Shown one piece after another: positions 1 through 64,000 of a DNA stretch of 64,000 nucleotides (position 1 is its first letter; each line of letters begins with the position of its first letter). The stretch is from Acanthamoeba sp. SK_2022b (taxonomy: Eukaryota; Discosea; Longamoebia; Acanthamoebidae): assembly GCA_027943245.1 (NCBI GenBank), contig JANDJZ010000100.1, positions 18,563 to 82,562 on the forward strand. Reading direction: 5' to 3'. The notes under the pieces were generated by a model, which was not told the origin of the DNA, did no database searches, and saw only the letters and a program-made list of their open reading frames with translations. The position numbers and the translations under genes are program-made.

Positions 1-3000
1 GAGACGTGACCGTGAACGTCTTTGAGACCACAATACGGACTGTACGCACCGCACCTAGCGCTCCAAACTCGGCCGCCTGTGCCACTCACCGGCTTGAGCG
101 TGGGACGTGCTATCTCTTTCCTTCTCCTTCTCCTTCTTCTCCAGCTTGGGGGCCTGCTTTCGGCACATCTTCTTGCCGATCGCCACCTGTCTGGCGACAA
201 CTGTACACAACTTCACCTAGCTTCCTCTCCACTCTTCCCATCCCACGACGACTGCAGCGGCTACAAACGCATTGCTATACCGCCTGCTTGCCTCACCTTC
301 CCTTCTTCTTGAGCCACACCCGCCGTTTCTCCCTGCTCACGCGCGTTTCTCCATTCAGACGGGGAGAAGACGTTACTCGGTCTCGCCGTGGATCTGGCCA
401 ACCGCCTGCTGCCCGCGTTCAAGACGCCGACGGGCATCCCCTACTCGCGGGTCAACTTGCGGTGCGTCCCGCTACCTCCTCCGCCTCCGCTGCCTGCTCC
501 CAGGCCTGGAACCAACGAGCGTGTCTCCACTCACGCACGCTTCCTCCCAAAAGGCACGGCGTGCCGCCCGGGGAGTCTACGTCGACCTGTCTGGCCGGCG
601 CAGGGACGCTGCTCCTCGAGTTTGGCACGCTTTCGCGCTTGACCGGCAACCCGCAGTACGAGGTGAGTCGTTTGCATCGCCTCGTTCAAGCCAAGCGCCG
701 TATTGGCCTTTTCGATGAGCGTGCGCGATTGGGGGAGGGAGTTAATGTGTGACGCAACGTGCAGGAAGCGGCCGCCCGCGCCACGCATGCGCTCTGGCAG
801 CGGAGGGAGCCGCGCACCGATCTGGTCGGAGGGCTCATCGACGTCCACAGCGTACGTGTACCGGGAGGGGAGGGAGAGCCGTCCTGACAGGAAGAGGTCT
901 CCTCCGTTGTGGTTCTCATCATCGTGCAGGGCAAGTGGCTCGCGAGCCATTCCGGCATTGGAGCCGGCAGCGACTCCTTCTACGAGTATCTGCTCAAGTC
1001 ATATATCATCTTTGGCGAATCGTCCTACTTGCACATGTTCAACAAGGCACACACACATACACCACTCACATTTCTAGCTCTTGCTTTCTCTCTCGCGACT
1101 GGCGAAGATTTTTTTTTTTGGCTAAAGCGGACGAGGGTATCGGTGTCGTGACAGTCGTACGACGCCATCAAGCGGTACATGAAGCAGGGCGACTGGTATC
1201 TGGAAGTGCAGATGTCCACCGGTACGCTTTGTGCTCCCTTCCATTCTCGCGATAGGGTTTTGGCGCTCATGCGGCGCGGGGGGGGGGGTTACGCCAGGAT
1301 CCGTCGTCGGTACTGGAGTGGACAGTCTCCAGGCCTTCTTCCCCGGCGTGCAGGTCTCAGCTGTCGATTAGTTGTTCGTTTGTTGGCCTTGCCCGAGGCT
1401 TACTCTCTCTCTCTCTCTCTCTCCCTCCCCCCCCCTCCTGTCTATCTCTGTCCTCTGGACCACGTGGCGACACATCAACAGGTTCTCACCGGCGATATCG
1501 CTGGCGCAGTCGAGATGCACTCCACCTTCTATTCGCTGTGGAAGCGCTACGGCTCCCTGCCCGAAAGCTTCAACGTCAAGCAAGGTGCGCCACTCCCTCC
1601 CCGAGCCTCCTCTACACGCAATGCGTTCTCTCTCTCTCTCTCTCTCTTGAGACCACTCATCACGTGTGGCGCTGGTATTTCGTTCGCGATGGCGATGGCT
1701 CTTTGGGATCGTGGCAGGGCAACCGCCGCGCCATATCTACAGGGGTTACCCCCTGCGACCCGAGTTCATCGAGAGCACCCTCATGCTCTACCACGCCACG
1801 CGGGACCCGTTCTACCTCGAGGTCGGCGAGCAGATCATCAACGACCTGCAGCGCACCAAGACCAGCTGCGGATTCGCCGCCGTCGCCGGTACCGACCCGC
1901 CACCTCCCCCCCCCAAGCGGGATGGGATCGCTGTCCTTGCCATGCTCATCATTGTCGTGGTCGTGATGGTGTTGGCCTAACAGACGTGGAGACCGGCCGG
2001 CTGGAGGACCGCATGGACTCGTATTTTCTTTCGGAGACGTGCAAGTACCTGTTCCTGCTCTTCGACGAGGACAACGAGTTCATGCGCGCGTCGGACGTCG
2101 TCTTCTCGACCGAGGCGCACATCCTGCCCGTCTTCACGTCGTCGCCCTCGTGGTCTCGCCTCCACGAGTCGCCGGCCATCGCATCGCCCGGTCGCAAGCG
2201 CGACGAGCAAGCGGCCGAGACGCGCGCCGGCACGTGCTCGGCACTGGCCTCGCACGTCGAGCGAGGGCCGGGCAGCGGCGCCGGGGTCCGCCAGGCCAAC
2301 CCCAAGGCCGTGCTCAGCGCCATGTTCGCCGAGCACCGCCTGGCGCAGCACAGGGCCAGGGCCAGGGCCAGCGCGCAGCTGCTCCAGAAGGTCATGCGGC
2401 TGGGCGCAGGCGACGCCGAGTTCATGGCCGACCTGCGCCAGTTCATGCAGCAGCTGCTCGGCCCCACGCCGCCGACGAGGCGGGCGCCCCTCCCCATCAC
2501 GCAGCCGCAGCTGACCGTCGAGAGCGTCTACTCGGTCCAGCTGTGGGCCGCCGACGAGGCGGGCGCCCCTCCCCATCACGCAGCCGCAGCTGACCGTCGA
2601 GAGCGTCTACTCGGTCCAGCTGTGGGGCGTCCCGATGTCCGTCTACGCTGCGTCGGGGTAGGCAGCTCCCCCCCCACCCGCTCCTCCCCTCTTGCTCCCT
2701 CCCTTGCCCCACCCCCCGGTTTCTGACGTCGGGCGCGCCCGCACAGAATTCAACGCTATCAGGGGAACGTGGTCTTGAGCGTGGCCGAGGCCAAAGAGGC
2801 GGTTGTCGTCTACGAGGCGCATGCCGACGAAGTCGCGTCGGACTACAGCGAGTGGGTCGATGACGTCGATGACGACAGCCAAGACGGCGAGGGCAGAGAC
2901 CGCAAGGACACCGGCGCGCCGAACGTCGCCAGCGGAGCTGTGGACGAGCGCGGAGGCGCGATGGAGACCGACGGCGGCCTCGTCGAGGTGGCGGCGGTGC

Positions 3001-3694
3001 AGGCCCTCTTCGGGCCCTTCTTCTCCTCGTTCATCGGCCACTCGTTCGAGGTCATCCACGTGCCCCACGAGCTGTGCCCCGGCCAAGGTAACCAGTGCTT
3101 GACCTCTCATTCGACGTGGCCACCATGGCAACGCTAACGCCAACCACAACTACGACGACGACTACTACAGGATTCCGCATCAACGAGGACGATGCGATTG
3201 GACGGGTCGTGCTCATTCCCCGCGGCGGATGCAACTTTGTCGACAAAGCCAAGGAGCTCCACAAGTTCAACGTAGCCGGTACGCGTTTCTCTCGCTCTTC
3301 TCAGCTCTGCCAGGCAACATGCTCAATGCGCGCGTACGCATCCCGTCGCCAATGTGCACATATCAGGGATGCTGGTGTACAACACCAATCCTGACGAACC
3401 GGCGCTGGAGATGACCGCCACGGACATGGACGTCCCGTTGCCGTCGGCCATGATCAACTACACCGACGCGGCGCGGCTCAAGCGCGAGCTGGCGCGGAGC
3501 CCCGACGGCGTGCTCGTCATGCAGGCGCGACCCGAACAGGCGCCTCCCAACAGCTCCGCGGGGGCGTCGTCGGTCGTCGATATGGCCGCCCTAACCACGC
3601 TCCTGCAGAACTACTTCATGCAGCAGCACAACTGCTACGGCGAGGAGTGCCTTCGTTTCCTCAACCCCGGTACATCGAGAACTTTCGACCTTTG

Positions 3695-3784
<90 letters not shown>

Positions 3785-3944
3785 ATGCGTGGAGGGCATG
3801 TAGCGTGCTCACGCGAGTTGCTATTGCTGTTGTCCAGCGCTGCCGATCGTGATCGAAGCCCAGGCGATACCCCGACGACCTGCCGAAGAGGCCGACATGG
3901 TACCGGCCCAGCCGGACGAGGTAGCGCCAGAGCTGTTTCTATAG
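1..3944 (+). CDS. EDEM3: EDEM3-like ER alpha-mannosidase (GH47 + PA domain), 5' end outside the window
   Basis: The product belongs to glycosyl hydrolase family 47, EDEM branch, which trims mannose from misfolded glycoproteins in the ER for degradation (ERAD). The window opens inside an exon reading NVFETTIR. Later exons, separated by short GT-AG introns, give [93 protein letters not shown] and [10 protein letters not shown], all hallmark GH47 blocks. After about 2.7 kb comes a protease-associated (PA) domain with [17 protein letters not shown], and the GH47+PA order is what marks EDEM3. The last exon follows a GT-repeat intron and ends ELFL-stop at 3944. I see no KDEL-type tail. A 79-bp tandem duplication at 2469-2626 breaks the frame between the two domains unless it is spliced out. 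Family assignment is secure; exon joins are by eye. Confidence 0.9.
2469..2626 (+). repeat. 79-bp perfect tandem duplication inside EDEM3 coding sequence
   Basis: Positions 2469-2547 and 2548-2626 are identical as read. The length is not a multiple of three, so the reading frame changes across it: the first copy continues in one frame, while the sensible continuation ([13 protein letters not shown]) is in another. Each copy contains the string GGTCCAG, which offers both a GT donor and an AG acceptor. Confidence 0.95.
3695..3781 (+). repeat. GT microsatellite in the last EDEM3 intron
   Basis: A GT dinucleotide tract of about 87 bp with one interruption near 3724. It lies between the exon ending near 3670 and the last exon starting near 3838. 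It produces spurious Val-Cys and Thr-His open frames that are not genes. Confidence 0.95.
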
Positions 3945-4042
3945 CCGCGGCCCCATACACATATACATATATTTATTTACATCAAATCATCTGCATCTAC
4001 ACCTGTTGCTGTCTATGCATCTTCTGTTTTGTATTGTCCCTC

Positions 4043-4450
4043 ATGCCCCGAGCGATCGGACAACAGACGACGATGAGCCCGGCTCTGGCGACGGCCTCGC
4101 CCGTTGATCTCGCGTCCAGCGATCGCAACTCGGGGCTGGCCGTGCTCGAGGGCGAAGAGGAAGGCTGCGCCGTCGTGGAGGAGGCGAGCCCAGCTGTGGG
4201 GGACGAAGAGATGTCGTCAGCGCAGCAGCACGGCCAGCCCAGCCCCTCGAAGGAAGAGGCGCGACACCTATTGAAGCCTAGGATGCTATTTCAAGAACGA
4301 CCGGGAAATAGGAGAGAAGCCGAGAGGGACACCAGCGGTGAGGCGACGACACGGCCTAATGATCGGAGGAGATGCGTACGAGGCTATCGCCGAGGTGAAG
4401 CGTGGCGGGGCATTCGCGACGGAGCTTCCCACATGGCCACCAAGGCGTGA
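4043..4450 (+). CDS. Doubtful small hypothetical protein
   Basis: An ATG-initiated open frame of about 135 codons lies between the end of EDEM3 (3944) and the convergent BRCT gene (stop at 4508). The first half is acidic and coding-like, for example LAVLEGEEEGCAVVEEASPA. The second half loses that character in this frame, while another frame there reads GGDAYEAIAEVKRGGAFATE, so a real gene would need an intron or frame change near 4290. No family is recognised. It could equally be the 3' UTR of EDEM3. Confidence 0.3.
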   Translation: MPRAIGQQTTMSPALATASPVDLASSDRNSGLAVLEGEEEGCAVVEEASPAVGDEEMSSAQQHGQPSPSKEEARHLLKPRMLFQERPGNRREAERDTSGEATTRPNDRRRCVRGYRRGEAWRGIRDGASHMATKA

Positions 4451-4507
4451 AGTGACCTCAAGCTCTTCCAGTGATGCAGAATCGAGTTTTATTTATTAAT
4501 TAATATT

Positions 4508-5302
4508 TTATTTCATTTGGTGCTTGACATCACTCGAAGGGGAGGGTGTGGGTCGAAGGAACCAATGACGAAGCTCTGTTGAAGAGAAGCGGTGGAGGGA
4601 CGAGCGGTCGACTGGTTTGCGCGGCTTCCTGGGCTTGGGTGGGGACGGCGTGATGGGGCGCGACGGCAAGGTGGGCGGCAGAGATGGCGGCGAGGCGAGC
4701 TGAGCCTCTACAGGCGTCACGGGAGTGATGAGCGCCGACGCGGAGGGAGAGCGGGGCAGCACCGCGACCGGCGACGATAGGAGCGAGGGCGAAGAGGGGG
4801 TTGTAGTCGGCGCAGCTGTAGTGGTAGTTGTCGTCTTCGCCACGGATGGAGATGAAGAGGGCGACGGTCGCAGAGTCGCTGAGGGCTGCGCTCGAGGAGG
4901 GAAGTCGACCGAGGGAGTTGGTGAGACAGAAGACGACGTAGAGGTGAACGACGTGGAGGCCATAGTGGCCGGAGCCGACTTCCTGCTCTTCTTTCGGGTG
5001 GCCGGTGCTTGGCCACTCGGTCGCGGCGGTGTTGGTCGTTTTCGCTCTGTTGTCTCCTCGTTCGTGACTCGTTTCGCGATTGCCTCGTCATCGATATCAA
5101 TAACGCTTGGTTCTCTCTCTTTCTTCTTCTCCACCTTCCCTGCCTTCTCTTCCTCCTTCCGCCGCTGCTTGTGGTCTGTCACCATTGGAGGGGGATTGGG
5201 ATTGGCGTCCTTCTCGCCTTCACTCTGATGGCGCCACGCAGAACACGGGACCCGGAGCGCACGCTTGCGAATCAGGGGAGCAGAAGTTGTGCGGGTGTGT
5301 GC

Positions 5303-5371
<69 letters not shown>

Positions 5372-5585
5372 CATTATGTGTGTGTGTGTGTATGTGTGCA
5401 TGATGTGTGTGCGTGGTGGTGGTGTGTGTATGTGTGCATGATGTGTGTGCGTGGGGTGTGTGTGTGCATTACTTGTGTGTGTATGATGTGTGCATGATGT
5501 GCGTGGTGTGTGTGTGTGCATGATGTGTGCATACTGTGCGTGCATATGTGTGTATGTGTGCATTATGTGTGTGCATGATGTGCGT

Positions 5586-5639
<54 letters not shown>

Positions 5640-6448
5640 AGATGATTACCTTTCGTCGCTTGGCTGGTGGGCGCCCCAAGGGCTCCTTTCTCGGGAAGAA
5701 GGATTCGATTGACTTCATCGTCTTGCGCCATCAGAACAACCAAGAGGTCGGGATCAGAGTGAGCCACGGCATGTGCTGTCATGAGCGAAGCAATCAGCCC
5801 GATTGTGGGGCGAGGGCAAGGCGCACCTCGTCCTTGAGGATGAGAAACCTGTCCTCGGGCAGCTTCTTTCCCTCGCGACAGCTCAGGCGCAGCCAGTCGG
5901 GGTGGACCACCTTCACGCCCTGAGGCAGAGGCCAGGTCAGCAACGAGGCGAGCGAACGCAGGCGAGTGCGGGCGAACCTTGATGGACTGGCCTACGCGCT
6001 GCGCTTTGGAACCGCAGAGGTTGGTGCAGACGATGTGCGTCGTGCGACTCTTGGAGAAGTAGTGACTGCGTGTTGCGTGTGCAGAGGGCTTATTGGTGAG
6101 AGGAGTCTTCTTCGATTGAAGCGGTAGTTGGGGGTCGCACCACACGTCACCGCCGTGCGAGTAGACCAGCTTCTTGAGCTGGAACGAGGTCACGTCATCG
6201 GTGTAGCCCTCAAAGTAGACCACCACACCGCGGAGCACGTCCGACACGGCCTGCCACCTCAGGCAGAGCGCCGCTGCTGAGCAGAAGAAGACTTCACAGG
6301 CAACGAGAGGAGGAGGGAGCACCTCGGGACGTTGTTTGTTGAGCTTGGCAATTCGTTCCTTCCAGTAGGCTTTGCCCGCGTCCAGCTGTTTGCGTGACCT
6401 TCGCGGTTGGAGCGCCACCCCCCCCCCAGGTATCAGGGCCAATTTCAT
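4508..6448 (-). CDS. REV1-like BRCT protein lacking a polymerase domain
   Basis: The N-terminus (KAYWKERIAKLNKQRPE) leads into a single BRCT domain built from several exons: VVVYFEGYTDDVTSFQLKKL, HGGDV joined to HYFSKSRTTHIVCTNLCGSK, and a final exon near 5,940-5,830 with VKVVHPDWLRLSCREGKKLP. The HYFSxSxxTHIxCxNL and VxPxW pattern closely matches the N-terminal BRCT of translesion polymerase REV1. Downstream, beyond an intron filled with GT/CA microsatellite, the protein is a low-complexity Ser/Pro/Thr-rich tail with basic clusters (KKSRKSAP) that suggest nuclear localisation, ending KHQMK at 4508. No UmuC-type catalytic domain is visible. ATG 6448 is chosen because the ORF-initial codon just upstream is TTG; an upstream exon is possible. 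It may be a stand-alone scaffold paralogue or a split REV1. Confidence 0.75.
5305..5637 (+). repeat. Compound GT-rich microsatellite in the BRCT gene intron
   Basis: Pure GT tracts at about 5305-5367 and 5587-5637 flank 220 bp of degenerate GT/GCATGATGT units. The whole block sits in an intron of the minus-strand BRCT gene, so the sense transcript reads CA. The long open frames crossing it are artefacts of the repeat. Confidence 0.9.
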
Positions 6449-6863
6449 CAAAAACCAGGCCCATTCATATCTCTCTCACCTCTTGTGAGAGGGCCTCTCC
6501 GCAGAGGCTCCAGGCCCATGCAAGACCTCCACCCCCTCATTCATTGACCTTGGGTGATTGATGTGAGCCCTTGCCGAGTTCCACGAAAATTTATCGTAGA
6601 ATTACAAGTATGCCGGACACATTACATTTATTAATTTTCCTGCCCGTTCTGCCTGGCGACCCAACCCCAGGGCAGTCAAACCGCCACTCCTGTCAGTACG
6701 CCCTCGCTTCTTCCCTCTCGTTCATTCCCCTCCCGATTGTCTCACTGTGATACACGGAACGAAAACGAATTCAAACCAAATCAACCAACAAACGAACAGC
6801 TGTGCCCGCAACTTACGGTGCGCCAACCATTTGGACTTGAAGAACCAGACACGCAAAACAAAG
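6449..6863. promoter_or_regulatory. Divergent intergenic region, BRCT gene / mitochondrial carrier
   Basis: The 415 bp lie between the start codons of two diverging genes and must hold both promoters and 5' UTRs. It contains a short inverted-repeat-like stretch around 6478-6515 (tctctcacctcttgtgagag) but no recognisable TATA box. I see no ORF with family features. Confidence 0.5.
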
Positions 6864-8905
6864 ATGAGCGCCACAAGCGACACCAACTCGACGACCAGCG
6901 ACAACGGAGGCGTTCTCGCCAAGGTGCGCGAGGTCTTCGCCCAGCTCGACGCCAACGGCGATGGGCAGCTGTCCCGCGACGAGCTGCGCGACGGCCTCAA
7001 GCGTCTCAAGCTGCCCGCAAGCGAGGCCGACCTCGACGCCCTGATCGCTCGTCTCGACGTGGACAAGGACGGCACCGTCAGCCTTCTTGTAATTCTCTCC
7101 CTCCTTCCCTGAGCTCGCGCCACTTCGATGCTTGCGTGGCGACAATGGCTGGTGATGACGGCGAGGCGATTGTGGAGTGCAGGAGTTCGAGGGGTTTGCG
7201 ATGTCCCAGAGCAAGCTGCTTCGCAAGGTGTTCGACGATCTCGACGAGGACAAGAGCGGCACGATCGACGTCGATGAGGTGCGCGGCTCGCTCAAGAGGC
7301 TGGGCATGAAGTACGACGACGACGCCGTCACCAAGCTCATCAAGCGCATCGACGTCGACGGCAACGGCAAGATCGACTTCAACGAGTGGCAGGTCACACG
7401 CTTCACCGCCTGTTGATCTCAGTGCAGAGAATTCAACCCTCCTGATTCATGTTTCGTTTGCGCTGTGCTGTGCTGTGCTGTGCTGTGCTGTGCTGTGCTG
7501 TGATGTGATGTGATGTGATGTGATGTAATGTGAACAATCCAGACGTTCCTGCTGCTGGTGCCGTCGGCCACCGTGGAAGCGATCTTCCACTACTGGGAGG
7601 ACGCTCTCATGGCGTTGGACTCCGAGGACGGCGTCATTCTGCCCCCCAAGCACAAGCCCAAGACTCTGATGGACTCTGTCGCGGTACGTGTGCGCGCGCA
7701 CGCGACTCCCGACTCCCACGACTTGGCTGAAGCTGGCTCGCTCGTCGTCGTCATGTTGCATTCGTGATCCCAACAGTTCTTGTCGTCGGGCGCCATTGCG
7801 GCGATGACCTCTCGAACGGTCACGGCTCCGTTGGAGCGCATCCGTACAATCTATCAGATCCAGACCACCAAGCCCAGCATCGGCTCCATCTCCCGTCAGA
7901 TCTACGCGGTAGCTTCTCCCCACCACCACCACCGCGCGCGAGCTCGCTCTGGTGCCGTTCATTTGGGACCGTCAACGCTCACCGCCAAGCGTTTGGCCTC
8001 GTACCGGTTCGCTAGGAGTCGGGCGTGTCGGGCTTCTGGCGCGGCAACGGCGCCAACCTCCTCAAGGTGGCCCCGGAGAAGGCGATCAAGTTCTGGACGT
8101 ACGAGACCATCAAGGCCACGTTCGGCAAGAAGGACGCCGACATCAGCCCCCACGAACGCTTCATCGCCGGTGCGGGCGCCGGAATCTTCACCCACACCCT
8201 GTCCTTCCCCCTCGAAGGTGCGTCGATGTCCCGTGCCTCCCGGTAGTCGTTCGCCCACATTCCTCTCTCTCTCTCTCACGCTTTGCCGGTGGCGCGGCCG
8301 GCGTTGCTTTCTCTTTTGTGTCGACACAGTCATCAAGACTCGTCTGGCGGCCGCTCCAAACGGGACCTACACGGGCATCACGGACGTGGTGAGGAAGATC
8401 ATCGCCAAGGAGGGCCCGATGGCCTTCTTCCGCGGTCTCACCCCGTCGCTCCTCAGCACCGCGCCGCACTCTGGCATCGACCTCACCGTCTACGAGGTGC
8501 TCAAGAGAGGTAACCACCCTCCACCTGCAGCCCGGTCCCACGTGACGGTTCACACTGTTGACCGTCGCGTGGGCAGAGTACACCAAGCGCAACGAGGGCA
8601 AGAGCCCGGACGTGATCACGCTGCTCGCGTGCGCGTCGGCGTCGAGCGTGGCCGGCCTGCTCTCGTGCTACCCCCTGCACGTCGCGAAGAGCCGCATGAT
8701 CATGCAGTCGATGCACGGCGCGCCCCAGGTCTACTCCGGCGTGTGGAACGTCTTCACACAGACCTACAAGAAGGAGGGCTTCTTCGGGCTCTACCGCGGG
8801 CTCGTGCCATCCATTCTCAAGTCCGTGCCGTCGCACTGCATCACCTTCGTCACCTACGAGTTCCTCAAGAAGCAGTTCGGCATCGAGAAGCACAGCAAGC
8901 ACTGA
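6864..8905 (+). CDS. EF-hand mitochondrial carrier (SCaMC / ATP-Mg-Pi carrier type, SLC25A23-25)
   Basis: The N-terminal half has four EF-hands with loops DANGDGQLSRDE, DVDKDGTVS joined across an intron to LQE, DEDKSGTIDVDE and DVDGNGKIDFNE. A linker (YWEDALMALDSEDG) leads into three mitochondrial-carrier repeats. The carrier signatures are APLERIRT, FPLE joined by splicing to VIKTRL, and YPLHVAKSR; the acidic residue of the third is replaced by His, and the third signature is often degenerate in this subfamily. This is the layout of short calcium-binding mitochondrial carriers that exchange ATP-Mg for phosphate across the inner membrane when cytosolic calcium rises. ATG 6864 gives MSATSDTNS followed directly by EF-hand 1. 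The stop is at 8905 after FGIEKHSKH. At least six introns are present, one carrying a pentanucleotide repeat. Confidence 0.93.
7461..7532 (+). repeat. Pentanucleotide repeat (GCTGT then GATGT units) in the carrier intron
   Basis: About eight GCTGT units run directly into about six GATGT units. The junction differs by one base per unit, suggesting one tract in which a single C-to-A-type variant spread by slippage. Confidence 0.9.
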
Positions 8906-9233
8906 CCCCGCAGCTCACCTCGCCCGTGCACAGCTATCTCGGTTGGAAATGCAAAGGCTGCTTCAGGCCGCTTGTTGATACGACCCCCCCCCCAACCGTT
9001 GGCGCGGACCAATGCGTGTGGGTGCCACCTCCCGTCTGGTGTTGGCGCCAATCCATGAAACCAACCCTTATCTGGCTCTGTTGCTGAGCCGCGGTGGGGG
9101 CTTTTGCGGGTTGCCGTCGAACACCGGTGTTTTTTTTGACTCTTCAGGGAACGACCATTCGGCGCACAGACCCTGCCGCGTGCAAGAGTACCCAAAACCA
9201 GCGAGTTGGAGACCAAGCACAAAACAGCGAGAC
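8906..9233. other. Intergenic region between carrier and F-box gene
   Basis: It carries the carrier 3' UTR and the F-box gene promoter. Poly-C and poly-T runs are present. No gene is supported here. Confidence 0.6.
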
Positions 9234-12199
9234 ATGGAGCTGCAGGTACGGGGCTTACACAGCTTTTTTTTTTATTTTCTAAAAAAATGTTTGAGGTTGC
9301 AACCAAAGATCAAAGGGCAGGTTAATCGATGCTTTATTTACGATTGTTTTTTTCCTAATATTTATGATCGTGGGTTCAGAGAGCGGCCGGGGGTGGTCAC
9401 CGTACGCCCAAGGAACCCGAAGAACTGATGACGTTGGAGACCCTGCCGTACGAGTTGGGCCTGCGCGTGTGCGGCTTCCTCTCGCCCAAAGACCTCCGGT
9501 CCTTTGGCAGCGTCTCCTCCCACACCCACGCCCTGAGCGCCGACCCCTCGTACCGCCCCTTGCCCCTCCCTCATTGTGCCTTGGCACCGGAATGCGTGCA
9601 ACGTGTCTGGGCGTGCGTGCCCACCCTTCTTCTTTATTTGTGTGGTGTGCCGGTGTTGGCCCTTTGAGGCCCCCGAAGGCTTCCTTCTTGTTCCTCCACC
9701 ACGTTGATTTTGAGGAGGGGAGAGATTTGCTCCCCCAGCTGGTGGTCCTGTTGCTGCGTTTTTGCTGGTTAATCGGGAGCCCGTTTTTCCTCTTTCGGCC
9801 TCCTCGATCGGCAACTGTTGCTTCAAGAAAAGAGCTCTCTTACCACACGCAAGTGCGCGTGCCTTTACGAACTAAAACCAACGCTCCACCGTTGTGTGTG
9901 GCGCACAGGCTGTGGCGCGACTGCTGCATGCGCGAATGGCGAAAGCCCAACCTGTCTCCGGCGATCAGGACCAAGATCGACCTCACCTCCTCCACGAGGG
10001 AGGTCGACTGGAAGCGCTTCTACTACCAGAAGAAGCTCCTCGAAGAGCGATGGTATCCTCCCCCCCCCCATGCTCGCCCTCCACCCTCGCTCTTCACCTT
10101 GCGCTCACGTATCACACTGCGCTGTGTGCGTGTGCGTGTGCGTGTGCGTGTGCGTGTGCGTGTGCGTGTGCGTGTGCGTGCGTGTGTTGTCGACTTGGCT
10201 ACAGGACGAAGAGGAAGTATGTGATTCACAAGATCCCGCACGAGGGGACGACGGTGATCCAGGTGCTCAGGACCAACAAGAAGCTCTATGAGGAAGACGA
10301 GAACGAAGCCGAGGCGGACAAAGAGGCGGAGATGGAGGAAGAAAAGAACGAAAGCGAAGAGGGGGCGACGGCAAAGAGCGAAGGAGGAGAGAACGAAGAC
10401 GACGCGGCCGCTGCCGATCCCGTCGCGCAAGAGGCGGCGCCATCTCCGGAGGCACAGCACACGAAGCGCCGGAAGAGCGGCAAGCAGGGCAAGACCGGCG
10501 GCAAGAAGAAGGGCAAGCACACGGAGACCGACTCCAGCAGCAACGCCAGCGCCAGCGCCGGCGTCGAGGAGGACGGGGATGGCAAAGCAGCCAAGCAGAA
10601 GAAGAAGAGGACTCGCAAGGGCAAGGGCGGTCGGCGGCCCGCCAACGGCACCGACGGCGATGAGCTGGTGGACTGGGGCTGGGACTTCGTGACGGGCGAC
10701 GACGACGGCCAGGTCATATTGTGGAGCGGACACGAATTCAAGGAGAAGAGGACCGTCAGCGCCCACGACTTCATCTGGTGGCTCGAGGTGCACAGCGACA
10801 TATGCGTCACCGCCTCGACCGACTGCACCGCCAAGGGTAGCTCTCCTCTCGCTCGCTCATGGGTCGATCTCTTTGTGCTTTGGCTCACACGGGCGCGCCT
10901 GCGTGCGCACACAAGTGATCGACCTGAACAAGATGGAGGTGGTCCGCACGCTCAAGGGCCACCCGACCGCCCTGTGGTGCGTGGACTTTTCGATCGAGGA
11001 GGACTACGTCGTGAGCGGAGGCCAGCACGGCGACTTTGTCGCCTGGCGACTCAGCGACGGCGAAAGTGCGCACGCGACCCCCCCCCCCAATCCTCCTTCC
11101 ACGCACACGGCGGCCGTGTCGCGTGAGTGGTCGCGTGGGTGTGACTGACCCTTGCGCGCGGGTGTGTTGACGCAGAGTTGGCGTCGCACAAGTTCGGCAG
11201 CGGTCTGTTCGACGTGCGATGCGTTGTCACCGACCTCCCCATCCCGCGTCGCCGTTTCCGGCTCGCCGACGGGAAGAGGGGCAGCGACGACGCTGAAGGC
11301 CAGGAGGAGGAGGAGGAGGAAGCTCAGGAGGCAGAGGCGGAGACGGACGAGCCTGCGTCGGGTTCGGCATCGCAGCTGTCGCTCTCGACGGGCGACGGCG
11401 GGGCCAAGATGCAGCGGCTGGCCATCTGTACGTCTGTGAGCGACGTCGACTTCTACCTCTACGACATCGACGCGCGACAGGTCATCGGCGCCTTCACGGG
11501 CCACCGCGCCACCGTCACCACCGTCAAGCGCGACGGCGACCTCGTGGTACCACCGGAGCTCTGCTCTCGTGTGCGCCGGTCCCCGGTGTGGGCGCTGACC
11601 AGATTCGGGGGGGGGGCAGCTGAGCGGGAGCGACGACAAGACGATCCGTGTCTGGGACCTGGCCACGCTCAAGTGCCTGCACATCTTCGACGTGGGCGGC
11701 ATCGTCTACGACATCCGCCTCTGCGAGAACAAACTCGTGGCCGGCGTCACCGGTACGGCATGTGTCTCGCCGCAGCGCCCGCACGCAGCACGCGCGACTC
11801 ATGCGGGAGTGGGCGACCGCGACGCGGTGGCTGGTTGGCTCGAGCAGGCGAGCAGTCGTCGTACCTTCGCGTGTGGGACTACGTGAAGAGGACTGAGCTG
11901 CTCGACATCGAGGTGGCGCGCGTCCCGCGCCGCATCTTCTCCATCACGGTGCTGCCGGATCGCATCTACTGCAGCACGAACGAGCAAATCACCGTCGTCG
12001 ACTTCCGCGACGTTGAAGGTAGCGCCCGCCTCTCCTCGAGCTGGAGCGCTGTCCTCCCGCCGGCGATCGGTGTTGTCCGCGCGGGGGGGGGGAGACCGAG
12101 GCTCACCGCACTCCGCCCTTTCCAGGTGTGGTGGTGAAGTGCAAGAAGAAGGCCAACCGATCGCGAGGACGAGGTCCCGACAACTGTCTCCTCCAGTAG
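9234..12199 (+). CDS. F-box/WD40-repeat protein
   Basis: A 12-nt first coding exon (MELQ, 9234-9245) followed by a GTACGG donor joins in frame at about 9380 to RAAGGGHRTPKEPEELMTLE, which continues into an F-box: LPYELGLRVCGFLSPKDLRS, then LWRDCCMREW. Internal ATG 9428 is the alternative start. A long acidic and basic low-complexity linker (about 10,290-10,660; EEDENEAEADKEAEMEEE, then Lys-rich) precedes the WD40 repeats: DDDGQVILW, LKGHPTALWCVDFS, FTGHRATVTTVK, SGSDDKTIRVWDLATLKCLH and YLRVWDYVKRTE. F-box/WD proteins are usually substrate receptors of SCF ubiquitin ligases, where the F-box binds Skp1 and the propeller binds substrate; that role is inferred. The last exon reads GVVVKCKKKANRSRGRGP and stops at 12199. 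The charged insert between the domains is unusually long. Confidence 0.85.
10124..10181 (+). repeat. Hexanucleotide TGTGCG repeat in F-box gene intron
   Basis: About nine near-perfect TGTGCG units lie between the exon ending LLEER and the exon starting TKRKYVIHK. Confidence 0.9.
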
Positions 12200-12331
12200 C
12201 CCCACTCGCCCTGGGCTGTGCGAAGGGCGTGCGTGTGCAGCCCGTGACACATGTGTGTAGTGATAGTTGGTGGCCAATCACCAATCCTTAATACAAAAAA
12301 GAGGGGGCAAGCTGTGGTGGGTGTGGCCTCT

Positions 12332-12956
12332 TCACTCTTCGTCTTCGTCGGAGCTGTAGCGTCGTGCTCGTTCTCGCTTGCTGGCCTCGGCAGCCTCGAG
12401 GCTGTAACACTTGCGGAAGAAGTCGTATCGCTCGTCCACTTCCCCGGGCTCCAACTGAAGGCGCATTGGGTGAGGCCCAAGAACGCGTTTCCCAGGCGCA
12501 CACACGGCACATGGGGATGGTAGTGGGAGGAGCTGCGCACCGCTCGGTTGTACTCGAGGTCGAAGCAGTGGGGCGATATGCACTTGGCCACACAGAGCGA
12601 GAGCGGTCGCTTGCCCACCTCGCTCCCTGGACCCTCGATCACGTTCAGACCATCCCAGGCCTCGTCGTCATCGTCGCCGTCTTCCACCGCACCGTCCTGG
12701 CCCGTGACACCGCCTCTTCGCGGCAAGCCGGCAGCTTCACACTCTTTGCGGCATTCCATCTGTTTCTTCCTGAAGCTTCGCTTCTGTTGGCGAGGAGAGG
12801 TGGGTGAGCATAGACAAATACATAAATAAAGTAAATAAAATTGTGACGTACAAGGTAGTGCACGCCTTCGGCTGCCGACACCTCTAGCCACAGCTGTGCC
12901 ATCAGCAGCCCCACGAAGAGCACAAACAAAATCGGTCTCCTGCTCCCGGCTCGCAT
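12332..12956 (-). CDS. Small secreted/ER Cys-rich conserved protein of unknown function
   Basis: Three exons can be placed exactly: 12956-12852, 12783-12541 and 12454-12332, with GTACGT...CAACAG and GTGCGC...TTCAG introns that keep the frame. The product starts with a signal peptide or anchor (MRAGSRRPILFVLFVGLLMA, then QLWLEVSAAEG). It continues with MECRKECEAAG, an acidic insert (DGAVEDGDDDDEAW), CVAKCISPHCFDLEYNRA joined to LEPGEVDERYDFFRKCY, and an acidic SSDEDEE tail. The C-x3-C-x4-C block followed by LEPGEVD resembles an uncharacterised short eukaryotic family, also found in plants, with CxSPxC and LEEGEVD motifs; I do not know its function. It is head-to-head with Rab1, 218 bp apart. 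Confidence 0.75.
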
Positions 12957-13174
12957 CTTTTGGGTCCAAAAAGATCAAAAAAAATGCCCAAAAAATTCTA
13001 TTCATGGAAACTGGTTGGAATAATTGTGTGTTCAAGGAAGGCTTGCGTTGACGCGTTCCGGTCTCGGTGGTTGTGCACGCGACCGAGATTAGAATTCACA
13101 CATTGTAGAATCCAATTCTTTCTTCTTCGCACTCATTTTATTTATCTTTATTCTTCTTCCTTCTACAATACGAA

Positions 13175-14139
13175 ATGGATCAATAGTACGCCATCTTTGC
13201 TGCTTGTGGACTTGAATGGCCTAGTTTCAATTGAAGATTAATTCTTTCCTTCGATCGTGCAGCGATCATCTCTTCAAGATTTTGCTCGTGGGTGACAGTG
13301 GTGTGGGCAAGTCTTCTCTTCTACTCAGATTTACGGTACGCCCCCATCTTTGGAACTGGCGTGCATCCACAGCGACATCCCAACGTTCCCATGCCTAATG
13401 CGACAATCCTCGCGTGCACAGGACGACATGTTCCAGGAGACTTTCATCAGCACCATTGGCGTTGATTTCAAGATCAGGAACGTCACTATTAATGACAAGG
13501 TCGTGAAGCTTCAAATTTGGGACACAGGTACCTTGCCCGCCTATCTCCCCTCTTTGCATCCTCTCCCAAACGATTTTGCCACCCAAGGCGCATCCAAGAA
13601 GATAAGGCCTTATTACGAGCCTTCTGCTTTGTGGCTAATCATCGAAACATGTCTCATCGATCTCCTTTCGATCGACGTTGTGCGCACGACTCACGCGGGT
13701 GTGTGCGTGTATGATTCGTGAAGCTGGCCAGGAGCGGTTCCGTACGATCACGAGCAGCTACTACCGAGGAGCGCACGGCATCATCGTGGTGTACGACATC
13801 ACCGACCAGGCCTCGTTCAACAACGCCAAGATGTGGCTCAACGAGATCGAGCGCTACGCTTGCGGCAACGTCACCAAGCTGCTGGTGGGCAATAAGGCCG
13901 ACATGAACAACAAGCGAGTGATTGACGCCACCACGGCCAAGGCCTTTGCCACCCAGCAGGGCATGCTCTTCAGCGAGGCCTCGGCCAAGGCTGGCCAGGG
14001 CGTGGAGGACGCCTTCATGCACCTCGTCAAGGAGATCTTCGATAGACGCGTCGCCGTCAGCGAGCAGCAGAAGAAGCCCGAGATCGTGCTCGGCGCCGGG
14101 GAGGACATCGGCAAGAAGAAGGGCGGCTGCTGCGCCTGA
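13175..14139 (+). CDS. RAB1: Rab1-type small GTPase
   Basis: The first coding exon is only 11 nt (13175-13185, ATGGATCAATA); splicing to 13263 gives [20 protein letters not shown]. The G motifs are complete: GDSGVGKS (G1), TIGVDFK (switch I), WDTAGQERF split by an intron, GNKADM (G4) and EASAK (G5). The Rab1/Ypt1 signature [20 protein letters not shown] is present. The C-terminus KKKGGCCA supplies a double cysteine for geranylgeranylation. Rab1 controls ER-to-Golgi transport. At least three introns are present. It diverges from the small secreted protein upstream and is followed by a 3' UTR containing a GA repeat. Confidence 0.93.
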
Positions 14140-14417
14140 TCCTGCGTAGTGACCCCGACTTCAACACAACGCATTATCACCAACCACCAAGCGAACGAGA
14201 AAGAGAGAGAGAGAGAATACTAAAGCACATACAACCCATTCACGTCTTCTACCACTATCCTCCCTCCCTCAACCTGTAGGCGCAGTTTAGCCAGAACGGA
14301 TAGTCCTGCCGTCTCCCCCTCTTCTTCTTTGCGTTTGTTGTGCTGGCTCTGTGTATGTAACCCCATCCTTGTTTTAATAAGACCCTCTTCTACCTCTTTT
14401 TCTCGTCCTGTTGTGGT

Positions 14418-15492
14418 TCACATGACGCCGACGTCCTTGGCCACCTTGGTCTTGTTCGCGTCGAGCGTGGTCCTGAACTGGTCGTCGTGCTGCGCCAGAC
14501 CCGACTGCAGCTCGTCCACTGCGCCCCAATCGTCAGACACGGGGAAACGTAGCGTACAACAAGAGGAGAGGGAAGGCGAACCGTCGGGCTTGATGAGCTC
14601 CCACGCCGCCTGGATGGGCTGGGGTGCGGTGGCCTGGGCGTGCGGGTAGGCCTTCTGGTGGCTCACAAAGATGCGATCAACGCAGGCCGGATGGAAGATG
14701 CGCGGGAAGGGCCGGATGTAGGACAGCTGGCCGTCCTTCTGCCCGCGGTGCATGATCTGCGCCGCCAGCACGCCCTCCTTGCACTCCTTGCCGCAGTGCG
14801 GGCTGCACGGCGCGGTGGTGGGCGTGAGTAGGATAGTGCGGCGGAGAGAGTGAGGAGAGAGCGCGCGCGCGTTGCATGGCGCGACGGACGCACCAAACGA
14901 GGACGTCGGTCCAGGGGAAGAACTTGACATTGAAGTTCTTGGTGTCGAAGTGCTCCTGGACCCAGCTGAGGCCCTCGGGATCGGTGGTCACGCTAGTGCT
15001 GGGCAGCATCCACCAGCCGCCAGCGCTGTCCCTCACGTCGTCCTTGGTCAGCATGTGGATGGGCTGCGTCCACGACGTGTGGCGATGGTGGTGAGTATAC
15101 ACGGCAGCGATGGTGGGCGTGGCCGGAGCCACGGAAGGGATGCGCGTACGCGAGAGCCGTCGTGCGTGAGACCCACGTGGCCAACATCGTAGGCCTTGTC
15201 GACTCGATCGATGAACAGCGCCTTGCAGGCCTTGTTGTGCCCCTTCTTCCAATCCTCAACCTATCACCCAATAATTTGGATCAAAGTGAAGCAAAGATTG
15301 TGAGCTCGATAACAAGAATCGCTGTTTGCTTGCGAGAATTGGCGGGGCATGCGATTACACAAAATGGTTGAGATTAAAAGGAACCTGATGCTCACGGGAA
15401 CAGTAATGAACCTCCTTGCAGCGGCTGCATCGCTGCAGAGTGGCACCCTCCTTCTCCGATTTTTGGCACACTGCGCACTTCTTCTCCTCCAT
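14418..15492 (-). CDS. MYND zinc-finger protein
   Basis: The N-terminus is a MYND finger: MEEKKCAVCQKSEKEGATLQ, RCSRCKEVHYCSREHQ, then after an intron VEDWKKGHNKAC. The spacing C-x2-C...C-x2-C-x4-YC...H-x3-C is typical, except that one usual Cys is His in REHQ. The rest contains WWMLPSTSVTTDPEGLSW, KFFPWTDVLVW, CSPHCGKECKEGV, IMHRGQKDGQLSYIRPFPRI and a C-terminal VDELQSGLAQHDDQF ending GVM. MYND fingers mediate protein-protein contacts; I recognise no catalytic domain in the remainder. Start 15492 is a true ATG immediately before the finger. It lies in tandem 165 bp downstream of the isocitrate dehydrogenase stop. Confidence 0.8.
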
Positions 15493-15657
15493 GTTGTGGA
15501 TACAGAATGCTGAGCAAGCAAATCAAATCAGTTTGGTGCGGAGTTGAGAATTTTAGCAAAACAGCCCCAGTGCCGAACGGCAGAAAGAGGCTAACACTGG
15601 TGGAACACTGTTGCCCCACGCAGGGAGGCCACAGGTCGTATGTGCGCGCGCGCAGGC

Positions 15658-17843
15658 TTAGAGCTTCTCGACCTTGTCCTGGAAGTTGTCCCTGATGGCG
15701 GCCAGGAAGTCATCGGTGGTGAGCCAGTGCTTGTCGGTCATCCTGGGCGCGCACACAACGCAACAACGAAGGAAACAAGGGGAAGGGGAGAGTGTTAGCT
15801 TGCCGTACAACATATTACCACTGCTACACACACAGAGGGGGGGGGGAGAAGAGGGCCGAAGGGCTCGTACTTGGAGCCATGGACACACAGGGCAAGATCC
15901 TTGGTCATCTTGCCGCTCTCGACGGTCTCGATACAGGCCTTCTCGAGGGCGGCGGAGAACTGGGCGAGGGCCGTGTTGTTGTCGAGCTTGGCCCTGTGCT
16001 CCAGACCCTTGGTCCAAGCGAAGATGCTGCGCTCCGGGGCACACGCCAGTAGCCAAAGTCACTACACAGAAGCACAAGCCAAGCAGTAGACGAGGGAGGG
16101 AGGGGGGTCGGCGAACCTGGCAATGGGGTTGGTGGAGGTGGGCTGACCCTTCTGCCACATGCGGTAGTGGCGGGTGACGGTGCCGTGAGCCGCCTCGGTC
16201 TCAACGGTCTTGCCGTCGGGGCACATCAGCAGCGAGGTCATCAGACCCAGGGAGCCAAAGCCTGTAAAGGAGCAAGGAGGAGGAGGAGAAGAGTGATGAG
16301 CGCTGGGCATGGCATTAGCAGAGACAGGACGCCGTCTGCTCGCACCCTGAGCGACAATGTCCGACTGAACGTCGCCGTCGTAGTTCTTGCAGGCCCACAC
16401 GAAGCCGCCCGACGACTTGAGCGCGAAGGCGACCATGTCGTCGATGAGGCGGTGTTCGTACCACTGCTTGTTGGCCTCGAACTGCGCCTTGTACTGCCTG
16501 TGTGGGTGTATGCATGGATCAGCGATTAATCGCGAGACATCTGCTTGACAGGCGGCCTGGCTTGCCAGCGCTGGCTGCTACGTACTTGTCGTAGATGTTC
16601 TGGAAGATGTCCTTGAACCTGCCGTCGTACTGCTTCAGGATAGTGTTCTTGGTGCTGAGGTACAGCGGCCAGTTCTTGGCCAGCGCGTACTGGAAGCAGC
16701 TGTGCGCAAAGCCCTCGATCGACTGCAGTGCGCATTGGGGGGGGGGCAGATGAGAACCAATACAACGCAGCCACGCTGTGGGCAGCCGTACTTCATCGGT
16801 GTTGTACATGCCCATGACGACGCCGGGGCCCTTGAAGTCGTACACCTGCTGCACCTCCTTGGGGCTGCCGTCAGCCGGGGTGAAGACGAGGTCGTAGGTG
16901 CCGGCCTTGGGCACCACCAGATCAGTGGCCTTGTACTGTTGTTTGTTGTCGAGAGTGGGGCAAGAAGCCGAGTGTGAGTAACAACGGGCTTGGTGCTAGT
17001 TGGTGCGCGACACGTGATCGATTTCTCGAAAAGGGCTCGGAGTACCTGGTCGCCGTGAGCGTGGCGGCCGATGACGATGGACTGGCTCCAGCCGGGGACG
17101 AGGCGGGGCACGTTGTTGCAGATGATGGGCTCACGGAAGACGGTGCCGCCCAGGATGTTACGGATGGTGCCGTTGGGCGACTTCCACATCTTCTTGAGCT
17201 TGAACTCTGTGCACGGCGAGGGCGTGTAAGTGGCAGCAATGGCAGCGAACTTTGAGAACACGAGGACGAGAAAAAGGAGGAGAAGGAAAGCGCACCGGTG
17301 ACGCGGTTCTCGTCCGGAGTGATGGTAGCGCACTTGATGCCGACGTTGTAACGCTGAATGGCCTCGGCAGCCTCGACGGTTACCTTGTCGTTGGTCTGGT
17401 CGCGGTACTCAATGCCAAGATCGTAGTACTTGAGGTCGATGTTCAGGAAGGGCAGGATCAACTGTCGCGCATAGAAAACGAACGTGAGGACGCGATAATG
17501 GACAGTAGGATGGCCAGTGCAGCCACGCAGCGAACCTCTTCCTTGATCCTCTTCCAGATGATTCTGGTCATCTCGTCACCATCAAGCTCCACGACGGGAT
17601 TCTTGACGTCAATCTTCTTGTGGGCGAGCCTCACTAAAAATCAACATTTTTATGCAACTTTTTTAGCGCCAACGAAAGCCGCAACCAACTTGTAACTACA
17701 GGAATTGACGACAAGACCAGAGCAGAGGGATTTATTGCACCTTGCTCGTGGGTAAGAGCCACAGAGGCGCCCAGATTGCGCTGAACCAGCGTGTGGGTGG
17801 TTGGGGCGCTCCTCTTAGCAACATTGATCGCGTGTCTTCTCAT
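15658..17843 (-). CDS. IDH2: NADP-dependent isocitrate dehydrogenase with mitochondrial presequence
   Basis: This enzyme oxidatively decarboxylates isocitrate to 2-oxoglutarate, making NADPH. Exon 1 starts at ATG 17843 and encodes [20 protein letters not shown], an Arg/Lys/Ser/Thr-rich leader almost free of acidic residues, as expected for mitochondrial import. It joins, phase 1, to [20 protein letters not shown], the normal start of the enzyme core. Further blocks are [76 protein letters not shown] (the family signature), [15 protein letters not shown] and [12 protein letters not shown]. The protein ends NFQDKVEKL; this is not a clear PTS1. About eight introns are present. It is head-to-head with the coiled-coil gene at 18147. 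Confidence 0.95.
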
Positions 17844-18146
17844 TGTGCCAGCAGATGTGAATCCAAGAAATTCGGCTGGTGTGGTAGTTTGACTTGCCTT
17901 CGTGCTCGTTGCAAACGGGCACCAAGCCTCCAACGCCCAATGGTCTTCCGCCCGGCGTTGCCGGCAAAACCAGGCCATCGCCCCAAGCCCAGATTAGGTA
18001 TTCCCATGCTTCCCGCCAAAACGCTTTCGCGCCAAGAGCGCAACAGCAAGCGTCGTCTTGCAAGGGCCATCTAGGTGCTCAGTAGTCGTTTGGCAAGTGT
18101 CTTGGTCGTACCTTGGAGGTGTGGCGACGTGTGGCTGTGGAAAAAG
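17844..18146. promoter_or_regulatory. Divergent intergenic region, IDH / coiled-coil gene
   Basis: The 303 bp separate two diverging start codons, so it is likely a shared promoter. Three overlapping minus-strand open frames run through it but have no family features. Confidence 0.5.
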
Positions 18147-20430
18147 ATGGCGCTCAGGTCAAAGATTCAGGCGTTTGAAGTTGGTGGCGTTTCGAACCTC
18201 ACTCCAAACTCCAAGCGCAAGCGGAGCATTTATGATGCCGAAGTGGTATTGTCATCGCTGCGCTCTACTTGAGAGTCACTGCCAATCGTTGTAACGTTGA
18301 TTTGCGCAGGATCAAAAAATCGATCTTTTTGAATCGTTGAAGAGCAAGGAAGAAGGTTACAGACGACTTGGTCCCATGTACCGAAGGTTTGGTAATCTCA
18401 AGCAGAAATTTGAGGCCGATCTGCGCTCCATCCACGAGGAAGACAAGGAGAACATCGCCAACTGTGGTCAGGCTGCTGAGGCTGCACGTAAGTTACCTCT
18501 TCCGCGCAGTCAGCCCACACGCGTGCTGACGGCTCTGTGTCGCGCACAGGACCACCCACGCCCAAGGCCAAGGAAGAGCACGTGCCAGCATCAAACGAGC
18601 TGCCTGATGTCGTCTCGATGGAGGAAGCGGCGCTAAACGCGGCGCGTGTTGCTGAGCTTGAAGAGATGATACAAACGCTCCAGCACAAGTACAATGTGCG
18701 CAAGAAGCAGGTGCATACCTTAAAGAAACAGAAGCTGGGTATGCTCCTTCCATGCGCTTGCGTGCGCTCCTTTGACTTGTGTTGCTCACCGTGGTCACGG
18801 CGCCGTAGATCTGGAGAGCATGGTGTCTGCGCAGCGAGAGGAGCACGCACAACGCATCGAACTCCAGCAACAGAGCGAGGCAGAGGTGCAACGGCTCCAG
18901 GAGCTGAACAAGTTCCTGAGCGAGGGCTACGAGGACGTGAAGGAGGAGATGCGCAAGAAGGCTGTGCTGATTCGCAGCAAGGTGCTGCGCGAAGAGCTGC
19001 GCAAGGAGCTTGAGGACAAGCGCAAGCTGCGTGAAGAGATGCGCGAGCGGCAGCGGACGACGGCCAGCAACATCAGCAACGACTTGCCTGAATCAGAAGC
19101 CGATGACCAGCACGGGTTTGCGTCCCCGCCAGATACCGAAGAGGCCCGGCAGGCCGCTGCGACCGCCAGAGAAGAGCGAAGACGAATGGCGGAGCAGCTC
19201 GAAAGTGAGATCGCCAAGCGAGTGAGGGCCGAGTGCGAGCAGCGAGAGGAGGCCCGAGTGAGCAGCCGTCTGGCGGCCATGCGGGAGGAGCTCGAGCGGG
19301 AGGCCAGCGCCAGGCTTGCCCGCGAATGGGCCGAGTGGGAGAGCCGACAGGTCGAGATAGCCCGGCAGAACGAGGAGGAATCGCAGCGACGGCAGCGTGA
19401 GTTGAAGAGGAAGTGCGAGGAGGAGTTTGATGGTCGCATTGGTGCGCTCCGCGGCGACAACGAGAAGCTGAGCCGTGAGATCGAGGACAAGGAGGAGGAG
19501 CTCCAGCTCCTTCGAAGTGACGTCGTGGCGCTGCAGGAGGCGATCGAGAGCATGCAGCAGGAGATGACGATCGAAGAGGCCGACTGGGAGCGGATGAAGG
19601 CCTGCCTTGAGAAGGAGGTGCATCGCGCCTACAAGGAGCTCAAGGCCAAGGAGGAGAAAGAGACCGAGCTGCAGGGCGAGATCCGCAGCCTCAAGGAAGA
19701 GCTGCATCGCGCCGTCGCACAGCAGCAGTCGCGCGCCACAGAGGGCGAGTGCCAATATTGCGGCGGCAAGAGAAGAAAGGTCGACAACGACGGCGATGAC
19801 GCTGCGCGCGATGTTGCCGTCCCGGAGCAGGAGGAAGCCAAGGGTGGCAGCGACAAGAAGAATTCGAATGCGACAAAGGCCACCGAGCGAGCGGCAACAA
19901 AGGAGACTTCCAACAGGACGCCGGTGCGAACCCAGCTGAAGCGACCGGCGTCGGTGGTGATCAGGCGAACGAGTGACGTCAAGCCCCCGACCGAGAAGGA
20001 CATGGCCACCAAGGAGGCCAAGGAGGAAAAGGCCGCCAAGCGACGGTCTCAGGTCACTTCAGTCGGCACGCCGCGGCCAGCGGTCACAAAGCCCAGCAGC
20101 AGGGCGACACTGGCCGGCCGGGACAAGGGCGCCATTGCCTCGTTGGGCTCTTCGTCGTCTGCCACCGCCGCTTCATCGTCAGCGTCACCCCTCCGCAGGG
20201 CCAGCCTCGCGCCCTCCACGCCACGCAAAGGTTCGGTGAGGGAGAAGAGCGCAGCCAGTGGCATTGGGTCGTCCTCGTCCGGCGTAGCCGTGGCGTCTCC
20301 GCGAAGGCGTGAGCGTGCGTCGTCGGTATTTGCCTCTCAGACGCCGCGGTTCGACACGAAGGTCGACCCTCTGCGCTATGAAAAGCTTGTGGGCCTTGGG
20401 AGCGCCAACAGCGATGGTGCCGCTCAGTGA
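18147..20430 (+). CDS. Large coiled-coil protein, family unknown
   Basis: Starts MALRSKIQAFEVGGVSN at ATG 18147. Exon 1 ends YDAEV and splices to DQKIDLFESLKSKEEGYRRL, GPMYRRFGNLKQKFEADLRS and KENIANCGQAAEAA. Two further introns precede one long exon from about 18,808. That exon codes for roughly 330 residues of charged heptad-like coiled coil (ELNKFLSEGYEDVKEEMRKK; EEELQLLRSDVVALQEAIES). Then come a CxxC pair (ECQYCGGKRRKVD) and a basic Ser/Thr/Ala-rich tail (SPLRRASLAPSTPRKGSVRE) ending DPLRYEKLVGLGSANSDG. The overall form resembles cytoskeletal or centrosomal scaffold proteins, but no named family is recognised. The S/T-P-R sites in the tail could be kinase targets; that is inference. Confidence 0.8.
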
Positions 20431-20649
20431 GGCATTTTTTGATTTGTAAATGCACGGCTTATACATTCTGTGCTCCTTTTCAAAAGGCACAAATGCTCAA
20501 ACTTTTGCTTCTTCAGCCAGGCCCTCTGTGCTGTTGTCATGCACTGATTAATCCTTGGGGCATCTGACGTTCTTGTGCTCTGTGTGAAAGAGCTAGTAAG
20601 AACCTACTCACAAGCTTTCCTGTTTGAGCCCTGTCATTCACCCAATTAG

Positions 20650-20874
20650 CACAAGAAGCTCTGCTGGAGCACCCATGATGACAACTTTTGGGAGAAGTGC
20701 AGCAGCAAGAAGAGGGAGAGGACTCCTTCCTCATTAAGGGACAAGGGTGCTAGGGGAAGCAAGTCCCAAAAGTGCCATCCATCTTCCTCACCTTCCTCTT
20801 CTTCTTCTTCCTCTTCTTCCTACAAGCACCAAGATACAGAGGAGGAGGATCTGTTCAATGAAGAAGAGTCTTAG
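20650..20874 (+). pseudogene. Short coding-like remnant with Cys/His pattern and poly-Ser
   Basis: One frame reads KKLCWSTHDDNFWEKCSSKK, then a basic stretch, a run of serines from TTC/TCT codons and an acidic end (TEEEDLFNEEES) before a stop. The C-x3-H-x7-C arrangement is vaguely like a zinc knuckle of a mobile element. There is no start codon in context. Family unknown. Confidence 0.25.
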
Positions 20875-21518
20875 AGCTCCCAGCCTGAGGACTCTGACCA
20901 CAATGTTTAACTTGCACTTGTAGATACAGCTTTCTTTTGTTTCATTCCAATTCTCCCCTTTTTTAGTGGGTCCCTTGTGCAGCAGACTCTATACGTCCCT
21001 TCACCCAGACAGTATAGGCTCTGTTTTCCCTACTTACAGTAAAATTTTCAATATTCAATTTTATCAGTGACTAAAAATGCTATCTCAAATATGCATATGA
21101 TTACTTAAACTTTTATAGTGAAAAATCCATAACTATTTATGCAATCAGAAGAGAAATATTCACCATAACCCATCGTCACAGCAGTAATGGATCACCCATA
21201 CCCAGTGATGAGCATAAAGATTAAGGTTTTGCCAGTACACCTCCTTCACCACACACACATAAATGCAATGCTCATGCACCTCCTTCACCACAAAATAAAG
21301 AATGTTTTGTTGGTGCAGCTGAGTATAACTGTTATGCAGGAGCAAGAAGAGGAAGAGTGATGTTTGGAGCCACTTTATTGAAGGGGAGGGTAGCAGCAAA
21401 CTGCTGTGCTCCACTTATACCTGCTCCTTGGCTTCTCTGCAGTGCCCACGCACTGAATCACTCTGTACATATGAGCTTACAGCATGAGTCACTTGTTCCC
21501 ACACTCCAGAGGGCATAG

Positions 21519-22290
21519 CTAGCAAGCTTCTTCAGGCAATCTCCTGTTGCAGCCCTGGAGCTCAGCAAGCAACTGGCTATCTCCAAGGAGAGTACTAAGA
21601 AGCTGAAGATTGATTATAAGTGCTCCTGCTGCAAGATCTGCCTACAGAAGCACATTGCTGCTGTTACTTCTGCCCTACAAGAGCTGTGCCAGAAGAGGAC
21701 TACCAGGAAAGTGCCTCCACCTGCTATCACCAACAATGAGTGGGTGGTGGTGGCAGATCTCATTACAGTCCTCCTCCCTCTACACTGGGCTATCAAGGGG
21801 AGTCTGCACCCACTATTTGCCAGGTGATGCTGATTGTTACCATCCTCTTCACTTAGCTTGCACCTTCAGAGGATGATATCTCCCCTCACCTCTACCTTCA
21901 AGGAAGCTCTGAGAACAGATCTCTCTGACCATTGGGGTACCATCATAGCAAAATCAGATTTGATTAGTCAGTGTCACCTCCTTCACCAAGCCCAATGCTG
22001 CAGCAGCAATTCTTATCTGTCTGTCAAGGTAGGCACCAGTGTGACCACCTTTGCTTCTGGTATGGGCTATCAAGGTGTCCCCTTCAATTTTCTATGTTGG
22101 ATGCATTTACACTGCAGCCTTGGTGCTGTTGCAGCTAAGCACATGCATTCCATGTATCAAAAGATACAGCATGCTACTGGCACCGTAAAATCAGTGATCC
22201 TTCCTTCCATCCCAAGCCTTGGGGAGGGTTGGAGTATGTGTATGTACTTGATGACTCATGAGCTGCAAATTATTTATATTTTGCACTGAA
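21519..22290 (+). pseudogene. Degenerate transposase fragment, possibly hAT superfamily
   Basis: An open stretch in one frame gives AISKESTKKLKIDYKCSCCK and then ITNNEWVVVADLITVLLPLH followed by a stop. A shifted frame continues with LTSTFKEALRTDLSDHWGTI and SDLISQCHLLHQ. The order EW...LLPL..A then FK..L...L..HW resembles the region before the LDPRFK block of hAT transposases. The frames are broken by stops and shifts, so it cannot be functional. Assignment is tentative. Confidence 0.4.
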
Positions 22291-22430
22291 GGAGATGATT
22301 TGATTTAGGCTGTCTTGTGGCAGTGTGTTCGCCATTGCCCTCACTCTACAATAATTGGTGAAGATCCACTTGATGAAGTTGGGCTGGAGTATGGGCGGAG
22401 CAGAAACAACGATCCAAAAGATTTCAGAAA

Positions 22431-23032
22431 TCAGAGGGTGTGCCCCTTTCTGATTGATTTGTAATCATTGATAATTACAGTCGATATTGTCCATATTTTT
22501 TGGTGCTGGTGCAGCGTGTAGGGGAGGTCACAGACAGGGGTTTGAATGGGGTCCTTGGCAGCCTGAAAGTCTTTGATCTTTGCAATCATGTTCTTGATGG
22601 TAATGCAGTGCAATGCAAATTCGCAGTACAACTCTTTGCTCAATTTGTTTTGCAATCTCAAATAAAAACAAAAACGTACCTTTAAAGCCAGCATCTCCCA
22701 TCCCATGCTCATCAGGAGAAAATCGGTTCCATTTATCAACTTCAAGGACTGCAATGTCCAAATCATTTTGTGACCCACCATAAGATGAAGACAAATAAAA
22801 AATTCGACCAAGCATGGGCACAAACTGCAAGATGGTGACAGAGTGCTGCTTCTTCTTGGCAGAATAAAGCAGTGTTAACACCAGGGCGATATGATGAGCA
22901 GATGGGCTGCTCTGTCCCATTAACAACCCATGTGTATAGAATTTGATGAAAAAGATGCTGAGCTTGCATCATTCTTTCATCATAGGAGGGGAAGATGAGC
23001 TGGGGGGGACAGAGATTGATACAAGAAATCAA
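22431..23032 (-). pseudogene. Degenerate DDE_Tnp_4 (PIF/Harbinger-like) transposase
   Basis: On the minus strand three frames together trace a DDE_4 catalytic domain: VVNGTEQPI (family: DGTE.PI, here D replaced by N), YSAKKKQHSVTILQFVPMLG (family: YSGKKK.H), IFYLSSSYGGSQNDLDIAV (family: GGS.HDL), DEHGMGDAGFKG (family: GDkGY.G) and ITIKNMIAKIKDFQAAKDP (family: VENTIGRIK.F, here E replaced by K). A tail HQHQKIWTISTVIINDYK matches the usual ending. Two of the three catalytic acidic positions are changed and at least two frame breaks exist, so it is a fossil. Confidence 0.75.
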
Positions 23033-23700
23033 TCATGTGATGATGAATATTATTGGCAGTAGATTTCAATACATTGAATAAAGCTGCCATCAACGCATCA
23101 ACAAGATAAAGACAAAGAAAGATGAAGATGAAGATGATCTCAGTGATGGGCGTTGAGATATCTCTCAGTTGAGATGGTGATGTGGTCCTAATCTTGTTGC
23201 TAAATTTACCTCACACCTTGTTAGAGATGGGTGTGGCACACTAAGCTCTTTGAGGTCATCATCATGAAGCCTCCAAATCGAAAGGGCTAAATGATCTGAC
23301 AAAAAATGGACATTAAATTGAAGATGCCTATGATCTGATCAAAAAGATTTATTTACCTCCATCTGCTGCTTTCTCTTGCTCACTCTTGTTCTCCTTTGCC
23401 TTTGCCTTCTTGCCCTGCTGCATCACATCTTTGCCACAGGAACTGTTTGAGCAACTGCTGGGTATCCCTCAAACTGAGGTGGAAGAACTCATCACCCTCT
23501 ACACAGTCAACAAACAGCATGCCTGTGACCACATTCTTTCCCCACTCTCACACATTTATTTAATTTTAATTTTTCCACAGCACTACCCCAGCTTTATCTT
23601 CCTCACATCTGTTTTTGAGATCTATCCTTGCATCATGACAAGATGCTTTCATTTCTTTATTCCCATTATTCACCCCAACTTTCTTTTCAGGATTGGCCAT

Positions 23701-25266
23701 TTCGCCTTGCTCACTCTCGTCACTTGTTGAGAAACCTCTTGACTTTTGCTCTAGATGGCGCAGAACAAGGTGAGTAACTCACTGGAGCGAGTTTTTGAAG
23801 TTTTAAAGCAGTTTTGGAAAGTTGTGGTGCGCGGCAAGAGGGGGCAGTCAGTTGAACTGCGCTCCCCCTCGCCCAACACACGCCAACAAGAAAAAACAAA
23901 CAACAATAGCTGGCCGAGGAATGTTGAATGCGGTTGTTTATTCTGCGAAGAAACGCACACAAGGGATTCACCACTTACGCGCAGGGCAGGACCTGCGGAC
24001 CTGAACGAAGAAAACGTAAGAAGAGGGCAACTGATTGCACAAGGAGACGGGAGAAAATAAGGTAGTGACTCATATTCTATGGATGGTACTTGAGTTATGT
24101 CATCAAAGCTGTTGGTAATGCTATGGTTCGTTTTCTAATCAACGTGACTACCACTCGCGCGAAGGAGAGGAGGGAGGCGAGAAAGCTTACCACGGTGGGT
24201 AGAATCGTGAACAGTGCCAGGTTTGGGTTGGCGACGGGTAAGTCATGCACACGACCTGGCGAAGGTGAAGTGAGCCATTGTGCAACAGCTACGGGTGTTG
24301 CATTTTAATGGAATAAAGAAAAAGAGCAGAGCTCATAGACAATGTTGGTTACATATGCTCGCAACGCTTAAGGTCATGCAGGCAAGCAGACCACGCCACG
24401 GCATCAAACGCAAATTATTGAATCATAGCAAATAAAGAGATTTGTAAAATCGCGATTGGAAGATGTGTTACCTTGGATATGTGGCGCTCATTGTTAGGCC
24501 TACCCGATGATCCGACGAGATCTGAAAAAGAGCTGTGTGAGAACTTTCGTAGTGGTGCAAAAAATGATTGTGAGAATTGGGTAAGAATCAGAGAATTGTG
24601 GTCAATTGTCCTCAGGCTTGGGATCGGCGATTATTGTGTCATCACAAAAGAAAGTGGTCGCGTGAGGGATAAAAAAATTACCTCTAAAGGTCAGCGAGCC
24701 AGGCGTGCGCTTGCTTCAACTACAGCAAGCTACTCCGGCGATCGTGCTGATCAGCTCCGGAGACGAGTGATCTGTGTGGCATAAGGAGCGGAAGTCTTAG
24801 CGGTAACTACGAGAGAGGGTGTGGCAAGCGTAAACATGAGCAGATGGTTTCAGAAGAATTAAGGTAGCGGGTTTTTTCGTCAAATTGAAAAACAATCGGA
24901 CAAATGCCTGTTGGTCATCATTGAAAGACTCAGCGGCCTTGGCGGACTAGAAAGCGTACCTAATCTCAGCCAAGGGCCATGCGGTGGTGAAGGTTGAGAG
25001 CCGGGAAGAACGGTGGAGTAGACGATAGAGAAAAACAAGAACCGGCAACCCGATAGATAAATACGGAATTTGATATTTTGCGGACACTGCAACATTGATA
25101 TCTAATTGGACATCTGATTGTGAGCTGCGCCAGTGGCTGGAGCAAAAAAAAAGGGAAAATAATTCATTTCCTCGACGCCAAGGCCTTGCGGGAAAGGCGA
25201 GCACAGATTCAAGCCTCTTGTGAGCTTAGAGGGTCCATCCATCTGTGGCAGCTCCACACGCGAGGG
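23701..25266. other. Unassigned region between island 1 and the FYVE-TBC gene
   Basis: CpG frequency recovers but stays below that of neighbouring exons. At 23,744-23,775 an acceptor-like CTCTAG precedes ATGGCGCAGAACAAG and a perfect GTGAGT donor, which would encode MAQNK as a first exon, but I could not find a convincing continuation. Open frames at 24,090-24,308 and 24,473-24,784 (the latter containing SLLGLPDDPTRSEKELCENF) have no recognisable family. The last few hundred bases should be promoter and 5' UTR of the next gene. Confidence 0.4.
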
Positions 25267-26954
25267 ATGTCAAAAACGGTTGATTTTTACGAAATGGAAC
25301 AACAATCGCCACGTAAGCAGAACGGCAACGTGGTCGAATCCAAGCAGCATACAACGCTCAGCAAAGAAGAGGAGGCGGCAGCAGAGCGCGAGCGAGTAAG
25401 GGTTATGTCCGGCGAGGCGCCCCCGATGCGCGAGCCCTCCTACCCACCGCCGCCAGACGGAGGTCCAGTGAGCCACGTGCAGGTAGTGGAGGGTATCAAC
25501 TGCTCCTGGGCAGACGAGCGCAACGTGCACGATTGCCCCATCTGCGGCAGCGCCTTCTCGTTCTTCCGCAGAAAGGCACCACCTCCGCACCCTTGCTTGA
25601 CTTCGCCCCTCTCCGCTGCTCTCCTCACGGCAGGCTTCTCTCGTGGCGTGCGGTATGCAGCATCACTGCAGGGCGTGCGGTGGTGTGTTCTGCTGGTACT
25701 GCACGGAGACACGGATCAAACTCGTTGTCGTCGGTTCACTCACCGAGCAGTTCGTGCGCATCTGCGACATGTGCGCCAAGAAAGGTACCACTTTATTTCG
25801 GTACATTAAAAAAATTAAATTAAACGAAAAAAAACCAAATAATAAAAATAAATAGATTTGATATCTTCAGTCAGTGTGCCCGGTCCTCTCACTCGTCAGC
25901 GTGCTTGGCCAGCGCATATTCAAAGTGCCCCAGTGCTGGAGTCGTTCATTCCCGACGACGAGATGAAGGACTGGCACGTCCTCATCCACTCGTACGATCC
26001 CGTTAATCCACAAAACAACAGACGGGTACGCACTTCTACCCCTTTCCCTTCGTTTCGTGTTCTTTGTCGTTGGCGTAGTGCTTACGCAACATCGCCACGA
26101 GCAGCTCAAGGAGAAGATCAAGAACCAGGACGTGCCCGATGTTCTTCGGGCTCTGCTGTGGCAGGCCCTCACCGGATCGGCTCAGGCCAAGCAGAACTCC
26201 CCACACAGCTACGCCGTACCGTCGCCGCTCCTTCTCGTTTTGTTGCCTGGGAGCTTTGCTCACGCCGGACGCTTTCGCACACCCTCACAGTCTATGCTGG
26301 CACGAGACTTGGACCCACAGACCGAGGAGCGACTGCACCAGGACCTCACCCGCACCTTCTCCGACGAGCGACTCGCCCAAATCAAATGCAGACGGTACAA
26401 CACGGCGAGCCCGCAGCACGTCCGACGCGCGCGCGCGCGCATGCACGCACACACACATGTGCACGCTACCGAGCAGTGTTGTGACCTGCTGCCTACAGAA
26501 TCGATAGCCGGCTGGTCCAACAGCGCATATTCAACCTGCTCAAGGCCTTCTGCCTCATGTACACCAACATCAACTACGAGCAAGGGATGAGCTTCATTGC
26601 CGGTGTCTTGGTGCTGCTTACCGACGAAGAGGTTCTCAGCCCCGTCCACCCCTATCCCCCCATTCCCTCATATGTGGCCGCTCTGCTTAGGCTCACTTCT
26701 CTCTCTCTCTCTCTCCCTCCTCATCAATGTATGGGCCGCACAGCACGCCTTCTGGATGTTTGTGCAGGTGATGCGCAAGTTCTACGTCGCGGGCATGTAC
26801 AAGGCCGGAACGCCTGTGCTCAAGCGGTGCGTGCAGCACTTCAAGAGCATGGTCTCCCACCTGTTCCCCGACCTCGACGAACACTTTGTACTCATTGCCC
26901 CTCGCCCCTCGGGCACATCGCCACTCGCTCTGCCGGTACCTCGTTCGCTGACCC

Positions 26955-26992
<38 letters not shown>

Positions 26993-27356
26993 AGAATCGA
27001 GAGGGCATCACGGTGGAGATATTCGCCAACCAATGGTTTTTGACTCTGTACTCGTACAACTTCCCGCTCAACTTCGTCTTCCGAATATGGGACCTCTTCT
27101 TGAGCGAAGGGATCGACTTCATACTCACCATGGCTCTAGCCATATTCTGTCATCAGCAAGGTGCTGCTTCTCGACCACTCGCCCTACTCGATGGCATTGG
27201 CTCATTTCTCGGAGTGTCCTCCGCGCAGATAAACTGACGAAGCTCAACTACATGGAAACGATGACATTTTTGTCCACACTGCCATCGGTCATGCACAATT
27301 TTCGAGGCTACATCACCATTGCCATAGAGATGCTGGAGGACATGGCCTCCGGATGA
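25267..27356 (+). CDS. FYVE zinc finger + TBC RabGAP protein
   Basis: Starts MSKTVDFYEMEQQSPRKQNG. The FYVE finger has WADERN, DCPICGSAFSFFRRK spliced to HHCRACGGVFCWYC and a C-terminal VRICDMC, giving the WxxD, RRxHHCRxCG and RxC elements that bind phosphatidylinositol 3-phosphate. A TBC domain follows: IKNQDVPDVLRALLWQALTG, LHQDLTRTF (IxxDxxR-type arginine finger), INYEQGMSFIAGVLVLL (YxQ glutamine finger), HAFWMFVQVM, FANQWFLTLYSYNFPLNFVF and WDLFLSEG. It should stimulate GTP hydrolysis by a Rab on PI3P-rich endosomes; the partner is unknown. The intron before HHC appears to use a GC donor (AAG|GCACC) because no GT fits there. The stop is at 27356. Confidence 0.9.
26956..26992 (+). repeat. 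GTGC tetranucleotide repeat in TBC gene intron
   Basis: About nine GTGC units directly before the acceptor GCAG of the exon starting NREGITVEI. Confidence 0.9.
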
Positions 27357-27525
27357 TCTCGTTCAGTACTGCACGTCAAGCTATCGTTGGTCTTCCCGCC
27401 CCTCCCCTGTTTTGAGAAGGAGAGATAGTTGTTGTCATAGTTATTTATTTTACGAAGGCCTTTTCGTGTTGGCATGACCTCTTTCTGTACAAGTACACCT
27501 CTCTCTCCCTCTCCCCCCCCCCCAC

Positions 27526-28508
27526 TTACTGTCGCTTGTTGCGTAGCAGCGCCTCCGCAATCTGTGTTGAGCGGTGTCAACAACACGATGCAAGCACACA
27601 CGCACGCATCAAGATGGGTGGAGTGAATGATACCGATTGGATGGCAGCCTCGCCCTGATTACCTGCCATATCCACCTCGAGCAGTGTGCTGTTCGCCGCC
27701 ACTGCATCAGCCAAGGCCTGCCGCATGACACATTCGCAGGCAAAACCACACATTGTCAGTGCGTGTGGGCGTGCTTTTGGGGCTGAGTCCATTACCTGGC
27801 TGCCAGCCGGTCCGATGTTGTTGTCGCGCAAGAACACTTTCTGCAGGCTGGTGTTGCCCCGGAGGGCCCGAGCGAGCGCGATGGCGCCCTCGTCGCCGAT
27901 GCGATTGTTGTTGAGGCTCAGGATGGTCAGCCCGCAGGAGCCCCTGTGGTCCATGAGGTGGATCATGCGTGCGAGGTATTGGGCCCCATCGGGCCCGATG
28001 TCGTTGAAGTCGAGGTAGAGCGACTTGAGCGCCGAGGAGGCCTCGGTGCCGGCCTGGCCCTCGCTCCCCTCGCTCCCACTGTCGCCTGCGGCGAACTTTG
28101 CCGCGTCACGCCACATAGGGTCCTCCGGCGAGCAATTGGCCAGCGCTGCCGCGAGTGTCTCGATCCGCTTGTCGCCTAGCGCCGCTCGTCCTGAAGTCGG
28201 TGCGTCCCAATACTCGTCTGGTCGCACCTGGAGGAACAAAGCATATTTTTGAAAGGAAAAATACACTTAATCGGCGGTAAAATATAAAGTGGTTCGGAGG
28301 AATGGAGCAGCACCTGAAGGAGCTCGAGTTGGCGGCGGTTGTGAGGAAGGCGAAGGAGTGAAGTGACCTCCTCCCACACTTCGGCGGGAAAGGGATCGTC
28401 CAGGAGTAGATTGACCTCATTGACCTCGTGGTCGTGCTTCTGGAGTGATCGGGCTTCCACAATGGCCATCTCCGTTTTTGTTAGGCCCTTCGCACAGCAC
28501 CCTCCCAT
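27526..28508 (-). CDS. Acylated leucine-rich-repeat protein (RNase-inhibitor-type LRR)
   Basis: The N-terminus MGGCCAKGLTKTE has a Gly2/Ala6 myristoylation context and two adjacent cysteines for palmitoylation, so membrane anchoring is predicted. Downstream are LRRs of the ribonuclease-inhibitor type: LKSLYLDFNDIGPDGAQYLA, LTILSLNNNRIGDEGAIALA, LQKVFLRDNNIGPAGSQ and LLEVDMAGNQGEAAIQS. The last intron (GTATCA donor) joins to IAEALLRNKRQ and the stop at 27526, a common ending for such proteins. The exact ligand is unknown. It is tail-to-tail with the FYVE-TBC gene, 169 bp apart. A 62-bp dispersed repeat lies 33 bp upstream of the start codon. Confidence 0.82.
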
Positions 28509-28540
28509 CTTTGTGCTCTCTAATCTTAATTCCAGTATTT

Positions 28541-28602
28541 TATTCTTGTTTTCTTTCGGCAGTTGGCCAACAGATAATTAGTGAGCCAACCAACCAGGCG
28601 GG
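28541..28602 (+). repeat. Dispersed repeat R1, copy a
   Basis: The block from TATTCTTGTTTTCTTT to CCAACCAACCAGGC is nearly identical to 34,467-34,529, with one inserted T and a G/A change seen. Both copies have the same orientation and each marks the edge of a CpG-poor island. Confidence 0.85.
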
Positions 28603-29448
28603 GTGGCTGCGGCTCAAGAGTACTAAGCATGCCCACAGCTACGTGGTGTGTATTCTTGGAATACACGGTAACGCTTGTAAGTTGGCAAGGAATGCCACCC
28701 ACGTTGACAATCCATTCAGGGCTGCACCCTCTTCTAAACGCCTGTTTCTCCTTGTACTCACTCTATCACTCCAACACACACACCTTTTCTCCTCTTCCAC
28801 CTGGCTCAGTGGATATTCAAAGTAATAACATTGTCAGCTTGCTATGGGAAGCACAGCCCTTATCTATGTTTTTTAGCACATGAACTTGACACTTGCCCTT
28901 AAGGTAGGCAGCTTTTTACTGGGAGGTGAGTTCAGTTTTCCTGGTTACCTCATGTTTGAAATTTGGACAGATGGGACATACCCTAAGCAGTCCTAACTGC
29001 TATATGAAGGATGCAGATCCTGAAGCACTTGTAAAAGCTGGCCCCATCCACAACAAGTCCCAGAAAGGGCTTGTTAGAATGATTGGGCATGATTGGGAAG
29101 AAACTGAGTTCAGGAAAAAGAGACAGTGCCTCTTTTTCTGTCGACATTTTGAGAAGGGCCAGTGTCTCATTTTCCTGAACACTCAGTTAAGAAGACATGA
29201 GTTAGCATGTGGAAGTGCTCCTCAATTCTGATCCACTTGTTGTTCTTGTTGCCAACTCTTGCCTTAAGCCTATTAAAAAGTGAAACAGATCACACCTTGC
29301 AAGAGAGATGGTGGTGACTTTCATTATTGTTGCAGCCAAGAGATAAGCCTTTGACTCTTCAAGTCTCCAAGAGTTTCTGTCTCCAAGCTTGATTTCCTGC
29401 AGATACGACACCAAGCTCCTCTTCCATCTCCATAGACGCAACCAAGAT
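28603..29448. other. CpG-depleted island 2
   Basis: No gene is supported. It contains the decayed copy of the Rab-like 3' end and, at 28,926-29,231, an open frame without a clear start that includes DWEETEFRKKRQCLFFCRHF; no family is recognised. CpG is scarce compared with the flanking genes. Confidence 0.6.
28722..28867 (+). repeat. Decayed copy of the divergent-Rab 3' end (repeat R2, copy b)
   Basis: Aligns over about 146 bp with 38,427-38,567, starting at CTGCACCCTCTTCTAAACGC. Of nine CpGs in the 38.4-kb copy, eight are TpG or CpA here and one is kept; a TTGTA-type insertion is also seen. The change is almost entirely C-to-T/G-to-A. Confidence 0.9.
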
Positions 29449-32400
29449 TTATTCTGAGTTATGGAGCAAACCAACCTGCAGATGGTCCAGGTCGTGGCCG
29501 CCCAAGTTGAGGGCATTGCCCATCTTAATATAGCCTTTCTCGTACCGCTTCTTGAGGATGACAAAGATGAGCATGACGAAACTGACGGCGGCAAGGAAAG
29601 AGCCCACGCCGATGCCCACCCAGAACACGACGAGCCTGATCGTGAGCAGCAGGTACACCTGGTTCTTGAAGTTCTCCGCCTCCGAATCTGCATCATCAAC
29701 CCCAACCATCAACCAAAGCCTCAGCGCACGTCCAGGCGTGGGCAGATGGGGGGGGGGGCGTGTACCACCGATGGTGGCCTGCTGGTTGGCGTAGAAGACG
29801 GGGTAGATGACCTCCTTGAGGAAGTCCTTGTTCCAGAGATTCAGCGGGGATTTCTCGCCCGTCACGTAGATGTTGACCTGCAGCTGATTCGCCACGTTCA
29901 TCGCTGCATGCGTACGGTTGAACATCAACATCGACGCACACAACGTTAGGCGTGGCTGCTGCGATGGCAGGACGACGTACCGTGGCCGGTGTAGGGCTCG
30001 ATGTCGAGGACAGTGTCGTCGTCGGCGGAGGGCTGCATGCCCACGACCTTGTCGCGCCACTCGGCGTCGCAGTCGAGCATGTTGGGCTTGCTGATGAAGA
30101 TCGGCACGTTCTGCAACAAAAAATTAATACATTAATACATTAAATAAATAAATGATAAATATTTTAAAATAGGGGGTGGGAAATAAGAAATAATTGGATG
30201 ATGGATGGCCGCAAGGTGCTTACGTTGTGGACGCGAGTCATGTTGGCGAAGCCGGTGATGGTCTGGTAGTACTTGGGCTGCGGCAGGAAGAGCCTCTGGG
30301 ACAAGTGATATCTGCATGCGCGCGGGCGTGTGTGTGCGTGTGTGTGCGCGTGTGTGTGCGTGGCTCGTGTGTGCCGTTTGTGCGTGTTGTGGGGTTGACA
30401 TGAGAGTTGGTTTTTTGGAGTGATTTCGTGCTAAGGAGTTTGCGATTGGGTGAGAGGTAACCGGTAGAGGTCGATGCCCTTGATGCTCACGCCTCCGGCG
30501 TAGTGGATGGGGATCTGGCGCATCACTTCGGAGCTCCACACCGTGAGCTCGTCGCCCGATTCTGAACGCGCCAACCAATCGAGTGAGCGCAAGTCGCTGG
30601 CGAGGCGCGCACGCACGAGAACGCGAACGCAAACGTGGAGGAATGCGCGGAATACCGAGCGATGGGCGGAACTGGACTCCTTCGGTGCCGTCGACCTTCT
30701 CGTCCTCGGCCCACAGCGTTCCGGCGGGGTAGACGCGCACGCCTGCGCAGTAGTGTTATAGACCTCACGATGGTCTAGCGACGCACGCACATGGAAAACG
30801 GGAGGGGCGGGTACCGCAGTAGTCGATGTAGCGGGTGATGTTGTCGATGTCGCCCTTGCCGGTGTAGTGGAGGCTGGTGTACTTGCCGTTGAGGGCGTCC
30901 TTCTCGCTGGTCATGTTGGTGGCCAGCGACACCGTGGCGGGCATGCCCAGCAGCTGCAGCAGCGGATCCTTCGCGCCCCACAGCCACTGCTGCGGCGTCC
31001 TATTTATTATTATTTTTTTGTTGTTATTTAATGTTAATTAACCAACAAATAATAAATAAACGAATTAATTGTGGTGGAGTTGGGCGGTACCTGGTGGTGA
31101 TGAGACCGCCGCCAGCAGCAAAGGCCTGCTGCAGCGCGGACTCAACGAAGGTTTGGCCGATGTACTGCAGATAACCAGCCACCTGTGTTGTTGTTGTTGT
31201 TGTTAGCGCGTGTGGGCGAGGACGATGCGCGAGGCCGCGGGAAGGGTCATGTGCCTGGCGGGCCTGGGCGAGGCTCAACTGGAACTGCTGTTGGAGGGTG
31301 CCCTCGTCCCCAGTGGCCACCAGATACATGAAGGTGCTCAGGTTGGTCGTGTCGAACAGCCCGCGGGTACCTGTTGTCGTTCAAACAAAATAATCAAAAA
31401 CAAAATATTCAAAAATCCCAAAGATGGGATCAATTTGAAATTATGTTCGTAAATAAATAAATAAGGATAAATATTTTTACGGGTGATCAGAACAAAAAAG
31501 TCGGTACGGACCGTTGAGGAGGTTGCGGCTGAAGGCCGCGTCGAACTGGATGGCGGCGGCGCCGAACTGGCCCTTGGCCCAGATGGCGAACTCGGGGATG
31601 CCGGCAAGCGGCGGAATGAGAGAGCTGCCGGCCAGCAGCTGCTGCACGCTCGTGTAGTTGGTGACCGAACCCTTGCCCCTGCCCACGCCGCAAGGAGTTG
31701 ACTCACTCTCACGAATTGTGGCCACGCCGCGCTGGAGGTGGCGCGACGCTTGCGCGATGTACCATTGGAGGTAGAAGAGGTCGTCCAGGCTGGAGACGTG
31801 GAAGTTCTGGAACACGTAGGTGACGCCGGTCGAGCCCAGGAACTTGGCGCGCCAGGCGAGCACCATCTTCAGCTGGTCCGAATCCAGCCCGAACGCCTGC
31901 GCCAGCGTCGTCATCGACGTCGTATCTGCGCAGAAGGCGCGAGCCATCCGTTCGTGAGCGGCGAGCGCGCAAGAGCTTGCCGGCAAAGCGAGGGAGAAAG
32001 GAGGGAGGCTACCCTGGAGATAGGTGGCGGCGAACCAGAGGAAGGCCGAGGAGTAGGTCGAGTTGACCAGGTTGGGCAGGGGGCTCGTGGGGTTCCACAG
32101 CTCCGCGACCACGGCACCCGCCAGGTTGGACGGGACGCCGCCTTCTTACATACCCACCACCGCTCAACGACGTCAACAACTTTCAGCAGAGCTGTTGGAT
32201 GCGAGCGTTGTGGCGATACCTTGGGAAAGGACGCCCAGAGTCCCCCAGAGCTGCTCGTTGGGTGCTGTCTCGTTGGCCCACGCAGCCGCAAAAATCTAAC
32301 CACAAAATACATTTTCCAATTAATTCTCACTCTATTCTCACACTAGGAGGAATGGAGTGTTGGCGTGCCTGTTGAGCGACCTCGCTGGAGACGTTCTGGG

Positions 32401-33171
32401 AAGTCTCGATGGCGTTCAGCACCACGGCACGCACATTGGGCAGCACCTTAGAGGTTACAGCCTCGGCAATGATCAACCTGGACATGAAAGGATTAAGGCC
32501 ACTAGACTCGCACGTGAGGTGGTGGTGTTTTACCCAAAGGGCTGGCCAAGGCTGTTGAAGAGCTTGCGGAGCGTGGGACCGGTGAGGGCCACCACGAGGT
32601 TCTGCTCGCCGCCCACCTTGGCCAGCACAGCCATATAGGCCGAGTTGAGGTTGGTCACGCGCAGGTTGGCGTCGTCGGGCCGCCCTATCGACAGGCCCTC
32701 GTTGAATATGTGATAGATGTACCGGGCGTAGTAGACCTTGGTGCCGTCATCGACAAACGTCACGTTCACGAGCTTCATGAATCGACGGTAGACGAAGGGG
32801 CCAACTCGCTCGTAGCGAGGCGCCACGGCCTCAGCTTGCCTGCTCGCTTTCCCGCCATTTTCAGACGACGAGGCTGAGGCCGTGCGTATCTCGTCAGCGT
32901 TGGTGAGGTTCCAGAGGTAGTACTTCATGTACTGAGGCGTCTTGTCTGCGGGTATGCCGTTGAATTCCCATTCGGCGTAGCCTGAATCGGACTTCGAATC
33001 AACAACGAGTCCGTCCTGAATTTTATTTTCGAGGTAGTGGCCGAGAAAGATGTTCATCGAGACGCCAAGGGCTACCAGGATGATTCCCAGCACAAGCGCC
33101 ACCAGGGATAGGATGAACTTCCATTTGAGGCCAGGGGCGCAGTTGGCCCAGGTTGAGCTTACCCGATGCAT
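29449..33171 (-). CDS. CD36/LIMP-2 family scavenger-receptor-type membrane protein
   Basis: Two transmembrane segments frame a large lumenal domain: near the N-terminus FILSLVALVLGIILVALGVS and near the C-terminus LLLTIRLVVFWVGIGVGSFL continuing AAVSFVMLIFVILKK. The lumenal part has the CD36 blocks KTPQYMKYYLWNLTNADE, YERVGPFVYRRF, VYYARYIYHIFNEG, QIPIHYAGGVSIKGIDLYR, NVPIFISKPNMLDCD and DDTVLDIEPYTGH, with many NxS/T sites. In Dictyostelium and animals such proteins act in lysosomes, lipid uptake and phagocytosis; an endolysosomal role here is inferred. ATG 33171 (MHRVSSTW) is the start because the ORF-initial codon at 33186 is TTG. About 14 introns. The cytoplasmic tail ends GLLHNSE. It is much longer than human LIMP-2 in the middle region, with several Ala/Leu-rich exons between 31.0 and 32.5 kb. 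Confidence 0.9.
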
Positions 33172-33483
33172 AAAATTAAGTGTCAAAATCGTGATTATGA
33201 GTAAAGGAGGAGCGATTTACCAGACAAGGCGCAAGACCTGCTGTGCTGGGTCTTGAGAGAAGACAGAAGAGGCAGAGAGGAGAGCATTGCCTATATTCCC
33301 TTTTTAGCTGACTTGCCTTATATGTCTGAGTTAATTAACATGCCTGCCAGCTCACCTGAGCAGATAGCCAATCCACCTACATTGCTGAGCCACTTGCTTC
33401 AGCTAACCTCAGCTAAATGATGATATGTATGTATACATACATATATATATAGTCTACATTGCTTCTCAATAAATTCTATTCAA

Positions 33484-33580
33484 TTTCTTAGTCTCCGGAA
33501 AAGTTGCTATTGGCTACGAATTTTCGTGGCAACCTGGTTGAAAACAAGTCAGAGTGAAAATCGAAACGGAGACTAAGAAA
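33484..33580. mobile_element. MITE-like element of about 97 bp
   Basis: TTTCTTAGTCTCCG at 33,484-33,497 is a perfect 14-bp inverted repeat of CGGAGACTAAGAAA at 33,567-33,580. No coding capacity exists between them. A target-site duplication is not clear. Confidence 0.5.
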
Positions 33581-33654
33581 ATAATGCTATAGGACATTTT
33601 GAGTGAATTTTCGTAGCAACCTGGTTGAAAACAAGTCAGAGTGAAAATCGAAAC
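33518..33654 (+). repeat. 50-bp direct repeat, period 87 bp
   Basis: The unit from GAATTTTCGT to AAAATCGAAAC occurs at 33,518-33,567 and 33,605-33,654 with a single G/A difference. The first copy lies within the inverted-repeat element and the second just outside, as if a second element lost its ends. Confidence 0.9.
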
Positions 33655-34466
33655 TGGAAGAAAAGTTTTTGTCCTTTTCTAGTCTACAGTTTTTTGGTTT
33701 TTCTTGTTTCTAGGGATACCAAGCAGGGAAAAGGAAACATGAGGGAAAAGTAAGACTCTAGTTTTCTGATTTCCCCCAAGTCTAATCACTGTTCTTTCTC
33801 CTCTGATGGTGCTCTCTGAACAACACCTTATGTGCTGACCATATTTTCCCAAGTGAAGTTATTAAAACTCAGGAATGGGCAAGTTAAAAATTGGAGGCAC
33901 ACCAAAGAGAACAGCAGAATGATCAGGGATCAATGACATAGGTAGTGATTAGGGTGTTCCTGACAAGTTTTCTGTGCCTGGTTTATAACTCTGGTAATGG
34001 TAAATGCTTTGAAAAGAATATTTGCTGTTGTGGGGCAGGCAGAAGTTCCAGGCATTGCAGGTGGCATGCTGCCTGGTGTTGTTCCAAGCCCATGCTTGTC
34101 ACATTCCCAGCCCACACATGCCAAACAAAAACCAAAATATAACCTAGAGGCTTGTGATAAGTGGCATATTGATGCTCACAATTTGTGATAGAAGGGTGGT
34201 CTCCAGTTGTTCAACTTCAGTCCACCTGTGTGTCATGTTGACCACATGTCCACCTTGCCTCCACCTCACTCCATTGAGTGGTGTGGGCCTGTGAGCTTGA
34301 AGTGCATCTGCTTTGGTATCTTTGTGGTGGGTGATGCCAGCAGGAGTGGGAGGTAGTGGTGAGCAAGAAACAAAAGTGAGATCAAGCATAGTAGTGTTGG
34401 GCATTAGAAAGAGAAGGAAAGAAATGGGGCACTAAAATCAGAGAAACAGCAGGTACCCAAGTATCT

Positions 34467-34529
34467 TATTCTTGTTTTCTTTTCGGCAGTTGGCCAACAG
34501 ATAATTAGAGAGCCAACCAACCAGGCTGG
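34467..34529 (+). repeat. Dispersed repeat R1, copy b
   Basis: Second copy of the 28,541-28,602 repeat. Here the end AACCAACCAG is followed within about 45 bp by its inverted repeat CTGGTTGGTT, so a hairpin is possible. Confidence 0.85.
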
Positions 34530-34540
34530 TGGCCTGCTTT

Positions 34541-35372
34541 AACAGGCTGTCTGATTGCTGGTTGGTTCGAGTCAAGCCCTGGAAAAGTCGCGTCACTTCA
34601 CGCATCCGTGACGTGGCCGCCTACGCCCCAATCGCGGATCCCGGGAGGGCCAGACTCCGTTACGCACATGGATCCTCCTTCGGAGAGGCACGTCAGTGTG
34701 CAGAGGGGGCAGATGCAAACCGAAAGGCGCCGACGCAACAACAGTGGATGGGCTGATCGCCGACGAGCGTTCGGCTCGCTGCCAACCCGCCTCAGCGCCT
34801 CCGCTGGCACCGTCGGGGAACGTCGTTCTACCATCCAATTCAGGACACGGAGTGACTTGACGCAGTGTCAAGTCCGCGGTTCACCCACTCGCAAGCAAGG
34901 GGAGGAGATTGAGCTGCAAATGAACGAGCGGGAAATTCAACGAAAGGCACAGCCGTGTACGGTCGTACGGGAGATGCTTGCGTGGGAGAGAACGGTGATG
35001 ACGCCTCGCGGCCGACTGATGGGTCATGTCTCTTGCCAAGGGACAACCCCCGATGATACCATAGGATCGACCACTGGGAGCTCGTTGTGTATCCTGAAAC
35101 CAACTCCCATTGGCGTGAAAGAGTACGACCGAATTCCCCAGAAGATTGCCATCAGATGGAGGGAGCTTCGGCTTGGACTGGAGGGAGCGCATAAGGAGAG
35201 GAGGGTTGTAAGGCGGGCTCTGGACTGGGCTTTTGTCTTTTTTGAACCATTCCACCCTAACAACAACCACCGCTCATCGTTCCCTTTGCCCTTCCGCAGT
35301 AACGTGAGGGATCACCTTCCAAGGCCCTCCACCGCCGCCCCTTCAATCAGCTTCTACCACATTGCCTGTACC
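34541..35372. other. Upstream region of the FYVE gene with a long open frame
   Basis: CpG content returns to normal. One frame stays open from 34,608 and runs in phase into the MGGTLSSP start of the next gene. ATG 34,668 (MDPPSERHVSVQ) would therefore add about 235 residues to it. The sequence has no recognisable domain, so I treat it as promoter and 5' UTR, but the extension cannot be excluded. Confidence 0.45.
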
Positions 35373-36865
35373 ATGGGAGGAACCCTTTCTTCGCCTCGTA
35401 CCGCCCAGCCCCAGCCCCAGACTCGCAACTTCACCAAAGGTACCCAGCTCGTTATGGCGTGGGAGGCGTATCACAACTGACGCTTCTGTTCAACTGTGGT
35501 GAAGGTGAGTTCGTGAAGCCCAAGCCCCAACCTGACCTGTCCTTTTGCGCCAAGACCAGCAAGAGCGAACCCATCTACATGCCCTCGCAGAAGCTCATGC
35601 AGTGCGTGCTCTGTCCGCTTCATTCTTGGTGTTCTCCCCTGTTCTCACTGTGTCGACATTCGGCCAATCCCGCAGGTCGATCGAAACGCTGTCTCCGCAG
35701 AACCCTGCCCAAATGATGACCGCCGCCATCTCCACATCGTGGACCAACGCTCTCAGCGACGAGGACCTCTCCTCGCGCTTCGGCCACCTCGTAACCTCCG
35801 AGTGCGTTTTGTTGACCACGGTTTTCGCCACGTGGCCGCGTCTGACTCACTCGCTTATTTGACCTTGTGATCCCAGAGCCCTCAACCCTTGGTGGAAGCA
35901 AGACGCCGCTGCGTGCGAGTGCCACGCGTGCAAGGCCAAGTTTTCCACTTTCAGGAGAAGGGTATGACGCCCCTTCCATTGCATTTCTGGTTGCAGATAC
36001 GAGTCTCACCTGTGGCATGGACGCAGCATCACTGCCGTAGATGTGGTGAGATCTTTTGCTACGCGTGCACAAAGCAGCGCATGTCTTTGCCGCACTTGAA
36101 CTACGGTCGCACGCCTGTGCGCGTTTGCGACAGGTGCCACACCTTCCGATCCAAGCAGTTGCAGACGCTCAAGACCGGAATCATGGTCAAGTACTACGCG
36201 CAGGAGACCAGTGGCCTCCGCTCCAAGATCATGCACATGAAGCTCTCCTTCCAGGATGAGGATCAGCTCCGTCTGTCGTGGCGCTCGCTCGACCGCGTAG
36301 TGGAAACCACCTCGATTGACTTCCACACTATCAACGGCATCATCTCTGGTTCTTCTAATTCGGCGTTCTACGCGCACCCTCTTCCTTCCACCGAGGATGG
36401 TACCTCTACCTCTCTACCCCTCTTCGCTTTTCGTTCTTTTGGTGTGCTGCAAGCTGACTCTCCTATCTTTTCTCGACAGTGATCGACGACCTTTTCTTCG
36501 CGTTGAAGCTTGACGACGGAACCGAGCTCTATTTCGAGACGATTACACCCGCGCAGAAGAAGGAGGAGTGGCTCGCAGCTCTTCAGGAATGTGTGCTTCA
36601 GTATCAGAACAAGCAGACGCGAATCGAGCAGGTCAGGCGCCTGCAGAACAAGCTCAATGCCAGCGACGAAGACAGCGACGACGAGGAGGATGCCGAGAGT
36701 GAGCTCGAGACCGAGGAGGACCAGGACCAGGAAGAAGACCTAAGCAACATGGGCGGCCTACCCTGTCTGGCCGTCACCTTCCCCGACCAGCTGATGATGG
36801 GGCCCAACGCACCAGCGGTCTCGACTCGCCGCGACATTCTCAGCCGTAGGAGGCCCAGCTTCTAA
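35373..36865 (+). CDS. FYVE-domain protein with C-terminal PH-like region
   Basis: Starts [19 protein letters not shown] at ATG 35373; Gly2 and Ser6 fit N-myristoylation. After three exons comes a complete FYVE finger: [22 protein letters not shown] spliced to [18 protein letters not shown], and [10 protein letters not shown]. This predicts binding to phosphatidylinositol 3-phosphate on endosomes. The following [35 protein letters not shown] and [20 protein letters not shown] plus [11 protein letters not shown] looks like a PH-type fold, the last piece being a typical C-terminal helix. The tail is acidic ([19 protein letters not shown]) and ends RRRPSF. The intron before HHC is at the same place as in the FYVE-TBC gene at 25.6 kb. 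A longer N-terminus is possible. Confidence 0.85.
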
Positions 36866-37501
36866 GAGCAAACCCCGAAACACCACCCCACCCCTCCACC
36901 TTTTTTGTTCAACACAACACCTTCACCATCTTCACGACACCACTATCCGCTCCACCATAATCACCACCATAACACAACAACGGGCTCCTCTTCCCTTCGG
37001 CCCCTAAGCGTGCGTTGCCGCTTTGTGGACCCGAAGTGGTGTACAGTTTAGAAGAAAGAAGTGAACAACAGCAACTACATAAAAGGCCAAACGACACGGG
37101 AGCTCCCGGTCTCAAGCTCGTTCGCGAACCAAACGAGAGAGCGCAAATGAAAGTGTACAGTTTTGGGCCGCCAGGGTTGGGTGGGGCGCGTTCGAGCACA
37201 CCGTCGCTCACGTGCCACGATAACCTTATTTCGCTTTCAGCTTCGCGTTTCTCTCTTTCAGCCACTCTGCAGTCGGCCGTCACCAAGGGGAGCTGCTGGG
37301 AATTGTTCGATTTTTGTTCGATCGTGCTCTAGAAGCAATTTGTTCATTTGATAGGTTGACCAAGCCGTTGTAGGTACCTCATCTCCCGAACCATGCAATC
37401 GTTCCTACTCTTGAGACCCCCCCCCCGCCGACATTGCTTTCAATTTTTTGTGATTCATCGATCAACTCATTTGTAATCTTTTTTTGTGGCCAGAAGCAAC
37501 C
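36866..37501. other. Intergenic region, FYVE gene to divergent Rab
   Basis: Holds the 3' UTR of the FYVE gene and the promoter and 5' UTR of the next. Poly-C and poly-T runs occur near 37,418-37,490. No gene is supported. Confidence 0.5.
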
Positions 37502-38442
37502 ATGTCGTTCAAGGTGTTCATCGTGGGGGACCCGGGTGTGGGCAAGACAAGCCTGATGCTTCGATTCATAGATGACACATTCCTGGAGGACACGGCGCCT
37601 ACGTCGGGTGGCCAGCCCGGCAAGAAGCGCCAGATCGAAGTAGACGGCAAGAATGTCGAAATCATACTCTTCGATACCGATGGACAGGAGAGATTCGGCA
37701 ATATCACATGCTCTTTGTACCAGGGGATGCACGGTACCTCGACCCCTCTTTTTTTTCTCATCCGGCCTGCGATCGTTATCTCCCCCCCCCCAACCAACGC
37801 CCTCGGCCGTAGCATCGGTTATTAGAATTTTTACTTATTATTATTATTTTTATATGTGTGCAGGTATCATCATCGCCTACGATGTTAACAACACGGACAC
37901 CTTCAAGGCTGTGGAGAACTGGGTGACTGAGATGGAGAGGTTTGGCTCCTTTGACCGATGGGCACCCATTCGGGCGATCGTGGCTGGCTGTGTGGCAATG
38001 TGGCGCTCATGCTTGCACGTGATGATCCGTGTGCACGCCTATCCAGGTATGCCAGAAGCGAGGTCGTCGTGTTCATGGTCGGCAACAAAACCGACGCGGA
38101 CAAGCGACAGGTGAGCGCGGAAACGGCAGAGAAGTTTGCCCAGGACAAGGGATATCCCTTCATGGAGACCTCCGCCAAGACGGGTACAACTGCCCTGCCT
38201 TGTCCTTGTTCTCTCCATTCCAACAGCTTGGCGTTGGCCTCTCCTTTGCTCGTTTTCTTCTCGAGCCAGTCGGCTGATACGATCGTCGTGCAGGGGACAA
38301 CGTCGAGGAGCTGTTTACGAAGCTTGCCCAGGCCATGGTGTCGCGCTACACCAAGACAGAGGTCAAGCCAGCATCCACGCTCGACCTGGGAGGTGACTCC
38401 AACGCGTCGCCGAAGAAGAAGAAAGTCTGCACCCTCTTCTAA
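37502..38442 (+). CDS. Divergent Rab-like GTPase with CAAX box
   Basis: Starts MSFKVFIVGDPGVGKTSLML. G1 is intact (GDPGVGKTS). Switch I is unusual (DTAPTSGGQPGKKRQIEVDG instead of TIGVDF). The G3 motif reads LFDTDGQERF rather than WDTAGQERF, keeping D and G but replacing Ala with Asp. G4 is GNKTDAD and G5 ETSAKT. GIIIAYDVNNTDTF and NVEELFTKLAQAM are Rab-like. The C-terminus is polybasic and ends in CTLF, a single-Cys CAAX box, unlike the double-Cys ends of most Rabs. Three introns. The effector and membrane are unknown. The CAAX codons and stop lie inside repeat R2, which recurs in decayed form at 28.7 kb. Confidence 0.85.
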
Positions 38443-38567
38443 ACGCCCGTTTCTCCTCGCTCTATCACTCCAACGCGCACGCCTTTTCCTCTCTTCCACC
38501 CGGCTCGGTGGACATCCAAAGTACTAACATTGTCAGAGCTTTCTATGGGAAGCGCAGCCCTTATTTA
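38427..38567 (+). repeat. Repeat R2, copy a (CpG-rich; overlaps the Rab stop codon)
   Basis: Begins exactly at the last codons of the divergent Rab (Cys-Thr-Leu-Phe-stop) and continues into its 3' UTR. It matches 28,722-28,867. Confidence 0.9.
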
Positions 38568-39006
38568 TAAAACAAACAACCGTTGCCTCCCGCGCACCCA
38601 GTGGCAACTGCCGTGTGGGCACGCCTCCTTGTAGCCGGAGGCGAACTCCGTCCGCTGGACCATGACAACTCAAAGGCCTAAGGGGGCTGGCCTCATTGAG
38701 TGGTGGCCACTCCCGGGCGTAGGTGCAAAGCAACACTCCGGTTGTAACGCGAGGCCAGACTGGCAGACGCAACGCCCCAGTCCACGTGTCCGGACCAACA
38801 GGAAAAAGAGACGTTAAATTTCGGGTTTACGGAGTTGGCAACACAAAAGGGGTCCCAACTACCCTGGCTCGAGCCACTTGCCGCCGCCCACAACAGCAAG
38901 CCCGAATCCGCCCCCTTCTCCTCTTTCTCAGAGAGTATCTTGGCCCTGCGTCTCCTTCCCTGCTATGTTGCCATAACCTGACCGGCCCCTTTGTCGCGCA
39001 GACATC
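38443..39006. other. Intergenic region, divergent Rab to dehydratase
   Basis: Apart from repeat R2 it contains a small hairpin (GCCTCC...GGAGGC near 38,625-38,643). No coding feature is supported. Confidence 0.5.
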
Positions 39007-40968
<1,962 letters not shown>

Positions 40969-41331
40969 AGGCCGTCGTGCACTGCTGCGGTCAGCGAGGA
41001 AGTGATACTCACCTCGTGGTAGTCCGTTTGAGAGTTTTCCCCAGACGTGCTCGCACTCGCAAGATGGTTTCCTTCCACTTGATGTTTAGCCCACTCGTCC
41101 TCTCACGTAAGTAAATACATTTATTGACAAGAATTTACATCAAAATAACACACAACATGGAACAGTAAGAAGGTCATCCCTCCTTAGAATCCGAATAATA
41201 ATAATAATAATGATAATAAAATGATAACAGAAACAAGAACAATAATTAAAATCACAGTATCGACAGAAGCAGAGATATGGTGGGTTATCTGACACCGACA
41301 CCGAGCGATATGGAATGGAAGACCACCATTC
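40969..41331. other. Convergent intergenic region
   Basis: Contains the 3' UTRs of the dehydratase and the EXORDIUM-like gene. It includes an AT-rich ATAATAATAATAATGATAAT stretch near 41,196-41,220. No gene. Confidence 0.6.
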
Positions 41332-42929
41332 TTAGAGGCTCATACCGCAATCGTTCTTGCTTAAGACCCAGCTTTGCTGGACGAGCCATTGCCTGCCGCC
41401 GAAGGATAGATTGGTCTTGCCTCCGTTAGATGCCAGCGTAGTGTTGCCGTATGTCCTGCAAAGGTGGGGTTGGGTGAGCTTGGTTGGGGAGAGCTGGGAT
41501 TTGTCACCCCGCCTGGTACCATGCGCACATATCGGCGTTTTCACATCCAACCTGGTCCAGCCAAGCGGCCCTAGCTGCTGGGGCCCAAACAGGATCGGTA
41601 AGCATCTCCACCATCTCGTGGGCCAGCAGGGAGGCCATTGTGTCTGCCGATCTACTCGACATTCCCACCGTCAGACAGAAGGAAAGCGAGTGGAAAGAAA
41701 GAGAGTATACCTTTCATTAGGGTAGGTTTTGAGTCCCAGTCCGAAGTAGGCCTCGTGGGAGCAATACTTGGTGCAGTAGTCATCCGTGTTATTGGCTGGA
41801 TTGGAGATGAAGGCGTACTTGAATGACGTTGTCGAGTTGACCACCTACGAACGACCCAGAAGATGAGAACGGATTTTGGCAAAGGCTGCTCATGCTTACC
41901 TGGAAGGAGTGGTAAGCGCAATACGCCCCTTGAAAGTTCTGTACACCGTAGCCACATGAGCCTTCGGTGTCTATGGTAAAGTGAGCTCATCCTTTTGTTC
42001 TCATAGGCTCGACCTGGTAAGGAGGCGTACAGACATCGCTGGAGGGTACGAAAAAGTACATGGCGTCGTTGCTTATTCTCGAGTTGCCCCCAACGGTGTC
42101 TTGGATGGCCTGAGCGACCGCGCCCGTGCTGATATACCATTTGTTCCAGGTCGAATTCCACACGGCGTACTTGTAGGGAGCGTTCACTGACAAGGCTCCT
42201 GTTGTGCAAAGTTATTGACCGCATAATCAGCTTTCCCAACCTCGAATTGTTGCCGTACCTCCAAAGGTAAGTGTGCTCGGAACGTATAGGGTCTGCCATA
42301 CCCAGGTTTTGTTGACTATGACGGCCATCCTAGTCCGGTGCTCAATAATGTTTGTGGCTCTTCTTGCACGTCTGGGGGAATGGGGAGAATTACCTGGAGT
42401 AGTACTCGGTTGAGATGTTGTACCAAGCTTGGTTGGAGATCCCGGACACGAACTGGGCCATAAGCGACTTGGTTCTGTTAGTGGCTGCTGAAGTTCCATT
42501 ACTGTGGTAGGAGGACATGGCGCCATAGTAGACGATATAGGCCACGTTGTTCCCGGCCATGACAGGTCCTCCGAAGTAGGCAATGGGAGCCTGACAGGTG
42601 GAGATAGCTCCTCTCTTATGCTGCTCTTCCGACGTTCCCTGGACGGCCTCGTCGCCCTCAGGTCGGTAGATCTGAAAGTACTCAGCCTCGATCTCGGAAG
42701 GCTGTACGCTGTTGTTCAGGGTGAAGTAGTCCTCCACCTCTATCTCCTCACAAGGGTGGCAGTTGCCCGTAACTGCAGGGCAAACGGGAGGTGTGGGTGA
42801 AGGGCATGTAGGTTCGTCATCTTGTGGGACAGCTGCTGGGATCATCCCAGCAAAGTTGAAGTTGAGGTGACTGTCCCCCGCTGAGCACAGCATAAGGTGA
42901 ACCAGGACCAGAAACAAGTATGGCTTCAT
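41332..42929 (-). CDS. EXORDIUM-like (phosphate-induced protein 1 family) secreted protein
   Basis: ATG 42929 opens a signal peptide (MKPYLFLVLVHLMLCSAGDS). The mature part starts with Cys/Pro-rich sequence (PTCPSPTPPVCPAVTGNC). The conserved core follows: IAYFGGPVMAGNNVAYIVYY, GISNQAWYNISTEYYS, AVAQAIQDTV, DAMYFFVPSSDV, EGSCGYGVQNFQGAYCAYHS, FKYAFISNPANN, MASLLAHEMVEMLTDPV and GCENADMCAW. The order GGPV, short hydrophobic Y/W stretches, SSDV, CGxG, and AHExxExxTDP then ENADxC is that of plant EXORDIUM/PHI-1 proteins, which are apoplastic and linked to growth control. The biochemical activity is unknown; the HExxE motif may bind metal. An upstream in-frame ATG-less extension to 43,079 is less likely than the signal-peptide start. 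Confidence 0.82.
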
Positions 42930-44470
42930 CAAGGAACGGGACACGAACAGGTTAGAGCTATCGGTGTCGTTCGTGTTGGTGTGAGTTCTCCGGAGGATGA
43001 AGCAGTAAGGTTGTGGGCTAGCCTTTCTAGGGCTTGCAGCAATCTCTTTCCTGCGGATTCTCCCAATCGAGAGGGTCAAAGTAAAGTTTCGGACTTCGGT
43101 GGTTTTGGTAGATGTTACATCTGCGCTTGCCCCTAAACGGGGGCTGTACCTGGATGTTTTTTGGCGAGCTTGACCGAAGGTGGAGGCCGCTTTTTACTGG
43201 GTGTTTTCCCTGATATAAGACGGTGCGAAAATTATCTAATCGTTTCTGATGGTGTAGCTCCTCACCTCATGATGTGACACCATTCAATCCATCCTAATAA
43301 ACTTATCCCATTATAGTTTTGTGGGCAGAGGAGGACAGTAAACAATTGTAGTTGTGTAGTGGTTATGGTTTAATCCTGTTTCATGCCATTGGAGTACACA
43401 AAGTTCTCTGTGAGAATGGGCCTTCCCCATGAGCGCAGGTGGTATGGATGAGCTTGTTGCTTGGTACACTGCTGAGCATCAAGAGTATCCATGCAAAGTG
43501 GTCATCACATGGTAGTGGTAGCCCCTGCCAAGTTCGATCTGTTGTGTACCCTTGTGCAGTGTTCCTGCTGCTCCTCTTCTCCCCATATTCCTGCTATCTG
43601 TCTCAATGTAATATTTAATTTAATCTTTGTATTGGTGTGTGCAGATATCTAGTGTGGTGCTGATAACAGATCCCATCAACCACCAAGATGGGAGGTCTGA
43701 CAAAACTGCTAACTGATAGTATGTGGCAGTGGTATCTGCAACCAAGCTCCAAGCCAACATGGAGTGCCACAAAGAGATACAAATGATATCTGCAGTATTG
43801 CGCATCCAGCAAACTACCCAATACCATCCACATTCCCATGTCTCCTCTCAAGCCCACAAGGGAGCAGACCAAACAGGTAGCTAGGTAGCAGAGAAAACAA
43901 GACTAAAAAGCACAATATCCTCATCCTTGTTCTTCCTACAAGCAACCAGAAGCTGAGGAATATCAGTTTACAAAGAGGAGTCCAAGACTTCCAGTTGTAA
44001 GTCTCCAACTACAAAGTTTGAAATGCTCCCCTAAAAAAGAGAGCAGAAAACACACAATGCTTTTAATCTTGACCATCTAAATCAAAATGACTGGGACCTC
44101 TCACATAATGCTAGAGGTGGTTTCCAGTGAAGGTGGTCATCCACCTTAGGGTACTGGGCAACCCTTGAATGAAGCAAAATGCACAGGCTCAATATAATGA
44201 TAGATTAAAAGTTACAGCAAGAATAAGCAAGATGATGATACACCTCAGGTTTAAGATATCTCTCATAATGCCACTGTACTAAAGGGTCAAGAAGTCCCTT
44301 CCCTTAGTTGCTGCTCCTCAAGTTCGGCAATTTTTATCTCCAAACTGGCCCCGAAATGCCTCTTGCACCATCTTTTCCCAAACATTTTTTTTAGCGTTTC
44401 ACTTTGTTTTACGTCACCAAAGGGCAGCAAACTGCCGTGGCACAGGCAACCCATTCACAACGCTGAAGCC
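42930..44470. other. Intergenic region including CpG-depleted island 4
   Basis: The first about 200 bp look like a normal promoter. From about 43,140 to 44,330 the sequence is CpG-poor with many TpG/CpA, like the other islands. Stretches such as SKLPNTIHIPMSPLKPTREQ (plus strand near 43,810-43,870) look like decayed coding sequence, but no family is recognised. The last about 130 bp lead into the phospholipase gene. Confidence 0.6.
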
Positions 44471-45053
44471 ATGGATAGTTTGCACAGGGTCGTGCTGTTG
44501 GGCGTGGTCCTCCTGCTGTTGGTCCTGTCAATTGCGGCATGCCCCTGGTCCTGCCCCAATGGAGCTTCTTCCTTAGCACGCCAGAACCCCGCCTACAAGA
44601 AGACCTCCAATGGCTGTGGGCCTACGGGCCTCTCCGGTACCCCCTCCCTCCCAAAACCACTATCTTCTTGTAGTGGCCCAGCTGACGGCCGGCCCTGTGG
44701 TTCTCCGTTCCACTCAGTCAAAACCAAGTGGGACTTCGCTGGCTGCTGTGACGAGCACGACTACTGTTACCAGGAGTGTGGCAAAAGCAAGAAAGCCTGT
44801 GATGACGAGTTCACCCTGTGCCTGAACAGGGTGTGCAAGCAACACACGAGCGGTCGGAAAAAGCAAGCTGAGGTACCGAGAAACGGTTCGCTTGCTCGTG
44901 GCCTTGCGCCTCACATTTGTGCAGGCGGAATGCAGGCAAACTGCTGCACTCTTCACCATGGCCACCACTACCTTTGGCTGCTCATCCTACCGAGAGTCTC
45001 AAACCGCTGCTTGTCTGTGCATCGAACCAAACGAACAAGTTATTGTCTCGTGA
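44471..45053 (+). CDS. Secreted group XII-type phospholipase A2
   Basis: Signal peptide MDSLHRVVLLGVVLLLLVLS then IAACPWSCPNGASS. The blocks KKTSNGCGPTG and, after an intron, WDFAGCCDEHDYCYQECGKS and KKACDDEFTLCLNRVC follow. The active-site His and Asp are in CCDEHDYCY, and the CGKSKKxCDxEFxxCLxxxC spacing matches animal group XII secreted PLA2. Exon 3 adds AECRQTAALFTMATTTFGCS and SQTAACLC. This family hydrolyses the sn-2 acyl bond of phospholipids with calcium, although some group XII members are poorly active or inactive. Three exons; the stop is at 45053, only 85 bp before the ORC5 start. Its role (digestion, defence or signalling) is unknown. Confidence 0.88.
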
Positions 45054-45138
45054 CTTGTAAATTGTTTTTTTGCAAATACAAAAAGGCGGGAAAAAAGCGA
45101 CACAAGAAAATCACAAGCCACATCACCCTTCCGGAAAG

Positions 45139-47289
45139 ATGGAGCAGCCGTTCCCAGAGGATGCCTACGACGAGCTTGTGAAAACTGTGGAACACAAACT
45201 AACGCGAGCATTTGTGGGGCGCGATGAGCAAATTCGAACCCTCATTCGTCTACTGGGACAGGTAGGACGCGTTTTACATAAAGTGCTGTAGGGATTTGAT
45301 TGACACATTCAATCCGTGCCAGCGTGAAGATCGGGTGGGCTCTCTTATGGTGTACGGGCCGCCGGCCTCGGGCAAGACTGCGGTGGTGCGTGCGATCGCC
45401 TGCGGTCTTCGCTTGCCGCACGCACTCGTGGACTGCCGCGCGCAGCACGTCGCCCAGAGCCTCCTCTTCGAGGACATACTGGCGCGGCTCCAGCCTCACC
45501 TCCCTGCCATCTCCATCTCCTGCGCCTCTCCCGCCAAGTTCGTCTCGGCTCTGCGCGCCGTGTGCGCTCACCGAGCAGAGACCACCTACATCGTACACCC
45601 CCTCCTCCAATGCTCCCTTGCTCCTCTCTTCTCTTGACCTGTGCGCGTCCAGATACTGGACAAGGCGGAGAGACTACGAGACACCTCCGGGGCGCTCCTC
45701 CAGTTGCTGCTGCGTCTCGACGAAGTGGTGCGCCTTTGCCTACCCGCCGCCACTTCTCTCGCATGATCGTGCGGCCTGACGACCCGAGGCCCTTTTTTGC
45801 TGGTCTTGCAGACGGGGTGCAACGTGTGCGTCGTCCTCATCAGCAGCATCGTGTGGGACAAGTTTCTCACAAAGAACGGCCTGCGGGAGCCCATCCCCAT
45901 CCTCTTCCCCCGCTATTCCCGAAGTAAGCCCCCCCCCCCGAGAGCTCTCTCCGCTTCCCCCGAGGCAGTGGCTCGGCCTCAGTGTGGCACCTGGCCCGCC
46001 CTGACCCAGTGTCTGGCCTCCCTGTGCAGGCGAACTGATCGCGATCTGCTCTCGCGACTGTCCCGCGGACAACAGAGACCTCTTTGGTAACGTGTGAAGC
46101 GACACGTCGCGATCCCTCCTCAATCCTCCCCCGCACGCTCGAGGTAGAGAGGGGGGGCTACTACTGACAGCAGGCGACCCAACGGCAGAGGGCATCGTGA
46201 TGGTGGTGATCGACTACGTAGCCAAGGCCTGCACGGACTTGACCGAGGTGCGACGCATAGTGCTCCATTTCCTCAACAAGTTCAACGACCCGCTCCTCAC
46301 TGCCGGTATGTGGGCCCGACACACCTCCGCCTGACTCCTCCTCCCCTCCCCGCTAGCAGTAGCTGCAGCCGCCAGCGTTGTCTCGCTCACACTCCCCACT
46401 GGGGGCCTTACGCACGGTGGAACGCCAGGCCTCGGCTCGGAGAATGGGCGCGTCCTTCAGAAGCTCAAGCCCCACTTGGGCCAGGTGTGGCAGAAGCTGT
46501 TCGTGGGCCTGCCCACCGAAGACGAAGGTGCGTTTCTCCGTCATGGATCTGACCTGTCTCGGCCACGCGTGGCCTCATGTAATCCCCGTGTCGGCGCCCA
46601 CTAACGGCGACCGATCGCGCTCGGGGGCGGGGCGGGGAAGCAGATGAGAGGCTCGACTTTGAGCTGGCCGGCTATGCCAAGTACCTGGTGCTCGCCGGGT
46701 ATCTCGCGTCCTACAACGACCCGCGATTCGACGTTGACCACTTCTCCACTAAGACCGTGGGGCAGGCCAAGAAGGGCGGAGGCAGGAAGTTTGCGCAACT
46801 CAAGGTGAAACACTTATGGAGGATGCCCCGTCCACACTTGACCCCTTTCTCGCTCTTCCGCACGTTCGCTTGCTCGCTTTGTCCAGTGCCTGACACGCCT
46901 GCTTTCATGGCATCACCACGCGCGCAGGAGGACCCGAATCTGCGTTTGCTGGGGCCGCGCGACTTCTCGCTAGATCGCCTGCTCGCCATCTTCTCGACGA
47001 TCGCGGACAGGGTTGGGGACATCGACGTCGGCAATCACAACATCTACCACCAGGTGCGCAGCTTTGCAACCAATGTTGTGGATAAAAGCGGCTTGCATTC
47101 TCGGTCTCATTGTGCCTCCGCCAACCGGTTCAGGTGAGCACGCTGGTGTCGCTTGGGTTCTTCATTCGTGTGTCGACGGAGGAGAATCTCGACACGACCC
47201 GGCTCAAGTGCAACATGAGCCACGAGTTCATCAACAACCTCGCCGCCAACCTGTCCTTTGACCTCAGCAAGTTTCTTCACACCTCCTAA
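45139..47289 (+). CDS. ORC5: Origin recognition complex subunit 5
   Basis: Starts MEQPFPEDAYDELVKTVEHK, then FVGRDEQIRTLIRLLGQ joined to REDRVGSLMVYGPPASGKT, giving a Walker A motif GPPASGKT. The Walker B-like strand is TTYI joined to ILDKAERLRD. Further AAA+ elements are VCVVLISSIVWDKF and PILFPRYSR. The C-terminal winged-helix part has YAKYLVLAGYLASYNDPRFD, KFAQLK, LLGPRDFSLDRLLAIFSTIA and STLVSLGFFIRVS. This pattern (AAA+ then SYNPxxxD and PRxFxLxRLLAIF) is specific for ORC5. The protein acts in replication-origin licensing in the nucleus. About ten short introns; the stop is at 47289. Confidence 0.93.
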
Positions 47290-47519
47290 CATATGCGTGC
47301 GCTCACCCCCTCTTGGCGCAACCCGACTGCACTCACCCACACATCCTCCCCGATCTGACCATGTGCAGGTCACAAATGGGTGGCTTCAGTGGGGTTGTTG
47401 TTCGCTTTGTAAAAAAAATCAATTCGATGTTGCTCATCAGCAGCCGCGGCTGGTGGTCGCGCGTGAGTGTACACCCGACCTTCAGCGCTCACATTCTCTT
47501 GTTCTCTACTCCAGGGCGC

Positions 47520-50500
47520 TCAGGATTGCTCTCTGGAGGAAGTCGAAGCAGCCCCAAGCTGTTGTTTCATGCCGGCCTCGGCCAGCTTCTCTGCGATGGT
47601 CTTTTGCTGCACCACCATCATGTTGATCGCCTGCGCATGCGAGGAGGGCGCCCAGGTGAGGCACAACCTATGCGGGGGGGGGAGCATATCGATGGAGCTT
47701 TGGGTGGGTGGGTACCTCGTTACAGTCGTTGTACCACTCTCGTCGCTGCTTGTCCGATTCACACGCAAACGTGTACTGCTTCGTCAGCGAGATTAGCTGG
47801 AAGCTGTTGGGCACTGCTCTCGCGCACGACACGCACCGTCAGCAGAGGTGGAGACAGAAACGAATTTGCTGATAGTCGTTGTAAGGAAGATATGTACCGG
47901 TGTACACGGTCTCGGGACACATTCTGACCACCGTTCGTGGGGTGATCTGTACCGAGCCCACCAGCTTGTACGTCTGTCGTCCTTTCCCTGCAACACCACG
48001 TGAGTTGTTGTTGGATGACCCAGAGGCAAACGTGCATCTAAGCGGCGCCTACCTTTTTGCTTCTTCGTCATGACGAGGAGGTCGTTGAATAGGAAATAAT
48101 AGCCCGCTGTCTTCTCGTTCGTCCCTCGAATGGCAGTCAGCGAGCCCTCCCGAATGTACCGTCGCGAAGGTTGCACCAGATTCTGTGCCACCATGTAACA
48201 TTGTTTTTAATATATATATATATATATTTCAAGAGTTTCTATAAAGTGTGGAAAGCAAGGTACCTCCATCTCGGTGGACTTGCCCACGACGCTGTCCTGT
48301 ACGCGTAGAACGGCCTGGATGTTCTCCGCCCTCTTTCGTTTCTCGTCGATGAACTTTACCACGTTCTTCACCTTCTCCAGAGCCAGCTTTGTGTTCTCGT
48401 AGTCCGGGTGGTGTTCGGGCGTATAGAACAGCAGCGCCTGCGCCACATGAACACGAGCACGCGCACGCACGCACCATGTTAAAGAAGCTTCCAACTCCTC
48501 CTGAGCCAGTTTTTAACCGACAGACCTGGAAGATAGCGACGTAGTAGGGGATGCGCTGGACCGGCATGTTGAGATACGTGAGTAAGTCCATCTCCCCGCA
48601 TCGTGGGTTCGTTTGGCACTCCTGCATCACGCCACCAACCCTTAAATTAGAGGGGAGCGGGTGTCGGAATTCAATCGACAGCATGGGCGTTCCATGCCGG
48701 CGCAGTAAGGAGGCGCACCAGGAGGAAGGACTTAAACGGTCCCTTTTGCTTGCAGGAGTTGTATGTAGTGAGCGCCTTGGGGAAGTTGTAGACGTATTCG
48801 GTGTACACCTTCAAGAAGTCGGTCTTGGTTTGACGATCGGACACAACAACGAAAAACACAGAGACGAAGAGGCGACCGTCAGTATCTCGGGTTGTCTCAA
48901 GAAGCTCCGGCGCGCGGGGGAGCCCAGTACCAGCTTGAGGAAGATCTCGCCGAGGCACTGGTTGTGCGACCAGGTCGCGAGCTTCTTCTCCACCCTGTCC
49001 AACAGGATCCTGGTGTAGTTCATGATGACCTGCGGAGTGTGCACGCCGGTTTTCGTGTGAGCCAATGGCTCTCGCTGGCTAATAGAAAGGTTTGGGGGGA
49101 GCAAGGACATGTGGTGGAGGCTTACCTCGACTTCGGAGAAGATGGCCTTGACTTGCCACTGGGTGAGCGCGGAGCCCGGCTTGCGCAGAGGCGTCAAAAA
49201 CACCTGTGCACACCCCATCAGCCCAGGCGGTATTGAGCGCACTGAGACGAGAAATGCAGAGTGGAACAACGAACTTACCTCAATGATCACTTGGAGGGAG
49301 TCGAGGTATGTCGTCTCAGATCGGAGCAGCTCCTTCGCCGTCTCTGTACGTTGCGACAGCATGTACACTAAAGCCGAGAGAGAGAGAAAGGGCGATCAGA
49401 ACGGGTTGATGCGCAAGGGGGGTCAGTGGCGACGTAGGCGCATACCTTGATCCCTAAACCGCTTTCGGGCGATCCAGCCTCGTAACTGTGACTGCATACG
49501 CACCACCAGATGTTCCTGTCCCTCGAAGCGCTTCAACAGTTCTGTTGCATAAGAGCCACATAAAGGCAACGCTTGAGTAGGCTGAGCCAGGCGGCGCAGC
49601 AGAGTGCACGAGACTCACTCATATTTGATACTCTTCGTCGGGCCAGCCACACGCGAACTTGTCGCTGCACCAGCAGTACGGCGCACTCGCTCCACTCGTC
49701 CTCCTGGTAGCGTAGAGACGGAGGAAAGATTGTCAAGCAAATGGCTGGCAGATCGATAAAGGCTCAATGTGGTCACGGGGCGACACTCCATGCGACGTCG
49801 TACCGAGAACGGCTCGCACTCAAACGGCTCGCTGCGCGCCCTCTTGTTGTCCTCTCGCCACTGATTGTCAGCCTCTCGGTCCTGTCCCAGCTTAGTGTCG
49901 ACATGGTCCAAGTGCTCCAGGAACTGCCAGCGCGCATATGGTATGTGTGGTGCGTGCGTGCGTATGTTAGTTGTCTCAAGAGCGAGAGGACAACAAGAGG
50001 GCGCGTACAATTTTAGCGATGTAGATCTCCTCGGTGAGGTACTTGAAGAGCTCATAGGGGATGGTCGGCGCTGCCATCTGCAGGCCAAACACCTTCTGAA
50101 CAGGGCCATCGACGGTCGCCGCCGGTGGTGACGTGACCACTCCCTTGGCAGCCGCCACCACTGGCTGCTGCTCATTCGACGGGGATCGAGACGTCGCTGC
50201 TTCGGTGCTCTCTGACTGCTGTGCTGGCGGCCTGCCGGGAGCGGTCAGGGCTGGCGCCTCCTCCCCGTGCTGTAGCTTGACGCTGGCTTGGCTCTTCTCC
50301 TCGTCCGGCATCTGCATCACGGCCGGTATTGTCTCCACGGCCGGTATTGTCTCCACGGCCGGCGTCGTGGCGACTGCCACTTCGCGGTTCTTCGTGGTCC
50401 CGTCGCGCAGGGCCTCGTTCTCACGGAGCAGCGACTCTACCTTTTCCATCCACTCGTGCTCCCGCGTGCGGAAGTCGGCCAGCTTCTTGCGCTTCTTGGC

Positions 50501-52096
50501 GAGCTTGATCCGGAGTGACGAGCACTCGTCTATCTGGAATTTGAGCTTCTGCTTGAGCTGCTCGACCTCGTCCAGGCCCTCGGCGATCTCCAGCTCCATC
50601 GTCATCCTCTCGTCGTTGGTCATCTTGGGCAATCCAGTGGCGTTGGTCTCCGCTTCATGAAGATTGTCTTCGCCGAGCTGCGTGGTATGCGTGCAACTAC
50701 GTAAGCATGTAACGAACGACGGTGAACACAGCGACAGGAGGCGTACAAGCTGCACTTTGTCGATCTCGTGCGTTCTCTCTTTCTCTTGACGCTCACTCTC
50801 AGCTAATCGCTGCGCGTCGGCCTTTCGCGACTAGTGAGGTCAGCGCAATGAATTGAAAAACAACATATGTGCACACATACCCTCTCGATGGTCATGTAGA
50901 CGTGGAAGAATTCGGAGATGTAGGTCATGACAGACAGCTCGTCCGGCTTGCTCTCCACCAGATCTCGAGGATCGAGCAACTGTGGAATGCCAAAGTGTTC
51001 TTCGGCTAGATTAAACGCAAGTGATAAATTTTGTACAGCGTGATCCTGTGAAAAACACCACAAACGCGTTATCGCGATGCGAGTTCAGTCGCATTGATAT
51101 GACTGGCCAGGGGCAGGTCGATTAGGTGTACCCTGTTAAGCGATTGCAGGTCAATGAGGTGTGGATGGATTCGATGAATGAGCGCACAAAAGGCGATGCC
51201 GTTGGCGAATGAGGCGTCAAAGTTTTCCACGTTCACCGTCGGATATCCGTCCAGCTTCCGCTGGCACCACGACAGCAGCGTGCTCTTGAACGCGTTGTGA
51301 ACTGAGAGCACAGGATCGATTAGTCGATTGAGTAAGAATTGAAACCAAGTGCGATGTGTGATGCATGCGCGTGTGGGCTTTACCTCGCACAGAAGCGGAG
51401 GCAGGGGGAGAGGCGCCGGACGTGTTTTCTTCGGAGTTGTCGTCCAGCATGCCCTCCTCGCCCTCCCCGAGGCCGTCCATCTTCAATCGGAATGTCTGAA
51501 TCAACCGCCACACCATACCCAGGATGATTTTCGTATTGCCATCCACAATGTCTGCATGTGCACCCACGCGCGCATTAGAACGAATGGCACTCGTGTGGGT
51601 TGTGAGACACAAGGTGGCGTGAACCTTCGGCACTCGTGCCGTAGAGCTTGAGCTTGAGCTTTTGGTCGATGAACTTGAGGGCGATGACGACGTTTTCGAT
51701 TCTGAGGAAACGCGAGTTGGGTTTTAGCGCGTAGCGCCCCACAGACTTGCCGGAGAGGATCTCCAGCAGGTTGATGAGCGCCACCCCGTTGGAGAAATCC
51801 GTGGAGAGATCGGTGATCGCCATGGAGCGAGCGCCCAGCGTGTGATTTACCCAAGCTTGAAACGTCTGCACGATTGGGGCAAGACAATCTTTGAGTAAAT
51901 TTGATTTCTCTTCAGATCTTCGAGTGATCGAGATAGGCCAATTCACGATCTCTAAAATATTGAAAAAAAAAGAGAGGGGGCTAACCTTCTTCTGTACATG
52001 AACCCAATTCTTTTGCATCTCTTGCAGCTTTTCATGCTGCTGCTCTTCCGCAGGCCCCATGGCGGGGAGGATGACCTCTGGTCGTTTTTGATCCAT
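47520..52096 (-). CDS. RhoGEF with two CH domains, coiled coil, IQ motifs and DH-PH
   Basis: Starts MDQKRPEVILPAMGPAEEQQ (ATG 52096; the upstream ORF codon is GTG). CH1: TFQAWVNHTLGA, DFSNGVALINLLEILSGK, IENVVIALKFI, KIILGMVWRLIQTF. CH2: LLSWCQRKLDGYPTVNVENF, FANGIAFCALIHRI, NLSLAFNLAEEHFGIPQLLD, ISEFFHVYM. Then a coiled coil (EVEQLKQKLKFQIDECSSLR) and a linker with tandem VETIPA repeats. IQ motifs are LLVQRQVRVWLARRR and MQSQLRGWIARKRFRD. The DH domain has KELLRSETTYLDSLQVI, FLKVYTEYVYNFPKALTTY and LLTYLNMPVQRIPYYVAIF. The PH domain has REGSLTAI, YYFLFNDLLVM and YTFACESDKQRREWYNDC. It should bind actin, be calmodulin-sensitive and activate a Rho/Rac GTPase. A comparable actin-linked GEF in Dictyostelium is Trix (three CH domains). 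About 18 introns. Confidence 0.9.
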
Positions 52097-52408
52097 GGGT
52101 CCTGAATGCACGCTAATTGTTTAGAACCAAGGAGATCCTCATCCAGCCCAAGTTGAAAAAGCGAAATAAACAAAAAGGCTCTTTTGTTCGCTACATGTTG
52201 TTTTTGAATCGCCAGTTTTGGGTTGTGTGGAATATTGTTTTTTCAAAGGGCGTCCACCACTCCAGAATCAGAGCTAAAATATGGCTTGTCCACTCGAGTA
52301 TCAATTCGGCAAATTTCCGGATATTATCAAAGCTCGAATGAGCCACCGCTTTTTCCCCTCTCGTTTTCGGGTGAGGATAAGTACCCCAGATCGAACAAGG
52401 CGTGGAAG
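52097..52408. promoter_or_regulatory. Divergent intergenic region, RhoGEF / PhoPQ-related gene
   Basis: The 312 bp between opposing start codons are AT-richer than the genes and presumably contain both promoters. No conserved element is recognised. Confidence 0.5.
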
Positions 52409-54626
52409 ATGAAGGTCTGTGTCGCCGCAGTTGTGGTTCTCCTGGCCGCCCTGGTTTCGCCTATCGTTTTTGCTACTCCGCTCGATGACTACATCCAGGC
52501 TCCGGACCCAACGTTCTCGTGGAAGGTGAACAACACCTTCAGGTCGACTGTGCTTGGCTACACCGCTTACAATATTGAGCTGGTCTCACAGACCTGGATG
52601 ACCTCCAACGAGACCAACCAGCCCGTGCGTCGCTTTCAATCATTTTAGCTCCTTTTCTTTCTGTCGCCGAGAAATTCAATTTTTTACATATTAGCATTTA
52701 TTAACATGCAATTTCAATGCCTCTTGCCGCAGGTGTGGAAGCACTGGCTGCAGGTTTGCGTGCCCGATGAGCCGGACACGCGCTACTCGCAGAACGCCTT
52801 CCTCTATATCGACGGTGGACACACCAACGACCCCGTGCCCAAGTCCTTCAACCTGGTGCCCGAGTTCGTGTGCTTCCAGTCGCGCACTGTGGGCGTCGCC
52901 CTGCTGCAGATTCCCAACCAGCCCATCGTCTACTTCAAGGATGGCAAGGGCAGGAGCGAGGACGCCATGATCGGTACTGCACGCCATTTGTGCTACATGC
53001 TTTAGAGAAGTGGAATGCTGACATTTGATTCCACCATGCAGCCTACGCTTGGAGACACTTCCTTAACAACACCAACCTCCTGCCTGAGGTGGCCATCTGG
53101 TTGCCTCGTCTACCCATGACCAAGGCTGTGGTCAAGGCCATGGATGCCGTGCAGGCCTTCATTGCCACCCTCAAGAACCCGAGCATCCCTGCCGTCAACC
53201 AGTTTGTCGTCGCAGGCGCTTCGAAGCGCGGCTGGTACGGGGCCTCCCTCAACCATGGCCATCGAGGTCATTCCACCACACGCACTTACACAAGCGCGCA
53301 CGTACGACTAGGACCACCTGGACCGCGGCCGCTGTCGACAAGCGCATCGTGGGTATAGTCCCGATGGTGATGCCCATCCTGAACATCGTGCCCAACATGA
53401 ACCACCACTACCAGGCCTACGGTGCGCTACCAGCTGTACTTCTTGAGATCCGAACGGCACGCGGCGTGCTCAGTACTGTGTGCACGCGTCATACAGGTGG
53501 CTGGAGCTTTGCGTTGAGCGACTACCTCAAGGAGGGATGCATGGCCTACCTCAACAAGCCGGAGTTCTTGGACCTGGCCGCCATCGTCGATCCGTACACC
53601 TACAGGTGCAGCTAAATACTCTCGCAGAAGGAGACACTTGGGGTGGAGTGGCGCGGTCAGCTGATACCTTCTCTTGACTCGCCACAGGGACCGTCTGACG
53701 ATGCCCAAGCTGATTCTCACCGCCTCGGGCGATGAGTTCTTCCTTCCCGACTCTCCCCAGTTCTTCATCAACGAGCTCCCCGGCGAGACTCACCTTAACG
53801 TACCGGGCCCCTTGTCACCGACCGTGGAATTAATGGCTTCCGAAGACGTGCACGGGGCTGGTCGGCCGACTAACTTGCTTCTCCACATCAGCTGATTCCC
53901 GATGCCGAGCACGCCCTCGTCACGGCCTACGTCGATGTCACCTTCACCCTGAGCGGATTCTACCAGATGGTCATTTCCAAGACCCCTCGTCCCTCCTACA
54001 CGTATGAAATCATCAAGTCCAACACCACGGCCAGCATCAAGGTCCAAGTCGACACCGCCACTCCGTACGTCGTCCTTCACCCCCCTTCCCGGTTCACCAG
54101 ATTGGCTGCCGCATCCGCAGCGGATGGGTTGACTGTCCTTCACCTGAATGTGCAGGCCCACGTCTGTCACGCTGTGGTATGCCAACACCCTGTCGGCGAC
54201 CATGAGGGACTTCCGCCTGGTCAAGTGCACCAAGCTGCCCGACTGTACGCCAACACTCAGCCACACGTCATTCTCGTCGCCGCTTCGCTTCCAGCACTTC
54301 TAATCGCAGGTGTGGACCGGCAGGCTTGAACCCGGTGATCTGGTATTCGGAGGAACTGCAGGAGGCCGTGCCCGGGTCTGGCAAGTACCTAGCCACCAAG
54401 AGCGCCCCGATCTACGGCTGGACCGGCTTCCTAGTGGAACTCATCTGGGAATATCAGTACGTCGTCTCCGCTCACGTATTAGGAAATCCTCGGCGACTTA
54501 CCCTTTCGCGCATCGTGCAGTGACTACCCTCGCATGGGCCAACTCAGAAAATTCATCACTACGACCGAGGTCAACATCGTGCCCGACACCATGCCCTTCG
54601 CGCCCTGCGGTGACCACTGCCAATGA
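52409..54626 (+). CDS. PhoPQ-activated pathogenicity-related (PqaA/AprA-type) secreted protein
   Basis: Signal peptide MKVCVAAVVVLLAALVSPIV, then ATPLDDYIQAPDPTFSWKVN. Core blocks are YNIELVSQTWMTSNE, VWKHWLQVCVPDE, AFLYIDGGHTND, TVGVALLQIPNQPIVYFKD, EDAMIAYAWRHFLNN, AVVKAMDAVQAFIA, FVVAGASKRGW spliced to TTWTAAAVDKRIVGIVP, DPYTYRDRLTMPKLILTASG and DEFFLPDSPQFFINELPG. The GASKRG elbow carries the presumed nucleophile Ser; TASGDEFF and IPDAEHAL supply Asp and His of an alpha/beta-hydrolase triad. This is the PhoPQ_related family, to which Dictyostelium AprA, a secreted proliferation repressor, belongs. Substrate unknown. About eight introns; ends FAPCGDHCQ. A secreted signalling or hydrolase role is inferred. 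Confidence 0.9.
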
Positions 54627-54960
54627 GATGAGCGTCCGCAGTAAGGCTGCTCCCTGGGGGTTGTTTATGACAACAGTGGAACTTGTTTGTTGAGCGACCT
54701 AGGCCCACATTTCACAAAGAGACAACCAGCGGATGTTCTCTGCCAAGCCCTCTTTCCTTCTCCCTCCTTGTTGACCACAATCAATCTGTTAATTCGTATC
54801 AAGGCCTCAGATTTCATGGAAAACTCCAACACGTGCTTTGCGCCGTGGGCTGTTTTCTGCTGCCCGGCCAGGCGAACAAGGCGCTGGATTCACTGGGGGC
54901 CGGTAATTTGTGGCGATTATATTGCTGGAGGTGGAGGCAAACTCTTCTGTTTAAAGAAAG
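54627..54960. other. Intergenic region upstream of the homeobox gene
   Basis: Two overlapping open frames run through it but have no family features; it is probably promoter and 5' UTR. Confidence 0.5.
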
Positions 54961-56757
54961 ATGGCCGCAAATCGCGGGATGGAGCCTCTACAAGCGCGTC
55001 AGATTCCATCTTTCATGGGACTTCTTGCCCGCCTGCAAGACACGCAAGCCACCACTGCTTCGGCCGACGCGCCACAGGACACCACCACAGCATCGAGATG
55101 CGCCCTCAACTCAAAGCATGATCTTTACGACCAGCAGCACCTTTGGGACCGCCTTCCGCACCACCAGCCCCCGCCCCGTGAAGGCGACCTGAACTCGCCC
55201 AACGGTCTCCACGCCATTGAGGACAGCACATACGACTCCGAAGCGGCCCTGGCTGGCGGTGGACGGCTGGCCATATCTTTCCTTCTCAACCCCACGACCG
55301 GCGTAGGTCACAAGCGAAAGGCCGACGCCACCGCGCAAGACGGCCTTTTTGCAAGCACGGCCTCCCTCTCCACGGCTTCCCCGTCGCACAGTAGTGCAGA
55401 CCCACACGTCGAGCGACACCAGCCCCGACGTCGCTTGGAGCACGACGAGCCGCCGTTCGATGATCATGATGAACGCTATCAGCAGCCTCAACACCCACCT
55501 CACCAGCCCCAGCACCAACACCACCACCAGTATCAGCACCTTGGCGAGCTGGAAACGCACAGGCCACTCCCTTCGTATGCGCGGCCGAGTTCGCCGCTCA
55601 GTCCCGTCCATTCCTTGCCTTACTACCACTCGGGTCTCGACGCCTTCGCCTCGCCGCGCAACGTGCTGCCGTCGCTCTCCTCCCTCGTATCTTCCTCGCC
55701 TGTCTTGTCGCCCACGTCCTCCTCCACTGCCTCATCGCCACCGGCCACCGATCTGTACCATCTACGCAGGACCTCACCGGCACCGTCACCGGTGTCCGCG
55801 GCGCGCACGCTCCCCTCCTTCCATTCGTTCCAAACGGCGCCGTCGCCGGCTTCGCCGTCTTCGTCTTCGCCGTCGTTCGGGCTCTCCCTCACCGCGGCGG
55901 AGCCGTTCTTCTTCAACTCCTTCAATTGCCTGCCGTTGGCCACGTCGGCCAAGAATGACATCGACAGGGGCGCCAAGACCGAGACCCCGCCGCAGGGGCA
56001 GCCAAATTCCATCGAGGCCAGCGGGCGCGTGTTCTACTACATGCCCTACGAGCACCCGCGATCGGAGCCGAACTCGCCCAAGCTCTTTGTCGGCGACGAC
56101 GATGGGTCACCCGTGGGAGAGGAGGTCGAGGAGCTCTACGACACCGCGCCGCGACAGCCCACGCTCTCCGCCAACCAGCTGCAGCTTCGGCTGCAGACGC
56201 AGGCGCTGCAGACACAGCTCCTTCTGCGACAGAAGCAGCGTACGCAGAACATCCAGCAGCTGAAGCGCCTGCACGCCCAGCAGCGTCGACAAAGGGCCGA
56301 AGTCCATTCGGCGTCGGCGTCATTTGCGTCGTCGCCTTCGCGGCCGGGCGAGGGCGGGAGGCGAAGGAGACGCCTTCTCGATGGTGACGATGACAGTGAC
56401 GGCGATAACGGCGTGGACGAGAGCGAAGAGAGCGGGGAGATGCGTAGCACGTTGGGTCAGCGCCAAGACGAGGAATTGATGGCGCGCAACATCAAGGACA
56501 AGTTGCTCAAGATCCAGGTCCTCGACTCGTATAACCTAAGCACCGACGAGGCCGCTAAGGGCAAGGAGAAGCGAAAGCGGGCGACGCCGGGGCAGCTCAA
56601 GCTACTGGAGGACGTGTTCGCGCTCAATCCCTTCCCCGAGGGCGAGACTAAGAAGCTGCTGGCCCAGAAGCTCGGCATGAGCGTGCGCAGCGTCACCATC
56701 TGGTTCCAGAACAAGCGGGCCAGGCTCAAGAAGTTGAGCGAGAAGAACGCCGTGTAA
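54961..56757 (+). CDS. Homeobox transcription factor
   Basis: A single uninterrupted frame of 598 codons from ATG 54961. Most of the protein is low-complexity: His/Gln-rich (QHPPHQPQHQHHHQYQHLGE), then Ser/Pro-rich, then a Gln/Leu/Arg-rich helix (QLQLRLQTQALQTQLLLRQK). The DNA-binding homeodomain is at the extreme C-terminus (about residues 535-595): KRKRATPGQLKLLEDVFALN, PFPEGETKKLLAQKLGMS and the recognition helix VRSVTIWFQNKRARLKK. It has the invariant W-F-x-N-x-R and Gln at position 50. The target genes are unknown. The absence of introns is unusual for this window. Confidence 0.93.
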   Translation: MAANRGMEPLQARQIPSFMGLLARLQDTQATTASADAPQDTTTASRCALNSKHDLYDQQHLWDRLPHHQPPPREGDLNSPNGLHAIEDSTYDSEAALAGGGRLAISFLLNPTTGVGHKRKADATAQDGLFASTASLSTASPSHSSADPHVERHQPRRRLEHDEPPFDDHDERYQQPQHPPHQPQHQHHHQYQHLGELETHRPLPSYARPSSPLSPVHSLPYYHSGLDAFASPRNVLPSLSSLVSSSPVLSPTSSSTASSPPATDLYHLRRTSPAPSPVSAARTLPSFHSFQTAPSPASPSSSSPSFGLSLTAAEPFFFNSFNCLPLATSAKNDIDRGAKTETPPQGQPNSIEASGRVFYYMPYEHPRSEPNSPKLFVGDDDGSPVGEEVEELYDTAPRQPTLSANQLQLRLQTQALQTQLLLRQKQRTQNIQQLKRLHAQQRRQRAEVHSASASFASSPSRPGEGGRRRRRLLDGDDDSDGDNGVDESEESGEMRSTLGQRQDEELMARNIKDKLLKIQVLDSYNLSTDEAAKGKEKRKRATPGQLKLLEDVFALNPFPEGETKKLLAQKLGMSVRSVTIWFQNKRARLKKLSEKNAV

Positions 56758-56923
56758 CATATGCCTTCTCACATACAGCCTTGGGTTTGCCTGTTGTATC
56801 GCCTTCTGTCCCTTCTCTGTCCATCTGCGGAAAGCACCAACAACAGGAAAATGATTTAAAATACTCAAGAAGAAGCAACTTGCAACCGCTTGCTCAATTC
56901 AAGGATTGTTATTTTTTCCAGAG

Positions 56924-57753
56924 ATGCAGGCGGAGGAGTGGACCGCTGGGCACGGACTGCCGGCAGCCAAGGTGAAGGGCTGGCCACAACATCTCAGCTC
57001 TGCGGCAGTGGACGAGCTGTGCAGGCACTACGGTGCCGTTCGCACTCGCCCCCTCTCCGGCCCCATGGTGCGTCTACCTTTTCCTCTCTCACAAATCCTC
57101 CTTTGGGTTGTGTGCTCATGTGCTGGGCTGAGACAGAAAGGGACTACTGTGGTGGAGTTCCCTTCCGAGGATGCCGCCAAGCGTGGAGTGGCGGCGCTCA
57201 ACGGCCTGCGCTTGTGGGAACGGGAGCTAACTGCCAGTCTGCTGCCTGCGACCGCCACTGCCGCGCCGCCTACCACATCCACATCTTCCACTTCCTCGCC
57301 CTCTCCTTCTCTACTTTCCACTCCACCGCAGCCCTCCCTACCCTACCTTCAACATCCGCCTGCGCCATCTCTCCATGTCCTTAACACCACAACGCCATCG
57401 CCCATGCCATACTTTCAAACACTGCCCGGCCACCTGCCTGGCGTTGTCCCGGCCTCATCAGCTTTGGGCAAGCGACCGATGCTCTCCCCCGCCTCAGATG
57501 AGACGAGCAACCCAACTCCGTGCGTGACTGCCCGCTTGGTGGCGGCGGTGACGTGCATCGAAACTGACCGCGAGTGTCTGTGCATGTGTGCAGAGCCAAC
57601 CCGGAAGGGGAGCCCGAGTACATCTATCCGCCACTCGATGTCGACATCGTAGCCAACATCGTCAGGGCGCTCTCGGAAGTGCCCCAGTATATTCCCTCCC
57701 ACATTCATCGCCAGATGCGGCGTTCTTAGCTGAGCCGCCGCTGTGTGCCTCTC

Positions 57754-57797
<44 letters not shown>

Positions 57798-59011
57798 TGT
57801 CACAGGTTCTACACGATGACGCTGCATCTCATGAACAAACTCAATTTGCCCGCCCCGTTCGGGCCACAGAAACATATCGGCAGTCGAAGCGCACGTCATG
57901 GGCCACACCCCAAGCGACGCAAACAGGCCACGTCCCACGTGTCCGACGCCGACCTCTCCACCGACGAATCCGAACTCGAGTCCGACGAAGAGGTACTCCC
58001 CTCCTCGCCCCTCTACGTTTGGATTCGAGCTGCTTACCTCCCTTGTGTCATGGCGTGTGCACGTGAAGGAGGACACCATGCAGGAGCAGATGAAGCTCAT
58101 CTCGAGCGCGGTGCACGCCTTTCAGAAGGTCCCCACACCTGCCTTATCCGCGTCGAAGAAACACGACACGATCCAGATCAAGCTGGGGAGCGGGGCGACC
58201 ACCACGACCACCGCGACGGCCACCGCCGCTGGAACGTCGTCGACTTCTGCCGCTATTGCGGACGGCACCACGGTGTCGCCTTCGGCCAGCGACAGCAGTA
58301 CCCCCACAACGCAGGTGGCAGAGCCCGCCGCCGCGGAGAGCAGCGCAGCTGCGCGACCGCTGACGCTCGAGGAGCTTGCCGCCAATCGTATGCCTGTCTC
58401 GGGTACGACCGTCGCCAGTCGCTGCGTGGAAAAGTGCTGCACTCGGCCGTTGACGAATCGCTTCGCCAGAGCTGCTGCAGGCCAAGGGCTACGACAAGTA
58501 TCAGCCCGGCACGCCCTCGCACAAGCTCCACCTCAAGAACCTGCACAGGAAGAAGGAGGTTCCCCCCTCGGAGCTGCTCCGGCTCTTCGGGTCCTTCACC
58601 GCCCCCGGCCAAAGCCCCAGGCACGCGCTGTGCCCTCTGCTCTCTGTTTCTTTCTCTCCTCTCCCTCTCCTCTCTCGCGCGTGCGCACTCATGAGCGAGC
58701 AGTGCCAAGTCGCCAACTGGTGTGTGGGTATTGGGGGGGGGGGCTCACAGCGACATCGAGATCAAGGTGATGACGGGTCGCATGAGTGGCCAGGCCTTCG
58801 TCACCCTGGCCAGCCAGGAGCTCGCCGCCCAGGCCCTGGCGGCCGTCCATGGCTACGTCCTGCACGGGCTGCCCATCTTCGTCGTACCGCTGCTGCCTTG
58901 CCCACCCACTATGCTCTGGAGGCCACTCCGTGACCTCAATGTGCGTGGCCGCAGGAATATGGACGAGAAGGCAAAGGCAAGCCGGCAGACGCGACCGAGA
59001 GGCCGGCGTAA
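56924..59011 (+). CDS. RNPC3: U11/U12-65K (RNPC3) minor-spliceosome RNA-binding protein
   Basis: The N-terminal RRM has VKGWPQHLSSAAVDELCRHY, GAVRTRPLSG and, after an intron, KGTTVVEFPSEDAAKRGVAA. A Ser/Pro-rich linker follows. The diagnostic central motif spans an intron: YPPLDVDIVANIVRALSEVP then QFYTMTLHLMNKLNLPAPFG. A Thr/Ala-rich linker leads to the C-terminal RRM: PSHKLHLKNLHRKKEVP, SELLRLFGSF, IEIKVMTGRMSGQAFVTLAS, ALAAVHGYVLHGLPIFV joined to EYGREGKGKP, ending at 59011. In the U11/U12 di-snRNP the C-terminal RRM binds the U12 snRNA hairpin and the N-terminal part contacts U11-59K. Its presence implies that this organism splices U12-type introns. An upstream non-coding or short first exon is possible (TTTTCCAG just before ATG). 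Confidence 0.87.
57756..57796 (+). repeat. GT microsatellite in RNPC3 intron
   Basis: About 20 GT units lie between the two halves of the central NKLNLP motif region (EVPQ and FYTMTLHL). Confidence 0.95.
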
Positions 59012-59152
59012 AGGGACAAAGAGGAGACCAGAGCGACGGGAGGCAAGAGATGAGAGTAAAGGCCACACACCTCGCGTGTGACACGCTTTGTGCCACATGC
59101 CACAGCGGCTAGAGCGCGAGGGTTGGAGTTTATGAGAGAAGGGGGAGAGGGC

Positions 59153-59575
59153 TTAGGACCGCGGGTTGTGGTTGCGCTGGATGGCCTCTACGCGTGCAGC
59201 TTCCTCCTCGAGCTCTCGCGCACGACGATCGAGGTCGCGATCCTCGGCGCTCTGGAGATCGATGCGGCTCTTGATGCCGTACGTGCCGCTCATGCACTGC
59301 TCCAGCCTTCTGGTCCTGTCCTTACACAGCTGCGTGTTCTCCCACGGCCGTCCGCCATCCGCGCCAGCCTCAACTGCATCGCACTCTTTCCGGAATTCGG
59401 CGGCCTCCTTCTCGCAACAGGAGATGGTGGCCACTCCCACGCATTCGCTCACAAAATCATACGTGCCCTGGCACTCGCGTGGCTTGAGGGCAGGGTCTCC
59501 GTTGTAATTAAGGCATCGCTCCTTGAAGCTCTCGAAATGAGCCTCGCAAAGACTGAAGATGTTGCGGCTCTCCAT
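59153..59575 (-). CDS. Small Cys-rich CHCH-like protein (CX9C motifs)
   Basis: An intronless frame from ATG 59575 (MESRNIFSLCEAHFESFKER) to the stop at 59153, 140 residues. Cysteines are paired in helical spacing: CQGTYDFVSEC and CKDRTRRLEQC are CX9C, and CEAHFESFKERC and CCEKEAAEFRKEC are close variants. Such coiled coil-helix proteins are usually imported into the mitochondrial intermembrane space and oxidised by Mia40, serving as respiratory-chain subunits or assembly factors. The C-terminus is charged (EDRDLDRRARELEEEAARVE). I cannot name the specific member. It is head-to-head with the ABCG gene, 252 bp apart. Confidence 0.72.
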   Translation of the reverse strand: MESRNIFSLCEAHFESFKERCLNYNGDPALKPRECQGTYDFVSECVGVATISCCEKEAAEFRKECDAVEAGADGGRPWENTQLCKDRTRRLEQCMSGTYGIKSRIDLQSAEDRDLDRRARELEEEAARVEAIQRNHNPRS

Positions 59576-59827
59576 CAATTCTCAACTTGGGTGTGGGTAC
59601 GTGGTCGATGCACTGAGATTCGAGGCCAAACACTCGATTTCGAAGTAATGTGGTGTGCGATGTGTGCTGTGCGGTGTTGCCTGGTATATTCTTGGAATGC
59701 TCATACGTCGAATATCTTGAAGATTGATAATATGCAAACAATCAAGTAATTTGGTGAGGCGTTTCCACCGTGCCTTCCTCCGCGTACCTTCCTCCTGTGC
59801 CTTGCAGCAGACGGCGAGACGGCGAAG

Positions 59828-62102
59828 ATGGAAGAGTCGGCCAGGATACCCACGCGCCTCCCCGAGCGGGAGGAGGAAGACGTGCACGATGAACATCCGG
59901 CCATAGAAGATGCTCCCTCCCTTGCCAGCAGCCACAGCTCATCTTCATCCTCTTCGGATGAAGATGAGAAGGAGACCACCAAGGCCGAGGCCTTCCGTGA
60001 CCACGAAGGCCTCGACAGCGATAACAACGAAGATGACAAACACGACGGTACTCCTCTCTTCTCGTTCGGGTGTCCTCGAGGCGTGGTCAGGTACCCGCGA
60101 TGGGCGGAGCTCAACACCTTCGCCTGGCCCAATAACCGCAGGAGAGAAGGCGGGCGCGGCGTGGTTCCGCAAGCGCGAGGGCGCGGGAGTGAGCGTGGCG
60201 GTGAAGGGACTGAGCATTTGGGCCAAGGACCGAAACCCGCTGCGTCGGCTCTGGGCCAAGGGCCCCTCCAGCCAGCAAATCCTCAAAGACGTGTCGTGCG
60301 TTGTCAAGCCCGGGCAGCTGCTTGCCATCCTGGGCTCTTCCGGTTCGGCTCTCCCTCCGTCTCGCCCGTGTCGACATGTGCGTATGCGGGGCTGATGGGC
60401 TTGGTTGCGTTTGTGCGCGCGCGCGTGCGTGTTTGTGTGGCAGGAAGCGGCAAGACGACGCTGCTCAATTCGTTGGCAGGGCGCATGCAGGCCGAGGGAT
60501 GGACGCGATACCTCACGCCGCGGCCGACCGACATCGTGGCCGACGGCGAAGTGCTGTTCAACGGCGTGCCCAAGACGCCCAAGGAGATCCGTCGCATCGC
60601 TGCCTACGTGATGCAGAAGGTGCGTCCACGAGCGGCAATTCGCCCGTGTGTTTATGCTAGTGGGCGCTTGAGGCGACTCACACTCCTCGTCTTGCGCGCG
60701 TGGATAGGACTACATCTTGCCGCATCTCACCGTGCGTGAGACGCTCACCTATGCCGGCCTCCTCTCTCTCCCCGCCAGCATGCCCAAACTGAAGAAGATT
60801 GAACTCGTACGTACACATCTTACCTCGTCGCTCTTGCCCCTGATGAAGCGTTGAGTAGGGCGCGTCGATCATCAACTGCCGCCTGACTCCTCGGTCCGCG
60901 CCGCATCCCGCTAGGTGGAGAACGTCATCCTGGAGCTGGGCCTGAAGGACTGCGCCAACACAAAGATCGGAGGCGAGAACTCGCACGGCATTAGCGGTGG
61001 CGAACGGCGTCGTGTGTCGATTGGGCTGCAGCTGCTGACCGATCCGAGTACGCACGCACGCATTCATTCGCTCCTCGAAATACGCAGCCGATGATCTGAT
61101 TGCTTTCTCCGGGGGGGGGGGCGACATGCACTCTCTAGGTGTGCTGATGTTGGATGAACCTACGTCCGGCCTGGACAGCTTCACGGCCAACAAGCTCATG
61201 AACACTCTGCTCGATATTGCGCACCAGGTGTGACCCTATCCTCTACTAATCGGGCGCTCGCCTTATGCGCGGGCTGCCTACTAACACGCGACCACCCGCA
61301 TATACGCACACGTAAATCTAGGGCCGAACCGTCATCTGCACCATTCACCAACCTCGTTCGGAGATGATGTCAACGTTCGACTTGGTCTTGCTACTCTCCA
61401 AGGGTAGGACCTCCCTCTCATTCCACCCAGCGCGCTCTCATTTTCTTACTTGCTTGCACCTGTGCTGCGGGACTGGTCGTTATTCGATCAGGCGAGGTCG
61501 TCTATTTCGGAGAGGCGAGGGACATCCTGGCATACTTTGACGAGCTGGGCTACGTCTGTCCCAGCCACGTCAACCCTGCTGACTATTTCCGTACGTAGGA
61601 TTGCTCATTGCTGTCATTAGTAGAAAGCGACAATCGCGCTATCATGGCATGCTCCTAACACTGCGTAATCACACGTACACATACTTCAAGTGGACCTGAT
61701 GACCGTCGACCCGCGCAGCGAAGAAGCGGAGAAGGTGTCCAAGGAGCGTCTGGAGAGTCTGTGCGATGCATGGACCAACTCGGAGGACCGCGAGCACACA
61801 CTCAAGCAGGTACAGCACCCCTGGCCACAAATCTGCTGCCCCATGGCTCAACGCGCTCTTATTATATCAAATTAAATATATGATGTTGTACAATCCCAGG
61901 TGCAGGAGGAGAAGGAAGCGAGGGCGCTCAACCTCAACGCCGAGAAGGAGGAGAAGATGTATTCCCTGCGGTCGGCGCTGCCCGCCTACAAGGCCTACCC
62001 GATCCTCGTTCGGAGGGCCTATCGGAACCTTCTTCGCGACCCGCAGGCTGCGCTCACTCGCTTCACTCAGGTTTGATTCGTTGGCCAAAGATTTGTGTGT
62101 GC

Positions 62103-62135
<33 letters not shown>

Positions 62136-63391
62136 TGATACTAACAAGCCAGTAACGCTCGGCGGGGGGGGGGCTTCAGGTCATGGCCTTTGCGGTGATC
62201 ATGACTATCTGCTTCCTGCGCATCGATAACGACCAGATCGGAGTACAGAACAAGCTCGGATTCCTCTATGAGGTCATCTCGCTTCTGTTCGTCGGTCAGC
62301 TGAACGCCATCGCCATGTGTACGCCCCCTCCGCGCTCGTGATTGCCAACCCGCCGATAGCACGGAGACACGGCTAATCCGCGACGACTGCAGTCCCGGGA
62401 GAGCGAAACGTGTTTTATCGTGAACGTATCGACGGGCTCTATGGGACAACTACATTTCTGCTATCCTACATGTCGATTGAGCTCCCCCTCGATGTATGTC
62501 CTAGACATGCGCGCATACTCATATGTGTTCATGGACGCTCTGTAACGCGCAACTAATTCTCGATCTCCCTCCGCTCGCAACACAACCAGCTCATCTCCGT
62601 GGCTGGTTGCTCGTGTCTAACATACTTTGTGATCGGTCTCAGCTTGGAGGATGCGTACGCGCCCACCTCTGTTTGCCTCTAGTTGTCCATGGCTCAACAA
62701 TCGCGTTTTGAACTAACGAACCCTGTGCAGTTGGCGCTTCTTCGTGTTCTACGGAGTAGCCCTTTCATTCCTGTTCACGGGCGAGACCGTCGGTCTCTTC
62801 CTGTGCTCGCTCTTCTACGACGTCGGCATCGCCAACATGCTTTCAGCGGTACGGTCACTAGCTACTATCTGACCGGTCCAGATTGACCGACCTTGTCCCT
62901 TCCTCGGCCAGGTCATGTTTTCGCTGTTCCTGCTGATGAGTGGCTACTTCCGCTCCGCGAGTTCCCTTCCCTACCCGCTGCGTTACGCCAACTACGGGCT
63001 GATAACATACTACGGGGCGGAAGTGCTGGCCATCAACGAGTTCCACGAGCTAGATCTTGAATGCAAGGCTGATCAAGCCGTCAACGGTCACACCACCCAT
63101 TCACAACGGACTGTGCAAGCGCTTTGCTGACGTCAACACACACTTGCAGGAACTTGCACCTACGCCAACGGAGATGCTGTGCTGGACAGCCTCGACTTCG
63201 ACGTGGATCGCTTGTGGCCCTACTTCGGCGTACGTACACACACACGCACGCATACACACCCCTGCCCATCTTGCGAGCGCATGAGCTCACGACCGCATCT
63301 TGTTCAGGCCATATGGGCTCTTACGCTTCTCTACCGCTTCGTGGCCTTCATGACGCTCAAGCTAAAGCCCGTGAAGCCCAACTTGTCGTGA
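59828..63391 (+). CDS. ABCG-type half transporter
   Basis: The N-terminus is acidic and Ser-rich ([36 protein letters not shown]). The ABC domain comes first: [20 protein letters not shown]; Walker [17 protein letters not shown] is split by an intron; [17 protein letters not shown]; signature [18 protein letters not shown]; Walker [15 protein letters not shown]-loop [12 protein letters not shown]; and [20 protein letters not shown] membrane domain follows with [84 protein letters not shown] and [20 protein letters not shown]. The reverse order (nucleotide-binding then membrane) defines ABCG/White transporters, which dimerise to export lipids or xenobiotics. The substrate is unknown. About 17 introns; the stop is at 63391. 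Confidence 0.92.
62102..62137 (+). repeat. GTGC tetranucleotide repeat in ABCG intron
   Basis: About nine GTGC units, the same motif as in the TBC gene intron at 26,956. Confidence 0.9.
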
Positions 63392-63634
63392 GACCCTTGT
63401 CGTAGTTGCCCGTTTCCTCTCGATTGTCTTGAGCACCTACTTGCTCGCTGGGCTCACACGCATAAACATAGGTGATAAGTAGCACAGATAAACATTCACT
63501 TTATTTTGTGTGATCACACCTCTCGCCTAAACAAGGTAAGCGACATTACCAAAAATCGACATAACCCCAACAAGAAGCAGAAGCGAAGAAATGATGAAGC
63601 GTGGGAAGCCAATGGCTTCAGCTTCGGGCGAAGG

Positions 63635-64000
63635 CTACTGATTAGGTGTGGCAGGCGAAGGCTCGGAAACAGGCTCCACTTCGCATCTCCTCCAGCTTAT
63701 CGATAGGAAGGTGATGCATCCCTCATGCTTCTCATCCAGCCGGACTCCCGCGGCGTCTTCGAAGAGTTTACGAAGAGCTGCCAATCTCCTGCTGCTCTCT
63801 TGGGCGTAGCGGTAGAAGTCAGCGTGGAGCAGTTCGCTGGACACGTTGAGGTCGATGTTGGACAAGAGCTCTTCCCTGTTCAGCTGGTTGGCCTGGCTGT
63901 TGTCTCGGGTGGCCGGGTGCTCCATATTGACGCTCCTGCTAAGGCCTTCTTCGACTCGAGAGACGTGTTCAAAGACGAGATAGAAGGTGTGGTTGAAGTA
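63635..64000 (-). CDS. 3' end of an unidentified gene, running off the window
   Basis: The minus-strand frame is open from the window edge to TAG at 63635. It reads YFNHTFYLVFEHVSRVEEGL, then NREELLSNIDLNVSSELLHA, FYRYAQESSRRLAALRKLFE and CITFLSISWRRCEVEP, with a Pro-rich end. ATG 63925 is internal if the upstream residues are coding, which their composition suggests. I do not recognise the family. It is convergent with the ABCG gene. Confidence 0.55.
   Translation of the reverse strand, partial: YFNHTFYLVFEHVSRVEEGLSRSVNMEHPATRDNSQANQLNREELLSNIDLNVSSELLHADFYRYAQESSRRLAALRKLFEDAAGVRLDEKHEGCITFLSISWRRCEVEPVSEPSPATPNQ

Follow-up and report, generated by a model that had tools for sequence, protein, structure and literature searches.

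CpG-depleted islands with transposon remnants in an Acanthamoeba genome and their probable origin in CpG methylation

The stretch analyzed here, called the window, comprises 64,000 nucleotides of contig JANDJZ010000100.1 (positions 18,563 to 82,562 of the forward strand) in the assembly GCA_027943245.1 of Acanthamoeba sp. SK_2022b. Binning at 500 bp, together with a two-state segmentation based on CpG only, revealed four low-CpG stretches, in agreement with a preliminary description of the same DNA. These are island 1 at 20456..23698 (CpG observed/expected ratio, o/e, 0.12), island 2 at 28703..29488 (o/e 0.11), island 3 at 33231..34558 (o/e 0.13) and island 4, whose CpG-poorest core lies at 43242..44325 and which the segmentation extends to 44682 (o/e 0.21 over 43242-44682), all delimited without regard to strand. 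Taken together, the four island cores have a CpG o/e of 0.12 vs 0.99 in the remaining window, and the edges are steep. Most of the boundaries first proposed were reproduced, except that depletion is just partial in 28460-28700 and island 4 lacks a sharp boundary on its right. The three CpGs counted earlier in 21,001-22,200 proved exact (positions 21174, 21449 and 22184), and the four intervals first described hold 19, 9, 8 and 10 CpGs, compared with minima of 125, 28, 36 and 40 in 1000 base shuffles each.

The dinucleotide spectrum of the islands was as described beforehand, with TpG and CpA common (o/e 1.42 and 1.38 in the islands vs 1.17 and 1.14 outside), while GpC is normal (1.10 vs 1.06) and TpA is not raised (0.62 vs 0.56). 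Over the four island cores a CpG deficit of 271 is matched by a TpG plus CpA surplus of 320, and the pattern is strand-symmetric. GC content was rejected as a cause of the depletion, since 80 overlapping 250-bp non-island windows with GC <0.48 have a median CpG o/e of 1.01 and a minimum of 0.49. The GC content of the islands is 0.43-0.44 and reaches 0.47-0.49 after restoring the surplus, with 0.59 in the high-CpG segments; CpG decay explains the GC drop only in part.

A Pfam scan of 20 open pieces lying within or next to the islands returned two matches, both of them transposase domains, which bears out the absence of genes. Scanning the window against Rfam and for tRNAs returned no matches. 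The dead transposases ascribed to island 1 are present: its minus strand carries PIF/Harbinger pieces and its plus strand a hAT remnant. The PIF/Harbinger pieces consist of a DDE_Tnp_4 piece at 22531..22968 (PF13359, 28.1 bits, cut-off 24.8) and, upstream of it as a separate open piece, a helix-turn-helix HTH_Tnp_4 piece at 22983..23210 on the same strand (PF13613, 28.2 bits, cut-off 27), the two domains together supporting the PIF/Harbinger assignment. The hAT remnant at 21393..21953 shares 73% amino acid identity with the hAT frame in locus L022 and carries three internal stops; over 221 aligned codons, none of four premature stops derives from a CGA-to-TGA change. Island 1 also holds a fragment of the dispersed repeat family B at 20599..20984, with copies 75-85% identical on many contigs.

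The decayed gene-derived repeat reported for island 2 was confirmed for one piece, a decayed fragment from the 3′ end of a Ras-family gene at 28722..28867 on the plus strand. It is 84% identical to a CpG-rich counterpart (o/e 1.09) at 38427..38568 on the plus strand, where a Ras-family frame has its 3′ end. Eight of the nine CpGs of this alignment are now CA or TG, while only 3 of the 56 other C or G positions were changed by transition (Fisher p = 2.8e-7). A 77-bp repeat lies near island 2 at 28534..28610 (plus strand), and the same repeat, 91% identical, stands at the edge of island 3 at 34460..34537 (plus strand). Island 3 contains a further repeat at 33567..33786, whose copies on other contigs reach 96% identity, and a second small repeat family at 33851..33958, with copies 79-92% identical on other contigs.

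The low-CpG state was also found on contigs C500, C600 and C900, in stretches of 10 kb each, and in all 19 fetched repeat copies, which had been selected for matching island 1. The window and 30 loci together fell into two states, 38 segments being low (80.6 kb, mean o/e 0.15) and 46 high (149.5 kb, 1.02). In this sample 19 of the 30 loci had been chosen for being repeat copies, and bacterial-looking contigs supply 30 kb of the high part. L021 and L025 share a 1.5 kb overlap, and some low segments (those in L014 and one of two in L013) are short and probably CA-type simple repeats. Contamination was rejected as a cause, because the low-CpG state sits within the same contig and recurs on others.

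The preliminary description proposed a deamination process aimed at repeats, and the aiming at repeats stood in part only: all 19 repeat copies are depleted, chosen as they were by their match to island 1, but island 4 matches itself alone in the genome (an old, lost duplicate is possible) and island 2 has just short relatives elsewhere. These two islands favor an explanation in which all untranscribed DNA is methylated and decaying by default and repeats simply accumulate there, the chemistry being the same as in the explanation preferred below. The edges of island 1, lying 26 bp past a stop codon and 57 bp ahead of an ATG (gene ends judged by eye), would fit as well. However, 23 of the 28 window stretches of at least 250 bp called noncoding have an o/e of at least 0.73, a weak count given that the crude codon-periodicity model also miscalls known open frames. 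On balance, default targeting is possible, though we would not expect it to be the answer.

A profile search of the genome detected 11 stretches matching PF00145 across six contigs. On one strand of C832, stretches matching RFD, BAH and the catalytic DNMT domain follow one another in order, and PPCQ and ENV motifs are present; C265 carries BAH and catalytic DNMT stretches, and SRA domains are found on C1053 and C876. DNMT1-like exons (RFD, BAH and catalytic) are thus present when read exon by exon, and a DNMT1-type enzyme is predicted, answering the earlier suggestion to look for such methyltransferases. No DNMT3-type gene was recognised in the six-frame search, which can miss exons, and no RID-type methyltransferase was recognised among the 11 PF00145 stretches. 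The PF00145 contigs C152, C44 and C231 were discounted as sources of host enzymes for their bacterial look, with long intronless frames by eye. The stretch on C421 resembles DNMT2 by motifs only. CpG deamination itself, as proposed, is well supported by the symmetric TpG and CpA surplus, by CpG transitions far exceeding the GpC control (below) and by the DNMT1-like, RFD, BAH and SRA exons. Direct editing of unmethylated CpG by a cytosine deaminase is very improbable, as a pattern confined to CpG on either strand agrees with 5-methylcytosine and the genome contains DNMT-type exons.

The young hAT copies (repeat family A) are approximately 99% identical and already CpG-depleted. The C-terminal dimerisation domain PF05699 was found in all four frames scanned (L021-L024), and the copies have short inverted ends, with equal 8-mers flanking four of the five (L021-L024), indicating an 8-bp target duplication; end motifs were not found in L020. 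In the hAT frame of L022, 20 of 30 arginine codons are CGN, while NCG codons amount to 1/177 and C among pyrimidines before G at codon joints (C|G) to 0/78. The corresponding values for nine host frames of the window, picked by length or domain and with introns left in, are 276/336, 372/1220 and 400/615. Among the five hAT copies, transitions occur in 228 of 577 pairwise comparisons at CpG vs 113 of 1934 at the GpC control, with comparisons sharing copies; these GpC-controlled counts are preferred to earlier per-site ratios of 25-113, which were inflated by site choice. Since the young copies are depleted codon by codon, CpG decay acted while the hAT transposase was under selection and not only on dead copies. 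The earlier statement that the sequence shows only a scar was therefore too modest.

The same copies bear on two further explanations. Repeat-induced point mutation of fungi leaves C-to-T scars in transposons, and the Neurospora type prefers CpA to TpA changes. The islands resemble it in their C-to-T scars, and the depletion of repeats would suit an active mutator that strikes duplicated DNA in a single step. However, the context here is CpG and not CpA, close copies differ by a CpA to TpA change in just 3 of 1120 comparisons, the TpA level is unraised, and the single-copy island 4 is affected, so neither duplicated-only targeting nor the CpA preference is seen. Moreover, the near-identical young hAT copies are incompletely mutated and retain in common most of the same 60-odd CpGs, and such a mutator is therefore very improbable. 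It is also unlikely that the hAT element lost its CpGs in another methylating host and then entered by horizontal transfer. Though the depletion of young copies and the 32-67% identity of relatives in protein searches would agree with such a transfer, CpG-specific decay goes on among copies within this genome, an older hAT remnant is present in island 1, and the islands themselves would be left unexplained.

Taken together, the islands are very probably transposon-derived, gene-free DNA that was long held silenced and CpG-methylated, whose methylated CpGs decay to TpG and CpA. Deamination of 5-methylcytosine to thymine would convert each methylated CpG into TpG or CpA, a predicted DNMT1-like maintenance enzyme would copy the mark at replication, and genes and promoters would remain unmethylated and so retain CpG. 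Judging from base composition, the island bases are presumably methylated now or were formerly, with silencing as the likely purpose. In one hAT lineage, decay very probably proceeded during selection on the transposase, so that silently losable CpGs were lost and most arginine CGN codons were kept, these codons also decaying once selection on a copy ends. More tentatively, and at somewhat less than even confidence, we suggest that this lineage kept transposing while chronically methylated, having lost essentially all silently losable CpG and kept it at its ends and in arginine codons, which would constitute a codon-resolved record of silencing; that L024 alone has a BED zinc finger in its open frame lowers the odds of this reading. 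If true, silencing and transposition would coexist long-term in a unicellular host, and as CpG runs out such elements may finally become difficult to methylate. This would agree with the published lack of overall 5mC enrichment on DNA transposons of Acanthamoeba.

Methylation-linked loss of CpG from transposons by deamination is familiar from animals, where transposons are methylation targets (PMC8857917). Unlike there, genes are CpG-rich here, so that two states adjoin and the transitions between them are steep, and depletion already extends to a young transposon. In RAG1, a vertebrate domesticated transposase-derived gene, 46% of arginine codons are CGX (PMC11217092); that study likewise concerns the fate of CpG and arginine codons in a transposase-type gene under methylation, whereas the hAT frame retains CGN in 20 of its 30 arginine codons with almost all other frame CpG lost. 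Acanthamoeba castellanii has DNMT1 and DNMT3, and EM-seq of the Neff strain revealed that silent genes, repeats and intergenic DNA are methylated at CpG and marked by H3K9me1/3, with 966 hypermethylated windows making up 3.4% of the genome (Sarre et al. 2025, PMC12344493). The islands are the same kind of DNA as is methylated there, though methylation was measured in that work and the islands are known from the sequence record alone. The mechanism is thus already known, repressive CpG methylation having been published for that species. In the assembly studied here, a 22-base primer pattern for Acanthamoeba 18S gave no match when up to one mismatch was allowed. A second report, on large viral insertions, places 5mCG in less conserved regions, where it lies on mobile elements and intergenic DNA (PMC12210455), which is likewise the DNA concerned here, with a different focus. 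A genome-defence role, as first proposed, would draw its published support from these two studies by analogy.

The phrase ‘CpG depletion’ does not occur in the main text of PMC12344493, nor ‘deaminat’ in PMC12210455, and no report of a mutational footprint of CpG methylation in Acanthamoeba was found in the literature, judged by titles and abstract openings. PMC12695648, the one paper found to mention both ‘Acanthamoeba’ and ‘CpG depletion’, concludes that 5mC has little influence on base composition across eukaryotes; this conclusion concerns global averages, while the CpG effect here is large and local. If this holds, long-silenced DNA of related assemblies could be mapped by CpG o/e alone, with no need for methylation data, and gene edges could be placed with its help, and relative mutation rates of methylated CpG could be obtained in an amoeba. 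The arginine test also offers a simple way to separate transposons depleted under selection from those depleted after death.

Two sharply distinct CpG states were observed within the window. Segmentation on CpG alone yielded four depleted stretches with observed/expected ratios (o/e) of 0.11–0.21, namely island 1 (20456–23698), island 2 (28703–29488), island 3 (33231–34558) and island 4 (core 43242–44325, extending to 44682 by segmentation), and the remaining 55,961 bases have a CpG o/e of 0.99. The preliminary description was right in observing CpG-depleted islands, and its count of three CpGs in 21,001–22,200 is exact. The island CpG counts were never approached by base shuffles, and GC content was rejected as the cause, since CpG is normal in GC-matched windows outside the islands. 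The eight edges examined are steep, with 2–17 CpGs per 100 bp outside and 0–3 inside; a stop codon lies 26 bp ahead of the start of island 1, and an ATG follows 57 bp past its end (gene ends judged by eye).

Summed over the four cores, a CpG deficit of 271 was accompanied by a TpG plus CpA surplus of 320, nearly equal between strands (85/88, 16/17, 33/24 and 31/25 per island), with ordinary TpA and GpC. This spectrum is that of CpG loss by transition rather than of a general drift towards AT, although CpG decay alone does not account for all of the islands' AT richness (GC 0.47–0.49 with the surplus restored, versus 0.59 in high-CpG segments). Island 2 contains a 3′-end fragment of a Ras-family gene, 9.7 kb from a CpG-rich counterpart; with this counterpart as the presumed source, eight of nine CpGs in the fragment have changed, six to CpA and two to TpG, as against transitions at 3 of the 56 remaining C or G positions.

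Island 1 contains the remains of two or more transposons, with a PIF/Harbinger-type transposase (minus strand), a hAT transposase (plus strand) and an adjoining dispersed-repeat fragment. Islands 2 and 3 flank a CD36-family gene (C-terminal match under the Pfam cut-off) and have in common a 77-bp repeat (91%) at 28534–28610 and 34460–34537, in the same orientation and at their outer edges. Island 2 also includes an imperfect palindrome of 87 bp (29102–29188), about 50 bp of which match 34 other contigs at 90–98%; it looks like a miniature inverted-repeat element. Two small repeat families occur within island 3, where 33485–33660 shows, by eye, CTTAGTCTCCG / CGGAGACTAAG inverted ends and a tandemly duplicated inner portion; adjoining pieces match contigs C944 and C971 with order and strand altered. 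A genome search for other matches to island 4 found none.

The same two states were detected in the window plus 30 loci fetched from the same 45-Mb assembly, with 38 low segments (80.6 kb, mean o/e 0.15) and 46 high segments (149.5 kb, mean o/e 1.02), in proportions biased because L020–L038 were chosen as island 1 matches, two of them overlapping, and because 30 kb of the high total comes from three bacterial-looking contigs. Contigs C152, C44 and C231, which are short and bacterial-looking with long intronless frames, are likely contaminants of the assembly. Low segments were found in six of the ten 10 kb stretches L009–L018; those in L014 and one of two in L013 are short, and simple CA repeats probably account for them. 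The fair evidence for depletion beyond the window comes from L016, L017 and L018 (contigs C500, C600 and C900), which were drawn regardless of repeats and have long low segments. In L018 (C900, 20001–30000), low CpG extends over 8.4 kb that contain long open frames with strongly biased codon usage, NCA and NCC predominating; this may be a satellite-like array. All 19 repeat copies L020–L038, from a search with 61 matches listed and 40 of 152 candidates scored, lie inside low segments, which partly supports the earlier proposal of a process aimed at repeats; however, single-copy island DNA is depleted as strongly, and the targeting may therefore extend beyond repeats.

Five long copies related to the hAT of island 1 were fetched (L020–L024), of which L020 is broken. 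Three on different contigs, 98.8–99.4% identical, represent a young element of ~2.63 kb (L021 453–3087, L022 462–3088 and L023 515–3148, minus strand) with TAACGCyGGG ends, equal 8-mers outside both ends as 8-bp target duplications, and frames between stops of 577, 568 and 577 aa, respectively. L024 has a 617 aa frame with 95% protein identity and also an 8-bp duplication. The Pfam hAT dimerisation domain was found in all four frames and the BED zinc finger in that of L024 only, so that L021–L023 may be without the DNA-binding end or carry it in another exon or frame; their full competence for transposition is putative. The ~430 bp right end lies at L021 20–449 and 2652–3087 and at L025 1832–2261; on contig C241 it recurs directly left of the copy, beside an inverted partial copy, an arrangement indicative of nested or tandem insertions.

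The young hAT frames are CpG-poor (o/e 0.19–0.21), and the 200-bp bins at both element ends keep 0.87–0.99. By codon phase, the L022 frame retains 20 CpGs in CGN arginine codons, one in NCG and none across codon joints, versus 276, 372 and 400 in nine host frames. Arginine CGN usage is 20/30 versus 276/336 (p = 0.05), NCG 1/177 versus 372/1220 (p = 1.5e-24), and C among pyrimidines before G 0/78 versus 400/615 (p = 8e-33). A CpG transition at arginine CGN changes the amino acid whichever strand is hit, and at NCG and C|G the amino acid usually survives one of the two possible transitions; the hAT lineage therefore shed the silently losable CpGs while selection held the protein. Copies freed from selection also lose arginine CpGs, which became TG or CA at 12 of 19 alignable codons in L020, 12 of 20 in L024 (plus one other change) and all six in the island 1 hAT. 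Transition differences among the five copies affect 228 of 577 CpG and 113 of 1934 GpC comparisons, about sevenfold, in pairs that share copies and hence are not independent. The arginine signature indicates that decay probably also reaches lineages in which selection persists.

The most probable reading is that the islands are ancient DNA, silenced and methylated, with decayed CpGs: silenced DNA would be methylated at CpG, and its methylated CpGs would decay with age. The cause proposed in the preliminary description is largely right, repeat targeting apart. A. castellanii Neff has CpG methylation on repeats, intergenic DNA and silent genes together with H3K9 methylation, DNA transposons overall being without 5mC enrichment (PMC12344493), and in giant-virus insertions of A. 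castellanii methylation is highest in intergenic DNA and mobile elements (PMC12210455). The mechanism is therefore known, if the organism is an Acanthamoeba or behaves alike. A eukaryote-wide survey found no substantial 5mC imprint on composition (PMC12695648); it refers to global averages, which the local imprint here does not contradict. A further survey lists DNMT1, UHRF1, CDCA7 and HELLS as encoded by A. castellanii (PMC10538959). New here are the steep two-state CpG sequence map and the arginine signature of a young transposon.

A profile search of the genome revealed 11 PF00145 stretches on six contigs, three of which, being bacterial-looking, were not counted as sources of host enzymes; DNMT3 was not recognised among these stretches. 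Contig C832 carries RFD, BAH and catalytic stretches, ordered on one strand, and C265 BAH and catalytic stretches, both with PPCQ and ENV motifs. SRA domains, of the kind present in UHRF1, were found on C876 and on C1053, where two stops interrupt the frame or an intron is present; another match fell under the cut-off. At C876 18646–21096 (minus strand), an SRA domain and a DNMT1-type RFD domain occupy less than 2.5 kb of a single strand and perhaps belong to one gene.
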